A stretch of DNA of 48,706 nt. Source: an uncultured Oscillospiraceae bacterium (GTDB lineage Bacteria; Bacillota; Clostridia; Oscillospirales; Oscillospiraceae). Made by a program: the position numbers and the translations under genes. The first letter of the stretch is position 1. Each line of letters begins with the position of its first letter. Below the pieces are notes generated by a model. The model was not told where the DNA came from and ran no database searches. It saw nothing but the letters and a program-made list of their open reading frames with translations. Positions 1 to 48,706 of this stretch are shown here, piece after piece. The stretch lies in contig CANPYK010000016.1 in the NCBI GenBank assembly GCA_947588605.1, positions 1 to 48,706 on the forward strand, given 5' to 3'.

Positions 1-28
1 AATGTGGTTATTTTTCCACACAAAAACA

Positions 29-75
29 GGGGCTGTGAAAAGCCGAGCTTATATCTGCTCTTTTTTCACAGCCCC
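29..75. repeat. Hairpin repeat, copy 1 (GGGGCTGTGAAAA ends)
   Basis: Inverted repeat with arms GGGGCTGTGAAAA and TTTTTTCACAGCCCC. Nearly the same 47-nt unit occurs in reverse orientation at 47305-47351, next to an IS1182 transposase. It may be a terminator or a transposon-associated hairpin. No gene is visible between it and position 818. Confidence 0.6.
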
Positions 76-76
76 T

Positions 77-315
77 TCAAATGCCAAGGGGTACGTGCGA
101 AAGCCCCCGCTCGAATTCTGCGGAATTCGAGCGGGGGCTTTCTGCTGTCAAATCTCGCGCACTCGCTTCGCTCGCACACTCGATTTGACAAAAGGAATTT
201 TTTCCGACGTACATGCCGCCGGAAAAAATGGCTCGATGGCGGCGGGAATAAGGTTGCGGCGCTTCGCGCCGCATTTATATTAAAATTGCGCCGCAAAGCG
301 GCGCATCCTTTTTAA
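77..315 (+). repeat. Composite palindromic repeat, copy 1
   Basis: String of hairpins without coding potential. A perfect 20-bp stem (99-118 with 123-142) closes the loop TGCG. A second stem pairs 146-154 with 182-190. A third lies around TTTTTTCCG...CGGAAAAAA (about 197-227). A last part (251-313) holds GCGGCGCTTCGCGCCGC and GCGCCGCAAAGCGGCGC. The reverse complement of 13656-13930 is collinear with this block: loops and linkers are kept while stem sequences differ but still pair. Confidence 0.7.
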
Positions 316-818
316 GCCCCCTCCTCGTAGGAGGGGGGTAGGGGGGCAGCGAGCGTGGGATATGAGAGCGGTTCCGATGACCCGCAGGTGATAAACATCG
401 CCGTAGGGGTCGCCGTCCCCGGCGACCCGCCCTTCGTTTATTGACACGATCCGAACACCGCCGTACGGGCCGCTGCCCACAGCGGCCCTTTCCTGGTTGA
501 CCGACATGTCCCGTTTTATCGGAACCGTTCCCATCACGCAACGTGGGCACGGGCGGGTTTGGAACCCGCCCCTACAGGGGAATGTGGAAGGTAATTCCAT
601 TCAACCGACATGGGAGGTCATCGCAACGCGGGTCGCCGAGGACGGCGACCCCTACAGAATTCATCGGGGGCAATCCGAAACCTGAAACGCGGGCGGCCAA
701 GAGAGGCCGCCCCTACGGCGTTGATTGAAACGAATCCCAAATACTGTATGGGCGGACCCATGTGTCCGCCCGTTAGCTCCCCCCTGGGGGAGCTGTCGCG
801 AAGCGACTGAGGGGTCCC
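316..818. repeat. Mosaic of short intergenic repeats, no gene
   Basis: This stretch holds no convincing gene. It begins with a module read as GCCCCCTCCTCGTAGGAGG followed by GGGGTAGGGGGGCAGCGAGCG (316-358), also present at 3869, 10305 (reverse), 10393 (reverse), 10781 and 11069. It continues with modules built on GTCGCCGTCCCCGGCGACCC, GGCCGCCCCTACGGCG and, at 779-818, GGGGGAGCTGTCGCGAAGCG. Open frames here are short and differ between copies of the same module, so they are not genes. Confidence 0.65.
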
Positions 819-1922
819 TCACGCCTTCTCCCGCCAGCCGCGTTCCTTGACCTCGCGGCCGGCGTTGAGGAGGAGGAGCTTGACGCACTCAAGGACGGCG
901 CGGCGGGTCTCCTCGTCCATGTTGCCCAGGGACCGGGCGAAGCTCTTGAGGGTGTCCAGGAGGTTCTCCCGCATCTGGTGGAGGGTCCGGGAGTTGGTGT
1001 CCGCCATGAATTTGTACACCGTGTCCGCGAACAGCTCAAACTGCTCCGGCGTCATCTCGGCGATCCACGCCTTCAGGGCGGAGTCCACGAATTTGCTGCC
1101 GCCGGTGACGGTCCCCAGATGCACAAAGCCAGGGCCCAGTGTCTCCCAGGTGTACATGTCGTGCTGGTGAAGGCCGTTTCCGGTGCTGTGGACGACTCTG
1201 GATTCCTCGTCCCGCCCCAGGAGCATCCCCACCACGGAGAACTGGGGAATGACGGTGCGGATCCTGGGCCAGACGCGCTGGTAGTCCGGCGTTTCCAGGA
1301 TGTTATCGAAGAAGCCGGGCCCGTCGAAGTTGTAGACCGTCTCGATCCGCTTTTGGACCGCCTCCCCGCAAAAGGCCCCGGCGAAGCACGCCAGGTTGCC
1401 GCCCTTGGAGTGGCCGATGAGCAGCAGCGGCCCGGGGATCTCCTCCGCGATCCTGTCCAGATATTCCACGGCGTACCGCTGGCCGGGGATGGGGCAGAGA
1501 TAGGACATGTTTAGGTCCTCCTTCCAGCCCACCACGGTGTTGTCCGTGCCCCGGAAGACCACGGCGTGCCGCCCGTCCCCCAGCGCCACGGTGATGGCGG
1601 AGAACTGTGTCTGCAGCCGCTCGTCAAAGCGCTCCACGAACCGCCCCGCCCGCAGGGGCCCGAACCGGCGGCTCGCCCCCATGGCGGCCATCAGCTCCCG
1701 GTCCCGGAGCTTCCACCGCTCCTCCCGGTCAAGGCTCTCGTCCCCCAGCGTCATCCGCATAAGGTCCGAAACCGGGACAAGCTCCTCCGCCGGCGGCTTT
1801 TCCAGGCACTCAAAGGGAATATAGGAAAACCGCGCCAGGATCGCCGCGTCCGCCTCGTTGAGCCCGTCAAGCTCCAGCGGGATATCCCCCCGCCAGGCGA
1901 TATAGTCGATCAAATCGGACAT
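819..1922 (-). CDS. DUF2974 (Mbeg1-like) alpha/beta-hydrolase
   Basis: Protein of 367 residues with a lipase-type nucleophile elbow GHSKGG at 170-175 (Ser172), preceded by VVFRGTD (about 121-127), the oxyanion-side motif usual in this lipase-like family. The overall match is to DUF2974/Mbeg1-like proteins of Firmicutes. The family is presumed to be hydrolases, and the substrate is unknown. The ATG at 1922 is preceded by a G-rich ribosome site (GAAGGGGGCGG). It stands alone, divergent from the MATE gene. There is no signal peptide or membrane segment, so it is probably cytoplasmic. Confidence 0.75.
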   Translation of the reverse strand: MSDLIDYIAWRGDIPLELDGLNEADAAILARFSYIPFECLEKPPAEELVPVSDLMRMTLGDESLDREERWKLRDRELMAAMGASRRFGPLRAGRFVERFDERLQTQFSAITVALGDGRHAVVFRGTDNTVVGWKEDLNMSYLCPIPGQRYAVEYLDRIAEEIPGPLLLIGHSKGGNLACFAGAFCGEAVQKRIETVYNFDGPGFFDNILETPDYQRVWPRIRTVIPQFSVVGMLLGRDEESRVVHSTGNGLHQHDMYTWETLGPGFVHLGTVTGGSKFVDSALKAWIAEMTPEQFELFADTVYKFMADTNSRTLHQMRENLLDTLKSFARSLGNMDEETRRAVLECVKLLLLNAGREVKERGWREKA

Positions 1923-2011
1923 ACGTCCGCCCCCTTCAGCCGTTTTTCCCCATTATAGCACAGTCCCCGCCGGGAATCCACGGGAACCGCGATTTTTTGT
2001 GGGCTTGGCAG

Positions 2012-2040
2012 GTGACAATTCCTCAAATCCATAGTATAAT
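2012..2040 (+). promoter_or_regulatory. Predicted promoter for the MATE gene
   Basis: GTGACA (2012-2017), 17-nt spacer, TATAAT (2035-2040). The -10 box overlaps the first bases of hairpin element A, so the transcript would begin inside that element's terminal arm. Confidence 0.5.
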
Positions 2041-2200
2041 ACTAATATCCACTTAAAAGAAGCCATTCGCGACGGTCTTTTTCGCGTCATGCGGCGTCAG
2101 CCGCCTTGGAAATACCAATGGGTATTCCCTGCGGCGTCTTCCAAGCCTTACGCGAAAAATCCTTGCCGCTCGGTGCCTTCTTTTAAATGGATATTAGTAT
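2039..2200 (+). repeat. Hairpin element family 1, copy A
   Basis: About 162 nt bounded by 24-nt inverted ends (ATACTAATATCC...GGATATTAGTAT) with one mismatch. Inside are ATTCGCGACGGTCTTTTT (2065-2082), an inner stem TTTTTCGCGT / ACGCGAAAAA and a central AATACC...GGTATTC. The 18-nt string at 2065-2082 recurs exactly, in reverse, in copy B (6806-6823). There is no ORF. It resembles a MITE or a large extragenic palindrome. Confidence 0.75.
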
Positions 2201-2230
2201 GGCAAAACCCTTTTTCCGGACGGTGAGAGC

Positions 2231-3562
2231 ATGGCGAAGGTGGACATGACCCACGGGTCGATCACCCGGCATTTGCTGGAATACACGGTTCCCATGGTGC
2301 TGGGGAACATCATGCAGCTGACGTACAACGCGGCGGACTCGGTGATCATCGGCAAAAACCTGGGCGACGAGGCCCTGGCGGCGGTGAGCGTGTCGGACCC
2401 CATCATGACGGTGATGGTGCTGGGCGCCTCCGGCGTGGGGATCGGCGCGTCGGTGCTCATGAGCCGCTTCTACGGCGCGGGGGACCGGGAAAAGCTGCGC
2501 CGGGAGTTCTCCACCACCGTGATTTTCGGGCTTTTCTTGTCCCTCACGGTGTTCGTGCTGGGCTATGCCTTCGCGGGAGAGCTTCTGCGGCTCATCAAGG
2601 CCCCGGCGGAGGCCTTCGACATGGCGCTGACGTATCTGCGGATCATCTTCGTGGGGTTCCTCTTCACGTTCCAGTACAACATCCTCTCCTCCGCCCTCCG
2701 GGCCATCGGGGACTCCCGCACGTCTGTGTGGTTCCTGGGCATCTCCTGCGCCATCAACGTCTGCCTCGACATGCTCTTCATCATGGTCTTCCACATGGGC
2801 GTGGCCGGGGCGGGCCTGGCCACCGTCATCGCCGAGGCTGTCAGCGTCATCCTCTGCGTCGTCTGGATCCGGAAACGCATCCCGGAGCTGTCCATGGAGC
2901 GGCGGGAGTTCAAGGTCGATAAGCCCCTTCTCCTGGAGACGGTAAAAAACGGCGCCCTGACGGCCCTCCAGCAGGCGGCCCAGCCGGTGGGAAAGCTCCT
3001 CATCCAGCGCACCGTCAACCTCCAGGGCGTGGTGGCGGTGGACGCCTTCAACAACGCCTGCCGCATCGACGACTACGCCCGCATCCCCACCCAGAGCATG
3101 GGCAGCGCCATCATGACCTGCACCGCCCAGAACCGCGGCGCGGGGGACCGGGAGCGTGTGCGGGAGAGCTTCAAAAAGGGCCTCCTCATCGCCTGCGTCT
3201 ACTACCCCATCATCTTCGCCTTGGTCCAGCTTCTCAAGGTCCCCGCCATGCGCCTTCTCTCCCCCAAGGGCAGCGACGCCATCGTGGAGGCGGGCGTGGC
3301 GTATCTTGCGGTGAAGGCCTGGTTTTTCATCATGCCCGGCCTCACCAACGCCATCCAGGGCTTCTTCCGCGGCGTGGGGTCCATGACGGTAGTCCTCATC
3401 TCCACCGTCATCCAGATCAGCGTCCGCACCGTCTTCGTCTGGCTCCTGGTCCCCAAAATGGGCATCGTCGGCGAAGCCTACGCCTGCGCCGCCGGCTGGA
3501 TCTGCATGATCGTGTTTGAGTTTACGCTGTACTTTGTGAGAAGGAGAAAAGGAAAGGTATAG
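2231..3562 (+). CDS. MATE family efflux transporter
   Basis: 443 residues, the normal length for a MATE exporter, with about twelve hydrophobic segments in two related halves. The N-terminal region (LLEYTVPMVLGNIMQLTYNAADSVIIGK) is the typical MATE helix-1 signature. The NorM/DinF-type family exports cationic drugs or metabolites using a sodium or proton gradient across the cytoplasmic membrane. The start is ATG 2231 with a weak ribosome site (GGTGAGAG). It is monocistronic, preceded by a promoter and hairpin element A in its leader. The substrate cannot be inferred. Confidence 0.9.
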   Translation: MAKVDMTHGSITRHLLEYTVPMVLGNIMQLTYNAADSVIIGKNLGDEALAAVSVSDPIMTVMVLGASGVGIGASVLMSRFYGAGDREKLRREFSTTVIFGLFLSLTVFVLGYAFAGELLRLIKAPAEAFDMALTYLRIIFVGFLFTFQYNILSSALRAIGDSRTSVWFLGISCAINVCLDMLFIMVFHMGVAGAGLATVIAEAVSVILCVVWIRKRIPELSMERREFKVDKPLLLETVKNGALTALQQAAQPVGKLLIQRTVNLQGVVAVDAFNNACRIDDYARIPTQSMGSAIMTCTAQNRGAGDRERVRESFKKGLLIACVYYPIIFALVQLLKVPAMRLLSPKGSDAIVEAGVAYLAVKAWFFIMPGLTNAIQGFFRGVGSMTVVLISTVIQISVRTVFVWLLVPKMGIVGEAYACAAGWICMIVFEFTLYFVRRRKGKV

Positions 3563-4051
3563 GACCCCCGCCCCCGGTTTAGAGCCCTCCCCGCAGGGCG
3601 GGGAGGGGGAGGGGTGAGGTGGGAGCCGAAGGGCTTTGATAGGTTTCGATGAACGCACCCACCTCATCCGGCGCCTGCGGGCGCCACCTTCCCCGCCCTG
3701 CGGGAAAGGCTAAGACGGGGGACGGGGGACGAAGGCTCGAATACCCCGCCGCCGCGGCGGCACCCCTTTTCCCCGAAGAGGGGTCAGGGGGATTCGAGCC
3801 CCCGTCCTTCGTCCCCCGTCCCCGCCGCGCGGGCAAATCAAAACCGCGGCGAAGCCGCAACCTTTTAAGCCCCCTCCTCGTAGGAGGGGGGCAGGGGGGT
3901 AGCGAGCGTGGAGGTTTCCGAGCGCCCCCGCCCCCCGCACCCGCCCCCGATAAACGCCGTAGGATACGGCCCCTGCGGCATCGTTCGGAACGGGTTCCTG
4001 TCTGCTTCACACCTCGCCTTTATATGCAAATGCGTCTTTGGAATACATCGT
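3563..4051. repeat. Mosaic intergenic repeats, no gene
   Basis: This 489-nt gap contains no supported gene. It holds GCCCTCCCCGCAGGGCGGGG-type palindromes (near 3588-3607), a segment from CTCGAATACCCCGCC to GGGGCAAATCAAAACCGCGGC-like DNA that recurs at 10560-10770, and one copy of the GCCCCCTCCTCGTAGGAGG module (3869-3912). Confidence 0.6.
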
Positions 4052-4852
4052 TTACGCATGAACGCGCATTACGCTGATATAGTCTGTAACCGCGGAATTT
4101 AACAGCGCCATATCTAGGCATTGGTCGAGCTGCAGGGGTTTGTTTTCCTTTACAGCGTTCATAAATTGACCCTGCACGATTTTCAGCTTTTGACTGATTT
4201 GCGTTTCCCCGATCAAATCCAGCATGGTGATTCCATCCAGCAAAATCGCGCGAAACAGCGTATCCATAGACGCCCGGATATCCATCGGGGATCTTTCCTG
4301 TGAACAGAAATCGGCGATTTCTTTCGCCAACGACTGAAGGACAGCTATAGAGTGCCTCACCATACTTTCGGTTTTAACAGCTTCACAAGCGGTTTTATTC
4401 AAAACAGCTACCATGACTGATTCATCGACCCGCTGCAAAAGCTCCTGCTCTGAAAACAACAGCGTATCAGGCTCGTCAGACTGCTCCCATTTGTTATTGA
4501 GCATACAGAATTTTCCGTCTCTCATCCCTGTGTAAACCACGGCGTGCTTATTCCTCTCGCTTACATAAATGCCCAGCATCGCATACCGTAAATCACGAAG
4601 ATACTCGCAAATTTGTTCTTTACGCATCTCTTTTTCCGTCATGGTATAGCCGATGGGCTTTAGGTAGAGATCAAACCATTTTGCGCCTTGAAGCATTGGC
4701 CCCGAAACATAACGTCCATCCTCATAGTCAAACAAAAACGGCAGCCCCATTTCAAGCGCGATCGTTCTGTCCTCGGTATCTACCCCATAAAACGACAAAA
4801 GATTCGCGATTCCCGCATAAGAACACGATGAATTGAACGTCATATACTTCAT
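4052..4852 (-). CDS. Papain-like-fold protein, BtrH-N/C39-like
   Basis: 266 residues, unrecognised at gene level. The N-terminal half looks like the cysteine-peptidase-like fold of BtrH-N or C39 proteins: NSSCSYAG (Cys10), KHAVVYTG (His103) and LNN (Asn119 or Asn120), in the order and spacing of a Cys-His-Asn triad. The C-terminal half is helical with no known motif. Proteins of this fold act as acyltransferases, peptidases or bacteriocin-maturation domains; none of these is shown here. Base composition is clearly more AT-rich than the neighbours, and repeats flank it on the left, so it may be acquired. The start ATG 4852 has GGAAATG upstream. Confidence 0.55.
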   Translation of the reverse strand: MKYMTFNSSCSYAGIANLLSFYGVDTEDRTIALEMGLPFLFDYEDGRYVSGPMLQGAKWFDLYLKPIGYTMTEKEMRKEQICEYLRDLRYAMLGIYVSERNKHAVVYTGMRDGKFCMLNNKWEQSDEPDTLLFSEQELLQRVDESVMVAVLNKTACEAVKTESMVRHSIAVLQSLAKEIADFCSQERSPMDIRASMDTLFRAILLDGITMLDLIGETQISQKLKIVQGQFMNAVKENKPLQLDQCLDMALLNSAVTDYISVMRVHA

Positions 4853-4932
4853 AGAATCATTTCCTTCTCAAAAATCTATCATTTTTAAGATTTAACCGCC
4901 GTAGGGGCCGCCGCCCAGGTTGGCCCGCCCCT

Positions 4933-6219
4933 TCACTCCTCCCTTTGAAAAACCTCCCCACCCTGCAAATGGATGTATATAAACCCGTCCGACCCCTCGG
5001 CGAGGTACACAAGCCCCTCCGGGGTCACCTGAAAGCGCAGGGCGGCCTCGTACTCCTCGTACTTCTCCCCCACCAGGTGGCTGCGCCGTTCCGTGAGGGT
5101 CACGACGCCGTCGGCGTAGGACCAGCGGCCCATGCCGATGTGGCTGGAGAAGTACATTTCATAATAGGAAAAGGTCCGGTCCTCAAAAAGGTCGATGCCG
5201 AACACGTTGGGGCCGAACTCCTCGGGCAGCTCCCCGGCGAATTTGTACCCGCCTACCAGGTCCGCCGCGCCCGTCTCCACGGGGTCGGTGAGGAAGCACG
5301 CCCCCAGCGCAAGGCACAGCGCCAGCGACAGCGCGGCCAGGAGCGGGAGGGGCTTTTTCCACCGCAGAACGCTCTTCACCCGGCTCTTGAGCCGCCCCTC
5401 CCCGAAGGCCACGGGGCAGACCGCAACGGGCCGGCGGAAGGTCACGGCGGATAAAAGCGCCTGGGCGTAGGGCTTTTTCGCCTCCGGCCCCAGCTCCCGG
5501 AGGACCTTCTCGTCCGAGGCAAGCTCCATGTCCCTGGCGAAAAGCCCGTAGGCCAGCCACAGGACCGGGTCAAACCAGTAGACCGCCAGCAGAAGAAACG
5601 CCAGGGGCTTGACGAGGTAGTCCCGCCGGCGGATGTGGGCCCGCTCGTGGGCCAGCACATAGGTCCGGGCCTCCCTGTCCAGCCCCGCCGGGAGGTAGAT
5701 GACGGACCTCAGAAAACCGAACACGAAGGGCGCGGGCACGGCCTCCGATTCCCGGACGCCCTTCTCCACCTCTACGGCCCCGCTTACCCGGCGCTTCAAC
5801 CGGATAGTGGAAACCGCGAAATAGCAGACCATCCCCACAAGCCCCGCCAGCCACACCCACCCGGCCACAGTGGTCAGCACGCGCAGGGGGTTGACGCTGT
5901 CGCCGGGGCGCGGGGCAAAGGCGCCGGCAAAGCCGGGATTCACCGCCTCGTTCACAAACGCCAGCCCCGTGTGGACCGAGGGCGCGGGATCATACCGCGC
6001 CACGTCCAGGGGGAGGACCTCCCGGCTGGGGATGAGGCTCAGCCGGCTCTCCACCGAGAACGGCAGTACCAGCCGCAGTCCCACCAGCGCCCACATGAGG
6101 CAGAAAACGGATCTTGGCGTGCGCGTCCGGCCCAGCAGAAGCCGCGCGGCGGCAACCGCCAGCACCAGCCAGCCGGCCTCCACGCTGAGGTTGAGAAGCT
6201 TCAAAAAGACCGCGTCCAC
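4933..6219 (-). CDS. BlaR1-like M56 family membrane metallopeptidase
   Basis: About 428 residues. The N-terminal part has several membrane helices, followed by a zinc-peptidase motif HERAH (about 191-195) and the M56 segment ending MELASDEKVL. In BlaR1/MecR1 this domain cleaves the partner repressor. A C-terminal membrane segment (about 295-312) is followed by a region of roughly 115 residues with beta-rich, lipocalin-like repeats instead of the penicillin-binding sensor, so a beta-lactam signal is unlikely. The best start is GTG 6219, seven bases after GAGGGGG; a TTG at 6225 lies too close to that site. It overlaps or abuts the repressor gene, forming a two-gene operon. Confidence 0.8.
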   Translation of the reverse strand: MDAVFLKLLNLSVEAGWLVLAVAAARLLLGRTRTPRSVFCLMWALVGLRLVLPFSVESRLSLIPSREVLPLDVARYDPAPSVHTGLAFVNEAVNPGFAGAFAPRPGDSVNPLRVLTTVAGWVWLAGLVGMVCYFAVSTIRLKRRVSGAVEVEKGVRESEAVPAPFVFGFLRSVIYLPAGLDREARTYVLAHERAHIRRRDYLVKPLAFLLLAVYWFDPVLWLAYGLFARDMELASDEKVLRELGPEAKKPYAQALLSAVTFRRPVAVCPVAFGEGRLKSRVKSVLRWKKPLPLLAALSLALCLALGACFLTDPVETGAADLVGGYKFAGELPEEFGPNVFGIDLFEDRTFSYYEMYFSSHIGMGRWSYADGVVTLTERRSHLVGEKYEEYEAALRFQVTPEGLVYLAEGSDGFIYIHLQGGEVFQREE

Positions 6220-6221
6220 GC

Positions 6222-6584
6222 TCAATCCCCCTCAAATTCGTCGATGAGCCGCCGGATGTCCTCCAGCTCCTTTTTCGTCACGCCCCGGTGGTGGGCAAAC
6301 GCCGCCACGAAGGCCGGCACCGACCCCTCGAAGGTCCCGTCCATTAGCTCCTCCATCCGGGCCTCCTGCACCTGGGCCTTAGTCACAAGGCTCGTCACCG
6401 TGGCGTTCTCATTTCGGATGACGCCCCGCTCGCAAAGCCTGCGGATGACGGTGTACGTCGTGGCCTTGGACCAGCCCAGCCGCTCCCGGGCAAACTTCAC
6501 CAGCGTCGTGGAGTTCACCGGCTCTACCTCCCAGAGCAGGAGGCAGAAGCGGTACTCGCTGTCAAAGATTTTCGGAATGTCCAT
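6222..6584 (-). CDS. BlaI/MecI/CopY family transcriptional repressor
   Basis: 120 residues, the usual length. It has an N-terminal winged helix (WEVEPVNSTTLVKFARERLGWSKATTYTVIRRLCERGVI, shown here in part by WSKATTYTVIRRL at about 38-50) and a short C-terminal dimerisation helix. The family binds dyad operators as a dimer and is inactivated by cleavage by its M56 partner, encoded immediately downstream. The start ATG 6584 has GGAGG upstream. Two dyad sequences lie in the leader (6601-6635), consistent with autoregulation. Confidence 0.88.
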   Translation of the reverse strand: MDIPKIFDSEYRFCLLLWEVEPVNSTTLVKFARERLGWSKATTYTVIRRLCERGVIRNENATVTSLVTKAQVQEARMEELMDGTFEGSVPAFVAAFAHHRGVTKKELEDIRRLIDEFEGD

Positions 6585-6600
6585 TCTTTTACGCCTCCGG

Positions 6601-6635
6601 GTTTACTGCGTTAAACCAAGTTTAACAGGTTAAAC
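6601..6635. promoter_or_regulatory. Two tandem operators for the BlaI-like repressor
   Basis: GTTTACTGCGTTAAAC (6601-6616) and the perfect dyad GTTTAACAGGTTAAAC (6620-6635), centres 19 bp apart, lie directly upstream of the repressor start. The half-site is GTTTA(A). They differ from the TACA/TGTA boxes of staphylococcal BlaI, fitting a diverged specificity. Confidence 0.6.
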
Positions 6636-6658
6636 CTCCCCTGTCACGCGGGAATTCA

Positions 6659-6686
6659 TTGCTTTTCCGGTTTTTTGTGGTATACT
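6659..6686 (+). promoter_or_regulatory. Predicted promoter for nadE-mnmE
   Basis: TTGCTT (6659-6664), 16-nt spacer, TATACT (6681-6686). Hairpin element B begins at the next base, so the nadE leader would consist of the hairpin. Confidence 0.45.
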
Positions 6687-6851
6687 GAATATTGATCCCT
6701 GATTAAAAGCGCCAACCGAGCAACGAGGATTTTTTGCGTCAGGCGAGGAAAACGGCGCAGAGAATACTGTATGTATTGTCAAGCCGTTTGACGAAGCTTG
6801 ACGCAAAAAAGACCGTCGCGAATTGGCGCTTTTGATTAGGGATTAGTATCA
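6687..6851 (-). repeat. Hairpin element family 1, copy B
   Basis: About 165 nt with 29-nt inverted ends (…CCCTGATTAAAAGCGCCAA / TTGGCGCTTTTGATTAGGG…). It carries in reverse the 18-nt string of copy A (6806-6823) and GAATACTGTATGTAT (6762-6776), which is the exact reverse complement of a string in copy C. The inner arms TTTTTTGCGTCA / TGACGCAAAAAA pair. Four internal mismatches of the outer stem are G-U pairs in the plus-strand RNA. Confidence 0.75.
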
Positions 6852-6876
6852 AAATGACCGATGCGGAGGGATCGAC

Positions 6877-8805
6877 ATGCGGGACGGATTTGTGAAGGTC
6901 GCGGCGGCCACGCCGAAGATCAGGGTGGCCGACTGTGAGCATAACGCCAATGAGATCATCCGACTCTGCCGCGAAGCGGCGGGGCTGGGGGTAAAAATTC
7001 TTGCCTTCCCGGAGCTTTGCGTCACCGGCTACACCTGCGGGGACCTCTTTTTGCAGGATACGCTCATCGACGCCGCCGCTGGGGCCCTTGCGCGCATCGC
7101 GGAGGAGACGGCGGGGCTCGACATGCTCATCGCCTTGGGGTGCCCGGTGCGGGATCAGTGGAGCGGCAAGCTTTACAACTGCGCGGCCCTTCTCAATCGC
7201 GGCAAGCTGCGGGGACTGCGCCCGAAAATGGCCCTCCCCAACTACGGGGAGTTTTACGAGCAGCGCTGGTTCACCGCCGGCGGCGAGGGCTGGAGCGGCG
7301 ACGTGACGCTCGAGGGCCAGCGCTTTGACGCGCGTATCGACACCGACGGCTATTTCTCCTGCGACGCCCTCCCGGACCTCGCCGTAGGCGTGGAGATCTG
7401 CGAGGACCTGTGGGCACCGGACCCGCCCTCCACGGCCCTGGCCCGCGCCGGGGCCACGGTGATTTTGAACCTGTCCGCCTCCAACGAGCTGGTGGGCAAG
7501 GCCGCCTACCGGCGGGAGCTGGTGAAGAACCAGTCCGCCCGCCTCCACTGCGCCTACATCTACGCCGACGCCGGGGAGGGGGAGAGCTCCACCGATCTTG
7601 TGTTCGCGGGACACGATATCATCGCCGAAAACGGCACGATTTTGGCGGAGAGCCGCTTCAAAACCGGCCTCACGGTATCGGAGATCGACGTCCGGCGTCT
7701 TTTCTTTGACCGCCGCCGCAACACCACCTTCACCCCGAAAAAGCTGGCGGAGGAGTTTTGGCGGACCCCCTTCGATCTGGAGCTCACCGACACCGTCCTC
7801 ACCCGCCCCGTGGCCCGCAGTCCCTTCGTCCCCTCGGAAAAGGGCGAGCGCGACGGGCGGTGCGGGGAGATCTTCGCCATCCAGACCCAGGGCCTCAAAA
7901 AGCGCATGGAGCACACGGGCTCCCAAAAGCTGGTGGTGGGCGTCTCCGGCGGCCTCGACTCCACCCTGGCCATGCTCGTCTCCGCCATGGCGGCGCGGGA
8001 GCTGGGGCTTCCCTCCGACGCCTTGCTGGCCGTCACCATGCCCTGCTTCGGCACCACACAGCGCACAAAGTCCAACGCCATGCTCCTGGCCGAGAAGCTG
8101 GGCGCGGAGCTTCGCGTGGTGGACATCACGGACTCCGTCCGCCAACACTTCAAGGACATCGGCCATGATGAAAATGACCGGTCCGTCACCTATGAAAACG
8201 CCCAGGCCCGGGAGCGCACCCAGGTTTTGATGGATATCGCCAATTCCATAAACGGCCTTGTGGTGGGCACCGGGGACCTTTCGGAGCTGGCCCTGGGCTG
8301 GGCCACCTACAACGGCGACCACATGAGCATGTACGGCGTCAACGCCGGCGTGCCCAAGACGCTGGTGCGCTACGTGGTGGGCTGGTACGCCGATACCTGC
8401 GGGGATGCCGAGCTCTCGGCGGTGCTGAACGACATCCTGGCCACCCCCGTCTCCCCGGAGCTCCTGCCGGCGGAGAACGGCGAAATTTCACAGAAAACCG
8501 AGGACCTGGTGGGGCCCTATGAGCTCCACGACTTCTTCCTCTACTACTTCCTCCGTTTCGGCATGGGGCCGGGGAAAATCTACCGCCTGGCCAAATACGT
8601 CTTCGCCGGCGTCTACGACGACGAGACGATCTTAAAGTGGCTCAGGACCTTCGTCCGCCGCTTCTTTGCCCAGCAGTTTAAGCGCTCCTGCCTGCCCGAC
8701 GGGCCCAAGGTGGGCTCTGTGGCCCTCAGCCCCCGCGGGGACTGGCGGATGCCCTCGGACGCCGTGGCCAGGGCGTGGCTCGATGAGCTGGAGGCCCTTT
8801 CATGA
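6877..8805 (+). CDS. nadE: NAD+ synthase, glutamine-hydrolysing
   Basis: 642 residues. It makes NAD+ from nicotinate adenine dinucleotide, ATP and glutamine in the cytoplasm. The N-terminal nitrilase-type glutaminase has the triad Glu46 (FPELCVTGYT), Lys117 and Cys175 (GVEICEDLW). The C-terminal synthetase domain has the ATP-pyrophosphatase loop SGGLDS at 357-362 and the segment GTGDLSELALGW. The start ATG 6877 follows GGAGGG by six bases. Its stop overlaps the mnmE start (ATGA), so the two are translationally coupled. It has its own predicted promoter and a hairpin leader. Confidence 0.96.
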   Translation: MRDGFVKVAAATPKIRVADCEHNANEIIRLCREAAGLGVKILAFPELCVTGYTCGDLFLQDTLIDAAAGALARIAEETAGLDMLIALGCPVRDQWSGKLYNCAALLNRGKLRGLRPKMALPNYGEFYEQRWFTAGGEGWSGDVTLEGQRFDARIDTDGYFSCDALPDLAVGVEICEDLWAPDPPSTALARAGATVILNLSASNELVGKAAYRRELVKNQSARLHCAYIYADAGEGESSTDLVFAGHDIIAENGTILAESRFKTGLTVSEIDVRRLFFDRRRNTTFTPKKLAEEFWRTPFDLELTDTVLTRPVARSPFVPSEKGERDGRCGEIFAIQTQGLKKRMEHTGSQKLVVGVSGGLDSTLAMLVSAMAARELGLPSDALLAVTMPCFGTTQRTKSNAMLLAEKLGAELRVVDITDSVRQHFKDIGHDENDRSVTYENAQARERTQVLMDIANSINGLVVGTGDLSELALGWATYNGDHMSMYGVNAGVPKTLVRYVVGWYADTCGDAELSAVLNDILATPVSPELLPAENGEISQKTEDLVGPYELHDFFLYYFLRFGMGPGKIYRLAKYVFAGVYDDETILKWLRTFVRRFFAQQFKRSCLPDGPKVGSVALSPRGDWRMPSDAVARAWLDELEALS

Positions 8806-10154
8806 GCGACCTTATCGCCGCCGTGGCCACCGGTCCGGTCCGGTCCGCCATCGGCGTCATTCGTCTGTCCGGCGACGGCGCCATCGCCTGCGCCGACAGC
8901 GTTTTTCGGGCCAAATCAGGCCGGAAAATGGCCGAAACGGCCTCCAACCGGCTCCTTTACGGCACGGTTTGCGACAGATCCGGCGCGGTGCTGGACACGG
9001 CCCTTTGCACCGTGGCCCGCGCCCCCCACAGCTATACCGGCGAGGACACGGCGGAGCTCCAATGCCACGGCTCCCCCACGGCGCTGGGGGCGATTTTGAC
9101 GGAGCTTTTCCGAAACGGCGCCCGCCAGGCCCTGCCGGGGGAGTTCACCAAGCGCGCCTTTTTGAACGGCAAGCTGGACCTCACCCAGGCCGAGGCCGTC
9201 GTGGACCTCATTGACGCGGAGACCGTCGAGGCCGCGAAAAACGCCTCCGGGCAGCTCTCCGGCGCGGTCACCCGCCGCACCGACGCGGTGTACGCCGCCC
9301 TTCTGGACATCGCCGCCCACTTCCACGCGGTGGTGGACTGGCCCGACGAGGACATCGAGGACTTCGAGCTGCAAAACTACCTGGGCACCCTCCGTTCCGC
9401 CGAAGCAACTCTGGAAGATCTTCTCGGCACCTTTGAGCGGGGCCGCCTTCTCCGGGACGGCGTGCGCACCGCCATCGTGGGCCGGCCCAACGTGGGCAAG
9501 TCCTCGCTCCTCAACGCCCTCTTGGGCTTCGACCGGGCCATTGTCACCGACATCCCCGGCACCACCCGGGACACGGTGGAGGAAACCTGCGTCCTGGGCG
9601 GGACGCTTTTGCGTCTCGTGGACACCGCCGGCATCCGGGAATGCGCCGACGCGGTGGAGAAGCTGGGCGTGGAGCGCAGTCGGGAGGCCATGGCCTCGGC
9701 GCAGCTCATTTTGGCGGTGCTGGACGCCTCCGGGCCCCTCACGGAGGAGGACCGCGCCCTCGCCGAAAAAGCCTCGCTCCTCGTCCTCAACAAGTCCGAT
9801 CTGCCCCGCTGTCTCCGGCTCCCCCCGGAGCTTGCGGGCATCCCGGCGGTCTGCGTCAGCGCCAAAACCGGCCAGGGCCTCGCCGCCCTCTCCGACGCCG
9901 TGGCGGCCCTCCTCCCCCAGGCCCCCGACGCTCCCGCCGGCGAGATCCTCACCAACGCCCGCCAGGCCGCCGAGGTCTCCGCCGCTTTGGATTCCCTCCG
10001 CGCCGCCCTGGACGCCCTCCGGTCCGGCGTCACCCCCGACGCCGTCCTCACGGAGCTGGAGTCCGCCCTCACCTCCCTCTCCCGCCTCTCCGGCCGCTCC
10101 CTCACCCCCGACCTCACCGACCGCATCTTCCACCGCTTCTGCGTGGGGAAATGA
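8802..10154 (+). CDS. mnmE: tRNA modification GTPase MnmE
   Basis: 450 residues, full length. With MnmG it installs the carboxymethylaminomethyl group on wobble uridine 34 of several tRNAs. It has an N-terminal folate-binding domain (1-118), a helical domain interrupted by a G domain (about 220-375) with GRPNVGKS (227-234), DIPGTTRD, DTAG and NKSD, and the C-terminal FCVGK in place of the usual FCIGK catalytic Cys motif. It overlaps nadE by four bases. mnmG is not adjacent in this window, unlike the common origin-proximal order in Firmicutes. Confidence 0.96.
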   Translation: MSDLIAAVATGPVRSAIGVIRLSGDGAIACADSVFRAKSGRKMAETASNRLLYGTVCDRSGAVLDTALCTVARAPHSYTGEDTAELQCHGSPTALGAILTELFRNGARQALPGEFTKRAFLNGKLDLTQAEAVVDLIDAETVEAAKNASGQLSGAVTRRTDAVYAALLDIAAHFHAVVDWPDEDIEDFELQNYLGTLRSAEATLEDLLGTFERGRLLRDGVRTAIVGRPNVGKSSLLNALLGFDRAIVTDIPGTTRDTVEETCVLGGTLLRLVDTAGIRECADAVEKLGVERSREAMASAQLILAVLDASGPLTEEDRALAEKASLLVLNKSDLPRCLRLPPELAGIPAVCVSAKTGQGLAALSDAVAALLPQAPDAPAGEILTNARQAAEVSAALDSLRAALDALRSGVTPDAVLTELESALTSLSRLSGRSLTPDLTDRIFHRFCVGK

Positions 10155-10229
10155 GTTTTCCGATGTGCGTATTATACCACAAATCAAGTGGTTTGTCAAG
10201 TATTTTTTAGTATAATTAAGTAACGACCA

Positions 10230-11157
10230 AAACGCGGGCCGCCAAAAGAGGCGGCCCCTACGGCGTAACGGAGCGGGTGCGGATTGTCGGAACCGGTCTC
10301 ATGTCCAACGCTCGCTTCCCCCCTGCCCCCCTCCTACGAGGAGGGGGCTCCAAGACGGAGGCGGGTGCGGGTTATCGGAACCGGTCTGTTATCCAACGTT
10401 CGCTGCCCCCCTGCCCCCCCTCCTACGAGGAGGGGGCTCCGAGACGGGGGCGGGTGCGGGTTTTCGGAACGGTTCCGTCAACGCGCCTTGTAGGGGCCGC
10501 CTCTCTTGGCGGCCCGCACGTAGTAAGTCTCGTTTACCGAAAGCCCCAGTTACGCTCCACGGGCTCGAATACCCCGCCGCTGCGGCGGCACCCCTTTTTC
10601 CGAAAAAGGGGTCAAGGAGAATAAGGTTGCGGCGCTTCGCGCCGCCTTTATAAATTATTGCGCCGCAAAGCGGCGCATCCTTTTTGACCCCCTTTCCGGG
10701 AAAGGGGGTAGGGGGGATTCGAGCCCCCGTCCCCGCCGCGCGGGCAAATCAAAACCGCGGCGTCAGCCGCAACCTTTTTCGCCCCCTCCTCGTAGGAGGG
10801 GGGCAGGGGGGCAGCGAGCGTTGGTCGATAGGGCTCTATTCCTCAACGCTCGATCCCTCAGTCGCTTCGCGACAGCTTCCTTTACGAAAGGGAGCCTTTC
10901 AATAAGGATACGGCGCTTCGCGCCGCCTTTTTAAAAATTGCGCCGCAAAGCGGCGCAAACCTTTTTGACCCCCTTTGGGGCAAAGGGGGCAGGGGGGATT
11001 CGAGCCTTCGTCCCCCGTCCCCGCCGCGCGGGCAAATCAAAACCGCGGCGTAAGCCGCAACCTTTTTCGCCCCCTCCTCGTAGGAGGGGGGCAGGGGGCA
11101 GCGAAGGTTGGATGACTGAGCGGTATCGAACACCGTGGGCAGGTAAGGCCCCGCCCG
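10230..11157. repeat. Large mosaic of intergenic repeats, no gene
   Basis: About 0.9 kb between mnmE and pth without a supported gene. It contains four copies of the GCCCCCTCCTCGTAGGAGG module (reverse at 10305 and 10393, forward at 10781 and 11069). It also has two copies of the GCGGCGCTTCGCGCCGC / GCGCCGCAAAGCGGCGC double palindrome (10625-10685, 10903-10966), copies of GGCGGCCCCTACGGCG (near 10250 and, in reverse, 10490), and a GCTGTCGCGAAGCGACTGA module in reverse (about 10855-10878). Confidence 0.7.
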
Positions 11158-11211
11158 ATACTTTACTATACTAAAATGTTCCACGTGGAACATTTTAGTA
11201 TGGTAAAGTAT
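11158..11211. promoter_or_regulatory. 54-bp palindrome centred on a parS-like site
   Basis: The block ATACTTTACTATACTAAAA...TTTTAGTATGGTAAAGTAT is a palindrome with a single mismatch. Its centre, TGTTCCACGTGGAACA (11177-11192), is a perfect 16-bp dyad matching the known ParB-binding parS consensus (TGTTNCACGTGNAACA). It lies between the repeat mosaic and pth. Candidate chromosome partition site. Confidence 0.7.
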
Positions 11212-11213
11212 AG

Positions 11214-11240
11214 CCCCTCCCGTTCGGGAGGGGCGTTTTC
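11214..11240. terminator. Hairpin terminator, possibly bidirectional
   Basis: CCCCTCCCG (11214-11222), loop TT, CGGGAGGGG (11225-11233), then CGTTTTC. It lies just after the pth stop on the minus strand. The T tract is better in the plus direction. Confidence 0.45.
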
Positions 11241-11247
11241 GTAAAAA

Positions 11248-11838
11248 TTATCCGTTAAACCTGTTCATGGCCTCGGAAACGCCCTTTTCCAGGACGCAGT
11301 CCACGGCGCGGGCGGCTTTGTCGGCAGCGGTCAGGATCGTCTCGGCGTCCTCGTTGCGGAAGACGGAGAGGACCCAGTCCACCTGCTGCCAGTCGGGGGG
11401 CACGGCGCCGACGCCGAGGCGGATACGGGGGAAGCCCTCGCCGCCGCACTTGGCGATGATGTCCCGAAGGCCGTTGTGGCCGCCGGCGGAGCCGGAGGGG
11501 CGGACGCGAAGGCGGCCCAGGTCCAGGTGGATGTCGTCGGAGACGACCAGGACCCGCTCTAAGGGGACCTTATAAAACCGCATGGCGTCGGCGACGGCGT
11601 CGCCGGAGAGGTTCATGAAGGTCTGGGGCTTCATCAGGAGGACCTTTTGGCCCGATACCTCACAGGCCGCCGTCAGGGCGTGGTATTTGGCCCGGTCGAT
11701 GCGGACGCCGTGGAGCTTTTCGAACGCCTCGGCGGCGAGGAACCCGGCGTTGTGCCGGGTCATCGCGTATTTCTGGCCCGGATTGCCCAAAAAGGCGACG
11801 ATCCAGTCCAGATTCGGCTTGTCCTTGGAAAACAGCAT
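11248..11838 (-). CDS. pth: Peptidyl-tRNA hydrolase
   Basis: 196 residues from ATG 11838. It hydrolyses peptidyl-tRNA released from stalled ribosomes. Visible signatures are FLGNPGQKY (17-24), TRHNAGF with the catalytic His29, and VVSDDIHLDLGRLRVRPSGS followed by GGHNGL. The frame is open further upstream, but that part is antiparallel shadow of prs. The ATG lies one base after the prs stop, so the two genes are coupled. Confidence 0.95.
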   Translation of the reverse strand: MLFSKDKPNLDWIVAFLGNPGQKYAMTRHNAGFLAAEAFEKLHGVRIDRAKYHALTAACEVSGQKVLLMKPQTFMNLSGDAVADAMRFYKVPLERVLVVSDDIHLDLGRLRVRPSGSAGGHNGLRDIIAKCGGEGFPRIRLGVGAVPPDWQQVDWVLSVFRNEDAETILTAADKAARAVDCVLEKGVSEAMNRFNG

Positions 11839-11839
11839 C

Positions 11840-12799
<960 letters not shown>

Positions 12800-12830
12800 C
12801 GGTTTTCCCTCCATATTTTTCGGTATTTTT

Positions 12831-12836
12831 ATTATA
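12831..12836 (-). promoter_or_regulatory. Predicted -10 box for prs-pth
   Basis: TATAAT on the minus strand, 32 bases before the prs ATG. No -35 box at standard spacing is convincing; TTGTCA lies 22 bases upstream. Confidence 0.4.
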
Positions 12837-12893
12837 CCAGACGGTCCGCTGAAAGTGGTGACAAAAAAACGGGGAACAGGGGAATTTTTTCGG

Positions 12894-13595
12894 TCATTTT
12901 GCGGTTTGGGGTTCTATCACGTCAAAGACATGTACCGCGCCGTCCGAGACGGTGAAGCGCACGTCCAGGCCGCCGAAGGAAAGGCCGTAGCGCCGGTCCG
13001 GATCGGACTGGTAGCTGGGCCGGGGGTCGTGGGACAGGACCTCCAGAAGGCCGGGGAGCTTTTCCGCCGGGACCCGGTCTTGAAGCGCCGGGGGGAAGTC
13101 CACCGCCAGGAGCTTATCCGGCAGGCTGTCGGTGTACCCGCCCCGGGCGTCCGGGCGGGCGTCGGCATAGGGGAGATAGGGCTTGATGTCGAAGATGGGC
13201 GTGCGGTCCGCCATGTCCGCGCCGGCCACCAGGAGGACGGGGCCCTCGGGGGTGTCCGGCTCGATGCCCCGCAGCTCCACGCAGGAGAGCCCCACCGGGT
13301 TTGGCCGGAAGGGCGAGCGTGTGGCGAAGACGCCCACGCGGGCGTTGCCCCCCAGCCGCGGCGGCCGGACCGTGGGGGACCAGGTTTTTCGCTCCACCCG
13401 GTCGAAGCCCCAGATGAGCCACAGGTGGGAAAAGCCCTCCAGCCCCCGCAGGGCGTCGGCATTGCGGTACTCCGGCTCGAAGACCACCCTCGAAACGACA
13501 TGGGAGGCCAGCCCGCTCTGCCGCGGCACGCCGAATTTGGTGTCAAAGTCGCTGCGGATCCTGGCCACGATCTTCATCTCCACACTCTCCCCCAT
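12894..13595 (-). CDS. trmO: tRNA (adenine(37)-N6)-methyltransferase TrmO (TsaA/YaeB)
   Basis: 233 residues. The family N6-methylates the threonylcarbamoyl-adenosine at position 37 of tRNA-Thr with SAM. N-terminal IRSDF and FGVPRQSG, then GLEGFSHLWLIWGFD, VGVFATRSPFRPNPVGLS (the family signature) and DIKPYLPYAD are all present. ATG 13595 or the in-frame ATG 13577 is the start; the former follows GGGGGCGG. The frame is open further upstream, but that part lies in the hairpin repeat and is not coding. Confidence 0.9.
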   Translation of the reverse strand: MGESVEMKIVARIRSDFDTKFGVPRQSGLASHVVSRVVFEPEYRNADALRGLEGFSHLWLIWGFDRVERKTWSPTVRPPRLGGNARVGVFATRSPFRPNPVGLSCVELRGIEPDTPEGPVLLVAGADMADRTPIFDIKPYLPYADARPDARGGYTDSLPDKLLAVDFPPALQDRVPAEKLPGLLEVLSHDPRPSYQSDPDRRYGLSFGGLDVRFTVSDGAVHVFDVIEPQTAK

Positions 13596-13655
13596 CACAC
13601 CGCCCCCTTTATCTCCATTATACCCCGCCCCCGCACGCTTGTCCACGCTTTCCCT

Positions 13656-13930
13656 AAAAAAATGCGGCGCCGCCGCACCCTTATTTCCCCCAACCCAAAT
13701 CATTTTTCGCAAGGACATGTGCCTTGCGAAAAATTCCTTTTGTTTTGCGGAGTGTGCGGCCCCAACGGGGCCGTGCGCGCAGCAAAACAGCAGGGAAGCC
13801 CCCGCGAAAGGTCCGCAGACCTTTCGCGGGGGCTTCCCGCACGTTCCCCCTGGCGGGAAAGGCCGCAGGCCTTTTTCGCCAGGTTCGTTCCCCTTGGCCT
13901 TGAAAGGGCAAAGCCCTTTCAAGCCGATTC
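13656..13930 (-). repeat. Composite palindromic repeat, copy 2
   Basis: Hairpin-rich non-coding block, collinear in reverse with 77-315. It has a perfect 21-bp stem 13793-13813 / 13818-13838 with loop CGCA, a stem TGTTTTGC (13741-13748) / GCAAAACA (13782-13789), a stem around CGCAAGG / CCTTGCG (13708-13728) and a CTTGAAAGGG / CCCTTTCAAG hairpin near 13898-13922. AAAAATTCCTTTTG (13729-13742) equals positions 189-202 in reverse. Confidence 0.7.
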
Positions 13931-14029
13931 TATCTCTCCGTCGGACCCGATTTCGGCAGCCTCAGCCGCTTACATATGCCGTCGGAAGATATCGTCTCTT
14001 TCGTGGAAGGCGCCCCTTCCGCGTTTTCC

Positions 14030-14170
14030 TCAGCCCTTTTTCCGGGACTTGAGGTAGACCGGGTAATCCTTGTCCTCCACGTAGCTTCCCGAGGAAGTGT
14101 CGCGGCGCAGGACGGTGAGTACGCGGTCGGAGAATAGCCTGGTCAGGCCCCTGGCAAATCTTTTGAACAT
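14030..14170 (-). CDS. Small basic protein of 46 residues, unknown
   Basis: Begins MFKRFARGLTRLF and ends YLKSRKKG. ATG 14170 is preceded at eight bases by a perfect AGGAGG, and a TATAAT lies about 70 bases upstream (14241-14246), so expression is likely. The N-terminal part could form an amphipathic basic helix; it has no cysteine and no full membrane segment. I do not recognise the family. It is isolated between the repeat block and the NUDIX gene. Confidence 0.6.
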   Translation of the reverse strand: MFKRFARGLTRLFSDRVLTVLRRDTSSGSYVEDKDYPVYLKSRKKG

Positions 14171-14240
14171 GGCTGAACCTCCTTCTACCGGCCAACCGGT
14201 GTATGGCCTGTCGAACGGTTTTTCCTGACCTTCATGCCGT

Positions 14241-14246
14241 ATTATA
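14241..14246 (-). promoter_or_regulatory. Predicted -10 box for the 46-residue protein
   Basis: TATAAT on the minus strand preceded by GCG; a T-rich stretch (TTTATTTTTT) occupies the -35 area without a clear hexamer. Confidence 0.4.
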
Positions 14247-14341
14247 CGCCTGAGCTGTGAAAAAATAAACGGCCTATCCTGACAAATTCGCTAAAAATGA
14301 ACCATCAAAATTGTGCAACACGTCAAAAAATCGCCCCAGCT

Positions 14342-14370
14342 TTGACGGCGGGGCCCGGATGTACTATAAT
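14342..14370 (+). promoter_or_regulatory. Sigma-A promoter of the NUDIX gene
   Basis: TTGACG (14342-14347), exactly 17 bases, TATAAT (14365-14370); start codon 38 bases further on. Confidence 0.75.
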
Positions 14371-14408
14371 ATGGGATAGTACGACCTACAGGGAAAGGCG
14401 GCGGCGGT

Positions 14409-14951
14409 ATGGCGTTTTTTGAGAAGACGTTGGCGAGCGAAGTGGAGTATGAGGGCTCGATCCTGCGGGTCCGGCGGGACACCGTGGAGCTCCAGAACGG
14501 CGACACGGCCTTCCGTGAGGTGGTGGACCACACCGGCGGCGTGGGGATCCTCGGCGTCACACCGGATGGCCGCGTGCCCATGGTGCGCCAGTTCCGCTAC
14601 CCCTTCATGGCCGAGACGCTGGAGGTCCCGGCGGGGAAGCTGGAGCGCGGCGAGGAGCCCCTCCAGTGCGCCGTGCGGGAGCTTTCCGAGGAGACGGGTT
14701 ACACGGCGGGCCGTTTCGTGTCCCTGGGGTCCCTCCTGCCCTCCCCGGGCTACTGCGCCGAGACGCTGTACCTCTACCTGGCCCTGGACCTCACCCCCGG
14801 CCGGGCGCATCTCGATGAGGACGAGTTTTTGAATGTGGAGTACTATACCCTCCCGGAGCTCCACGACATGGTCATGTCCGGCGCCCTCACCGACGCCAAA
14901 ACCGTCCTGGCCATCCTCAAAGCGGAAATTTATCTCCGGGACGAAAAATAA
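14409..14951 (+). CDS. NUDIX hydrolase, ADP-ribose pyrophosphatase type
   Basis: 180 residues. The Nudix box runs from GKLERGEEP to REL.EETGY (about 77-99) and fits GX5EX7REUXEEXGU exactly. The sequence before the box (EVPAGKLE) and GSLLPSPGYCAETLYLYLA after it are typical of ADP-ribose pyrophosphatases (NudF/YqkG type), which hydrolyse ADP-ribose to AMP and ribose 5-phosphate in the cytoplasm. It has a strong own promoter and is monocistronic; a tRNA promoter follows at once. Confidence 0.88.
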   Translation: MAFFEKTLASEVEYEGSILRVRRDTVELQNGDTAFREVVDHTGGVGILGVTPDGRVPMVRQFRYPFMAETLEVPAGKLERGEEPLQCAVRELSEETGYTAGRFVSLGSLLPSPGYCAETLYLYLALDLTPGRAHLDEDEFLNVEYYTLPELHDMVMSGALTDAKTVLAILKAEIYLRDEK

Positions 14952-14954
14952 TCC

Positions 14955-14982
14955 TTTACAAATCGAAAAAATGTGGTACAAT
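14955..14982 (+). promoter_or_regulatory. Predicted promoter of the tRNA region
   Basis: TTTACA (14955-14960), 16 bases, TACAAT (14977-14982), directed towards the tRNA fragments and tRNA-Ala. Confidence 0.5.
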
Positions 14983-15010
14983 AATAAAGCTGTCCCCCAA
15001 GACAGCCCAC

Positions 15011-15032
15011 GGGCCTGTAGCTCAGCTGGGAG
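15011..15032 (+). pseudogene. tRNA 5' fragment 1
   Basis: GGGCCTGTAGCTCAGCTGGG plus AG is the acceptor 5' strand and D-arm start of a tRNA (tRNA-Ile-like), followed by unrelated sequence. No anticodon or T arm follows. Confidence 0.6.
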
Positions 15033-15106
15033 CGCATTATGGCAAGTTTTGTGCGCGCCCCGCTGACGCGAAAGTCCAACAGATAATTGAAGTTTTTCCA
15101 AAATGT

Positions 15107-15130
15107 GGGCCTGTAGCTCAGCTGGGAGAG
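15107..15130 (+). pseudogene. tRNA 5' fragment 2
   Basis: The same 22 nt as the fragment at 15011, extended by AG, again broken in the D arm. The 167-bp direct repeat begins in its last bases. Confidence 0.6.
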
Positions 15131-15292
15131 GATACGGGCCGCTTATAGCCCCCAAAAATCTACCCCCGCAACTCATCCGCAGGCATCCGGTTCGCACCAC
15201 TCAAAATTGAATAATTGGAAATATATGGGCCCATAGCTCAGCTGGGAGAGCGTTCGGTTCGCATCCGAGAGGTCGAGGGTTCGAGTCCCTTT
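15126..15292 (+). repeat. 167-bp direct repeat, left copy
   Basis: Aligns without gaps to 47110-47276 (offset 31984) with six differences. It covers 101 bp of non-coding DNA upstream of tRNA-Ala and the tRNA up to the T arm. The right copy lacks the tRNA 3' end. Confidence 0.85.
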
Positions 15293-15302
15293 GGGTCCAC
15301 CA
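15227..15302 (+). tRNA. tRNA-Ala(CGC)
   Basis: Full cloverleaf of 76 nt with encoded CCA. Acceptor GGGCCCA / TGGGTCC contains the G3-U70 wobble pair that identifies alanine tRNA. D arm GCTC/GAGC, anticodon arm TTCGG/CCGAG with anticodon CGC at 15260-15262, T arm GAGGG/CCCTT with TTCGAGT. The recombinase stop codon starts at the very next base. Confidence 0.93.
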
Positions 15303-16301
15303 TCAGGCAAATGTCAGGAGTGTTTCTGCTCCTGGCATTTTGTTTTCCTCCGTCTCCTTTTCGAGATAGAGCTGTTGGAACTCCTCAAAGGAGACGTTGA
15401 ACTCTATGCTTATCTCATAGTCACGGCGGACATAGATGGCTTTCACAAACTGCGCTATGAGCATTTTCTTGGCCTCAAAGGTGCAGTTGTCGTAGAGGTC
15501 GGCCCAGGTTATGAGCTTTTCATACTCCTTTTTGATTTGGTCAGCGCCATTCGCCAGGGTCACAAGCCCCGCCTCGGCCTCGTCGATTTGTCGTTCAAGG
15601 AGGTGTATCTGTTCCTCCGTCTCGGTCAGCAGGCTGTTCAGCAGGTCCACATTGAGCTTGCTCAGACCTTGTATCACCTTTACCGTCTCAGCGCGGAGGG
15701 CTTGGTATTCCTTTTGCTTTTCCTCGTACTGGCCTTTCAGCAGATTCACCTTTGCCTGAAGGTAGTCTGTCTCTCTGGACCGCTGTTCTTTGATAAGCGC
15801 CTGGGGCGGTGTCTCCCTGATCCGCTCAAACTGCATACGGATGATTTTGTCGATCAGGTTGTCCAGCTTATCCACGCCATATCCTGATTGCCCGTCGCAC
15901 TCTCCGGGGTGCCGCACGTTGTAATGGCATTGGTATCTGGCCCTGATTTCCCGACGGATCGTGCCGTCCTTGCGGACATATTTTCGTCCGCTGGTGGTCA
16001 GGGTCAGACGTCCGCCGCAATGCCCACAGTAGACGTTTCCGACCAGCAGCGACCTGCCGCTTGTATTGAGGGGGACGTTGCTGTGGTGCTTGAGCCTGTC
16101 GCTCATGAGCGTCCGAAGATTCCGCTCCACCGATTCGGGGGTGACACCAAACCTCCGGGCCGTGTCCGGGTAGAGGGCCTTGGTCACAAGGGTCGCGTTG
16201 ACCGGGTCCTGCTCGATGAGGCCCACCATGTAGACGGCGTAGTGGAAGCCCCTCAGATTGCCCGTGCCGCCCAGGCTCCGTATAAGCTGCTCCGCGTCCA
16301 T
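15303..16301 (-). CDS. Spo0A-C domain fused to C-terminal half of a large serine recombinase
   Basis: 332 residues from ATG 16301, which follows GAGGG by seven bases. Residues 5-68 resemble the Spo0A C-terminal DNA-binding domain (LYPDTARRFG, ESVERNLRTLM). From about residue 70 the sequence is the late part of a large serine recombinase: HSNVPLNTSG, a zinc ribbon VYCGHCGGRLTL with later Cys pairs, a long coiled coil (about 150-260) and the usual C-terminal segment. The catalytic serine domain is absent, so no recombination activity is expected. A likely origin is a deletion joining two neighbouring ICE genes. The stop abuts the tRNA 3' end. Confidence 0.75.
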   Translation of the reverse strand: MDAEQLIRSLGGTGNLRGFHYAVYMVGLIEQDPVNATLVTKALYPDTARRFGVTPESVERNLRTLMSDRLKHHSNVPLNTSGRSLLVGNVYCGHCGGRLTLTTSGRKYVRKDGTIRREIRARYQCHYNVRHPGECDGQSGYGVDKLDNLIDKIIRMQFERIRETPPQALIKEQRSRETDYLQAKVNLLKGQYEEKQKEYQALRAETVKVIQGLSKLNVDLLNSLLTETEEQIHLLERQIDEAEAGLVTLANGADQIKKEYEKLITWADLYDNCTFEAKKMLIAQFVKAIYVRRDYEISIEFNVSFEEFQQLYLEKETEENKMPGAETLLTFA

Positions 16302-16311
16302 AGTCACGCCC

Positions 16312-16575
16312 TCAGAGCCAGTCGGCCAGCACGTCCATGAGGCCCGTGGGCGTCACGGTGTTCCGGGTAAGCCGGTCCATCAGATCCTCGATGCGCTCAC
16401 GGCTCACGGTCAGGCCGGGGATCACAGCGTGGGTGTCGCCGTTCAGCTCGTCGATCTTCACGCCGAAGCTCTCCGGCCCATCATCCCCGCCGTCAACGAT
16501 GATGGAGTATGTGAGGGCCAGCAGCCCCCCGGTATCTGTCTTTACCTGCTTTGCGGCGTATGTGATTTCCCGCAT
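16312..16575 (-). CDS. DUF6514-like small ICE protein
   Basis: 87 residues: MREITYAAKQV at the start, YGV-type SFGVKIDELNGD in the middle and TRNTVTPTGLMDVLADWL at the end. The ending is what I associate with DUF6514 proteins found beside sigma factors in clostridial ICEs; this name is from memory. No catalytic motif is visible. AGGAGGT precedes ATG 16575. It is ten bases ahead of the Spo0A-recombinase fusion, in one transcript. Confidence 0.55.
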   Translation of the reverse strand: MREITYAAKQVKTDTGGLLALTYSIIVDGGDDGPESFGVKIDELNGDTHAVIPGLTVSRERIEDLMDRLTRNTVTPTGLMDVLADWL

Positions 16576-16631
16576 GGCGTATCACCTCCTCACAAACCGT
16601 GAGAAAAAACAGCCATTTGTTGCGCCTCAAA

Positions 16632-17054
16632 TCAAAGTTTTTTCAGAAATTTTTCCAGAGAGGCCAATGCCAGCTCTATGGATCTTGTGACTTGACTCCT
16701 GCTTACGCCCTCTGCTCTGGCAATCTCCGCTTTGCTCATGCCCATGAAATAATAGGCGTTAAGTCGCTTGGCCTGTTTGTCAGGGAGAGTTGCGATGGCG
16801 GCGTGGAGCTGTTCCATCGTGACCTTGCGCTCGTAAATCTCCTCCGGCGACACGGAGAGAAAAACGGCCTCATACTCGATGCCGTCGCCACGGTCAAGGG
16901 AGTATTGGGCGTGATGGTAATATGTACGCCGCCGATAAGCGGCCTCCTTGCGGTCATACTCCCGCATAAGCGCGGCGACCTCGTCGGGTACGGTGATGAT
17001 AGTGTCAGTTTTATATATTTCGGGATAATGCTCCCGCAGATTTATCTCAGTCAT
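16632..17054 (-). CDS. Sigma-70 family sigma factor, ICE type
   Basis: 140 residues. The C-terminal helix-turn-helix (SKAEIARAEGVSRSQVTRSI, about 108-127) is a sigma region 4. The N-terminal part has the Tyr-rich RREYYYD-like block (YRRRTYYHHAQYSLD, about 40-54) usual in Tn916-type ICE sigma-like proteins. It probably controls genes of the element. An AAGG site precedes ATG 17054. Confidence 0.75.
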   Translation of the reverse strand: MTEINLREHYPEIYKTDTIITVPDEVAALMREYDRKEAAYRRRTYYHHAQYSLDRGDGIEYEAVFLSVSPEEIYERKVTMEQLHAAIATLPDKQAKRLNAYYFMGMSKAEIARAEGVSRSQVTRSIELALASLEKFLKKL

Positions 17055-17540
17055 TTATATCGACCTTTCAGTTAATTTTTGGGAAACCGAAAGGCCGATA
17101 TGGCGGTGAGCGACAGCGGGGTACACCGTCGTAAGGGTATAGAAAAGCGCCCGTCTGCTGGATGCAGATGGACGTTTGAGAACCAAAATATGTATTTACA
17201 TGATTTGCCTGTTCATCCTCATATCCGCAAATGTCCTGATCGGCGCGGCGGCTTTTTTTGACTGCGGCACCCCGGCAGGACTATATGGATATGGGACAAT
17301 ATGCAAGGCGGCTACCTCCTGTCAGCCGCCGTATCTATCAGCGATTAGCCTTTGTCTCGATTGGGGGGCAAAAAACAGCGGCCTGATTTCTCAAAGCCGC
17401 CGTATTAGGGCATGATTATTCTCTGCTGCACGACGGCTTTTTTCTTTTGCCGTCGTGCGGCAGATCAATTTTATAATTTAGTTTTTGTATGTCGATTTTG
17501 CAAACTCATATTAAAAAGTCGCAAAGGAACTTTGACTGTT
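17055..17540. other. ICE intergenic region with hairpins
   Basis: No supported gene in 486 nt. It holds a hairpin GGCGGCT/AGCCGCC (17307-17330), a related weaker one near 17378-17402, and a strong one at 17428-17458 (GCACGACGGC / GCCGTCGTGC with a T-rich loop). The last may end the minus-strand hydrolase transcript coming towards 17541. A hydrophobic frame at 17176-17415 lacks a good start and is not called. Confidence 0.5.
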
Positions 17541-18593
17541 TCATTTTTTCCGTCCAATAAGATCATGCAGCCGAGTGTCCGTTATGAATTTCTTTTTTCT
17601 TGGATCGCCCTCTGCACGGTATATTTGCAGACTTTCTAAATCGAATACTGAACTCCATACCGTTTCAAAGTCTGGCTCATTATCATACTGGCACATAAAA
17701 CCATAATCGCCCCGTAAAAGGCGCTTTGTATTTTCAATCACGTCCCCGTCTATGTAATCACGAAACCCGTTTATTACAACGCTATATCTTTCAGCAGAAC
17801 GATAATCGTCTCCATGCGCGTCATTAAAACTATCCAACTCCTTAGAAGTAAAGCTATTGACCGTGCATACAATGTGAGCATTATCAAACAATTCTGCTTC
17901 TCGTATTCTTTTGAATAGCGGAGTGCATTCAACCACAACCATTTTGCCACTCTTGTCCGCTAATAGGATATTACAGTTAGAGGCCACAGGAAGCGGCATT
18001 AGGAGTGAAATTGCGTCCGTGGTGCTGTGCGCCTTTTCAAGCAAATACCTAACAATGAAACACGAATTAAACCCTGGCTTGATTTTTACAAGATCAGTCA
18101 TCACAAAAGTCATTGCTACGGCCAGTCCATGCTCATTTATTCCTTCTTCACCATTGATAAAGGAAGATGTAGTAATAATAAAGCGGTTTCCGTTTTCAGG
18201 AGCATACAGTTCACTTTTGCTGCCGTCTCTTAAATAAGGCGGCAAATCGTTATTTCTTCCATATATGACACGTCCATTTTTAGCATAGGCAAAAGCTGTA
18301 CACCCTCTTGTTTCAAGCAGCGGTATATTATCTTCCAAGTTATACATACAACACGCCATAGCCAACATCCAAGAAGCAAACGTAGTATAATCAGCACCGA
18401 TTGTATCGCTAACACCTTTTATCTCTTGACACACTTCCGGGAAATAATCATGTAAAATAATCTCACTTTCTTTTCCGTGCTTCATCTGAAAATCATCTAT
18501 GTGGAGCGGAAAAGTTATCTTTGCTTTTTGAAAGATAGTCCCACGCTTTACTCCCATTTGATAGTGATTGCCCTTTAGTCTCAAATGATACAT
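17541..18593 (-). CDS. C45-type acyltransferase/linear amide hydrolase-like protein
   Basis: 350 residues of the Ntn-hydrolase clan: acyl-CoA:6-aminopenicillanate acyltransferase / choloylglycine hydrolase relatives. The expected self-cleavage nucleophile is Cys98 in RGCTAFA, followed by GRNNDLP (about 111-117) and TTSSFINGEEGINEHGLAVAM-type segments (about 140-160, NEHGL visible). The family cleaves linear amide bonds in bile acids, penicillins or N-acyl amino acids. Base composition is much more AT-rich than the surroundings. It is preceded at four bases by the AraC gene with a GGAG site inside that gene's end; the two form a transferred cassette. Confidence 0.75.
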   Translation of the reverse strand: MYHLRLKGNHYQMGVKRGTIFQKAKITFPLHIDDFQMKHGKESEIILHDYFPEVCQEIKGVSDTIGADYTTFASWMLAMACCMYNLEDNIPLLETRGCTAFAYAKNGRVIYGRNNDLPPYLRDGSKSELYAPENGNRFIITTSSFINGEEGINEHGLAVAMTFVMTDLVKIKPGFNSCFIVRYLLEKAHSTTDAISLLMPLPVASNCNILLADKSGKMVVVECTPLFKRIREAELFDNAHIVCTVNSFTSKELDSFNDAHGDDYRSAERYSVVINGFRDYIDGDVIENTKRLLRGDYGFMCQYDNEPDFETVWSSVFDLESLQIYRAEGDPRKKKFITDTRLHDLIGRKK

Positions 18594-18597
18594 TGTC

Positions 18598-19461
18598 TTA
18601 TTTCTCCTTCTCTTTTATTGCAATCCATACTTCGGAATGTCCGTTAGTAGGTTTTCCTTTGCAGATTGGATAAACTTCTACATCTGGCAGTTCTGCATAT
18701 TCATAGCCAGAAAACGGGATAAATTCAGTCAAAAATCTTCGGAAAACGCTTTGTACGTCTTCTTTGAATAGCCCGTTATTTTCAAAAACTACCCATGTTG
18801 CTACGGGTATTATATATTCCACCATTCCCTGCGGTGTAGGAATATCGCTGGCAGTTCCAATATAATAGTAAATGTCTTGCGGATTGTTATAAACCGTAAC
18901 CCCCAGAACACCATCGGGATTACCGTTAGATAGCTTGAATATTTCGGAGATAGTGTCATTTTGAATGGTCTGTTTCCAAAATACAGGGACATTTTTCATG
19001 TTTTCTTCCAAATCCTCAACTAACGGTGTTCTAACGCCAACAATACGAAAACTTTTCTTTTCTTCAACGTGATAAGACATTGCATTTCCTCCCGAAACCT
19101 TTACTGTAAACCGAATAGAGGGATAGGCACATAGGGTACACCCCTTATACTTCGCAGATAGCGGCGTTATTCCATGAACGCTTTGAAAAGCTCTGTTAAA
19201 AGAGGTTGGTGAAGAATATCCATATTTTAGCGCAATGTCAATAACCTTACTATCTGTCCTTTGTAGATCAAAAGCAGCCTGCGTCATTCTGCGGCGACGT
19301 ATATATTCCGACAAGGACACGCCAGAAATGTATGAGAAAACTCGTTGAAAATAGTATGTAGAACAGCAGGCAATGCGGGCGGCCTCATCAAAAGAAATCT
19401 CACCGTCTAAGTTGTCCTCTATGTAATCTATGGCTGCGTTTATTCTTTTCAACCATTCCAT
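18598..19461 (-). CDS. AraC family regulator with GyrI-like effector domain
   Basis: 287 residues. The N-terminal double helix-turn-helix (about 8-105: FDEAARIACCSTYYFQRVFS and the ALKYGYSSPTSFNRAFQSVHG block) is followed by an AraC effector-binding (GyrI-like) domain starting at MSYHVEEKKSFRIVGVRTPL, as in Rob and SoxS-linked multidrug sensors. It probably activates itself and the downstream hydrolase. AGGAGGAG precedes ATG 19461. It shares the low G+C content of the hydrolase. Confidence 0.88.
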   Translation of the reverse strand: MEWLKRINAAIDYIEDNLDGEISFDEAARIACCSTYYFQRVFSYISGVSLSEYIRRRRMTQAAFDLQRTDSKVIDIALKYGYSSPTSFNRAFQSVHGITPLSAKYKGCTLCAYPSIRFTVKVSGGNAMSYHVEEKKSFRIVGVRTPLVEDLEENMKNVPVFWKQTIQNDTISEIFKLSNGNPDGVLGVTVYNNPQDIYYYIGTASDIPTPQGMVEYIIPVATWVVFENNGLFKEDVQSVFRRFLTEFIPFSGYEYAELPDVEVYPICKGKPTNGHSEVWIAIKEKEK

Positions 19462-19657
19462 TTTTGCTCCTCCTCATTCAAAATCATACACCAGATAAAG
19501 GTATTATTTCCTCTCTTTTCGTGCCCAGATTGGTGAACTCTAATAGTGTAAATGAATAAAAAATTTGTTTCAATAGTTTCTGCAAATGCTATATGAATTA
19601 TTTACCCTTACTATGGGAATTGTATAGACATATCCAAGTGAAGAAAGGAACTGTAAA

Positions 19658-19686
19658 ATGTATGTATTAGAATAATAAACATACAT
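19658..19686. promoter_or_regulatory. Inverted repeat upstream of XRE gene 1
   Basis: ATGTATGT (19658-19665) and ACATACAT (19679-19686) flank a TAGAAT (19668-19673) that could be a -10 box. A plausible autoregulatory operator of the following XRE protein. Confidence 0.4.
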
Positions 19687-19700
19687 AAGGGGACGATACT

Positions 19701-20054
19701 ATGAAAAGGCCAACGCCGGTTTATGATTTCAGGGCTTTTGGGCAGGCAATCAAGGCGGCGAGAAAAAGCCGCAACGAGAGCAGGAACACTGTGGGGCGGG
19801 AGCTGTTTATCTCTCCACGTTATCTTGCCAACATCGAGAACAAGGGACAACACCCCAGCCTCCAGGTCTTTTTTGACCTCGTCACCCGGTATCATATCTC
19901 CGTAGATCAGTTTTTCTTTGCGGATGAGTCTACCGAAAAGAACACCCAGCGCCGCCAGCTCGACGCTCTGCTTGACCAAATGAGCGACCGGGATCTGAAA
20001 ATAATGACGGCGGCCGCGGCGAAAATCGTGGAGCTTGAATCGGCGGTTGAATAA
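19701..20054 (+). CDS. XRE-type helix-turn-helix regulator 1
   Basis: 117 residues with a cro/cI-type helix-turn-helix (RNTVGRELFISPRYLANIEN, about 28-47) followed by HPSLQVFFDLVTRYHISVDQFFF. The C-terminal helix (LDALLDQMSDRDLKIMTAAAAKIVELE) is probably for oligomerisation. This arrangement is common in clostridial ICE modules. A palindrome that can end transcription follows immediately. Confidence 0.85.
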   Translation: MKRPTPVYDFRAFGQAIKAARKSRNESRNTVGRELFISPRYLANIENKGQHPSLQVFFDLVTRYHISVDQFFFADESTEKNTQRRQLDALLDQMSDRDLKIMTAAAAKIVELESAVE

Positions 20055-20063
20055 CGATTTAAT

Positions 20064-20090
20064 AAATGCGTCTCAAATTGAGACGCATTT
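20064..20090. promoter_or_regulatory. Palindrome AAATGCGTCTCAA-A-TTGAGACGCATTT
   Basis: Perfect 13-bp arms with one central base, followed by TTCG. An imperfect copy lies at 20468-20492, so the two flank the 98-residue gene. They could be terminators or operators. Confidence 0.55.
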
Positions 20091-20106
20091 TTCGACGTAA
20101 TACGGC

Positions 20107-20403
20107 TTATGGCTCAAGGCATCTGCGCTTCATCTCCGCACATTTGGCGTCCACTCCTGCCTGCTCACTATCGTCAAGGTCCCGGTCATTCGCGGTAATC
20201 TGCTCCTCAAGAAACTCTGCGTAGCAGTCAAGAAGCGTATCCAACAGCTTTTTCGGCGTGTCGGTCAGCTCCGCTCTGTACCACTCGCCCCTTTGCGGCT
20301 CCCAGCTCAGGAGCGTGTAGCCGTGGCTGGTCAACACCACCTCGTACAGCGGGTCCTGTTGAAGATAGTCATGGAATACGTCAAGGATTTTTTCAAATGT
20401 CAT
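20107..20403 (-). CDS. ICE-associated hypothetical protein, 98 residues
   Basis: Starts MTFEKILDVFHDYLQQD from ATG 20403, chosen because GGAGGT precedes it; the longer frame upstream lacks a ribosome site. Acidic with a conserved-looking W-x-P-Q-R-G-E-W-Y-R block, and a C-terminal helix containing two cysteines. I know similar small proteins from clostridial ICEs, but no function. It is encoded against its neighbours and lies between two copies of the same palindrome. Confidence 0.65.
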   Translation of the reverse strand: MTFEKILDVFHDYLQQDPLYEVVLTSHGYTLLSWEPQRGEWYRAELTDTPKKLLDTLLDCYAEFLEEQITANDRDLDDSEQAGVDAKCAEMKRRCLEP

Positions 20404-20467
20404 AATGAACACCTCCACAAACAGCCTATCACATAATAGTAAATAACACAAAAAATCGCCGGTTCGG

Positions 20468-20492
20468 AAATGCGTCTCAATTTGAGACTTAT
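20468..20492. promoter_or_regulatory. Second, imperfect copy of the GTCTCAA palindrome
   Basis: AAATGCGTCTCAA followed by TTGAGACTTATTT: the inner seven pairs are kept, the outer ones partly lost. It lies upstream of the 98-residue gene and downstream of nothing on the plus strand, which favours an operator over a terminator. Confidence 0.45.
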
Positions 20493-20533
20493 TTCGACGG
20501 GGTTTCCGCTCTGAATTATATCACACTTTTATG

Positions 20534-20612
20534 ATTTGGGATATATCCCGCACGATATATCCCAAATTTGTTTACACTAACAGTAGAATTTTTTAGAGGA
20601 CGGTGTTAGTGT
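20534..20612. promoter_or_regulatory. Two inverted repeats in front of XRE gene 2
   Basis: First repeat: ATTTGGGATATAT (20534-20546) with ATATATCCCAAAT (20555-20567). Second: ACACTAACA (20574-20582) with TGTTAGTGT (20604-20612), whose right arm contains the GTG start and whose loop contains the GAGG ribosome site. They are candidate operators or a translation-controlling leader. Confidence 0.5.
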
Positions 20613-20853
20613 GAACGCAAAAGAGGCTGTAGCAAAGCGGATTCAGACGCTATGTGCGGAACGTGGCATAACCGTAAACGCCCTTGCCAACCAAAGCGGC
20701 GTTGAGCCGTCCACGATTTATAGTATGCTCGGTGCGAAAAGCCAAAATCCCGGTATCGTCACTATCCAAAAGCTGTGTGACGGGTTGGATATTAGTGTGA
20801 GGGACTTTTTCAACGATCAGATTTTTGAAAACCTTGAGCCCGTTATAAAATAA
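20611..20853 (+). CDS. XRE-type helix-turn-helix regulator 2
   Basis: 80 residues from GTG 20611 (GAGGACGG upstream). Almost the whole protein is one cro/cI domain: ITVNALANQSGVEPSTIYSML (about 20-40, within which the turn is LANQSGVEPSTI) and IQKLCDGLDISVRDFF. It is typical of small ICE or prophage repressors. It is convergent with the NlpC/P60 gene across a shared terminator. Confidence 0.85.
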   Translation: MNAKEAVAKRIQTLCAERGITVNALANQSGVEPSTIYSMLGAKSQNPGIVTIQKLCDGLDISVRDFFNDQIFENLEPVIK

Positions 20854-20859
20854 AAATCG

Positions 20860-20892
20860 GCCCCGTACCGTCCGGGAAGGACAGTACGGGGC
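20860..20892. terminator. Bidirectional terminator
   Basis: GCCCCGTACCGTCC / GGACAGTACGGGGC. On the minus strand it is followed by CGATTTTTATTTT, a good T tract for the NlpC/P60 transcript; on the plus strand by TTTCG. Confidence 0.65.
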
Positions 20893-20897
20893 TTTCG

Positions 20898-22418
20898 CTA
20901 TTGTGTAAAAAACTGCGGCCTGCCAATGCTTGCGAAGCCGGACGTGCCGGTTATGACCACATTGTTGGAGCCGCTGGAACAGTGGACGATCTGGAGGTTG
21001 CCGGACTCGTCCCGGCCGCAGACGATGCCGACGTGGGAATCCTCCGGGTAGAAAACCAGGTCGCCGGGCAGGGCCTCCTCCCAGGTGATGGAGGTACAAT
21101 AAGTGTGCTGGGAGTGGGCACCGCCGCCGTGGCTGATTTGGTAGCTGCCGCCCGTGGCGTTGTAGAACACCCAATCCACGAAGCCAGAGCAGTCCAGGCC
21201 GTAGGGCCGGTATGTGCCGGTGGTGGGGCTGCCCTCGGCTGTGACCTTGGTGACGGTGCCCCAGCTTGGGTTCCAGCCCAGGCGCAGGCTCTTGCCGCCC
21301 CAGAAGTAGTTGACTTTGCCGTAGAGCATGAGAGCCGTCCGCACCACCTCCCGCCGCTCCTGGGTGAGGTCAGCGGGAAGGGCGTTCAGGACACGAAAAG
21401 CCTCGGCGTTGGCGATGGTCAAGCTCCGGGCCAGGGAGGCCAGGGCCGCAGGGTCTGCCAGAAGCTCGTCCAATGCCGAGTTTTGGTAGTCCGTAAAGGC
21501 GTAGGCCGCCCGCATTTCGTTGGCTGTCTTGGACGTGATGGTGATGGTCAACACCTGTTCCGTCCAGCTGTCGTTCACCTCGTCGTTGGGGTTGCTGTCG
21601 GGGTGGTTCACGGGAGTGACCTGGCCTGTGACGGCGTTCATGGCCCAGAACACGGCGGTCAGCCTCGCCACACGGTCGGCGTCCAGCGTGGCCACGTCTA
21701 CCCCGGCATCGTTTCCGGCGGTCTGGACGGCGAACACGGCCAGGACCTCGCCCCAATCGGCCATGTGGCCGTTTATTTGTACGCTGTCGTGAGCCGTTGC
21801 CTGCAATTCCGCGAGCCGGGCGTTGAAGGCGCTGTTGATGGAGGCCACGGCCTCCGCCGCGGACACGGTATTCTGGGCATTGCCCCCGTCGCTCCCGGCG
21901 AAGAAGATTCCGAAGGGCGAACTGACGATGGCGGCGATCAGGGCCACCACCAAGAGCGCCACCAGCAGGACGCCCCCACCGGCAAGCCCGGCCAGGGCGT
22001 TTATAATGGTGGATGCCGCCTTTGCCACGGCCTGGACGGCCTTTTTCGTAAAGGCCGCCGCGCTTTTGACGGCCTTCTTGGCCTGTTGTACCGCCACATT
22101 CCGCATCTGGACCTCCGCCGTCTTGCCCAGACTGCGGGAGGCGCGGCTGAGGCCCTTGACGGCGGAGTTAGATGCCTTGGGCCGGAATACGGCCCGCTTG
22201 GGGGCAGGCGGTCTTGTTTTCAGGACGCTTCCCTTTGACGTGGCACGGCTCCGGGGGCGGATGGGATTGATGGATGGAGCGTCAGAAAACGATGTGGATC
22301 TGTTCACGGAAGGTTTGAGGTTCACATCGCCCCTGTGAGCCCCGCCTTTGGGTCTTGGTACGGTGGGTTTCCCGCCGTCAGCGGCGGGTGTATGTACCGT
22401 TGCGCGGTCATGGGGCAT
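20898..22418 (-). CDS. CD1108-like ICE NlpC/P60 peptidoglycan hydrolase
   Basis: 506 residues. A basic, Pro/Lys-rich N-terminus (1-145) precedes one membrane segment (about 147-170). The extracellular part ends in an NlpC/P60 domain with YGLDCSGF (Cys410) and DSHVGIV (His462). The family (CD1108-type mobile-element proteins, VirB1-like in role) opens the cell wall for the conjugation machine. ATG 22418 has GGAG thirteen bases upstream. The rest of the transfer operon that normally surrounds it is absent. Confidence 0.85.
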   Translation of the reverse strand: MPHDRATVHTPAADGGKPTVPRPKGGAHRGDVNLKPSVNRSTSFSDAPSINPIRPRSRATSKGSVLKTRPPAPKRAVFRPKASNSAVKGLSRASRSLGKTAEVQMRNVAVQQAKKAVKSAAAFTKKAVQAVAKAASTIINALAGLAGGGVLLVALLVVALIAAIVSSPFGIFFAGSDGGNAQNTVSAAEAVASINSAFNARLAELQATAHDSVQINGHMADWGEVLAVFAVQTAGNDAGVDVATLDADRVARLTAVFWAMNAVTGQVTPVNHPDSNPNDEVNDSWTEQVLTITITSKTANEMRAAYAFTDYQNSALDELLADPAALASLARSLTIANAEAFRVLNALPADLTQERREVVRTALMLYGKVNYFWGGKSLRLGWNPSWGTVTKVTAEGSPTTGTYRPYGLDCSGFVDWVFYNATGGSYQISHGGGAHSQHTYCTSITWEEALPGDLVFYPEDSHVGIVCGRDESGNLQIVHCSSGSNNVVITGTSGFASIGRPQFFTQ

Positions 22419-22471
22419 TGTGGGGGTTTTCTCCTTTATTGAAGCGGTACGCTGAGTAATTTGTTCCGCTT

Positions 22472-23101
22472 TTGTCTCCGCGCGTGGGGAAATCTCCCTT
22501 TCCGTGGGAGTTCCCTGATTTGAACTTTGAGTTCCCGGAACTTGTGGACCCGGAGGGCGGAGGCTGGCTTTACCGACACGTCCACAATATGATCTCCTTC
22601 GTCCGGGCCAACCCCAAGGTCACCTCCGCTCACGCGCAGAAGCATTGTGAGACACTGGCAAGCTCCTTCAACGCCGCTTGGCGCAGCAAGGTCGTTCAGC
22701 TTCAGGTCCCCATCTTTTCCTCTGCCGATAACGCGTGGCTCCTGAGCCTGGACAGCGTCCTGGCCGACGCCCTGGAGTTGGGACCGCTGCTGGACACAGA
22801 GATATCCTTCACCGACGACCAACTGTCTCAAATCGCCGCCGTCACCCCTCCCAATGTCCCCGTGGAGGCCGCCCAAATGCTCGCCGCCTACTGCCTCGCC
22901 AATAAGCCCGCCGACTCTGACTGGACTGTCCTCCCTGTCACCAACTTCGACGCTTACTTCGGCACCACCACCTTCAGCCGCAAATGGCTCCCGGCGCTGG
23001 ACGGGAGGGTGATTCAGCGCGACGCGCAGAGCTTTGGGGTGTGTAGAGTGAGGACATGTGAATTGCTTTTTCAGCCAACGGCAGTCGGAAATCTCAACTG
23101 A
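22472..23101 (+). pseudogene. ICE hypothetical gene remnant
   Basis: Frame of 209 codons opening with TTG and lacking a ribosome site; a stop lies five codons upstream. From PWEFPDLNFEFPEL on, the composition is protein-like (helical, with VRANPKVTSAHAQKHCETLA). The last 30 residues are Cys/Arg-rich and look like read-through into other DNA. I do not recognise the family. Probably a gene cut at both ends by the same deletions that removed the conjugation genes. The opposite-strand frame of similar length is less protein-like. Confidence 0.45.
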
Positions 23102-23107
23102 ACAGGG

Positions 23108-23140
23108 AAACGGCACACCCGGATGTTGGGTGTGCCGTTT
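23108..23140. terminator. Terminator of the glycoside operon
   Basis: AAACGGCACACCC / GGGTGTGCCGTTT with a 7-nt loop, symmetric and usable in both directions; GAAAAAAG follows on the plus strand. It lies 27 bases past the GH3 stop. Confidence 0.6.
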
Positions 23141-23166
23141 GAAAAAAGGAAAAATGAAAGGGGTAA

Positions 23167-25368
23167 TCAGAAGGTGATGTTGACCTCCGTGGTCAGGCAG
23201 TCACGGGAATTGCCGCCCACGTGGAGGCGGAAGAGGCCGGGCTCCAGGACGTATTCCCCGGCGTCGTTATAATAGCCCATGTCGGACTTTTGGAGGGTCA
23301 GAGTGATGGGCTTCGTCTCTCCGGGGGAGAGGCTTACCTTGGCAAAGTCCCGGAGCTCCTTCACCGGGCGGACGATGGAGGCGGTGACGTCCTGCATGTA
23401 GAGCTGGACAGTCTCCACGCCCTCGCGTGTCCCGGTGTTGGTGACGTCCACGGTGATTTGCAGCGCGTCTGGCTGTTCCTCCACCCGGAGGCGGTCGTAG
23501 GCGAAGGTGGTGTAGCTAAGGCCATGCCCGAAGGGGTAGAGAGCCTCAAACCCGGCGTCCAGATACCGGGAGGTGAACTTGCTCCTCCCGCCGGGACGGC
23601 CGGTGTTCATGTGGTTATAGTAAATGGGGCACATCCCCGTGACGGCGGGGAAGGAGGACGCCAGGCGCCCCTCCGGGTTTTTCTCACCCAAGAGGACGTT
23701 TGCCACGGCGGGACCCATCTCCACGCCCAGGTGCCAGCACTCCAGGATCGCCGGGACGTGCTGGGATTCCCACTGGAGCGCCAGGGGCCGGCCGTTCATG
23801 AGACACGCCACCACGGGTTTGCCGGAGGCCAGAAGCCGCTCCAGAAGCTCCCGCTGGTGTCCCGGCAGGGTGATGTCCGCCCGGGAGGCGGCCTCGCCGG
23901 ACATGGCGTCGGTCTCCCCCACCACGGCCACGATCACGTCGCCATACTGGCAGGCGGCGGCAACCTCCTCCTCGTTTATGTCCGTCTCCGGGCCGCAACA
24001 GGGGTAATATTGGAGCTGCGCCCCGGCCCGCTCCAGGCCCTCCTTGATGGAGACGCAGTCGGACTCCCGCCAGCTCATGGCCCAGGCGCCGATGATCTCC
24101 TCCCTGGAGGCGGCGAGCTGCCCCACCAGGCTGATTTTTTGGGACTTTTTAAGGGGAAGGACGTTCCCCTCGTTTTTGAGAAGGACGATGGATTTCTCCG
24201 CGGCCTCCCGTGCCAGGGCCCGGTGCTCCTCCGGCAGGACCTCGTAGCGGGACATGGCCTCCTCCGGGACGTAGGGGTGGTCGAAAAGCCCCAGCCACAT
24301 CTTCACGGACAGGATACGCTCCGCCGCCTCGTCGATGACGGACAGGGGCACCTCCCCCCGCTCCACAGCGGCCCTCAGGTGCTTTTTGTAGATCTGCGTG
24401 CCCATGTCCACGTCCATGCCGGCGTTGGCGGCATGGGTCCCGGCGTCGGGCTCCGTGGCGGCGATGCCGTGATTTACGCACTCGCGGATAGCGTTGGCGT
24501 CGGAGACCACAAAGCCGGGGAAGTTCCACGTCTCCTTGAGGATATGGCGGAGGGTGTAGGGATTCACGGTGCAGGGCACGCCGTTTAAGTCGTTGAAGGA
24601 GGCCATCGCCGTGGCGGCGCCGGCCTCCACCGCCGCCTTGAAGGGCGGCAGGTAGGCGTTATGGAGCATGGAGGGGGCCATGCTGACGGTGTTGTAATCC
24701 CGCCCGGCCTCACAGGCCCCGTAGGCCACATAGTGCTTGAGGCACGCGGCCACGTAATTTTCCGGGGAGGTCCTGTCCCCCTGGAGGCCCTTTATCTTGG
24801 CCTTGGCAAATTGGGACACCAGATACGGGTCCTCCCCCGGCCCCTCGGAGACCCGGCCCCAGCGGGCGTCCCGGGCCACGTCCAGCATGGGGGCGAAGTG
24901 CCAGTTGACCCCCTGGGTCCGGGACTCCTTGGCCGCCATCCGGGCGGTGCGGGTAAAGAGGTCCGGGTCGAAGGTCCCGGCCTCGGCAATGGCGATGGGG
25001 TAGACGGTGCGGTAGCCGTGGATCACGTCGAGGCCGAACATCAGGGGGATGCCCAGGCGGCTTTCCTCCACGGCGATCTTCTGGAGCTCATTGGCCTTCC
25101 GGGGATCCTGCACCATCAGGGAGCCCACAAGGCCGGCGCGGATGTCGTCCTCGTGGTAGTCCTGCTGGGCGGTGGACATGATCTTTTCAAACTCCTCCTG
25201 GGAGATGCGCCCGTCGGTCATCATCTCGATGAGCTCCTCAAAGGGCACGTCGAAGCCGCCCACGATGGAGACGGACTCCTGGTTCATCTGGCCGATCTTC
25301 TCCTCCAAGGTCATCTGGGAGAGAAGCTCCTTTACCCTGGCTTTTTGCGCGTCAGTCAGGCGGTACAT
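23167..25368 (-). CDS. GH3 family beta-glycosidase
   Basis: 733 residues without signal peptide, so cytoplasmic. The (beta/alpha)8 domain (about 15-330) has the nucleophile Asp290 in GFVVSDANAIRE (the usual SDW is SDA here), LKHYVAYG at 210-217 and DVARDARWGR. An alpha/beta sandwich follows (about 370-570), and a C-terminal fibronectin-III-like domain (about 620-730). The family removes terminal beta-glucose or beta-xylose. AGGAGG precedes ATG 25368; it is the last gene of the operon, 13 bases behind the flavoprotein gene. Confidence 0.92.
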   Translation of the reverse strand: MYRLTDAQKARVKELLSQMTLEEKIGQMNQESVSIVGGFDVPFEELIEMMTDGRISQEEFEKIMSTAQQDYHEDDIRAGLVGSLMVQDPRKANELQKIAVEESRLGIPLMFGLDVIHGYRTVYPIAIAEAGTFDPDLFTRTARMAAKESRTQGVNWHFAPMLDVARDARWGRVSEGPGEDPYLVSQFAKAKIKGLQGDRTSPENYVAACLKHYVAYGACEAGRDYNTVSMAPSMLHNAYLPPFKAAVEAGAATAMASFNDLNGVPCTVNPYTLRHILKETWNFPGFVVSDANAIRECVNHGIAATEPDAGTHAANAGMDVDMGTQIYKKHLRAAVERGEVPLSVIDEAAERILSVKMWLGLFDHPYVPEEAMSRYEVLPEEHRALAREAAEKSIVLLKNEGNVLPLKKSQKISLVGQLAASREEIIGAWAMSWRESDCVSIKEGLERAGAQLQYYPCCGPETDINEEEVAAACQYGDVIVAVVGETDAMSGEAASRADITLPGHQRELLERLLASGKPVVACLMNGRPLALQWESQHVPAILECWHLGVEMGPAVANVLLGEKNPEGRLASSFPAVTGMCPIYYNHMNTGRPGGRSKFTSRYLDAGFEALYPFGHGLSYTTFAYDRLRVEEQPDALQITVDVTNTGTREGVETVQLYMQDVTASIVRPVKELRDFAKVSLSPGETKPITLTLQKSDMGYYNDAGEYVLEPGLFRLHVGGNSRDCLTTEVNITF

Positions 25369-25381
25369 AGCGGCCTCCTTT

Positions 25382-26341
25382 TTATTCGGCGTAGCCGATG
25401 TAGGGCTTCAGGCGCTCCTTGAGGTCCGGGATCTGGCCGGGGCCCACGGCCTGGGTCTTGATCTCCGTGGAGTGCTCTAACTTCCCGGCCCAGCGAAGGC
25501 GGGAGCGGTCCTGCTCCTCCTTGGTGTAGTGGACGTGAATGGTGCCGTCTCCGTCCACATGGAGCGTGCCGTAGCTGCCGCAAACGGGGCACTCCACGCT
25601 CTTGCGGTCGGGGAGGATGTTCACCATGTCGAGGTGGCAGACGGGGCAGACGCCCTCGGTGTCCCCGCGCCAGCTCGTCCGCTCCTCCTCGGTCCCGGCG
25701 TCCAGGGCGGCGGTGATATTCCGGCCCAGCTTGCGGGAACGCTCCATCTGCGCGTCGTTGCCCAGGACGTGCTCATAGGCCATGGCGCCCCAGTATTTTT
25801 GCATGTCGATGACGTCGATGCCCATGGAGAAGGTGATCTCATACATCATCGGGAGCATGAACTCCAGCCAGTTTTCGGTCATGGCGCCGCCCACGGCGAT
25901 GAACGCGCCCACGCGCTTTTTGAAGGAGCGGGGGTCGGGGAGCTTGTCGGGGTCCTTGCCGGTGGCAAGGCCCTCCTCGTAGGTGGACTTGCGGAAGGTG
26001 ATATCGTGGGAGGGGCCGATACGGTCGCAGACCGTCTTGAACCGCCCGGTGGGGCTGGTCTCGTAGGTGGGACAGCCCACGATGAGGCCGTCGCACTCCA
26101 TCAGCGCCTCGTCCACGATGTGGAAGTCGTCCTTCAAAACGCAGCCGCCCTTGCCGCGCCCGGTGGTCATGCCCACCACGCAGGAGATGCACCCGGTGCA
26201 GGGCTTGATGTCCAGGTCGTCCACGTGGATGAATTTCACCTCACAGCCAGCCTTCTCGCACTCCATGAGGGCGGCCTTGACCATGATGTCGCAGTTCTTG
26301 TTCCGACGGCCAAAGGAGAGGCCCAGGACTTTCTTCGCCAT
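25382..26341 (-). CDS. Iron-sulfur flavoprotein-type NAD(P)H-dependent FMN reductase
   Basis: 319 residues. The N-terminal flavodoxin-like domain (1-200) starts VLGLSFGRRNKNCDIMVKAAL; CTGCISC (48-54) is the iron-sulfur flavoprotein-type cysteine cluster and GCPTYETSPTGRFKTVCDR the FMN-binding loop. The C-terminal region adds a rubredoxin-like zinc or iron site: CPVC (about 231-234) and CPVCGSYG (about 251-258). It could pass electrons from the adjacent iron-sulfur proteins to an organic substrate. The start ATG 26341 has AGAGG upstream. The role in aglycone reduction is inference. Confidence 0.78.
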   Translation of the reverse strand: MAKKVLGLSFGRRNKNCDIMVKAALMECEKAGCEVKFIHVDDLDIKPCTGCISCVVGMTTGRGKGGCVLKDDFHIVDEALMECDGLIVGCPTYETSPTGRFKTVCDRIGPSHDITFRKSTYEEGLATGKDPDKLPDPRSFKKRVGAFIAVGGAMTENWLEFMLPMMYEITFSMGIDVIDMQKYWGAMAYEHVLGNDAQMERSRKLGRNITAALDAGTEEERTSWRGDTEGVCPVCHLDMVNILPDRKSVECPVCGSYGTLHVDGDGTIHVHYTKEEQDRSRLRWAGKLEHSTEIKTQAVGPGQIPDLKERLKPYIGYAE

Positions 26342-26406
26342 AGAAAAAACCTCTTTTCATTATAATTTTTCCGTTTTTCCCTCCCTTCTTAGGGAGGGAA
26401 AAAGAT

Positions 26407-27588
26407 TTAGTCGCGGAAACGGCCCACCTTCGTGGGGCGCTGGGGCGTGTGGGGGACGCGGCCCGTGGTGATGATGAGGGCCCCGTCACGGCAGACCTTG
26501 GCGCACTCGCCGCACTTGGTGCAGTCGAAGTCGTCCACGGTGTGGATGTACCCGGGGCGGCCCTCGATGCACCCGTGGGGGCAGGCGTGGAGGCACAGAC
26601 AGCAGCCGGTACACTTCCTGGGGTCTATGTAGATGTTCACCAGCTTCACACAGGCGGCGGCGGGGCACTTTTTCTTCTTGATGTGGGCCTCGAACTCCTG
26701 GGGGAAGCTGTCCTGGGCCGAGAGGGCGATCTTAGAGGCGTTCTGCCCCATGGTGCAGGGGGTGGAGAAGGCCATGGCCTCCCCGATCTCGTGGGTGAAG
26801 TCGGTGTACTCCTGCTTCCCCCGGCCTTCGGTCATCTCCCGGTGCTCGTACTCCAGCTGTAAAAGCCCCTCCCGGCAGAAGACGCACTTGCCACAGGAGC
26901 GCGCGCGGGAGGCGAGGAGCCGCTTTTGCGTCTCGGCCACCACGCAGTCGTGCTCCCGGAGGACCCGGACGACGCCGTTGGCGAGGTTGGTCTCCTCCAC
27001 GGTGAGAGCGGCGTCCTTCACGGGGCGCATCTCGTAGCCAAGGATCAGGCCCTTGGCGCCCGTGAGGTCGCAGAGGTCGGAAATCTTTGTGCCGTCGGTG
27101 ACCCTTTTGACCTCCCCGCCGTCCACGCTGACCCACACGCCGGGGGTGTAGTCCCCCTCAATGGCGTGGGCAAGGTCGGCGCAGGTGGCGATGTGCAGAA
27201 GAAGGGCGTTTTCGTTCTCCCGGACGTTCACAAACTCGCTTTTTACCGTGACGCCGTACTCCCCGGCCAGAGGCCGGAGCGTCTCCGCCAGCTCCTCCCG
27301 GTTTTCGGGGACGTACAGGGTCTTGTTTTCAGTCCCCAGTACCGCCGCGGCGGCGGTGAGGCCGCGCATCACGGCCTCCGGGTCGCGCTCCAGGACCTGG
27401 AGCAGGACCATGTCGGTGTCGGCGTTGTTGAGGGCGGCGGCCACGGCGGTCTTGTTCTGCTCGATGGCGTCGCACAGGCTGTCGGCCAGGTTCCCTCCGG
27501 TTAGACCGGTTTCCCGGATGTTCATGGCGTGGGCTTTGTTGATGAGGGCCTTGACCCCCAGGTCACGGAGCTTATCGAAAAAGTTCAT
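26407..27588 (-). CDS. NuoF-like iron-sulfur protein without FMN/NADH site
   Basis: 393 residues from ATG 27588 (GGAGGG within the end of the upstream gene). An SLBB-like stretch (YTPGVWVSVDGGEV, 147-160), the NuoF [4Fe-4S] motif SCGKCVFCREG (231-241) and a C-terminal 2[4Fe-4S] ferredoxin domain (CTGCCLCLHACP 326-337; CTKCGECAKVC 356-366) are present. The Gly-rich GRGGAGFP FMN/NADH motif of true NuoF is missing. It is therefore likely an electron-relay subunit that depends on the partner encoded just upstream, which has nucleotide-binding folds. The gap between the genes is two bases. Confidence 0.75.
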   Translation of the reverse strand: MNFFDKLRDLGVKALINKAHAMNIRETGLTGGNLADSLCDAIEQNKTAVAAALNNADTDMVLLQVLERDPEAVMRGLTAAAAVLGTENKTLYVPENREELAETLRPLAGEYGVTVKSEFVNVRENENALLLHIATCADLAHAIEGDYTPGVWVSVDGGEVKRVTDGTKISDLCDLTGAKGLILGYEMRPVKDAALTVEETNLANGVVRVLREHDCVVAETQKRLLASRARSCGKCVFCREGLLQLEYEHREMTEGRGKQEYTDFTHEIGEAMAFSTPCTMGQNASKIALSAQDSFPQEFEAHIKKKKCPAAACVKLVNIYIDPRKCTGCCLCLHACPHGCIEGRPGYIHTVDDFDCTKCGECAKVCRDGALIITTGRVPHTPQRPTKVGRFRD

Positions 27589-27590
27589 GT

Positions 27591-29702
27591 TCAGCCCTCC
27601 TTCCCGGCAAAGTCGCCCCAGACGTGCGGGCGGGATATTTTGAGTCTCAGATCGCACTGGAGACATCTGGCGGCCTCGCCGCAGACGCCCTCACAGGTCA
27701 ACCCGTGATCAAACTGGTTGAAGTTGTCCTGCCGCGCCTGGGCGCTGTCGATCTCCGGCTTGCCCCGCTCCAGATGTCCGAAGCCGTCCACGTGGCCGAT
27801 ATAGGCCGGGGCGTCCTGCGCCGGGGCCAGCGTCTCGGAGATGTCCCCGTCGCCGCCCAGGTATTTGTCGATCTGGCTGGCGGCCTCCCGGCCGGAGGCA
27901 ATGGCCTGAATGACGGATTTTGTTCCGTAAATCGCGTCGCCGGCGGCGAAGATGCCGGGGACGCTGGTGGATTTGTCGCTCTCCATATCCGTGACGGCGA
28001 TGGAGTTGGCCCGGCCAAGGGTGAGGCCGCAGTCGGGGGTCAAATCCGGGCGCTGACCGGTGGCGAAGATGACGGTGTCGGCGTCCAAGTGGTGCTCGCT
28101 CCCCGGCTCTTTCTTGATGATGGCCCGGCGGTTTTCGTCGAAGGTGAAGGACTCCACGTTCATGAAGTCCACGCCGGTAACGTGTGTCTCACCGGTGATG
28201 CGCTCGAAGGTCTGGGCCGGGTGGACAAAGATGCCCTCCTCCTGGGCCTGCTCTATCTCCTCGTCGTCGGCGGTCATCACGTTCCTGGCCTCCAGGCACG
28301 CGAGGTGGACCTCCTCCGCGCCCAGCCTCTTGGCGGTGCGGGCGCAGTCGAAGGCCACGTTGCCGCCGCCCAGGACGATGACGCGCTTGCCCATGCCGGT
28401 CTCCTGCCCCATGGAGGCCTTCCTGAGAAAGTCGATGTTCACCAGCACTCCCGGCAGGTCGTTGCCCTGCATGGGCAGGCGCACGCCGTTGGTGGTGCCC
28501 ACGGCCATGAGGACCGCGTCGTACTCCTTCAAAAGCTCCACGGGCTTTTCCACCTTGCAGTTCGTCTCAAGCTTCACGCCCTGGTCGGCGATGACCTGTG
28601 CCTCGGCGGCCACCACCTCGCGGGGCAGGCGGTAGGAGGGGATGCCGTAGCTCATCATGCCGCCCACCGTGGGCAGGGCCTCCTTGACGGTGACGTCGTG
28701 GCCCTGCTTGCGGAGGTAGTAGGCCGCCGTGAGGCCGGCGGGCCCGCCGCCCACCACGCACACCTTTTTGCCCGTGTCGGGGAGCTGCTTGCCCTTGCCG
28801 CGCCAGTACTTGCCGGTGTCGCCCTCGGCGGCGGCGCGCTTGATGCCTCGGATGGACATGGCCTCGTTGACCTCGCCCCGCTTGCATTTAAGCTCGCAGA
28901 CGTGGTTGCAGATGAGGCCCAGAGTGTGGGGGAAGGGGGCCTTCTCGCGGATGACCGCGGCGGCGGCCTCAAAGTCGCCCTGTTTCACAAAGCGGATGTA
29001 CCGGGGCACGTCGGTGTGCGCGGGACACGCGGCGCGGCAGGGGACGATGGCGTCCTCGCGCCCCGCTCCCGTGGCGATGAGCTTATCCCGGATGGTGCCG
29101 GTGGGGCAGACCTCGGCGCAGGCGCCGCAGAAGCGGCAGTCAGCGTCGATGAGGAGCTTGTCGTGGAGGGTGCCCACGTACGTCTCCATGTCCCGCTTGT
29201 TGTAGCGGAGGACCTTCACGCCTCGAAGCTCGTTGCAGGCCCGGACGCACCGGCCGCACAGGACGCAGCGGTTCATGTCGTGGAGGATGAGGGGGTTGCG
29301 TTCCTCCGGGGCGAAGCCCTTGGAGCGCATTTTGAGACGCCCCGTCTTGGGGCCGATGTACTGAATGAGCATCTGGAGCTCGCAGTTGCCGTACTTGGGG
29401 CAGGTGGAGCAGTCCTCCGGGTGGCCGGTGAGCAGAAGCTCCAGGGCCAGCATCCGAAGCCTATCGATCTCAGGGGATTTGGTGCGTATCACAAGCCCGT
29501 CCTCGGCCTTCAACGTGCAGGAGGGGGTGACGCCCTCCCGTCCCTCCACCTCCACGATGCACATCCGGCAGGAGCCCAGGGGGCTCAAGTCCTTGTGGTG
29601 GCACAGATGCGGGATGTAGATACCGTTCTCCAGGGCGCAGTCCAAAATGTTGGCGCCGTCCGGGACGGTGAGCTTTACGCCGTCTATTGTGATCTTTGCC
29701 AT
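27591..29702 (-). CDS. NuoG-type ferredoxin domains fused to GltD-like FAD/NAD(P)H dehydrogenase
   Basis: 703 residues. In order: [2Fe-2S] domain (Cys34, 45, 48, 62); NuoG His-Cys [4Fe-4S] (His94, Cys98, 101, 107); 2[4Fe-4S] ferredoxin (Cys146-156 and Cys189-199); GltD-type cysteine region (222-273); FAD fold GGGPAGLTAAY (about 318-328); NAD(P)H fold VIVLGGGNVAFD; and GIFAAGDA near the end. It should take electrons from NAD(P)H, or give them to it, and pass them along the clusters. The start is ATG 29702 with AGGAGG; the longer upstream frame runs into hairpin element C. It forms a complex candidate with the next two genes. Confidence 0.82.
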   Translation of the reverse strand: MAKITIDGVKLTVPDGANILDCALENGIYIPHLCHHKDLSPLGSCRMCIVEVEGREGVTPSCTLKAEDGLVIRTKSPEIDRLRMLALELLLTGHPEDCSTCPKYGNCELQMLIQYIGPKTGRLKMRSKGFAPEERNPLILHDMNRCVLCGRCVRACNELRGVKVLRYNKRDMETYVGTLHDKLLIDADCRFCGACAEVCPTGTIRDKLIATGAGREDAIVPCRAACPAHTDVPRYIRFVKQGDFEAAAAVIREKAPFPHTLGLICNHVCELKCKRGEVNEAMSIRGIKRAAAEGDTGKYWRGKGKQLPDTGKKVCVVGGGPAGLTAAYYLRKQGHDVTVKEALPTVGGMMSYGIPSYRLPREVVAAEAQVIADQGVKLETNCKVEKPVELLKEYDAVLMAVGTTNGVRLPMQGNDLPGVLVNIDFLRKASMGQETGMGKRVIVLGGGNVAFDCARTAKRLGAEEVHLACLEARNVMTADDEEIEQAQEEGIFVHPAQTFERITGETHVTGVDFMNVESFTFDENRRAIIKKEPGSEHHLDADTVIFATGQRPDLTPDCGLTLGRANSIAVTDMESDKSTSVPGIFAAGDAIYGTKSVIQAIASGREAASQIDKYLGGDGDISETLAPAQDAPAYIGHVDGFGHLERGKPEIDSAQARQDNFNQFDHGLTCEGVCGEAARCLQCDLRLKISRPHVWGDFAGKEG

Positions 29703-29724
29703 TGAAAAACCTCCTTTTGATAAG

Positions 29725-29885
29725 GGAACCTCTGAACAAATCGCCGCACCGATTTTGGCGGCATATTTTCCGCCATATTTCGTCAAAAAATTTTGAAATA
29801 CATACAGTATTCCTGCAATTTTTTGCCTTCATTTGGCAAAAAATCTGCTCGCCAATCTCGGCACTTCGATTTATTCAGAGGTTCC
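29725..29885 (+). repeat. Hairpin element family 1, copy C
   Basis: About 161 nt bounded by GGAACCTCTGAACAAATCG / CGATTTATTCAGAGGTTCC (19-nt arms, one mismatch). Contains ATACATACAGTATTC (29798-29812), exact reverse complement of a string in copy B. It splits the glycoside operon between the ROK kinase and the redox genes. Confidence 0.75.
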
Positions 29886-29898
29886 TAAGGTTTTGTTT

Positions 29899-30837
29899 CT
29901 ATTGAAGCAGGAGCGCCGCCGCGCCGTACATACCGGCGTCCGCGCCGAGGCCTGCCAGGACGATCTTTGTATCCTCGCAGGCGTGGAAGGCAAGCGCCCT
30001 GAAGTGACGCTCCACCCCGGCGCGCAGAAACTCTCCCGCCTTGGAGACGCCCCCGCCGATGACAAACACCTCCGGGTCGATGACGGCGGCGATGTTGGCC
30101 AGCGCCGCGGCCAGGGTCCGGCAGAAGGTGTCCGTGATCTCCGATGCCAGCGCGTCCCCGGCCTTTGCCGCCGTGAAGACGCGCTCACAGGTGAGCTCGT
30201 CCGTCTCCCGGAGGACGCTGGGGGCGCCGCTTTGGGCGAGGGCCCTCCGGGCCAGCCGCACGGTCCCGGTGGCGGAGGCGTACTGCTCCAGGTGCCCGCG
30301 CTTGCCGCAGCCGCAGGGGTCAGGCTCGTCGGGGGCCATGACCATGTGCCCGATCTCCCCGCCCGCGCCGTGGACGCCGGGGACGACGCGGCCGTTCAAA
30401 AGGATGCCGCCGCCAACGCCGGTGCCCAGCGTCACCATGACCAGGTTTTGAAACCCCCGTCCGCCGCCCTGCCACTGTTCACCCAGGGCCGCCACGTTGG
30501 CGTCGTTCCCCGCCCGGACGGGCAGGCCCAGCAGTTTGGACAGCTCGTCGGAGACGTTGAAGACGCCCCAGCCCAGGTTCACGCACCTTCGCACCGTCCC
30601 ATCGGCCAGCACGGGACCGGGGACGCCCAGTCCCACGCCCGCGATGTCCTCACGCCGGAGGCCCTTTTGGGCGATTTTAGCGTCTATGGACGCGGCGATG
30701 TCCGGGAGGATGGCCGCGCCGGCGTTTTCCCGGCGGGTGGGGATCTCCCAGCTTTCCAAAAGCTCCCCGGTTAGCTCAAAGAGGCCGAGCTTGACCGTGG
30801 TGCCGCCTACGTCCACGCCGAAGCCGTATTTTCTCAT
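29899..30837 (-). CDS. ROK family sugar kinase (glucokinase type)
   Basis: 312 residues. It has an N-terminal ATP site FGVDVGGTTVKLGLF and a ROK zinc motif region CGCGKRGHLEQYAS, where the third Cys of CxCGxxGCxE is His; EIGHMV-type sugar-binding and GAGGEIGH are present. It phosphorylates a hexose, probably glucose, in the cytoplasm. The start ATG 30837 overlaps the stop of the FAD oxidoreductase gene (ATGA), so translation is coupled. It would trap glucose released by this operon. Confidence 0.88.
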   Translation of the reverse strand: MRKYGFGVDVGGTTVKLGLFELTGELLESWEIPTRRENAGAAILPDIAASIDAKIAQKGLRREDIAGVGLGVPGPVLADGTVRRCVNLGWGVFNVSDELSKLLGLPVRAGNDANVAALGEQWQGGGRGFQNLVMVTLGTGVGGGILLNGRVVPGVHGAGGEIGHMVMAPDEPDPCGCGKRGHLEQYASATGTVRLARRALAQSGAPSVLRETDELTCERVFTAAKAGDALASEITDTFCRTLAAALANIAAVIDPEVFVIGGGVSKAGEFLRAGVERHFRALAFHACEDTKIVLAGLGADAGMYGAAALLLQ

Positions 30838-32288
30838 TCCGCGTCCGCCTTTACCTGGGCCGCGGCGGTCATCCCGGCGATACGCCCCGTGTTCACGGCG
30901 TAGCCCATGGAGTTGCCGGGCAGGAGGAACATGTAGCTGTCGTCGTAGATGTTGCAGGAGTCCGCCCCGGCGGCGTAGAGGCCGTGGATGGGCTTAAATT
31001 CCTTGTCGCAGACCTCACAGTTTTCGTTGATCCGGATGCCGCCCACCGTGCCGTAGCCGCCGGGGCAGACGCGGGCCGCGTAGAAGGGGGCCTTGCGGAG
31101 GGGCCGGAGATACCGGCGGTCCTTGAAGAACTCGTCGTCCGCGCTCTCGCAAAAGTCGTTGTACTCCTCCACGGTGCGCTTGAAGTTCTCCACGTCCACG
31201 CCCATCTGCTCCGCCAGCTCCTCTAAGGTGTCGGCCACGAACATGCCCCTGTTGCCATGGGCACGGGCCATGTTGATGCCGTCCACAAAGTCCGAGACGT
31301 CGGGGTTGGGACGCACAAGACTGGTGTTCTCCACCCCGTGCTTCATGTAATAGTGGGCGATGGAGGTGTCGATGACGGAGAAGGCCACACGCCCCGGCTG
31401 GTGGGAGACGGCGTTGGAGAGGTACGTGGAGTTTTGCATGAAGTCCTCGTTCATGAACCGCCGGCCGAATTTGTTGACCAGGAGGTTGGGCTGGATCATC
31501 ACGTTGCCCACGCTCCCCGGGAGGTCCTCCACGCCCATGAGCTGGGCGGCCTGCTCGATGCGCACCGGGAGCTTATCCGCCCCGGCCTCCCAGGCCATGC
31601 GCAGGCCGTCGCCCATGATGCCGGGAATGGCGAAGGAGAACATATCCTCGCCGTGGGTGTAGCCCGTCTCCTCCTTGATGAGCTTGAAGTTGGAGCCCGC
31701 GCCGCCGGTGCAGATGATGGCGGCGGAGCAGTTGATCCGCACGTCCTCGCCGTTCCGGTCCGTGGCAAGGACGCCCACCACGCGGTCGTTCTCCTTCAAG
31801 ATCTTCTTCCCCGGCGTCTCCAGCAGGAACCGGACGCCCAGCTCCTGGGCGCGGGCGTAGAGGGCCTTGTTCATGAAGGACGCGGCGCGCGGGCCGATGC
31901 CGGAGTCGCACTTGACGATGTGCCAGGTGGGCATGGACTGGGGGAAGTAGCGGAACGCGCCCTCAAATTCCACGCCCATGTCCTCCAGCCACTCGATGGT
32001 GTCGGCGGACTGGCCGAAGTAGCGGCGGATGAGGCGGGCGTCCACGTTGTAGTGGGTGTACTCCATGAACATGTTGAAGGCCTGCTCCACGGTGATATCC
32101 TGCATGTTGGCCTTCTGGTAGCGGGTGCCGATGCCCAGAGGCCCCATGCCCATGTTGGCCGCGCCGCCCACGGCGGCGGCCTTCTCGATGACGATCACGT
32201 CCGCGCCGTTCTCGGCGGCCTGCACGGCGGCGGCAAGGCCGGAGGGGCCGCCCGCGACGACGCAGACCTGTGCGTTATACGTTGTCAT
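30834..32288 (-). CDS. FAD-dependent oxidoreductase, fumarate reductase flavoprotein-like
   Basis: 484 residues. VVAGGPSGLAAAVQAAENG (about 10-28) is the dinucleotide fold, and GGAANMG and the C-terminal GLYAAGADS...LPGNSMGYAVNTGRIAG segment complete the FAD_binding_2 fold. It has no N-terminal FMN-attachment domain and no heme motif, so its electron partner is separate, perhaps the redox trio. The superfamily reduces or desaturates C-C bonds next to carbonyls. AAGGAG precedes ATG 32288. In this operon it might act on a keto-sugar or on the aglycone; neither is shown. Confidence 0.8.
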   Translation of the reverse strand: MTTYNAQVCVVAGGPSGLAAAVQAAENGADVIVIEKAAAVGGAANMGMGPLGIGTRYQKANMQDITVEQAFNMFMEYTHYNVDARLIRRYFGQSADTIEWLEDMGVEFEGAFRYFPQSMPTWHIVKCDSGIGPRAASFMNKALYARAQELGVRFLLETPGKKILKENDRVVGVLATDRNGEDVRINCSAAIICTGGAGSNFKLIKEETGYTHGEDMFSFAIPGIMGDGLRMAWEAGADKLPVRIEQAAQLMGVEDLPGSVGNVMIQPNLLVNKFGRRFMNEDFMQNSTYLSNAVSHQPGRVAFSVIDTSIAHYYMKHGVENTSLVRPNPDVSDFVDGINMARAHGNRGMFVADTLEELAEQMGVDVENFKRTVEEYNDFCESADDEFFKDRRYLRPLRKAPFYAARVCPGGYGTVGGIRINENCEVCDKEFKPIHGLYAAGADSCNIYDDSYMFLLPGNSMGYAVNTGRIAGMTAAAQVKADAE

Positions 32289-32311
32289 ACAGTGCTCCTT
32301 TCTTCAGGAAG

Positions 32312-33232
32312 TCAGATCACAAACTGTTCCATGTACCGCTTGGAGAGCCGCAGGCTCTTGACGACGTTCTCCAGAGAGCCCTCGAAGGCCTTGTCCTCCA
32401 CCTCGATGCAGGTGAAGCCGTCGTAGCCGATGTCGGTGAGGGCGGAGACGTACCTGCCCCAGTCCACGTCGCCCAGGCCGGGGAGCTTGGGGGACATGAA
32501 GGAGAGGGGATAGGCCATGATGCCCACCCGATTGAGCTTGTCGGGGTAGAGCTTGATGTCCTTGTAGTGGACGTGGAAGATGCGGTCGCGGAACTCGTAG
32601 ATGGGCTTTATGTAGTCGATCATCTGCCAGACGAAGTGGCTGGGGTCATAGTTGATGCCGAAATTGTCGTAGGGCAGCAGCTCAAAGACCTTTTTCCAAA
32701 TATCCGGCGTGGTCATCAGGTTCTGCCCGCCGGGCCACTGGTCCGGGCCGAAGAGCATGGGGCAGTTCTCAATGGCGACCCTGACGCCCTTTTCCTTCGC
32801 CAGGTCCAAAATCCCGGGCCAGACGGTCATCATCTCGTCGAGATTGGCCTCCACTGTCTTGGTCTGGTCACGGCCGATGAAGGTGGTGACGAGATTCACG
32901 CCCAGCGCGGCGCTGGCGCGGATGACGTTCTTCAGGTGCTCCACCGCGGCGGCGCGCTTTTCCAAGTCGCCGTCCAGGGTGTTGGGGTAGAAGGCCAGGG
33001 AGGAGATCTCGACCTTCTTCTCCTTGGCATAGCTGAGAATGTGGGCCTTGTACGCCTCGTCGGCCAGGACCCGCTCCACGTCGATGTGGCTGACGCCGGC
33101 GTAGCGGCGCTCGGCCTTGCCCTGGGGCCAGCAGGCCACCTCCACGCACTCAAAGCCGAGCGAGGAGGCTATGTCCATCATCTCCTCATAGCTTGACTGG
33201 TCCAATATGGCGCTTACGAAACCTAATTTCAT
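32312..33232 (-). CDS. Sugar phosphate isomerase/epimerase family TIM barrel
   Basis: 306 residues of the AP-endonuclease-2/xylose-isomerase-like fold. Candidate metal ligands sit at the ends of strands: Glu in VAIENCP, Asp and His in INYDPSHF, His in IFHVHYKD, and Glu in FTCIEVED. Such proteins isomerise, epimerise, dehydrate or eliminate keto-sugars. It is a different branch from the deglycosidase alpha subunit at 34365. It starts at ATG 33232 with GGAGGG, 12 bases after the dehydrogenase gene. Likely role: processing of the 3-keto-sugar product. Confidence 0.8.
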   Translation of the reverse strand: MKLGFVSAILDQSSYEEMMDIASSLGFECVEVACWPQGKAERRYAGVSHIDVERVLADEAYKAHILSYAKEKKVEISSLAFYPNTLDGDLEKRAAAVEHLKNVIRASAALGVNLVTTFIGRDQTKTVEANLDEMMTVWPGILDLAKEKGVRVAIENCPMLFGPDQWPGGQNLMTTPDIWKKVFELLPYDNFGINYDPSHFVWQMIDYIKPIYEFRDRIFHVHYKDIKLYPDKLNRVGIMAYPLSFMSPKLPGLGDVDWGRYVSALTDIGYDGFTCIEVEDKAFEGSLENVVKSLRLSKRYMEQFVI

Positions 33233-33244
33233 GGTGCTCCCTCC

Positions 33245-34354
33245 TTAAAAGACGATCTCTTTCCCGGCCTTGTCGGAGCTGTAGATGGCCTCCAAAATCT
33301 TGGTGACCACCAGGGCCTCCTCCGGCCGGACTAAGGGCTCGGTGTCGTTCAAAATGGCCTCCAGCCACTGCTTGCACTCCACGACCCCCGGCTCGCCGCT
33401 GGCGCCCTCGAAGTAGGCCACGTTGCCCTTGGGGGAGATGTGCTCCTCCATGAGCTGTCCGTTGCGGCCCCGGTTGTAGATGAGCTGGTCCACGGGGTAG
33501 CCCATGCCGGAGAGGATCTCCGCGCCCGCGAGAGTCCCGCACAGGGTGGTGCTGGCCTCCTTGGACTCTCTGAGGTTGATGGCCCAGGCGGCCTCCAGGT
33601 TGATGAGGGCGCCGTTTTTCATGCGGATGAAGCCCATGGCGGAGTCCTCCACCTCGTAGGTCTCCGGGTCCCAGGGGCCGAACTCGTTGCCCTCGGTGGC
33701 CTGGGGGAGGTGTCCCAGCTTGTAGAAGACCTTGCCCGTGACGGCCTCCGGCTCGTAGTTGTCCATGCACCACAGGGTGATGTCCAGGGCGTGGGTGCCG
33801 ATGTCGATGAGGGGCCCGCCGCCCTGGAGGGCCTTATTCGGGAACACGCCCCAGGTGGGGACGGCCCGGCGGCGCACCGCGTGGGCCTTGCCGTAGTATA
33901 TGTCCCCCAGCTCCCCGGCCTCACAGGCTTTTTTCAGGTTCTGGACCTCAGGGCGGAAACGGTTCTGGTAGCCGATGGTGAACTTCTTGCCGCTCTTTTT
34001 CCAGGCGTCCAGCATTTTCTGGGCGTCGGCGCTTGCGTGGGCCATGGGCTTTTCGCACATGACGTGCTTGCCCGCCTCAAAGGCCGCCACGGTGATGGGC
34101 GCGTGGGCCACGTTGGGGGTCAGCACATGTACCACGTCAATGGCGGGGTCGGCCAGGAGCTCGTGGTAGTCCGTATAGACCTTGGCGTCCGGCGTGCCGT
34201 ACTGGTCCGCCAGCTCCTGGGCCCGCTCAAGGACCGTGTCGCAAAAGGCCGCCACGTCGCACTTGTCGCTTTGGGATTTGAGGGCGGGGAGGTGCTTATT
34301 GTGGGCGATGCCGCCGCAGCCGATGATCCCCACCTGGAGTTTTCCGTTTTTCAT
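33245..34354 (-). CDS. Gfo/Idh/MocA family dehydrogenase A
   Basis: 369 residues. It has a Rossmann fold VGIIGCGGIAHNKHLPAL, CEKPMA with Lys102, and the catalytic-site block GGGPLIDIGTHALD (Asp184, His188). The family uses tightly bound or free NAD(P) to oxidise sugar hydroxyls, often at C3. Its position directly after the C-glycoside deglycosidase genes matches DgpA-type enzymes that make the 3-oxo-glycoside. The ATG 34354 is chosen (AGGA eight bases before); the longer frame begins with TTG. Confidence 0.85.
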   Translation of the reverse strand: MKNGKLQVGIIGCGGIAHNKHLPALKSQSDKCDVAAFCDTVLERAQELADQYGTPDAKVYTDYHELLADPAIDVVHVLTPNVAHAPITVAAFEAGKHVMCEKPMAHASADAQKMLDAWKKSGKKFTIGYQNRFRPEVQNLKKACEAGELGDIYYGKAHAVRRRAVPTWGVFPNKALQGGGPLIDIGTHALDITLWCMDNYEPEAVTGKVFYKLGHLPQATEGNEFGPWDPETYEVEDSAMGFIRMKNGALINLEAAWAINLRESKEASTTLCGTLAGAEILSGMGYPVDQLIYNRGRNGQLMEEHISPKGNVAYFEGASGEPGVVECKQWLEAILNDTEPLVRPEEALVVTKILEAIYSSDKAGKEIVF

Positions 34355-34364
34355 GGTCGTTTCC

Positions 34365-35327
34365 TCACTTTTCAAGATTTTTTGTCATGAGCGCCACGAA
34401 GTGCCGCAGCTGCTCCTCGCTGTCGATGGTCTCATCGAAGTGGTGGCCCTCGTACTCGCTGGCGATATAGCCCTTATAGCCCAGGCGCTTGACCTCGGCG
34501 ACGATCTCCTCAAAGGGGATGCAGGGGTCGTGGTCGTCGTTGTCCAGATAGTAGAACTTGCCGTGCATATAAAAGGCGCAGTCGATCATGTCCTTCCACT
34601 GCTCCATCTTGGCGGGGGCGGAGAACTTGCCGAACATCTCCTCGGCGGTGTGCTTCTCGATCTCGTTGAAGTCGCCGTTTGCCACCACGGAGTAGTCGGC
34701 CTTCTGGCGGTGGAGCTCCACGATCTCCGCCAGCTTCTCCGGGCGGCAGCCAAAGGAGATCGCCTGGTCGAGATAGAGCTTATGGGGCATGGTCTGGAAG
34801 ATGGAGAAGTCGGGGACGAACCCGAGCCAACCCCTGCCCTCGCCCTTCATGATCTCGAAGTACTCCTTCCAGACGGGCACCTCCGGGTGGTGGGGATGGT
34901 GCATCTCGATGGTGAGCTTGACGCCAAGCTGCTTGCAGTACGGGAGCATTTCCCGGAAGATTTTCGGGGAGATGGCGTGCTGGGTGCGGACCATGGGGAA
35001 CCCGGCCTTCTTGGCGTAGATGAGGTCGTTGACGGTGAACTGGACGATCTCCTCCTCGGTGAGGTCCCGGTCGCCCCGGATGCCCATGTCGATGTAGGCG
35101 CTCCAGCAGACGGGCTCCAGCTCGTATTTGGTCAAAAGCGCCTTGCACTCGGCGAGCCACTCATCGGAGGGGTAGGGGTATTCGGGGACCATCTGGGCGG
35201 CCACGATCTCCACGCCCTGGTAGCCCATGTCATGGGCCTTCTTCAAGATGCCCTCGAAGTCCAGCTTTTCATGGATGAATTCGGTGGAGAAGCTGTAGAG
35301 GGAGATACCCAATTTGATGTCGTTCAT
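34365..35327 (-). CDS. C-glycoside deglycosidase alpha subunit-like (DgpC/DfgA/CarC type)
   Basis: 320 residues of xylose-isomerase-like TIM barrel. Candidate metal ligands and catalytic residues: Glu141 and His143 (LTIEMHHPHH), Asp173 (FVPDFS), His255 (YMHGKFYYL) and Glu291 (ASEYEGHH). In characterised enzymes this subunit, with a metal ion and a histidine base, eliminates the aglycone from a 3-oxo-C-glucoside. The assignment rests on fold plus the adjacent beta-subunit gene (15 bases upstream). GGAGGT precedes ATG 35327. Keto-O-glycoside lyases share this fold, so O-glycosides remain possible substrates. Confidence 0.75.
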   Translation of the reverse strand: MNDIKLGISLYSFSTEFIHEKLDFEGILKKAHDMGYQGVEIVAAQMVPEYPYPSDEWLAECKALLTKYELEPVCWSAYIDMGIRGDRDLTEEEIVQFTVNDLIYAKKAGFPMVRTQHAISPKIFREMLPYCKQLGVKLTIEMHHPHHPEVPVWKEYFEIMKGEGRGWLGFVPDFSIFQTMPHKLYLDQAISFGCRPEKLAEIVELHRQKADYSVVANGDFNEIEKHTAEEMFGKFSAPAKMEQWKDMIDCAFYMHGKFYYLDNDDHDPCIPFEEIVAEVKRLGYKGYIASEYEGHHFDETIDSEEQLRHFVALMTKNLEK

Positions 35328-35342
35328 TGTCGTTACCTCCTG

Positions 35343-35759
35343 TCAGTGGGCCGCGCGCGTCTCGGTGACGTCGCTCAAAAGCGTCAGATACTGCCCGAAA
35401 TAGCCGGTGTAGGGCACCCGGTGGCGCATGGTGACGCGCAGGCTGTGCTCCCCCGGCTCGATGCCGCCGGGGATGCGGACGAAGACCGTGGCGGGCGCGC
35501 GGACAAACCAATACTCCTTAAAGCACTCCGGCAGCTCGGAGAGGAGAAAGTCCTTCCCGTTGAGCCGGAAGCTGACCTCCCCGGCGGGGACGGGCTTGCC
35601 GTCCACCTCGAAACTCAGCGCCTCGATGCAACTTAAGAACGCGCCCCGGTAGCTGGGGTATTTGATCTTGAACTCGTACCCCAGGACGGCGTCGCCCACG
35701 CGGACGTTGCGGATGTCGTCCTTGCAGATGAGGATCTTGTTATACGCCTGAAAATCCAT
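35343..35759 (-). CDS. C-glycoside deglycosidase beta subunit-like (DgpB/DfgB, DUF6379)
   Basis: 138 residues, the usual size of the small subunit. All-beta; conserved-looking blocks YPSYRGAFLSCIE, FEVDGKPV and GEHSLRVTMRHRVPY. The characterised beta subunit forms a jelly-roll-like partner that completes the active site of the alpha subunit. It is encoded directly before the alpha subunit, as in known clusters. AGGAGG precedes ATG 35759. This small gene is the most specific marker for a C-deglycosidase in the operon. Confidence 0.75.
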   Translation of the reverse strand: MDFQAYNKILICKDDIRNVRVGDAVLGYEFKIKYPSYRGAFLSCIEALSFEVDGKPVPAGEVSFRLNGKDFLLSELPECFKEYWFVRAPATVFVRIPGGIEPGEHSLRVTMRHRVPYTGYFGQYLTLLSDVTETRAAH

Positions 35760-35774
35760 GTTGTGTTCCTCCTT

Positions 35775-36827
35775 TTATAGCTTCACGGCCTCGTGGGTGG
35801 CCGCGGAAAGTCTGATGGCCTCCATGACCTCCAGCACCCGCCGGACCTCCGGCAGGGTCACCGCGTCCGGCTCCCGGCCCTCCCTGGCGGCCAAGTAGTG
35901 GACGAAGAAGTCCCGGTGGACGGTGTGGACCTCCGGCAGGGGCTCGGTGTAGAGCAGTCCCGGCTCCGGCTCGCCGAAGCTCCTGGTGGGCCCGGCGCTG
36001 GTCATGGTGAGCTTTCCGGGGACGCTCTTCAAAAGGTGCCGGGTGCGGACGATCTGCCCCTCCGTGTTGCCCTGGGCCCGGAAGGTGCCGTCGATGACGG
36101 CGCTGCCCGTGGTGCCGCCGATGAACCAGGCACGCTTGGGCGTCAGATAGTAGGTCCCCAGCTCGATCTCCGCCGTCATGCCGGAGGCGTACTCAAAGAC
36201 GATCTTGAAGTAGTCGTCCACCCGCTGGTTGATGACGTTTTTAAGGTCGGCGTAGACGGAGACGGGCTTTTCATCCGTCATCCACAGGATCTGGTCGATG
36301 AGGTGGACGCCCCAGTCGTAGAGCATCCCGCCGCCCTTTTCGGGGTAGACGTGCCAGTCGTGCATGTTGCCGTTAAAGCCGTAGAGCTGAGATTTGATGA
36401 TGTAGGGCTTTCCCACCAGGCCCTGGCGCAGGACCTCCTTCATGGTGGCGTAGTCCACGTCCCAGCGCCGCTGCTGGTGGACGGTCATGTGAACGCCGGC
36501 GGCGTTCACGATCTCCACCATTTTGTCAAACTCCGCCACCGTCATGGCGGCGGGCTTTTCAAGCAGGATCTGCTTTCCGGCGGCGGCGCACTTCGTCACC
36601 ATCTCCAGGTGCAGGTCGTTGGGCACGGCGATGATGACGGTGTCCACGTCGGCTTTTTGAAGAAGTTCCCCGGCGTCAAGGTACGTCTCCACCCTCTCCG
36701 GGGCGTCGATAAGCTGCTCCGGCACGGTGTCGCACACGGCACGAAGCTCGATCTCCGGCAGGGTGGCCAGCATGTTGGCGTGCTCTTGGCCCATGAAGCC
36801 GAAGCCGATGATTCCTATTTTGATCAT
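35775..36827 (-). CDS. Gfo/Idh/MocA family dehydrogenase B
   Basis: 350 residues from ATG 36827 (GAGGT seven bases before; the longer frame upstream overlaps the PhlG-like gene's end and lacks a site). IGIIGFGFMGQEHANML is the nucleotide fold, LEKPAAM contains Lys91, and GGGMLYDWGVHLIDQ holds Asp171 and His175. It belongs to a different subgroup from dehydrogenase A. It probably oxidises the glycoside at C3 or reduces the released 3-keto-sugar; the two enzymes could form a redox cycle. Confidence 0.85.
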   Translation of the reverse strand: MIKIGIIGFGFMGQEHANMLATLPEIELRAVCDTVPEQLIDAPERVETYLDAGELLQKADVDTVIIAVPNDLHLEMVTKCAAAGKQILLEKPAAMTVAEFDKMVEIVNAAGVHMTVHQQRRWDVDYATMKEVLRQGLVGKPYIIKSQLYGFNGNMHDWHVYPEKGGGMLYDWGVHLIDQILWMTDEKPVSVYADLKNVINQRVDDYFKIVFEYASGMTAEIELGTYYLTPKRAWFIGGTTGSAVIDGTFRAQGNTEGQIVRTRHLLKSVPGKLTMTSAGPTRSFGEPEPGLLYTEPLPEVHTVHRDFFVHYLAAREGREPDAVTLPEVRRVLEVMEAIRLSAATHEAVKL

Positions 36828-36844
36828 TGTGTTACCTCGAATTC

Positions 36845-37717
36845 TCAGTGGGTCTCTTTCCAGAAATCCCCAATGTTGCGGAACATATTGGCCGTCTCCC
36901 ACAGGCTGTGGCGGGCCAGGAGCTGACAGAAGGTCAGGTCTACGCTCTTTCCCCGGTGGGGCTTCACCACGGTCCTCCCGTTTTCAAAGGACGCCCCCAC
37001 CCAGAAGGTGACCCGCGTCTCGTAGGCGTCGGGGAGCACCCGGTAATAGCAAAGCTCGGTGACATATAAGGGCTCCGCGTCCGGCGCATGAAGCGGGTGG
37101 CAAAAGGTGTTGGCCCCCGTGAGGCCGATGCAGGCTTTGTCGCCGGACCCCACGCGCAGACCCACCTTCTCCGGGGTCATGCCCTCGTAGAAACGGATGA
37201 GGGAGAAGCCGTTCCCCACGTCCTCAATGGCGCAGTCGGCGTAGTGCCGCAGATGTGCGCCGGGGCACCAGAGCTTGTAGTACATGTCACCGGGCGGGTT
37301 GAAGTTCTCGATGAAGTGGGCCACCATCTCCGGGGTAATACCGTGGCTCGTGACGGTCGCCGTGGCAAAGCCCACGCCGTTGGGCATCACGCAGTAGCCC
37401 GTGCGCACCGGGCAGCAGCCGGGGATGTCCATGGCCTCGGCGTAGTCCTCGATGAGGAAGGCGTCCCTGGGGTCCATCTGCGCCCCCGCCTCCACTTGCC
37501 TGAGGTCCCGCTCCTCCGGCATCACCAGGCCCTTGTAGTAGTATTTGGCGTAGGGGCTCTCCCGCTCCTCCGGCGTTAAGTCGGAGGTCAGCTCAAGGAT
37601 CTCGCCGTAGTGCGCCCGGTCGGGGCTCAGAAGCTGACAGTCCTTGGGGAAGAGGATGGGCCGCTCCTTGTGGAAGGGCACATCCCAGCGCCACTCTTTT
37701 TTCATATCAAAACTCAT
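36845..37717 (-). CDS. PhlG/phloretin hydrolase-like zinc C-C hydrolase
   Basis: 290 residues, the size of 2,4-diacetylphloroglucinol hydrolase PhlG and of gut phloretin hydrolase. Visible: SHGITPEMVAHFIENF (His125), CPGAHLRHYADCAIEDVG (His154, His158, Glu165) and the C-terminal pair His270-x3-Glu274 in LLARHSLWETANM, the zinc-binding pattern of PhlG. The family cleaves a C-C bond between a phloroglucinol ring and an acyl chain. Within an operon for glycoside deglycosylation it would act on an acylphloroglucinol or dihydrochalcone aglycone. It overlaps the DUF1097 gene by four bases. The function is inferred from family, not from context alone. Confidence 0.7.
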   Translation of the reverse strand: MSFDMKKEWRWDVPFHKERPILFPKDCQLLSPDRAHYGEILELTSDLTPEERESPYAKYYYKGLVMPEERDLRQVEAGAQMDPRDAFLIEDYAEAMDIPGCCPVRTGYCVMPNGVGFATATVTSHGITPEMVAHFIENFNPPGDMYYKLWCPGAHLRHYADCAIEDVGNGFSLIRFYEGMTPEKVGLRVGSGDKACIGLTGANTFCHPLHAPDAEPLYVTELCYYRVLPDAYETRVTFWVGASFENGRTVVKPHRGKSVDLTFCQLLARHSLWETANMFRNIGDFWKETH

Positions 37718-38247
37718 TTGGAGTTTGTCTCCTTTCCTGCTAAAATGACCCGCCGCCAGAGCCCCACGAGGGCCCTTGTCAGCGCGTCCACGCCCCAGCC
37801 GGCGTAGAGGACGCCCACGGCCATGGCCGCCGCCAGCTCCAGGGGCAGCGCCCCCGCGCCCGAAAGGCCGCCCCCGCCCATGACCGTGAGGCCCATGGCC
37901 CAGCCGGTGAGCATGGCCGGGACATGGACGCGAAGGGCCGTCCCTACGATGACCGCCGCGCCCCCCAGGACGAAGAGCGTCACAAAGAGGGCGGCGTTCG
38001 GCGGAAGGGGCAAATTCTCAAAGCCCCAGAGGGCCGCGAGGCTCCAAAGGTCTCCCACCCAGAAGCCCAGGGTCATGGGGACGATGTTGCGGGCGCTGTT
38101 CCCGGCCGAGGCGTAGACCCCGGCGCATATGAGCGCCACGGGGGCCACGGTGATCCCCAGGGCCGGGCTCACCAGCCCCCAGATGGGAGGCAGGAGCGCC
38201 ACGGCCAGGGCCAGCGACGATATATGGAAAAGCGTTTCTCTCCTCAT
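37714..38247 (-). CDS. DUF1097 family membrane protein
   Basis: 177 residues with about five or six hydrophobic helices (roughly 8-25, 30-48, 55-75, 85-105, 110-130, 135-160) and almost no loops. It matches DUF1097, whose members are small inner-membrane proteins of unknown substrate. It is coupled by four-base overlaps to both neighbours (GH43 before, PhlG-like after), so its role is within the same pathway, perhaps export or uptake of an aromatic product. Confidence 0.72.
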   Translation of the reverse strand: MRRETLFHISSLALAVALLPPIWGLVSPALGITVAPVALICAGVYASAGNSARNIVPMTLGFWVGDLWSLAALWGFENLPLPPNAALFVTLFVLGGAAVIVGTALRVHVPAMLTGWAMGLTVMGGGGLSGAGALPLELAAAMAVGVLYAGWGVDALTRALVGLWRRVILAGKETNSK

Positions 38248-39863
38248 TTGCCTGTGTGTTCAAACCAGTCGAAGGCGGCCTCGTTCTGGCTGTCCGTGCC
38301 GTTGCCGGAGGCGAAGACGCCCACCATGGTCCCCACCATACAGCCCACCTTCTCCGGGTTGATGGCGTACCCGTCGGCCTGGGCCAGGACCTCCAGATGG
38401 TCCCTGTCGGGGCCGTAGAGGAAGGTGTAGGCGTTGCCCTCCATCCGCAGGGCCAGGACCACGTTTCCGGGGACCAGGTCCGTCCGGGCGAGAACGCTGA
38501 CGCGCTCGCGCGCCTCAAAGGTGGGGATGTAGGAGGGAACGTCGAAATCGGAGGTCTGGAGTACCAGCCGCAGGCTTTTGACGCCGTCCACATTGGCGAT
38601 CTCCAGGCGGTACTGGTGGTTCATGGCCTGCCGGACCACAAGGCCGGCGGTCTCCCCTCCCTCCGGCTCGAAGGTCATCTGCGCGGCCACGTATTCGCTG
38701 GGTTCCCGTTGCCTCTGGCACAGGGCCGGGGCGAAGTAGTCATACGCCACCGTGTGGACGAAGCCCTCATGCCGCAGCTTCTCCGCCATGGCCTGCCGGA
38801 TGCACCGCAGATAGAGGCGCGAGTCCGCGACCCTCCAGAATTTCGTGTACGGCCGGCCCCAGAAGGACCAGTCCAGGCCCAATTTTTCGGAGTCAAAATC
38901 GTTTACCGGGTCTTTTGCCGGGAAGGGGTGCTCCGGGAGGTCCGGCGCGGGATACTCCCACTCCAGTTTCCCCGTCTCCGGGGAGAAGAGGGGCCAGCCC
39001 CGCTCCCATTGGACCGGGCAGATGTACGTCTCCCGGCCCATATTCTTGCTGACGCCGTCCACGAGCCGCGAGGCCAGCATCACGGCGTACCAGCTCCCGT
39101 CGGGCAGCTCCACAAGGTCGGCGTGGCCCACGTTGCCGATGGGGCACCGATAGCCCATGTGCCGGTGGGTGATCACCGGGTTGGCGGGGTTATTCTCGTA
39201 GGGTCCGAAGACGTTCTTTGCCCGCGCCACCGTGGCGGAGTGGTAGTGCTCCGTGCCGCCCTCGGCGATGAGCAGGTAGTAGTACTCCCCGATGTGGTAG
39301 AGGTGCGGCGCCTCCGGGGAGGCCGCGCCGGCGAACGCGCCGCCGAAAATCGCCACGGGCTCGGAGGCCATTTTGTAGTTTTCAATGTCGAACCTCGCCA
39401 CCCAGATGCCCTGCCTAAGGCCGCCCTGGCCGTCGGGCCAGTTGTTGCCGGTGCCCATCACATAGCACTGGCCGTCCTCGTCGAAAAAGAGGGAGGCGTC
39501 GATCCCCGGCACGTCCCGGAGCCAGTGGGGCTGAGACCAGGGGCCGGCGGGGTCCTTCGCCGTAACGATGTAGTTGCCGTCGTGGGAGAAATTCGTGTTG
39601 ATGATGTAATATGTACCGTCGTGGTAGCGGAGGGTGGGGGCCATGACGCCGCCGTTCATGCAGTTGCGCTCCACGTGGAAGCCGTTTTCGGCGGTCATGG
39701 CGTAACAAAGCTGCTCCCAGTTCACCAGGTCCTTTGAGTGGAAGACGGGGATACCGGGAAACTCCTCAAAGCTGGAGCACGCGAGATAGTAGTCCTCCCC
39801 CACCCGGCAGATGGAGGGGTCCGGGTAAAAGCCGGGAATAATGGGGTTTTTCAACGTCGCCAT
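38244..39863 (-). CDS. GH43 family beta-xylosidase/arabinofuranosidase
   Basis: 539 residues, no signal peptide. The five-bladed propeller (1-310) has Asp15 (GFYPDPSICR), Asp122 (GIDASLFFDEDG) and Glu184 (SPEAPHLY), the expected GH43 triad. The C-terminal beta-sandwich (about 325-539) is the xylosidase accessory domain (GLVVRQAMNHQYRLEI). It removes beta-xylose or alpha-arabinose residues in the cytoplasm. Such pentoses decorate many plant flavonoid glycosides and xylo-oligosaccharides. It is eleven bases behind the GH35 gene and overlaps DUF1097. Confidence 0.92.
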   Translation of the reverse strand: MATLKNPIIPGFYPDPSICRVGEDYYLACSSFEEFPGIPVFHSKDLVNWEQLCYAMTAENGFHVERNCMNGGVMAPTLRYHDGTYYIINTNFSHDGNYIVTAKDPAGPWSQPHWLRDVPGIDASLFFDEDGQCYVMGTGNNWPDGQGGLRQGIWVARFDIENYKMASEPVAIFGGAFAGAASPEAPHLYHIGEYYYLLIAEGGTEHYHSATVARAKNVFGPYENNPANPVITHRHMGYRCPIGNVGHADLVELPDGSWYAVMLASRLVDGVSKNMGRETYICPVQWERGWPLFSPETGKLEWEYPAPDLPEHPFPAKDPVNDFDSEKLGLDWSFWGRPYTKFWRVADSRLYLRCIRQAMAEKLRHEGFVHTVAYDYFAPALCQRQREPSEYVAAQMTFEPEGGETAGLVVRQAMNHQYRLEIANVDGVKSLRLVLQTSDFDVPSYIPTFEARERVSVLARTDLVPGNVVLALRMEGNAYTFLYGPDRDHLEVLAQADGYAINPEKVGCMVGTMVGVFASGNGTDSQNEAAFDWFEHTGK

Positions 39864-39873
39864 AAGTCTTTCC

Positions 39874-41415
39874 TCAATACTTGAAGAGCTCCACCATCAA
39901 AACAGTGAGGTTGTCGCCTAAGTGCAGGGACATCTTCTCGTCGCCGTTGAGGATGCGGCCCGGGACAAACTCGCCGCCCTTCACCGTGCCCTCCTGAAGC
40001 TTCAAAATGTCGATTTTCACGTTCTCGCCGGGTTTGGCCCGGAAGGTGAGGCCGCTGCGCATCCCGATCACCAGGAACTTATCCGGCTTCAGCTCGTAGA
40101 TGAGGCCCACGGGCAGGGGCTTGCCGGAGATGCGGGGGTCGTAGGACACGGCCAGATCGTACTTCTCCAAATTGAGGAACGCGCCGTAGTCGATCTCACT
40201 CTTGCGCAGCCAGGTCTTCAGCTTCTCCGTGCCCCGGCACTTGAGGTAAAGGGGCTCCATCTCCCGCACCATCCCGTAGGCGTCCCGCAGATGTCCGGCG
40301 CTGCCGGTCATGTCGAAGGCGGAGGGGTCGATGTTGAGAGCCATCATCACCTCCATGGGTGGCACGTCGATCATCTCCTGGGGCAGGGTGATCTCCTCGA
40401 TGCCGAAGGGCGAGTAGCAGATGGCGTTGTGCCGGCCGAAGGCGTAGAGGCAGTAGGAGGCGGTGACCGCGTCCTTGCGGACCTCGGGAATCACTAAGGG
40501 GTTGCCCTCATAGGCGTATTCATCCAGGATCTGCGCCACGTAGGACACGTAAATGTCCGGCCCGAAGGTGAAGAGGGACGGGGCCGCGATCTTCCAGATG
40601 GGGTGCATGGTCCGCACCGGCCCGCCGGAGGGGTAGGACCCGGTGTACCAGGGGTACTGGCGGAGCCAGCAGTTGGCGTAGCACGGGATGGGGTACTGGG
40701 CACGGCCGGCGGAGGCGATCTTCTCCACGGCGCAGCCGAAGTGCCAGGCCATGAAGGACTCCTCGGCGTCCGCACCGAAGGCCTCCCGCCATGTGCCGGC
40801 AACGCCCAGGCCCTGAGCCAGCTTTTCGGGGACGGGGCCCTCGAAGAGCTCACTCGCCAGCTCCCCGTAGTCGCGCTCGGTGCCCATGACGCCGATCTCG
40901 TTCTCCACCTGCATGAAGATGACGGTGGACTGCTCGCTGTCGATGTCTCTAAGGTGCGCCATTACGTGGGTGAAGGCGTTCACGTCCTTGGCGACCGCCG
41001 CCTCGCACAGGGGCGACACAGTGTTGATGGGCTCGCCCGAGACTTTGCGGACGCGGAAATATTTTTCGCTGTCCCGCTTCATCCAGCCGGGGATGTACAT
41101 GGACTCGGCGTTCTTCCAGAGGCCGAACCAGAGGAACACAAGGTGCATATCCCGCTCCCTGGCCTGGGCGATGAGCCCGTCCATGAGCGTAAAGTCAAAC
41201 CGTCCCTCCTCCGGCTCCACGCACTCCCAGTAGAGGGGCAGGATGACGGTGTTCATATTCAAATTCACAAGGTTGGGCCAGACGTTCTTCTCCATGTACT
41301 CCAAGGAACTTGCGGAGGAGTTGTGGAGCTCGCCGCCCAGGGCGAAGAAGGGCTTGCCGTGGACAAATAAGGTGGGGATGCCGTTCAAATCGCGGATTTC
41401 AGGGATCTGGGCCAT
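39874..41415 (-). CDS. GH35-like beta-galactosidase family protein
   Basis: 513 residues. TIM barrel with FALGGELHNSSAS at the start, acid/base Glu173 in QVENEIGVMG and candidate nucleophile Glu311 in PLVIPEVRKD, the pattern of GH35/GH42-like enzymes with a DUF5597-type C-terminus. It lacks a signal peptide, so it acts on imported small substrates, probably removing beta-galactose or a related sugar. The start ATG 41415 has GGAGAAAA upstream. An intercistronic hairpin separates it from the transporter gene. Confidence 0.82.
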   Translation of the reverse strand: MAQIPEIRDLNGIPTLFVHGKPFFALGGELHNSSASSLEYMEKNVWPNLVNLNMNTVILPLYWECVEPEEGRFDFTLMDGLIAQARERDMHLVFLWFGLWKNAESMYIPGWMKRDSEKYFRVRKVSGEPINTVSPLCEAAVAKDVNAFTHVMAHLRDIDSEQSTVIFMQVENEIGVMGTERDYGELASELFEGPVPEKLAQGLGVAGTWREAFGADAEESFMAWHFGCAVEKIASAGRAQYPIPCYANCWLRQYPWYTGSYPSGGPVRTMHPIWKIAAPSLFTFGPDIYVSYVAQILDEYAYEGNPLVIPEVRKDAVTASYCLYAFGRHNAICYSPFGIEEITLPQEMIDVPPMEVMMALNIDPSAFDMTGSAGHLRDAYGMVREMEPLYLKCRGTEKLKTWLRKSEIDYGAFLNLEKYDLAVSYDPRISGKPLPVGLIYELKPDKFLVIGMRSGLTFRAKPGENVKIDILKLQEGTVKGGEFVPGRILNGDEKMSLHLGDNLTVLMVELFKY

Positions 41416-41471
41416 GGGTTTTCTCCTTTCTCATTCAAAACAAAGGCGGACAATGGGCAAATTTAACGGAG

Positions 41472-41502
41472 GGGGCCTGTCTTATGGTTTAAGGCAGGCC
41501 CC
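41472..41502 (-). terminator. Intercistronic hairpin between transporter and GH35
   Basis: GGGGCCTG.CTTA / TAAG.CAGGCCCC with a short loop and one internal mismatch. No long T tract follows, so it may be a partial terminator or mRNA-stability element that sets transporter and enzyme levels apart. Confidence 0.45.
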
Positions 41503-41528
41503 GATCATAAGGGGAGGGGGTTATCCGA

Positions 41529-42935
41529 TCACTTGTGATCCCAGGCGTGCTTGCCGGCGTCCAGGTCGGCGCGGATCTCGGCGACCTTCTTGTCGTTGAG
41601 CTTGTAGAGGAACACGGGGATCAGGGAGACGATGGCGAGGATGGCGGGGAGGATGTTGACCATGAAGTTGATGCCGGTCTTGGTGGCGGCGGTCTGCTCC
41701 ACGTTGGGGACATAGCCCACGGCCTCGATAAGCACGATCACGGGAGCGCAGAGGGCGGTGGCCAGCTTCACGCCGAAGCTGAGCATGGAGGCCGCCAGGC
41801 CCTCCTGGCGCTTGCCAAGCTTCCAGGCGCCGTACTCGATGGAGTCGCCCACCATGCCGTAGCAGATGGCCGGAGCGCCGAAGCCCAGGGCTCCCAGGAA
41901 GGAGAGGCCGCAGATGACGTACATGTTGTTGGAGGGGAAGATGAACAGCAGGACGAAGCCCAGAGCCATGATCAGGTTCATGATGATCATGTAGTTCTTC
42001 TTGCCGAAAATCTTGGTGCCGAAGGGGACGGTCAGCGTGCCCACCAGCTGTCCGATGGTCATGGAGGTGAACACGGGCCCGATGAGATCGAAGCTGCCCA
42101 CCACATAGATGACGTAGTAAGTAAGGATGCCGTAGCGGCCAGTGACGCAGATGGTGCCGGCCACGGTGGCCAGGACCACCATGAGGAGCTGGTCGTTCTG
42201 GACCAGGGACTTGAGGTTCTGGAGGAAGCTGGTCTTCTCGGCGGGGGCGCTGGAGTGGAGCTCGCTTGTGTACTTCTCCTTGCACCCGGCGGCGCACAGC
42301 CAGAAGATGGGGATCATGGCGACGGAGGCGATGACGGCGGCCATGAAGTAGCCGTGGGCGTCGGCGGAGGCCTCGCCGGTGACGGGGTTGATGATGGGGT
42401 TCACGGTGAACGCCTTCATGATCTTGGGCACGGCGGCGGAGAGGATGATGCCGATAACCGAGGAGCCCACGCTGCGGGCGGTGGCCAGGTTCTGGCGGAC
42501 GCGGGAGTCAATGGCGATGACGTTCTGCAGGGCCTGATAGGCGATAGAGCAGGCGGTGTAGGCCATGCCGGTGCCCACGTAGCAGATAAGGCACAGGACC
42601 GCTTTCATCACGCCCTTCACGGGGAAAACGGTGAAGGTCAGGATGTTGAAGATGGCCAGGAACGGCGGCGCCATGTAGAGGTAGGGACGGAAGCGGCCCC
42701 AACGGGTGTTGGTGTGGTCGGCGATGTTGCCCATCATGGGGTCGTTGATGGCGTCCCAGATACGGGCGATAGCCACGATGATGGTGATGGCCACACCCGT
42801 CAGGCCCACGATATCTGTGTAGAACAGATTAAGGTAGGAGTTGACCATGTACCAGCTCATCTGGCACCCGACTTCTCCCAGCGCGTAGGCCGTCAACAGC
42901 TTGGGACTTGTTTTTTCCTTGGTTGGACTGCTCAT
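41529..42935 (-). CDS. GPH-type MFS glycoside:cation symporter
   Basis: 468 residues with twelve predicted membrane helices. AYALGEVGCQMSWYMVNSYLNLFYTDIVGL at the start and WDAINDPMMGNIADHTNTRWGRFRPYL (MelB motif region) identify the glycoside-pentoside-hexuronide:cation symporter family. It imports a glycoside with sodium or protons. It is the first gene of the operon, 377 bases from the divergent regulator. Confidence 0.93.
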   Translation of the reverse strand: MSSPTKEKTSPKLLTAYALGEVGCQMSWYMVNSYLNLFYTDIVGLTGVAITIIVAIARIWDAINDPMMGNIADHTNTRWGRFRPYLYMAPPFLAIFNILTFTVFPVKGVMKAVLCLICYVGTGMAYTACSIAYQALQNVIAIDSRVRQNLATARSVGSSVIGIILSAAVPKIMKAFTVNPIINPVTGEASADAHGYFMAAVIASVAMIPIFWLCAAGCKEKYTSELHSSAPAEKTSFLQNLKSLVQNDQLLMVVLATVAGTICVTGRYGILTYYVIYVVGSFDLIGPVFTSMTIGQLVGTLTVPFGTKIFGKKNYMIIMNLIMALGFVLLFIFPSNNMYVICGLSFLGALGFGAPAICYGMVGDSIEYGAWKLGKRQEGLAASMLSFGVKLATALCAPVIVLIEAVGYVPNVEQTAATKTGINFMVNILPAILAIVSLIPVFLYKLNDKKVAEIRADLDAGKHAWDHK

Positions 42936-43262
42936 GGAAACCTTCCTTTCTTATGGGACGGGCTGTGGATTTTTGGCGGCTTCCCCCCAAACGTCCCGCC
43001 CCTTGGAATGTGCTCCGGCGATCCGGCCCCCTGCTCCGGGCCTTTTCCGCCGGTTGGTGAGTTCATTATAGTGAAACCGCACAAAAACCGCTTGCCGCTC
43101 CTTGCGCTTTCGGTCATTATTTTTTGCAAACCGGCGCGTCACTCCCCCTTTGCGTGCAAAAATCGTCACACACTTTTTGCAATTGAAAAAAGCTGGATTT
43201 TTTCAAAACTATGTCAACCTACACAAAAAACACGTCTTCCCGGACCTTCCGAGAGGACGTGT
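42936..43262. promoter_or_regulatory. Divergent control region of the glycoside operon
   Basis: On the minus strand TATAAT (43065-43070) stands about 130 bases before the symporter ATG and lacks a -35 hexamer at 16-18 bases, as expected for an activator-dependent promoter. TTTTTGCAA occurs at 43121-43129 and 43174-43182, and TGCAAAAA in reverse sense at 43155-43162; these are candidate binding sites for the AraC-type regulator. GC-rich dyads near 42955-42985 and 43018-43050 could fold in the leader. Confidence 0.45.
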
Positions 43263-43291
43263 TTGACAAATCTGCCGGCGTATGATACAAT
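43263..43291 (+). promoter_or_regulatory. Promoter of the AraC-GH39 regulator
   Basis: TTGACA (43263-43268), 17 bases, TACAAT (43286-43291): near-consensus sigma-A promoter 30 bases before the GTG start. Confidence 0.78.
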
Positions 43292-43321
43292 TTCCGTACT
43301 AATGTAAACGAGGTGGTTCCC

Positions 43322-45736
43322 GTGAGCACCTATCAGGGGATGCGCCTGGTGCTCCTTCACGGCGAAAACGCCCAGGAGCACTGGCACCCGGAGATCGATG
43401 TCCTGTTCACCGTCCAGGGCCCGGCGGACGTGCACATCCAGGGCCGGACGGTCCATATGGACGAGGAGGACATCTTCCTCATCAATTCCAGCCTCCCCCA
43501 CAGTGTGGACTGCCCGGAGGGGACGGTCCTGTGCTGTGTCAAGTACCCCTGGCGCATGGTGTGGGAGCTTCTGGGCACCGGCGCGGTGGTGTTCCGCTGC
43601 TCCAGCGCCGAGGACAAGAGCCGCTCCTACCACGACCTGCGGGGGATCTTCCGGGCGCTGGTGTACTACTACCTCCGAGGGCGGCGGAAGACCGACTGCC
43701 TCCTGGACAGCCACCTTCTGAAGCTCCTGGACTGCCTGGTGGAGCACTACATCGTGGAGCTCCCCGGCGAGGGCGGGGCCGTCAGCGACGAGGCGCGGCT
43801 CCAGCAGATCTTCCAGTACGTCAACCAGAACTACCGGGAGAGCGTGGGCCTTTCCCATCTGGCCTCGGAGATGTACGTCTCCCCCTCCACCCTGTCCCGG
43901 TTTTTCAAAAAGGAGACGGGCATGGGCTTTGTGGAGTACCTGAGCCAGGTCCGCGTCCACGCGGCGGCGCTGGAGCTGGAGCAGACCGACGAGAACGTGA
44001 CGAAGATCGCCGTCAACTGCGGCTTTTCCAACCTCTCCGTCTTCAACCGGGCCTTCCGGGAGCGCCAGGGCGTCAGCCCCACGGAGTACCGGCGCTTACG
44101 CCGGGAGGCCATGGCGGCGGAGCGGGAGTCCGAGCGGGCCTACATCGCCTCCGTCCGGGAGCGCCTGTCCGAATCCGAGACGCTGGTGGTCCAGGAGCCC
44201 GGCTTCACCGAACGGCGCCGGCGCATCCAGGTGGAGGCGGATGCTGCCGCCGGGGAAACCTTCACCAAGAACTGGAATCAGGTGGTGAACATTGGCCCCG
44301 TGTCCATGCTGTCCTACGCCGGGATGCGGGAGCACGTCCTGGACCTCACGGAGAACATCGGCTTTACCTATGTGCGGCTTTGGGACGTATTCTCCAAAAG
44401 GCTGATGCTCACCGACGGCGAGCACCTGGGCGGGTATAACTACACACAGATCGACAGCGTCCTGGACTTTCTGGTATCCCACCGGATCAAGCCCTGGCTC
44501 GACTTCGGCAGCCGCCCCGCCACCATCACCAGGGACGAGAGCGGCTTTATCACCCAGGAGCACACCTATATCGACTTTAAATCCCGCCGCGCCTGGGAGC
44601 ACCTTTTGCGGGACTTCATCCGACACATCGCCAACCGCTATGGACGCGGCGAGGTGAGCCAGTGGATCTTTGAGCTGAGCTACATCTTCACCACCGACGA
44701 CTCCGACGCCCTCTACGCGGACGGCGGGGGCTTTGACTTCCTCGCGGCGTACGCCTATTTTCACAAAACCGTCAAGGAGCACCTGCCCTTTGCCCGCGTG
44801 GGCGGCCCCGGCGCCATTCCCGGCTGGATGGAGGAGCGGCAGAGGGACTTCCTTCTGGGGTGCCGGGAGCTGGGGTGCGTCCCGGACTTCTGGTCCATGC
44901 TCCTGTTCCCCTACTATAGCGAGGAGGGGCGGCGCTCCCCCGTGGCCCACCGCTCCAGCGACCCCCACAGCGAGGAGGAGCAGCTTCGCGGGACGCGGGA
45001 GCTTTTGCGGGAGGGTGGCCTTCACGACTGCAAGCTCTTTGTGGCGGAGTGGAGCTTTTCCATCTCCGACAGGAACCTCCTCAACGACAGCACCTACCGG
45101 GCGGCGTACATCGCCCAGAAACTTCCAAAAATTTGGGACGCGGCGGACCTCATCGCCGTGAGCGTCGGCTCGGACCTCCTGGGGAGCCACTACGACACCT
45201 ACGCGGTGGTCAGCGGCGGCATGGGGCTTCTGACCGCGGATTCCATCCGCAAGCCCGCCTATTTCTCCCTGCAAATGCTAAACACCCTGGGCCTCACCCT
45301 TGTGGAGCGGGGCGAAAACTACGTGGTCACCCGCGCCCAGGACGGGAGCCTCCATATCCTGTGCTCCAATCAGAAGCACTTCAACAGCAGCTTCTATATG
45401 CGCGCCGAGAGCTCCTTTGAGCCGGGGCGGCTCGACGAGCTTTTCGAGGACATGGACCCCATCGAGCTCACCTTCACCCTCAGGAATATGCCCCGAAACG
45501 CCGTCTGCACCGTGAAGGCCAGGAGCATCTCGGAGCGCGAGGGCAGCATTTTGGGGGAGTGGCAGCAGCTCCAGTTCGAGCGGGATTTAAAGCCCCACGA
45601 CATCCGCTACCTCCGTCAGGCCTGCTTCCCCCGCCTTGCCATGTCCACCCCCCAAACCCAGGACACCACCCTCCGCTTCACCCAAACCGTCCAGCCCAAC
45701 GAGGTTGTCTTCCTCCACGTCTACGCCAGAGAGTGA
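43322..45736 (+). CDS. AraC-type regulator fused to a GH39-like domain
   Basis: 804 residues from GTG 43322 (GAGGTGG before it; a GTG three codons upstream overlaps the site). It has an N-terminal cupin (HWHPEIDVLF... about 20-80), AraC double helix-turn-helix (about 160-260: LSHLASEMYVSPSTLSRFFK and GFSNLSVFNRAF), then a GH39 TIM barrel and beta-sandwich (about 305-804). The GH39 acid/base motif WNEP is replaced (WIFELSYIF, 448-456), while the nucleophile-like AEW (Glu576) remains, so the domain is more likely a sugar sensor than an enzyme. It is divergent from the sixteen-gene operon it probably controls. Confidence 0.88.
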   Translation: MSTYQGMRLVLLHGENAQEHWHPEIDVLFTVQGPADVHIQGRTVHMDEEDIFLINSSLPHSVDCPEGTVLCCVKYPWRMVWELLGTGAVVFRCSSAEDKSRSYHDLRGIFRALVYYYLRGRRKTDCLLDSHLLKLLDCLVEHYIVELPGEGGAVSDEARLQQIFQYVNQNYRESVGLSHLASEMYVSPSTLSRFFKKETGMGFVEYLSQVRVHAAALELEQTDENVTKIAVNCGFSNLSVFNRAFRERQGVSPTEYRRLRREAMAAERESERAYIASVRERLSESETLVVQEPGFTERRRRIQVEADAAAGETFTKNWNQVVNIGPVSMLSYAGMREHVLDLTENIGFTYVRLWDVFSKRLMLTDGEHLGGYNYTQIDSVLDFLVSHRIKPWLDFGSRPATITRDESGFITQEHTYIDFKSRRAWEHLLRDFIRHIANRYGRGEVSQWIFELSYIFTTDDSDALYADGGGFDFLAAYAYFHKTVKEHLPFARVGGPGAIPGWMEERQRDFLLGCRELGCVPDFWSMLLFPYYSEEGRRSPVAHRSSDPHSEEEQLRGTRELLREGGLHDCKLFVAEWSFSISDRNLLNDSTYRAAYIAQKLPKIWDAADLIAVSVGSDLLGSHYDTYAVVSGGMGLLTADSIRKPAYFSLQMLNTLGLTLVERGENYVVTRAQDGSLHILCSNQKHFNSSFYMRAESSFEPGRLDELFEDMDPIELTFTLRNMPRNAVCTVKARSISEREGSILGEWQQLQFERDLKPHDIRYLRQACFPRLAMSTPQTQDTTLRFTQTVQPNEVVFLHVYARE

Positions 45737-45768
45737 GGGCGCGCGGCTAATGTCGTTCACAAATCTCT

Positions 45769-46068
45769 TCACGATAATGACTCCTCCCACGATTGATCCA
45801 TGCGGCCTGTGAGCATCTCAACCATTAATCTTGCGCCCAGCGTGAATGCCTCACGGAAGCGGTTTTCCTGAATGATACTGTCAACCTCAAGCCGGTCGTC
45901 CTGAATAGCATGGAGCAGTGTTTTCTCCTGCTCGTTCAGGCTTTCCTCAAGCTTATCCTCGCTTTCATGAAGCCGCTTCAATATAGCCTTTGCCTCCGGG
46001 GTAAGCCTGCCCATCTGTTCGACCGGGCGAATATTGCCGTAGTAGAGTTCGTTTATGATGCTGTCCAT
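45769..46068 (-). CDS. DUF6809-like small protein
   Basis: 99 residues starting MDSIINELYYGNIRPVEQ, from ATG 46068 with GGAGGG before it; a longer upstream frame is not supported. Mostly helical and acidic (coiled-coil-like around 30-60). The N-terminal ELYYGN block is what I associate with DUF6809, common in mobile regions of clostridia; function unknown. It is convergent with the regulator and downstream of the toxin-antitoxin pair. Confidence 0.6.
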   Translation of the reverse strand: MDSIINELYYGNIRPVEQMGRLTPEAKAILKRLHESEDKLEESLNEQEKTLLHAIQDDRLEVDSIIQENRFREAFTLGARLMVEMLTGRMDQSWEESLS

Positions 46069-46212
46069 ATGAAACCCTCCTTCTGGCAACACACAATACC
46101 GCAAGGAACTGCGAAAGTCGAGAAGAACCTGACTGTCAAAAGGGAGAATTATTTTTGAATACGAACTCGCTAAAAACACCCGGCGAAGTGTGTGCGTTTC
46201 GTATAATACGAA

Positions 46213-46245
46213 ACGCCCCGTACTGGCTTTAACAGTACAGGGCGT
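46213..46245 (-). terminator. Terminator after the PIN toxin gene
   Basis: ACGCCCTGTACTG / CAGTACGGGGCGT on the minus strand (the one mismatch is a G-U pair in this RNA), followed by TTTCGTATT. Confidence 0.6.
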
Positions 46246-46264
46246 CATTCGTGAACATATTCTC

Positions 46265-46693
46265 TTAGCCTTCCCCTTCCCGGGCGTCCTCGATAATGAT
46301 GTCCGGCATCTGCCTCGGTGTCACCACAAATGGCTTTACCGGGAAGTGGCGCAGGTTGCCGGTGACGAGGTAGGCGTCCTCGGACTTGCGCTCCTCCATG
46401 ACCACCTCGTAGAATACCTTGTCCTTGGCGTCGGGCAGATCCCATGCCAGAACCTCCGCGTCCACAAAAACGCCGCGCTCTGTCATGTCGGCAATAACGT
46501 CCTCGATGATTTCCTCTGTCAGGTGGAATTTTGGCCGTGCCAGGACATTGCGGTATTCGGCCATGATCTCCTCATTTAATACGGGGACGATCACACCGTC
46601 GAAGGCAAGTTCCAGCAAACTGCCGGGAACGGATCGCCACCGCAGCATGGCGGAGACGATGACGTTGGTATCCAAAACGGCGTAATATCTCAC
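46265..46693 (-). CDS. PIN domain toxin of a type II toxin-antitoxin pair
   Basis: 142 residues. VLDTNVIVSAML (Asp8) opens the PIN fold, with acidic residues in LNEEIMAEY and AEVLAWDLPDAKDKVFYE and ending EDAYLVTGNLRHFP: the four-acid PIN ribonuclease pattern of the COG1569 subfamily. It presumably cleaves RNA unless bound by the antitoxin. Its start overlaps the antitoxin stop by four bases. Confidence 0.85.
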   Translation of the reverse strand: MRYYAVLDTNVIVSAMLRWRSVPGSLLELAFDGVIVPVLNEEIMAEYRNVLARPKFHLTEEIIEDVIADMTERGVFVDAEVLAWDLPDAKDKVFYEVVMEERKSEDAYLVTGNLRHFPVKPFVVTPRQMPDIIIEDAREGEG

Positions 46694-46983
46694 CGTGACC
46701 CCTCCTCGCGGGCGGCGTTGATCTCAGCGTTGATCTCCTCCAGCGTCATTTCGGCGTTCCCATGCGCCTCCGCTATCCGGCTGGCCTCCTTCATGGCCCG
46801 GAGCCCACGGCTCTCCGCCTTGTTCTCCAATGTCATGCTGAAGGGCACGCCGTTTTCCTCGATGAGCCGCGCCATGCAGATACGCAGATAAGTGGGGACA
46901 TCGATCCCCAGCCTCTCGCAGATGCCCGCCGCCTTGATGCGGGCCGTCTCCTCCATACGAAATTGTACCAGTGTGTTTGCCAT
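46690..46983 (-). CDS. RelB/DinJ family antitoxin
   Basis: 97 residues from ATG 46983, preceded by GGAGGG. The N-terminal ribbon-helix-helix (TLVQFRMEETARIKAAGICERLGI..., seen as VQFRMEE and KAAGICERLG) binds DNA; the C-terminal helix would wrap the toxin. A longer upstream frame covers the operator and is not used. It autoregulates through the 22-bp dyad upstream. Confidence 0.82.
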   Translation of the reverse strand: MANTLVQFRMEETARIKAAGICERLGIDVPTYLRICMARLIEENGVPFSMTLENKAESRGLRAMKEASRIAEAHGNAEMTLEEINAEINAAREEGSR

Positions 46984-47011
46984 ACCGATCCCTCCTTCTC
47001 GTTGTGAGTAT

Positions 47012-47045
47012 AGTATAACACATGATGATTGCAAATGCAATCATC
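47012..47045 (-). promoter_or_regulatory. Promoter and operator of the toxin-antitoxin pair
   Basis: Minus-strand TTGCAT (47035-47040), 17 bases, TATACT (47012-47017). The perfect dyad GATGATTGCA-AA-TGCAATCATC (47024-47045) covers the -35 box, as expected for repression by the RelB-like protein. Confidence 0.7.
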
Positions 47046-47109
47046 TGATTCTCATTTTCTCACATACGATTCCGACCATACACCCCGCGCACAAAACTGA
47101 CCAATGTGC

Positions 47110-47276
47110 GAGAGGATACGGGCCGCTTATAGCCCCCAAAAATCTACCCCCGCAACTCATTCGCAGGCATCCGGTTCGCACCGCTTAAAATTGAATAGTT
47201 GGAAATATATGGGCCCATAGCTCAGCTGGGAGAGCGTTCGGTTCGCGTCCGAGAGGCCGAGGGTTCGAGTCCCTTT
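47110..47276 (+). repeat. 167-bp direct repeat, right copy
   Basis: Gapless copy of 15126-15292 with six substitutions (about 96 % identical), 31,984 bp away. It stops inside the tRNA T arm. Confidence 0.85.
47211..47276 (+). pseudogene. Truncated tRNA-Ala(CGC) copy
   Basis: Identical to the intact tRNA through the D arm, with A-to-G next to the anticodon and T-to-C in the variable loop. It ends after CCCTTT, where ATACTAATATC begins, so the acceptor 3' strand and CCA are missing and the RNA cannot be functional. Confidence 0.85.
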
Positions 47277-47300
47277 ATACTAATATCTAATTAAAATAAG
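47277..47300 (+). repeat. Half of a family 1 hairpin end
   Basis: ATACTAATATCTAATTAAAA resembles the left end of element A (ATACTAATATCCACTTAAAA). No matching right arm follows, so it is a solo end at the point where the tRNA copy is cut. Confidence 0.5.
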
Positions 47301-47304
47301 ACAT

Positions 47305-47351
47305 GGGGCTGTGAAAAAAGAGCAGAAATAAACTCAGCTTTTCACAGCCCC
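47305..47351. repeat. Hairpin repeat, copy 2 (reverse of 29-75)
   Basis: GGGGCTGTGAAAAAAG...CTTTTCACAGCCCC; its reverse complement matches 29-75 with a few differences. It lies between the cut tRNA and the IS1182 transposase stop, possibly as the element's terminator. Confidence 0.6.
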
Positions 47352-47436
47352 GGCTTTTGCGTGGAAAGATACCGGTATTTGGTCAAAAAAGGTCACACCT
47401 CCCCCTTACCCCCCATGAAACTTGACCTGCGTTATC

Positions 47437-48706
47437 TCACGCGGCTTCCTGGAGGCGCTTGCGTTTGTTGTGAAATTTATAGAGGTTGAAGCCAATAGAG
47501 GCCAGTATGATCTCGAGCTTGACCCTTTTCAGCCCTCTGCGCCGGATCCGGCGGTATCCTCGGTCCTGCTTCATGACCCCGAAGGCCCCCTCGGCCTGGA
47601 TGGAGCGGTTCATCCGCAAGAGCGCGCCGTGGATGCAGTTGAGATTGTGGAGAACTTCCTCATGCATCGCCATCAGTTCACGGTTCAGGTGCACCGTCCT
47701 GTTCTTTTCCGTTTTCTTGCATTTTTGCGCATACGGACAATTTGAGCAGTCTACGCACTCATAGACCTCTTCCTGCCGTCCGTATCTGTTCCCCCTGATG
47801 TCCTGACGGTAGGAAAGCCTGAACCTTCTCCCGTTTGGGCATATGAGGCCTCCGCCTTCATCCGTCTTAAAATTCACCGCTCGGAACGGGTTGTCCCGGT
47901 AGGCCGCGTCCTTCGTTTCCTTCCGGTACATCGGGAACTTCATGTACTTCTCCATCCCATTCGTTTGGCAGAAGATGTAATTATTGAAGGACCCGTACCC
48001 CGCGTCGGCAACAGGATACTTGGGATAGAAGCCGTATTGCTCCCTGAACTTCTCCATCAGCGGCACAAAGCAGTCCATGTCCGACCTGTACTGCTGTACG
48101 TCGAGAACGGCGATGTACTCATCCGCCACACCGATCTGTACGTTGTACGCCGGGAGCAGCTGGTCGTTGCCCATATAGTCACGCTTCATGCGCATAAATG
48201 TGGCGTCGTGGTCTGTCTTGGAATAACTGTTCCTGTCTGGGCCGCAGATCTTCAGCTTCTCTACGTATTCGCTGAGCTTGTTCTTATACCGGCCGAGCTT
48301 TTCGTAAAGCTTCTGTTCTACGCTCTTGCGGTGTCCCTTGCCGGACGCGAATCTGCTCTCATCGAGGCCGGTCACTTCCAGATATCGTTTTGCGGTCAGC
48401 TCCAGGCCCTCAGGGCTGTACTCGGTGCTCACCGGGATATGGACACCGGCGTATCTCAGCGTCTCGTTCATCTCATCGAAAAGGGCGGAAATTTTGCTGA
48501 AAAGCTTATACCGCTGTTTCTCCGTCCCCTTCTTCCAGACAAAGCTGTACTTATTTGCGTTAGCCTCGAACTTCGAGCCGTCTATGTACACATGCTGAAG
48601 ATCCACATGGTCCTTTTCGCATATGTACTCCATGACGGCTTTGAAGATATCCTCGACGCTCTCGCTGAGCCTGCTTGCTATGAAGCTCGAAAATGTGTGG
48701 TAGCTG
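47437..48706 (-). CDS. IS1182 family transposase, 5' end outside window
   Basis: At least 422 codons; the frame stays open to the window edge (reading SYHTFSSFIASRLSES before the first internal Met), so the N-terminus is cut off. HVYIDGSKFEANANKY carries the first catalytic Asp, VADAGYGSFNNY the second, and the C-terminal QAEGAFGVMKQDRGYRR block the Glu of the DDE triad. CVDCSNCPYAQKCKK is the cysteine stretch usual in IS1182. No frameshift is seen, so the copy may be intact. It inserts next to the broken tRNA-Ala copy. Confidence 0.9.
   Translation of the reverse strand, partial: SYHTFSSFIASRLSESVEDIFKAVMEYICEKDHVDLQHVYIDGSKFEANANKYSFVWKKGTEKQRYKLFSKISALFDEMNETLRYAGVHIPVSTEYSPEGLELTAKRYLEVTGLDESRFASGKGHRKSVEQKLYEKLGRYKNKLSEYVEKLKICGPDRNSYSKTDHDATFMRMKRDYMGNDQLLPAYNVQIGVADEYIAVLDVQQYRSDMDCFVPLMEKFREQYGFYPKYPVADAGYGSFNNYIFCQTNGMEKYMKFPMYRKETKDAAYRDNPFRAVNFKTDEGGGLICPNGRRFRLSYRQDIRGNRYGRQEEVYECVDCSNCPYAQKCKKTEKNRTVHLNRELMAMHEEVLHNLNCIHGALLRMNRSIQAEGAFGVMKQDRGYRRIRRRGLKRVKLEIILASIGFNLYKFHNKRKRLQEAA

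Follow-up and report, generated by a model that had tools for sequence, protein, structure and literature searches.

The 48,706-nt window analysed here, a stretch of DNA from an uncultured Oscillospiraceae bacterium, contains an operon-like run of 16 open reading frames on the minus strand (42935 to 23167, from the ORF list and a gene caller) that probably encodes a self-contained pathway for C-glycosyl flavones, and perhaps for related C-glycosyl flavonoids (Table 1). Domain and structure matches support the prediction of a C-glycoside deglycosylation system with an importer, three exo-glycosidases, two DgpA-type oxidases, a C-glycoside deglycosidase (CGD) pair, a kinase and a PhlG-like hydrolase. 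In the pathway we propose, the MFS_2 protein would import the glycoside, whose outer O-linked sugars the GH3, GH43 and GH35 enzymes would then remove intracellularly. The 3''-hydroxyl of the C-linked sugar would be oxidised by GfoA and/or GfoB, and the DgpB/DgpC-type pair would cut the C-C glycosidic bond through elimination; the released keto-glucal would be hydrated by TIM2 and reduced by a Gfo enzyme, and the sugar phosphorylated by the ROK kinase. The FLR-type protein would reduce C2=C3 of the freed flavone, the FAD protein, fed by NuoG-GltD and the NuoF-like protein, would stand in for an OYE-type Fcr/EnoR in ring opening or chalcone reduction, and the PhlG-type hydrolase would split the dihydrochalcone into a phloroglucinol and a phenylpropionate. 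The most conjectural points are what the FAD protein does and which route the electrons take.

Table 1. Features of the predicted C-glycosyl flavone operon and its flanks.
Feature	Coordinates	Strand	Basis and remarks
AraC-type sensor + HTH fused to GH39 domain, divergent regulator	43313..45736	+	AraC_binding; HTH_18 E 3e-24; Glyco_hydro_39 E 1.5e-33; start 43313 or 43322
MFS_2 (GPH-type) glycoside importer	41529..42935	-	PF13347 E 1e-88
GH35/DUF5597 beta-galactosidase-like exo-glycosidase	39874..41415	-	PF18120, PF01301
GH43 beta-xylosidase/arabinosidase-like + C2 domain	38244..39863	-	PF04616 E 9e-84, PF17851
DUF1097 small membrane protein	37714..38247	-	PF06496 E 2.5e-14
PhlG/phloretin-hydrolase-type C-C hydrolase	36845..37717	-	PF18089 and fold
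GfoA, DgpA2-type glycoside oxidase (Gfo/Idh/MocA)	35775..36827	-	9m37 E 1.9e-116
CGD beta subunit, DgpB-like	35343..35759	-	PF19906 E 2e-34; 9m3a_B, 7bvr_B
CGD alpha subunit, DgpC-like TIM barrel	34365..35327	-	7bvr_A E 5e-63
GfoB, DgpA-type glycoside oxidase (Gfo/Idh/MocA)	33245..34354	-	7xr9 DgpA E 4.9e-174
TIM2, sugar TIM barrel, proposed 2-hydroxy-3-keto-glucal hydratase	32312..33232	-	2zds E 1.2e-19; 8ro4 E 1.3e-7
FAD_binding_2 ene-reductase-like flavoprotein, proposed ring-opening or chalcone reductase	30834..32288	-	PF00890 E 7e-49
ROK sugar kinase	29899..30837	-	PF00480 E 1.6e-66
Dispersed palindromic (MITE-like) repeat	~29706..29890	.	lies in the 196-nt ROK/NuoG-GltD gap; limits approximate
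NuoG-N + GltD fusion, proposed NAD(P)H entry point	27591..29702	-	Fer2_4, NADH-G_4Fe-4S_3, Fer4_20, Pyr_redox_2
NuoF-C-terminus-like iron-sulphur protein, two Fer4 stretches	26407..27588	-	PF10589 E 1.7e-15, two PF00037
FLR-type flavone reductase	25382..26341	-	fold match to flavone reductase
GH3 beta-glucosidase-like exo-glycosidase	23167..25368	-	PF00933, PF01915, PF14310
Perfect 13-bp hairpin, terminator-like, without strong U-tract	23108..23140	-	3' of GH3; read from sequence, not in scan list

An earlier sequence-only reading had described a sixteen-gene operon on one strand with mostly small gaps and several ATGA overlaps, and the layout bears this out. The 15 gaps measure, in order, 113, 10, -4, -4, 17, 15, 15, 10, 12, 23, -4, 196, 2, 65 and 13 nt; if DUF1097 starts at the ATG at 38247, 12 are below 25 nt and three of these are ATGA overlaps. 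With the GTG at 38202 preferred by the gene caller, one gap widens to 41 nt and 11 of the 15 are that short. The caller also shifts four starts inward, to 36827 (GfoA), 34354 (GfoB), 29702 (NuoG-GltD) and 27588 (NuoF-like). Pfam backs all the gene classes of that reading but one, that of the FMN_red protein considered below. A consensus scan of both strands of 23000-42950 gave no sigma-70-like promoter; its sole minus-strand terminator-like match lies within the GH43 coding sequence, and none is listed in any gap of the operon. The 16 genes are predicted to be co-transcribed, and the divergent AraC/GH39 regulator is likely a 17th gene of the system. Pfam finds the same pairing of HTH and GH39 domains at locus L016 and, in other genera, at the CGD loci L035 and L030; L017 has a divergent ORF of similar length. 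DUF1097 has no match in L016 or L017.

The comparison of gene order across genomes that had been suggested found the order kept in two relatives, on one contig in G651 and over two contigs in G652. The 28 dN/dS comparisons all gave values of 0.05-0.29, a sign of purifying selection, and cover every gene of the operon except DUF1097 (15 of 16). Together, kept order and low dN/dS indicate more than a chance arrangement; two other rabbit-gut genomes (L018, L019) have only partial or decayed versions. These data bear on whether the run comprises two unrelated neighbours, one a system for keto-glycosides, O- or C-linked, and the other a general module for aromatic ene-reduction that acts as an electron sink. 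There are CGD loci with no match to the redox set (L030-L034) and redox sets with no CGD match (L075-L079), and the transcript could break at the 196-nt gap. However, the repeat within this gap is missing from it in both G651 and G652 (its copy number in G651 is a lower bound, with 40 of 199 candidates scored), the order holds on a single contig in G651, and the gaps lack listed terminator-like sites. In addition, the PhlG-type gene sits among the CGD genes and the FLR-type and GH3 genes lie at the far end, so that the two functions are interleaved. We therefore regard two independent units as improbable, and favor a single pathway.

The deglycosidase-family match at 35343-35759, whose absence had been named beforehand as one refuting result, was found: the beta subunit scores 118.3 bits against PF19906, the CGDB family (cut-off 27.6). 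The alpha subunit, whose closest solved structure is 7bvr and which has no NCBIfam match at E 0.001, has E141, D173, H255, K257 and E291 at metal-ligand positions, as judged from the 7bvr alignment and motif positions; the ligands given in PMC8563793 are E147, D179, H269, K271 and E305. The pair is predicted to cleave 3''-oxo-C-glycosides. Within Gfo/Idh/MocA, the nearest characterised proteins to both GfoA and GfoB are DgpA proteins: the closest structure to GfoA is entitled 'P581a DgpA2 and isoorientin complex', and the closest solved structure to GfoB is DgpA itself, matched over 360 aa. TIM2 matches 8ro4, a '2-hydroxy-3-keto-glucal hydratase', and has homologues of 51-65% identity at five of the 15 CGD loci fetched (L030-L034). 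The GH35 protein falls slightly below the cut-off of the NCBIfam GH35 family (480.8 versus 500 bits), and no signal peptide is obvious by eye.

The protein at 25382-26341 had been read as a plain FMN reductase and third member of a three-protein electron chain. That assignment was dropped on the fold match: flavone reductase (FLR) ranks first among 350,542 chains, with the next far below. What remains is two electron-transfer proteins and a flavone-reductase-type protein, and the likely substrate thereby shifts from dihydrochalcones towards C-glycosyl flavones; of the earlier proposal of 'C-glucosyl dihydrochalcones or flavones', the second part is retained as likely and the first is less favored. 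The protein combines a WrbA-like N-domain with a C-terminal extension and lies in the ~310-320 aa range characteristic of FLR; no NCBIfam family matches it at E 0.001. Flavin- and substrate-site residues of FLR include Asp103, Gly106, Trp149, His271 and Ile275 (PMC7862272). By spacing, the candidate counterparts here are D106/G109 and H290/I294, 3 and 4 residues apart as in FLR, and the Trp is offset (GGAMTENW versus GGSDW in some relatives). The tail holding H290 and I294 (residues 283-319) is modelled at pLDDT below 50, and the models of the PhlG-like and FLR-type proteins are of middling quality overall (pLDDT 66 and 70). The protein is predicted to reduce apigenin to naringenin.

The PhlG-like protein scores above the PF18089 gathering threshold and has the phloretin hydrolase/PhlG fold. 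Phloretin hydrolase/PhlG has four zinc ligands (H, E, H, E). As candidates here, H155, H270 and E274 are invariant in 16 of 16 sequences, and the remaining position, probably E165, varies across the set. Identity to 12 other aligned PF18089-type proteins is only 22-31%, no NCBIfam family matches at E 0.001, and no relative was found in the viral_contigs scan. Across the order sample, relatives occur in 10 of 394 genomes, this one included, and are distant only; at L081-L084 a PhlG match (at L083 with an MFS match) has no operon-like context by tblastn. The protein lacks a ~25-residue stretch after the first zinc histidine that is present in many PF18089 relatives, and this might admit a bulky ring to the active site. 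Such an opening would suit a reversed order of events, in which flavone reduction and PhlG-type cleavage proceed with the C-sugar attached and the CGD pair acts last, on C-glucosyl phloroglucinol. However, known CGDs are described as taking the whole 3''-oxo-flavonoid (PMC8563793). We consider the reverse order very improbable and retain the order with deglycosylation first.

Genomic linkage supports a connection between the flavone reductase and hydrolase functions. An FLR-type gene lies within 12 kb of a PF18089 gene in five cases, all on the same strand, versus about 0.64 expected from a rough random-placement figure; the five include the window itself and two congeners. The count compares 48 FLR-type matches (35 full length; 200 genomes) with PF18089 matches from 300 genomes, second segments of the same gene being left out (G033, G139), and all but 5 of the 48 lack a nearby PF18089 gene. 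One genome, G118, has the order FLR-OYE-Phy, in line with the published flr, fcr, phy of Clostridium butyricum (PMC11868195). This linkage weighs on a further possibility, that the substrates are nothofagin-, aspalathin- or iriflophenone-like compounds, whether C-glycosyl dihydrochalcones or benzophenones. The released acyl-phloroglucinol would then be a direct substrate of the PhlG-type enzyme, and the FLR/FAD set would have another use, for example to dump electrons on a cinnamoyl compound. Phloretin, the compound cleaved by phloretin hydrolase, is itself a dihydrochalcone (PMC8398226), and the redox set occurs with no PhlG or CGD match at L075-L078, with an S15-type hydrolase by Pfam at L076. 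Yet this would leave no evident role for the FLR-type reductase, which is maintained in the operon at dN/dS 0.17-0.20, and FLR-type and PF18089 genes occur together above expectation. Dihydrochalcones or benzophenones are thus an unlikely substrate class, and C-glycosyl flavones remain our preferred one.

The system had also been called complete, and a nearly complete predicted pathway does emerge, with one enzyme type missing. PF00724 (Oxidored_FMN), the family to which OYE-type Fcr/EnoR belong, has no member in this genome (99.84% complete), is not listed for the operon proteins (for the 731-aa protein, among the best 25 of 27 families) and is also absent from G651, another operon carrier. 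G652 has the operon and three PF00724 genes; at 5.8 Mb, with the operon on two contigs, it may be a mixed bin. With no Fcr/EnoR-type enzyme, the ring-opening step rests on what we infer for the FAD protein. This protein shares the FAD_binding_2 family with the vinyl phenol reductase VprA, its best NCBIfam match (residues 7-476), but at 292.7 bits it is far below the equivalog cut-off of 600 and is accompanied here by NuoG-GltD and NuoF-like proteins. It aligns to structure 1qo8 at E 1.6e-41. The protein is less likely to be a reductase of the fumarate or cinnamate type, because the carboxylate-binding His and Arg of 1qo8 are not kept, falling at Y412/G413 and L455; the placement of the catalytic Arg is uncertain. 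Unlike complex I NuoF, the NuoF-like protein lacks the FMN/NADH domain PF01512 among its six families at E 0.001, which comprise PF10589 and Fer4-type domains only. Matches to it occur in 195 of 200 genomes. The five best non-self ones all have FAD, NuoG-GltD and NuoF-like genes in the same locus (at L079, other genes separate the FAD gene from NuoG-GltD by ~4 kb), and most of the others listed span the C-terminal part only; a contig-edge locus of G653 (L023, L080) with weaker NuoG-GltD and NuoF-like matches has no FAD match. FLR reportedly does not take NAD(P)H as a direct donor (PMC7862272), and its electron donor is described as unknown. We tentatively suggest that the three proteins could form an unnamed NAD(P)H-driven electron system that feeds FLR-type reductases and replaces OYE-type Fcr/EnoR, and that, joined to C-deglycosylation, would make an import-to-phenylpropionate operon for C-glycosyl flavones.

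The operon shares components with several known systems. Like Dgp of Dorea sp. strain PUE it has a DgpA-type oxidase and a DgpB/DgpC-type pair; it appears to differ in having two oxidases, three exo-glycosidases, FLR-type and PhlG-type proteins and a redox chain in one operon. For the other PUE cluster genes, the passage cited speaks just of transporters and of accessory genes whose function is unclear (PMC8398226). Dfg of Eubacterium cellulosolvens (DfgABCDE), which acts on isovitexin and homoorientin (isoorientin), shares the deglycosidase DfgAB and the DgpA homologue DfgE; it also has DfgCD, which deglycosylates O-glucosides, and the cited text names no aglycone-cleaving genes (PMC11170127). 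In Clostridium butyricum the flavodoxin-family FLR and the DAPG-hydrolase-superfamily Phy are encoded together (flr, fcr, phy), only fcr and phy are proposed to share a transcript, and C-deglycosylation genes are not mentioned in the passage cited (PMC11868195). The ring opener there is the FAD-dependent Fcr, called an 'alpha/beta barrel', whereas here a FAD_binding_2 protein is found with two iron-sulphur proteins; the counterpart of the C. butyricum set among the loci examined, L088, shows PF00724. The genomes of Catenibacillus scindens and C. decagia encode DgpBC, DgpA, FLR, Fcr and Phy, and in C. scindens the dgpA genes lie apart from dgpBC, with no joint operon with aglycone genes described in the cited text (PMC11170127). 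The claim that the present combination was unreported agrees with these sources, as far as their passages extend and with the PUE accessory genes outside the comparison.

This gut bacterium thus appears to carry, in one operon, a nearly complete predicted route for the import of C-glycosyl flavonoids, removal of their sugars, reduction of the core and its cleavage in two. C-glycosyl flavones are abundant in plants and resistant to ordinary glycosidases, and the passages cited here describe C-deglycosylation and aglycone breakdown as separate gene sets. The presence of both sets in one operon would make the whole route testable in one organism, and the operon offers candidates for the electron donor of FLR (PMC7862272) and for ring opening in bacteria that lack OYE-type reductases.

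The sequence-only reading described a 16-gene, one-strand operon with short gaps and ATGA overlaps, a layout that proved sound: all the genes lie on the minus strand, and 12 of the 15 intergenic gaps are shorter than 25 nt, including three ATGA overlaps (11 of 15 if DUF1097 begins at the GTG favoured by the gene caller). The larger gaps measure 113, 196 and 65 nt. On neither strand of 23000-42950 did a consensus scan pick up a sigma-70-like promoter, and its sole minus-strand terminator-like match lies inside GH43. The operon, at 63.5% GC, is richer in GC than the remaining tested part of the window (58.1%), and the genome is 2.34 Mb and 99.84% complete. Upstream, a promoter-like site (11/12) faces the divergent AraC-GH39 gene, whose architecture recurs at the operon locus of the relative G651 (L016) and at C-glycoside deglycosidase (CGD) loci in other genera (L035, L030); its GH39 domain may be sugar-sensing instead of catalytic. 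Downstream of the operon, an AraC/GyrI-like regulator adjoins an acyl-transferase-family (PF03417) protein.

Coordinates of features in the window and in related genomes
Feature	Location	Remark
Operon	42935 to 23167	minus strand
AraC-GH39 fusion regulator	43313-45736	divergent from operon
Promoter-like site	43263-43291	
Palindromic MITE-like repeat, ~170-190 bp	29706-29890; G000:C17:15434-15599; L016:9905-10073	
AraC/GyrI-like regulator and PF03417 protein	17541-19461	
Closest CGD pair among 15 loci, with the genes that follow it	L037:2625-5980	
Partial relative	L018:7986-12484	
Decayed relative	L019:8351-11124	

The assignment of the system to C-glycosides is supported by both CGD subunits and by the oxidases. 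CGD beta (138 aa) matches the CGDB family at 118.3 bits against a Pfam cut-off of 27.6, its nearest PDB entries being 9m3a_B and DgpB. The nearest entry to CGD alpha is 7bvr_A (E 5e-63), and at the metal-ligand positions given in PMC8563793 alpha has the expected Glu, Asp, His, Lys and Glu. Judged by their sequence matches, GfoA and GfoB are both DgpA-like: GfoB aligns with DgpA 7xr9 (E 4.9e-174) and GfoA with DgpA2 9m37 (E 1.9e-116), a structure solved with isoorientin. TIM2 matches the 2-hydroxy-3-keto-glucal hydratase 8ro4 weakly (E 1.3e-7), ranking below 2zds, an entry without an assigned role; homologues of TIM2 and GfoB occur together at 5 of 15 fetched CGD loci (L030-L034; identities 51-65% and 27-70%), and this recurrence suits a putative part in handling the sugar once it is released. 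Few genomes carry CGDB, with matches in 12 of 300 from the family at E 0.001, the window's own included (11 above cut-off), and in none of the five congeners among those listed from this sample. Two genomes of one genus, G059 and G140, carry 14 scored CGDB matches each (14/15 and 14/31 candidates scored), which suggests specialisation on keto- or C-glycosides. Of the 15 loci, L037 has the CGD pair most similar to this one (79% and 70%); next to it come an S15-family hydrolase gene and then, truncated by the contig end, one of FLR type, without PhlG.

The operon is maintained in two relatives. In G651 a single contig (L016, L086) preserves the gene order for 15 of the 16 genes, DUF1097 being missing, and G652 has the same 15 over two contigs (L017, L087) that both end inside TIM2. 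All 28 comparisons, covering 15 genes, gave dN/dS of 0.05-0.29, lowest for CGD alpha (0.05-0.06) and for the FAD protein against L016 (0.06; it is 0.12 against L087). L018 keeps PhlG, GfoA and CGD beta, with CGD alpha only a stub; this intact run follows a second FAD protein (50% identity) and DUF1097. At L019 the front half of the operon survives as a remnant with several deletions inside it, possibly an assembly error in a MAG. All four relatives are MAGs and, going by the word 'Lapin' in their titles, apparently come from rabbit samples. The palindromic repeat occupies the 196-nt gap, with a second site elsewhere in the window's genome; G651 has dozens of copies (at least 88 matches, both orientations counted, 40/199 candidates scored). 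It seems to have moved independently in the two species, since the copy in the G651 operon lies in a different gap, between GfoA and CGD beta.

The FLR-type gene has counterparts beside PhlG-type (PF18089) genes. In G118 (L088) a homologue with 32% identity stands in the order FLR-like, OYE, Phy, which is the arrangement of flr, fcr and phy described for C. butyricum in PMC11868195; at L085 in G030 the genes run FLR-like, PF18089, alcohol dehydrogenase, OYE. Among the 48 FLR-type matches in the family samples, 5 have a PF18089 gene no more than 12 kb away, versus about 0.64 expected under random placement, one of the five being the window itself and two its congeners, so most FLR-type and PF18089 genes are apart.

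According to PMC7862272, FLR is unable to use NAD(P)H directly and its electron transfer chain was left to be explored; on the electron donor of flavone reductase, the literature from 2021 onward yielded one listed paper, PMC10470551. The stretch separating the FLR-type gene from the CGD half encodes a FAD_binding_2 protein (nearest NCBIfam vinyl phenol reductase, scoring far under cut-off), a ROK kinase, a NuoG-N/GltD fusion and a NuoF-C-like Fer4 protein with no NADH/FMN domain in Pfam. A profile search found no OYE (PF00724) gene in the window's genome or in operon-bearing G651; three copies occur in G652, which also has the operon but whose size of 5.8 Mb suggests a possible mixed bin. We propose from gene content that the FAD, NuoG-GltD and NuoF-like proteins would supply electrons to the FLR-type protein and, in a genome lacking OYE, would stand in for Fcr. 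Their genes share a locus at all five best other NuoF-like matches (L075-L079), other genes intervening at L079, with an FLR-type gene on the same contig in four; G653 (L023, L080) adds a weaker NuoG-GltD/NuoF-like locus, located where a contig ends, with no FAD match there. At L079 the set accompanies a PF18089 gene with no CGD match, and its genome is not among the CGDB-positive ones in the 300-genome sample. Redox-set genomes often carry OYE genes elsewhere, as G056, G038, G167, G063 and G166 all do, so replacement of OYE would be specific to the window's genome and G651.

An uncultured Enterenecus species that shows a positive association with mangiferin conversion carries, according to PMC12101588, homologues of DfgAB among its carbohydrate genes. 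As far as the open-licence literature searched goes, in the portions available, the present combination of modules is apparently unreported. The operon is best described as a new combination of known modules, its redox module being an unproven, testable candidate.
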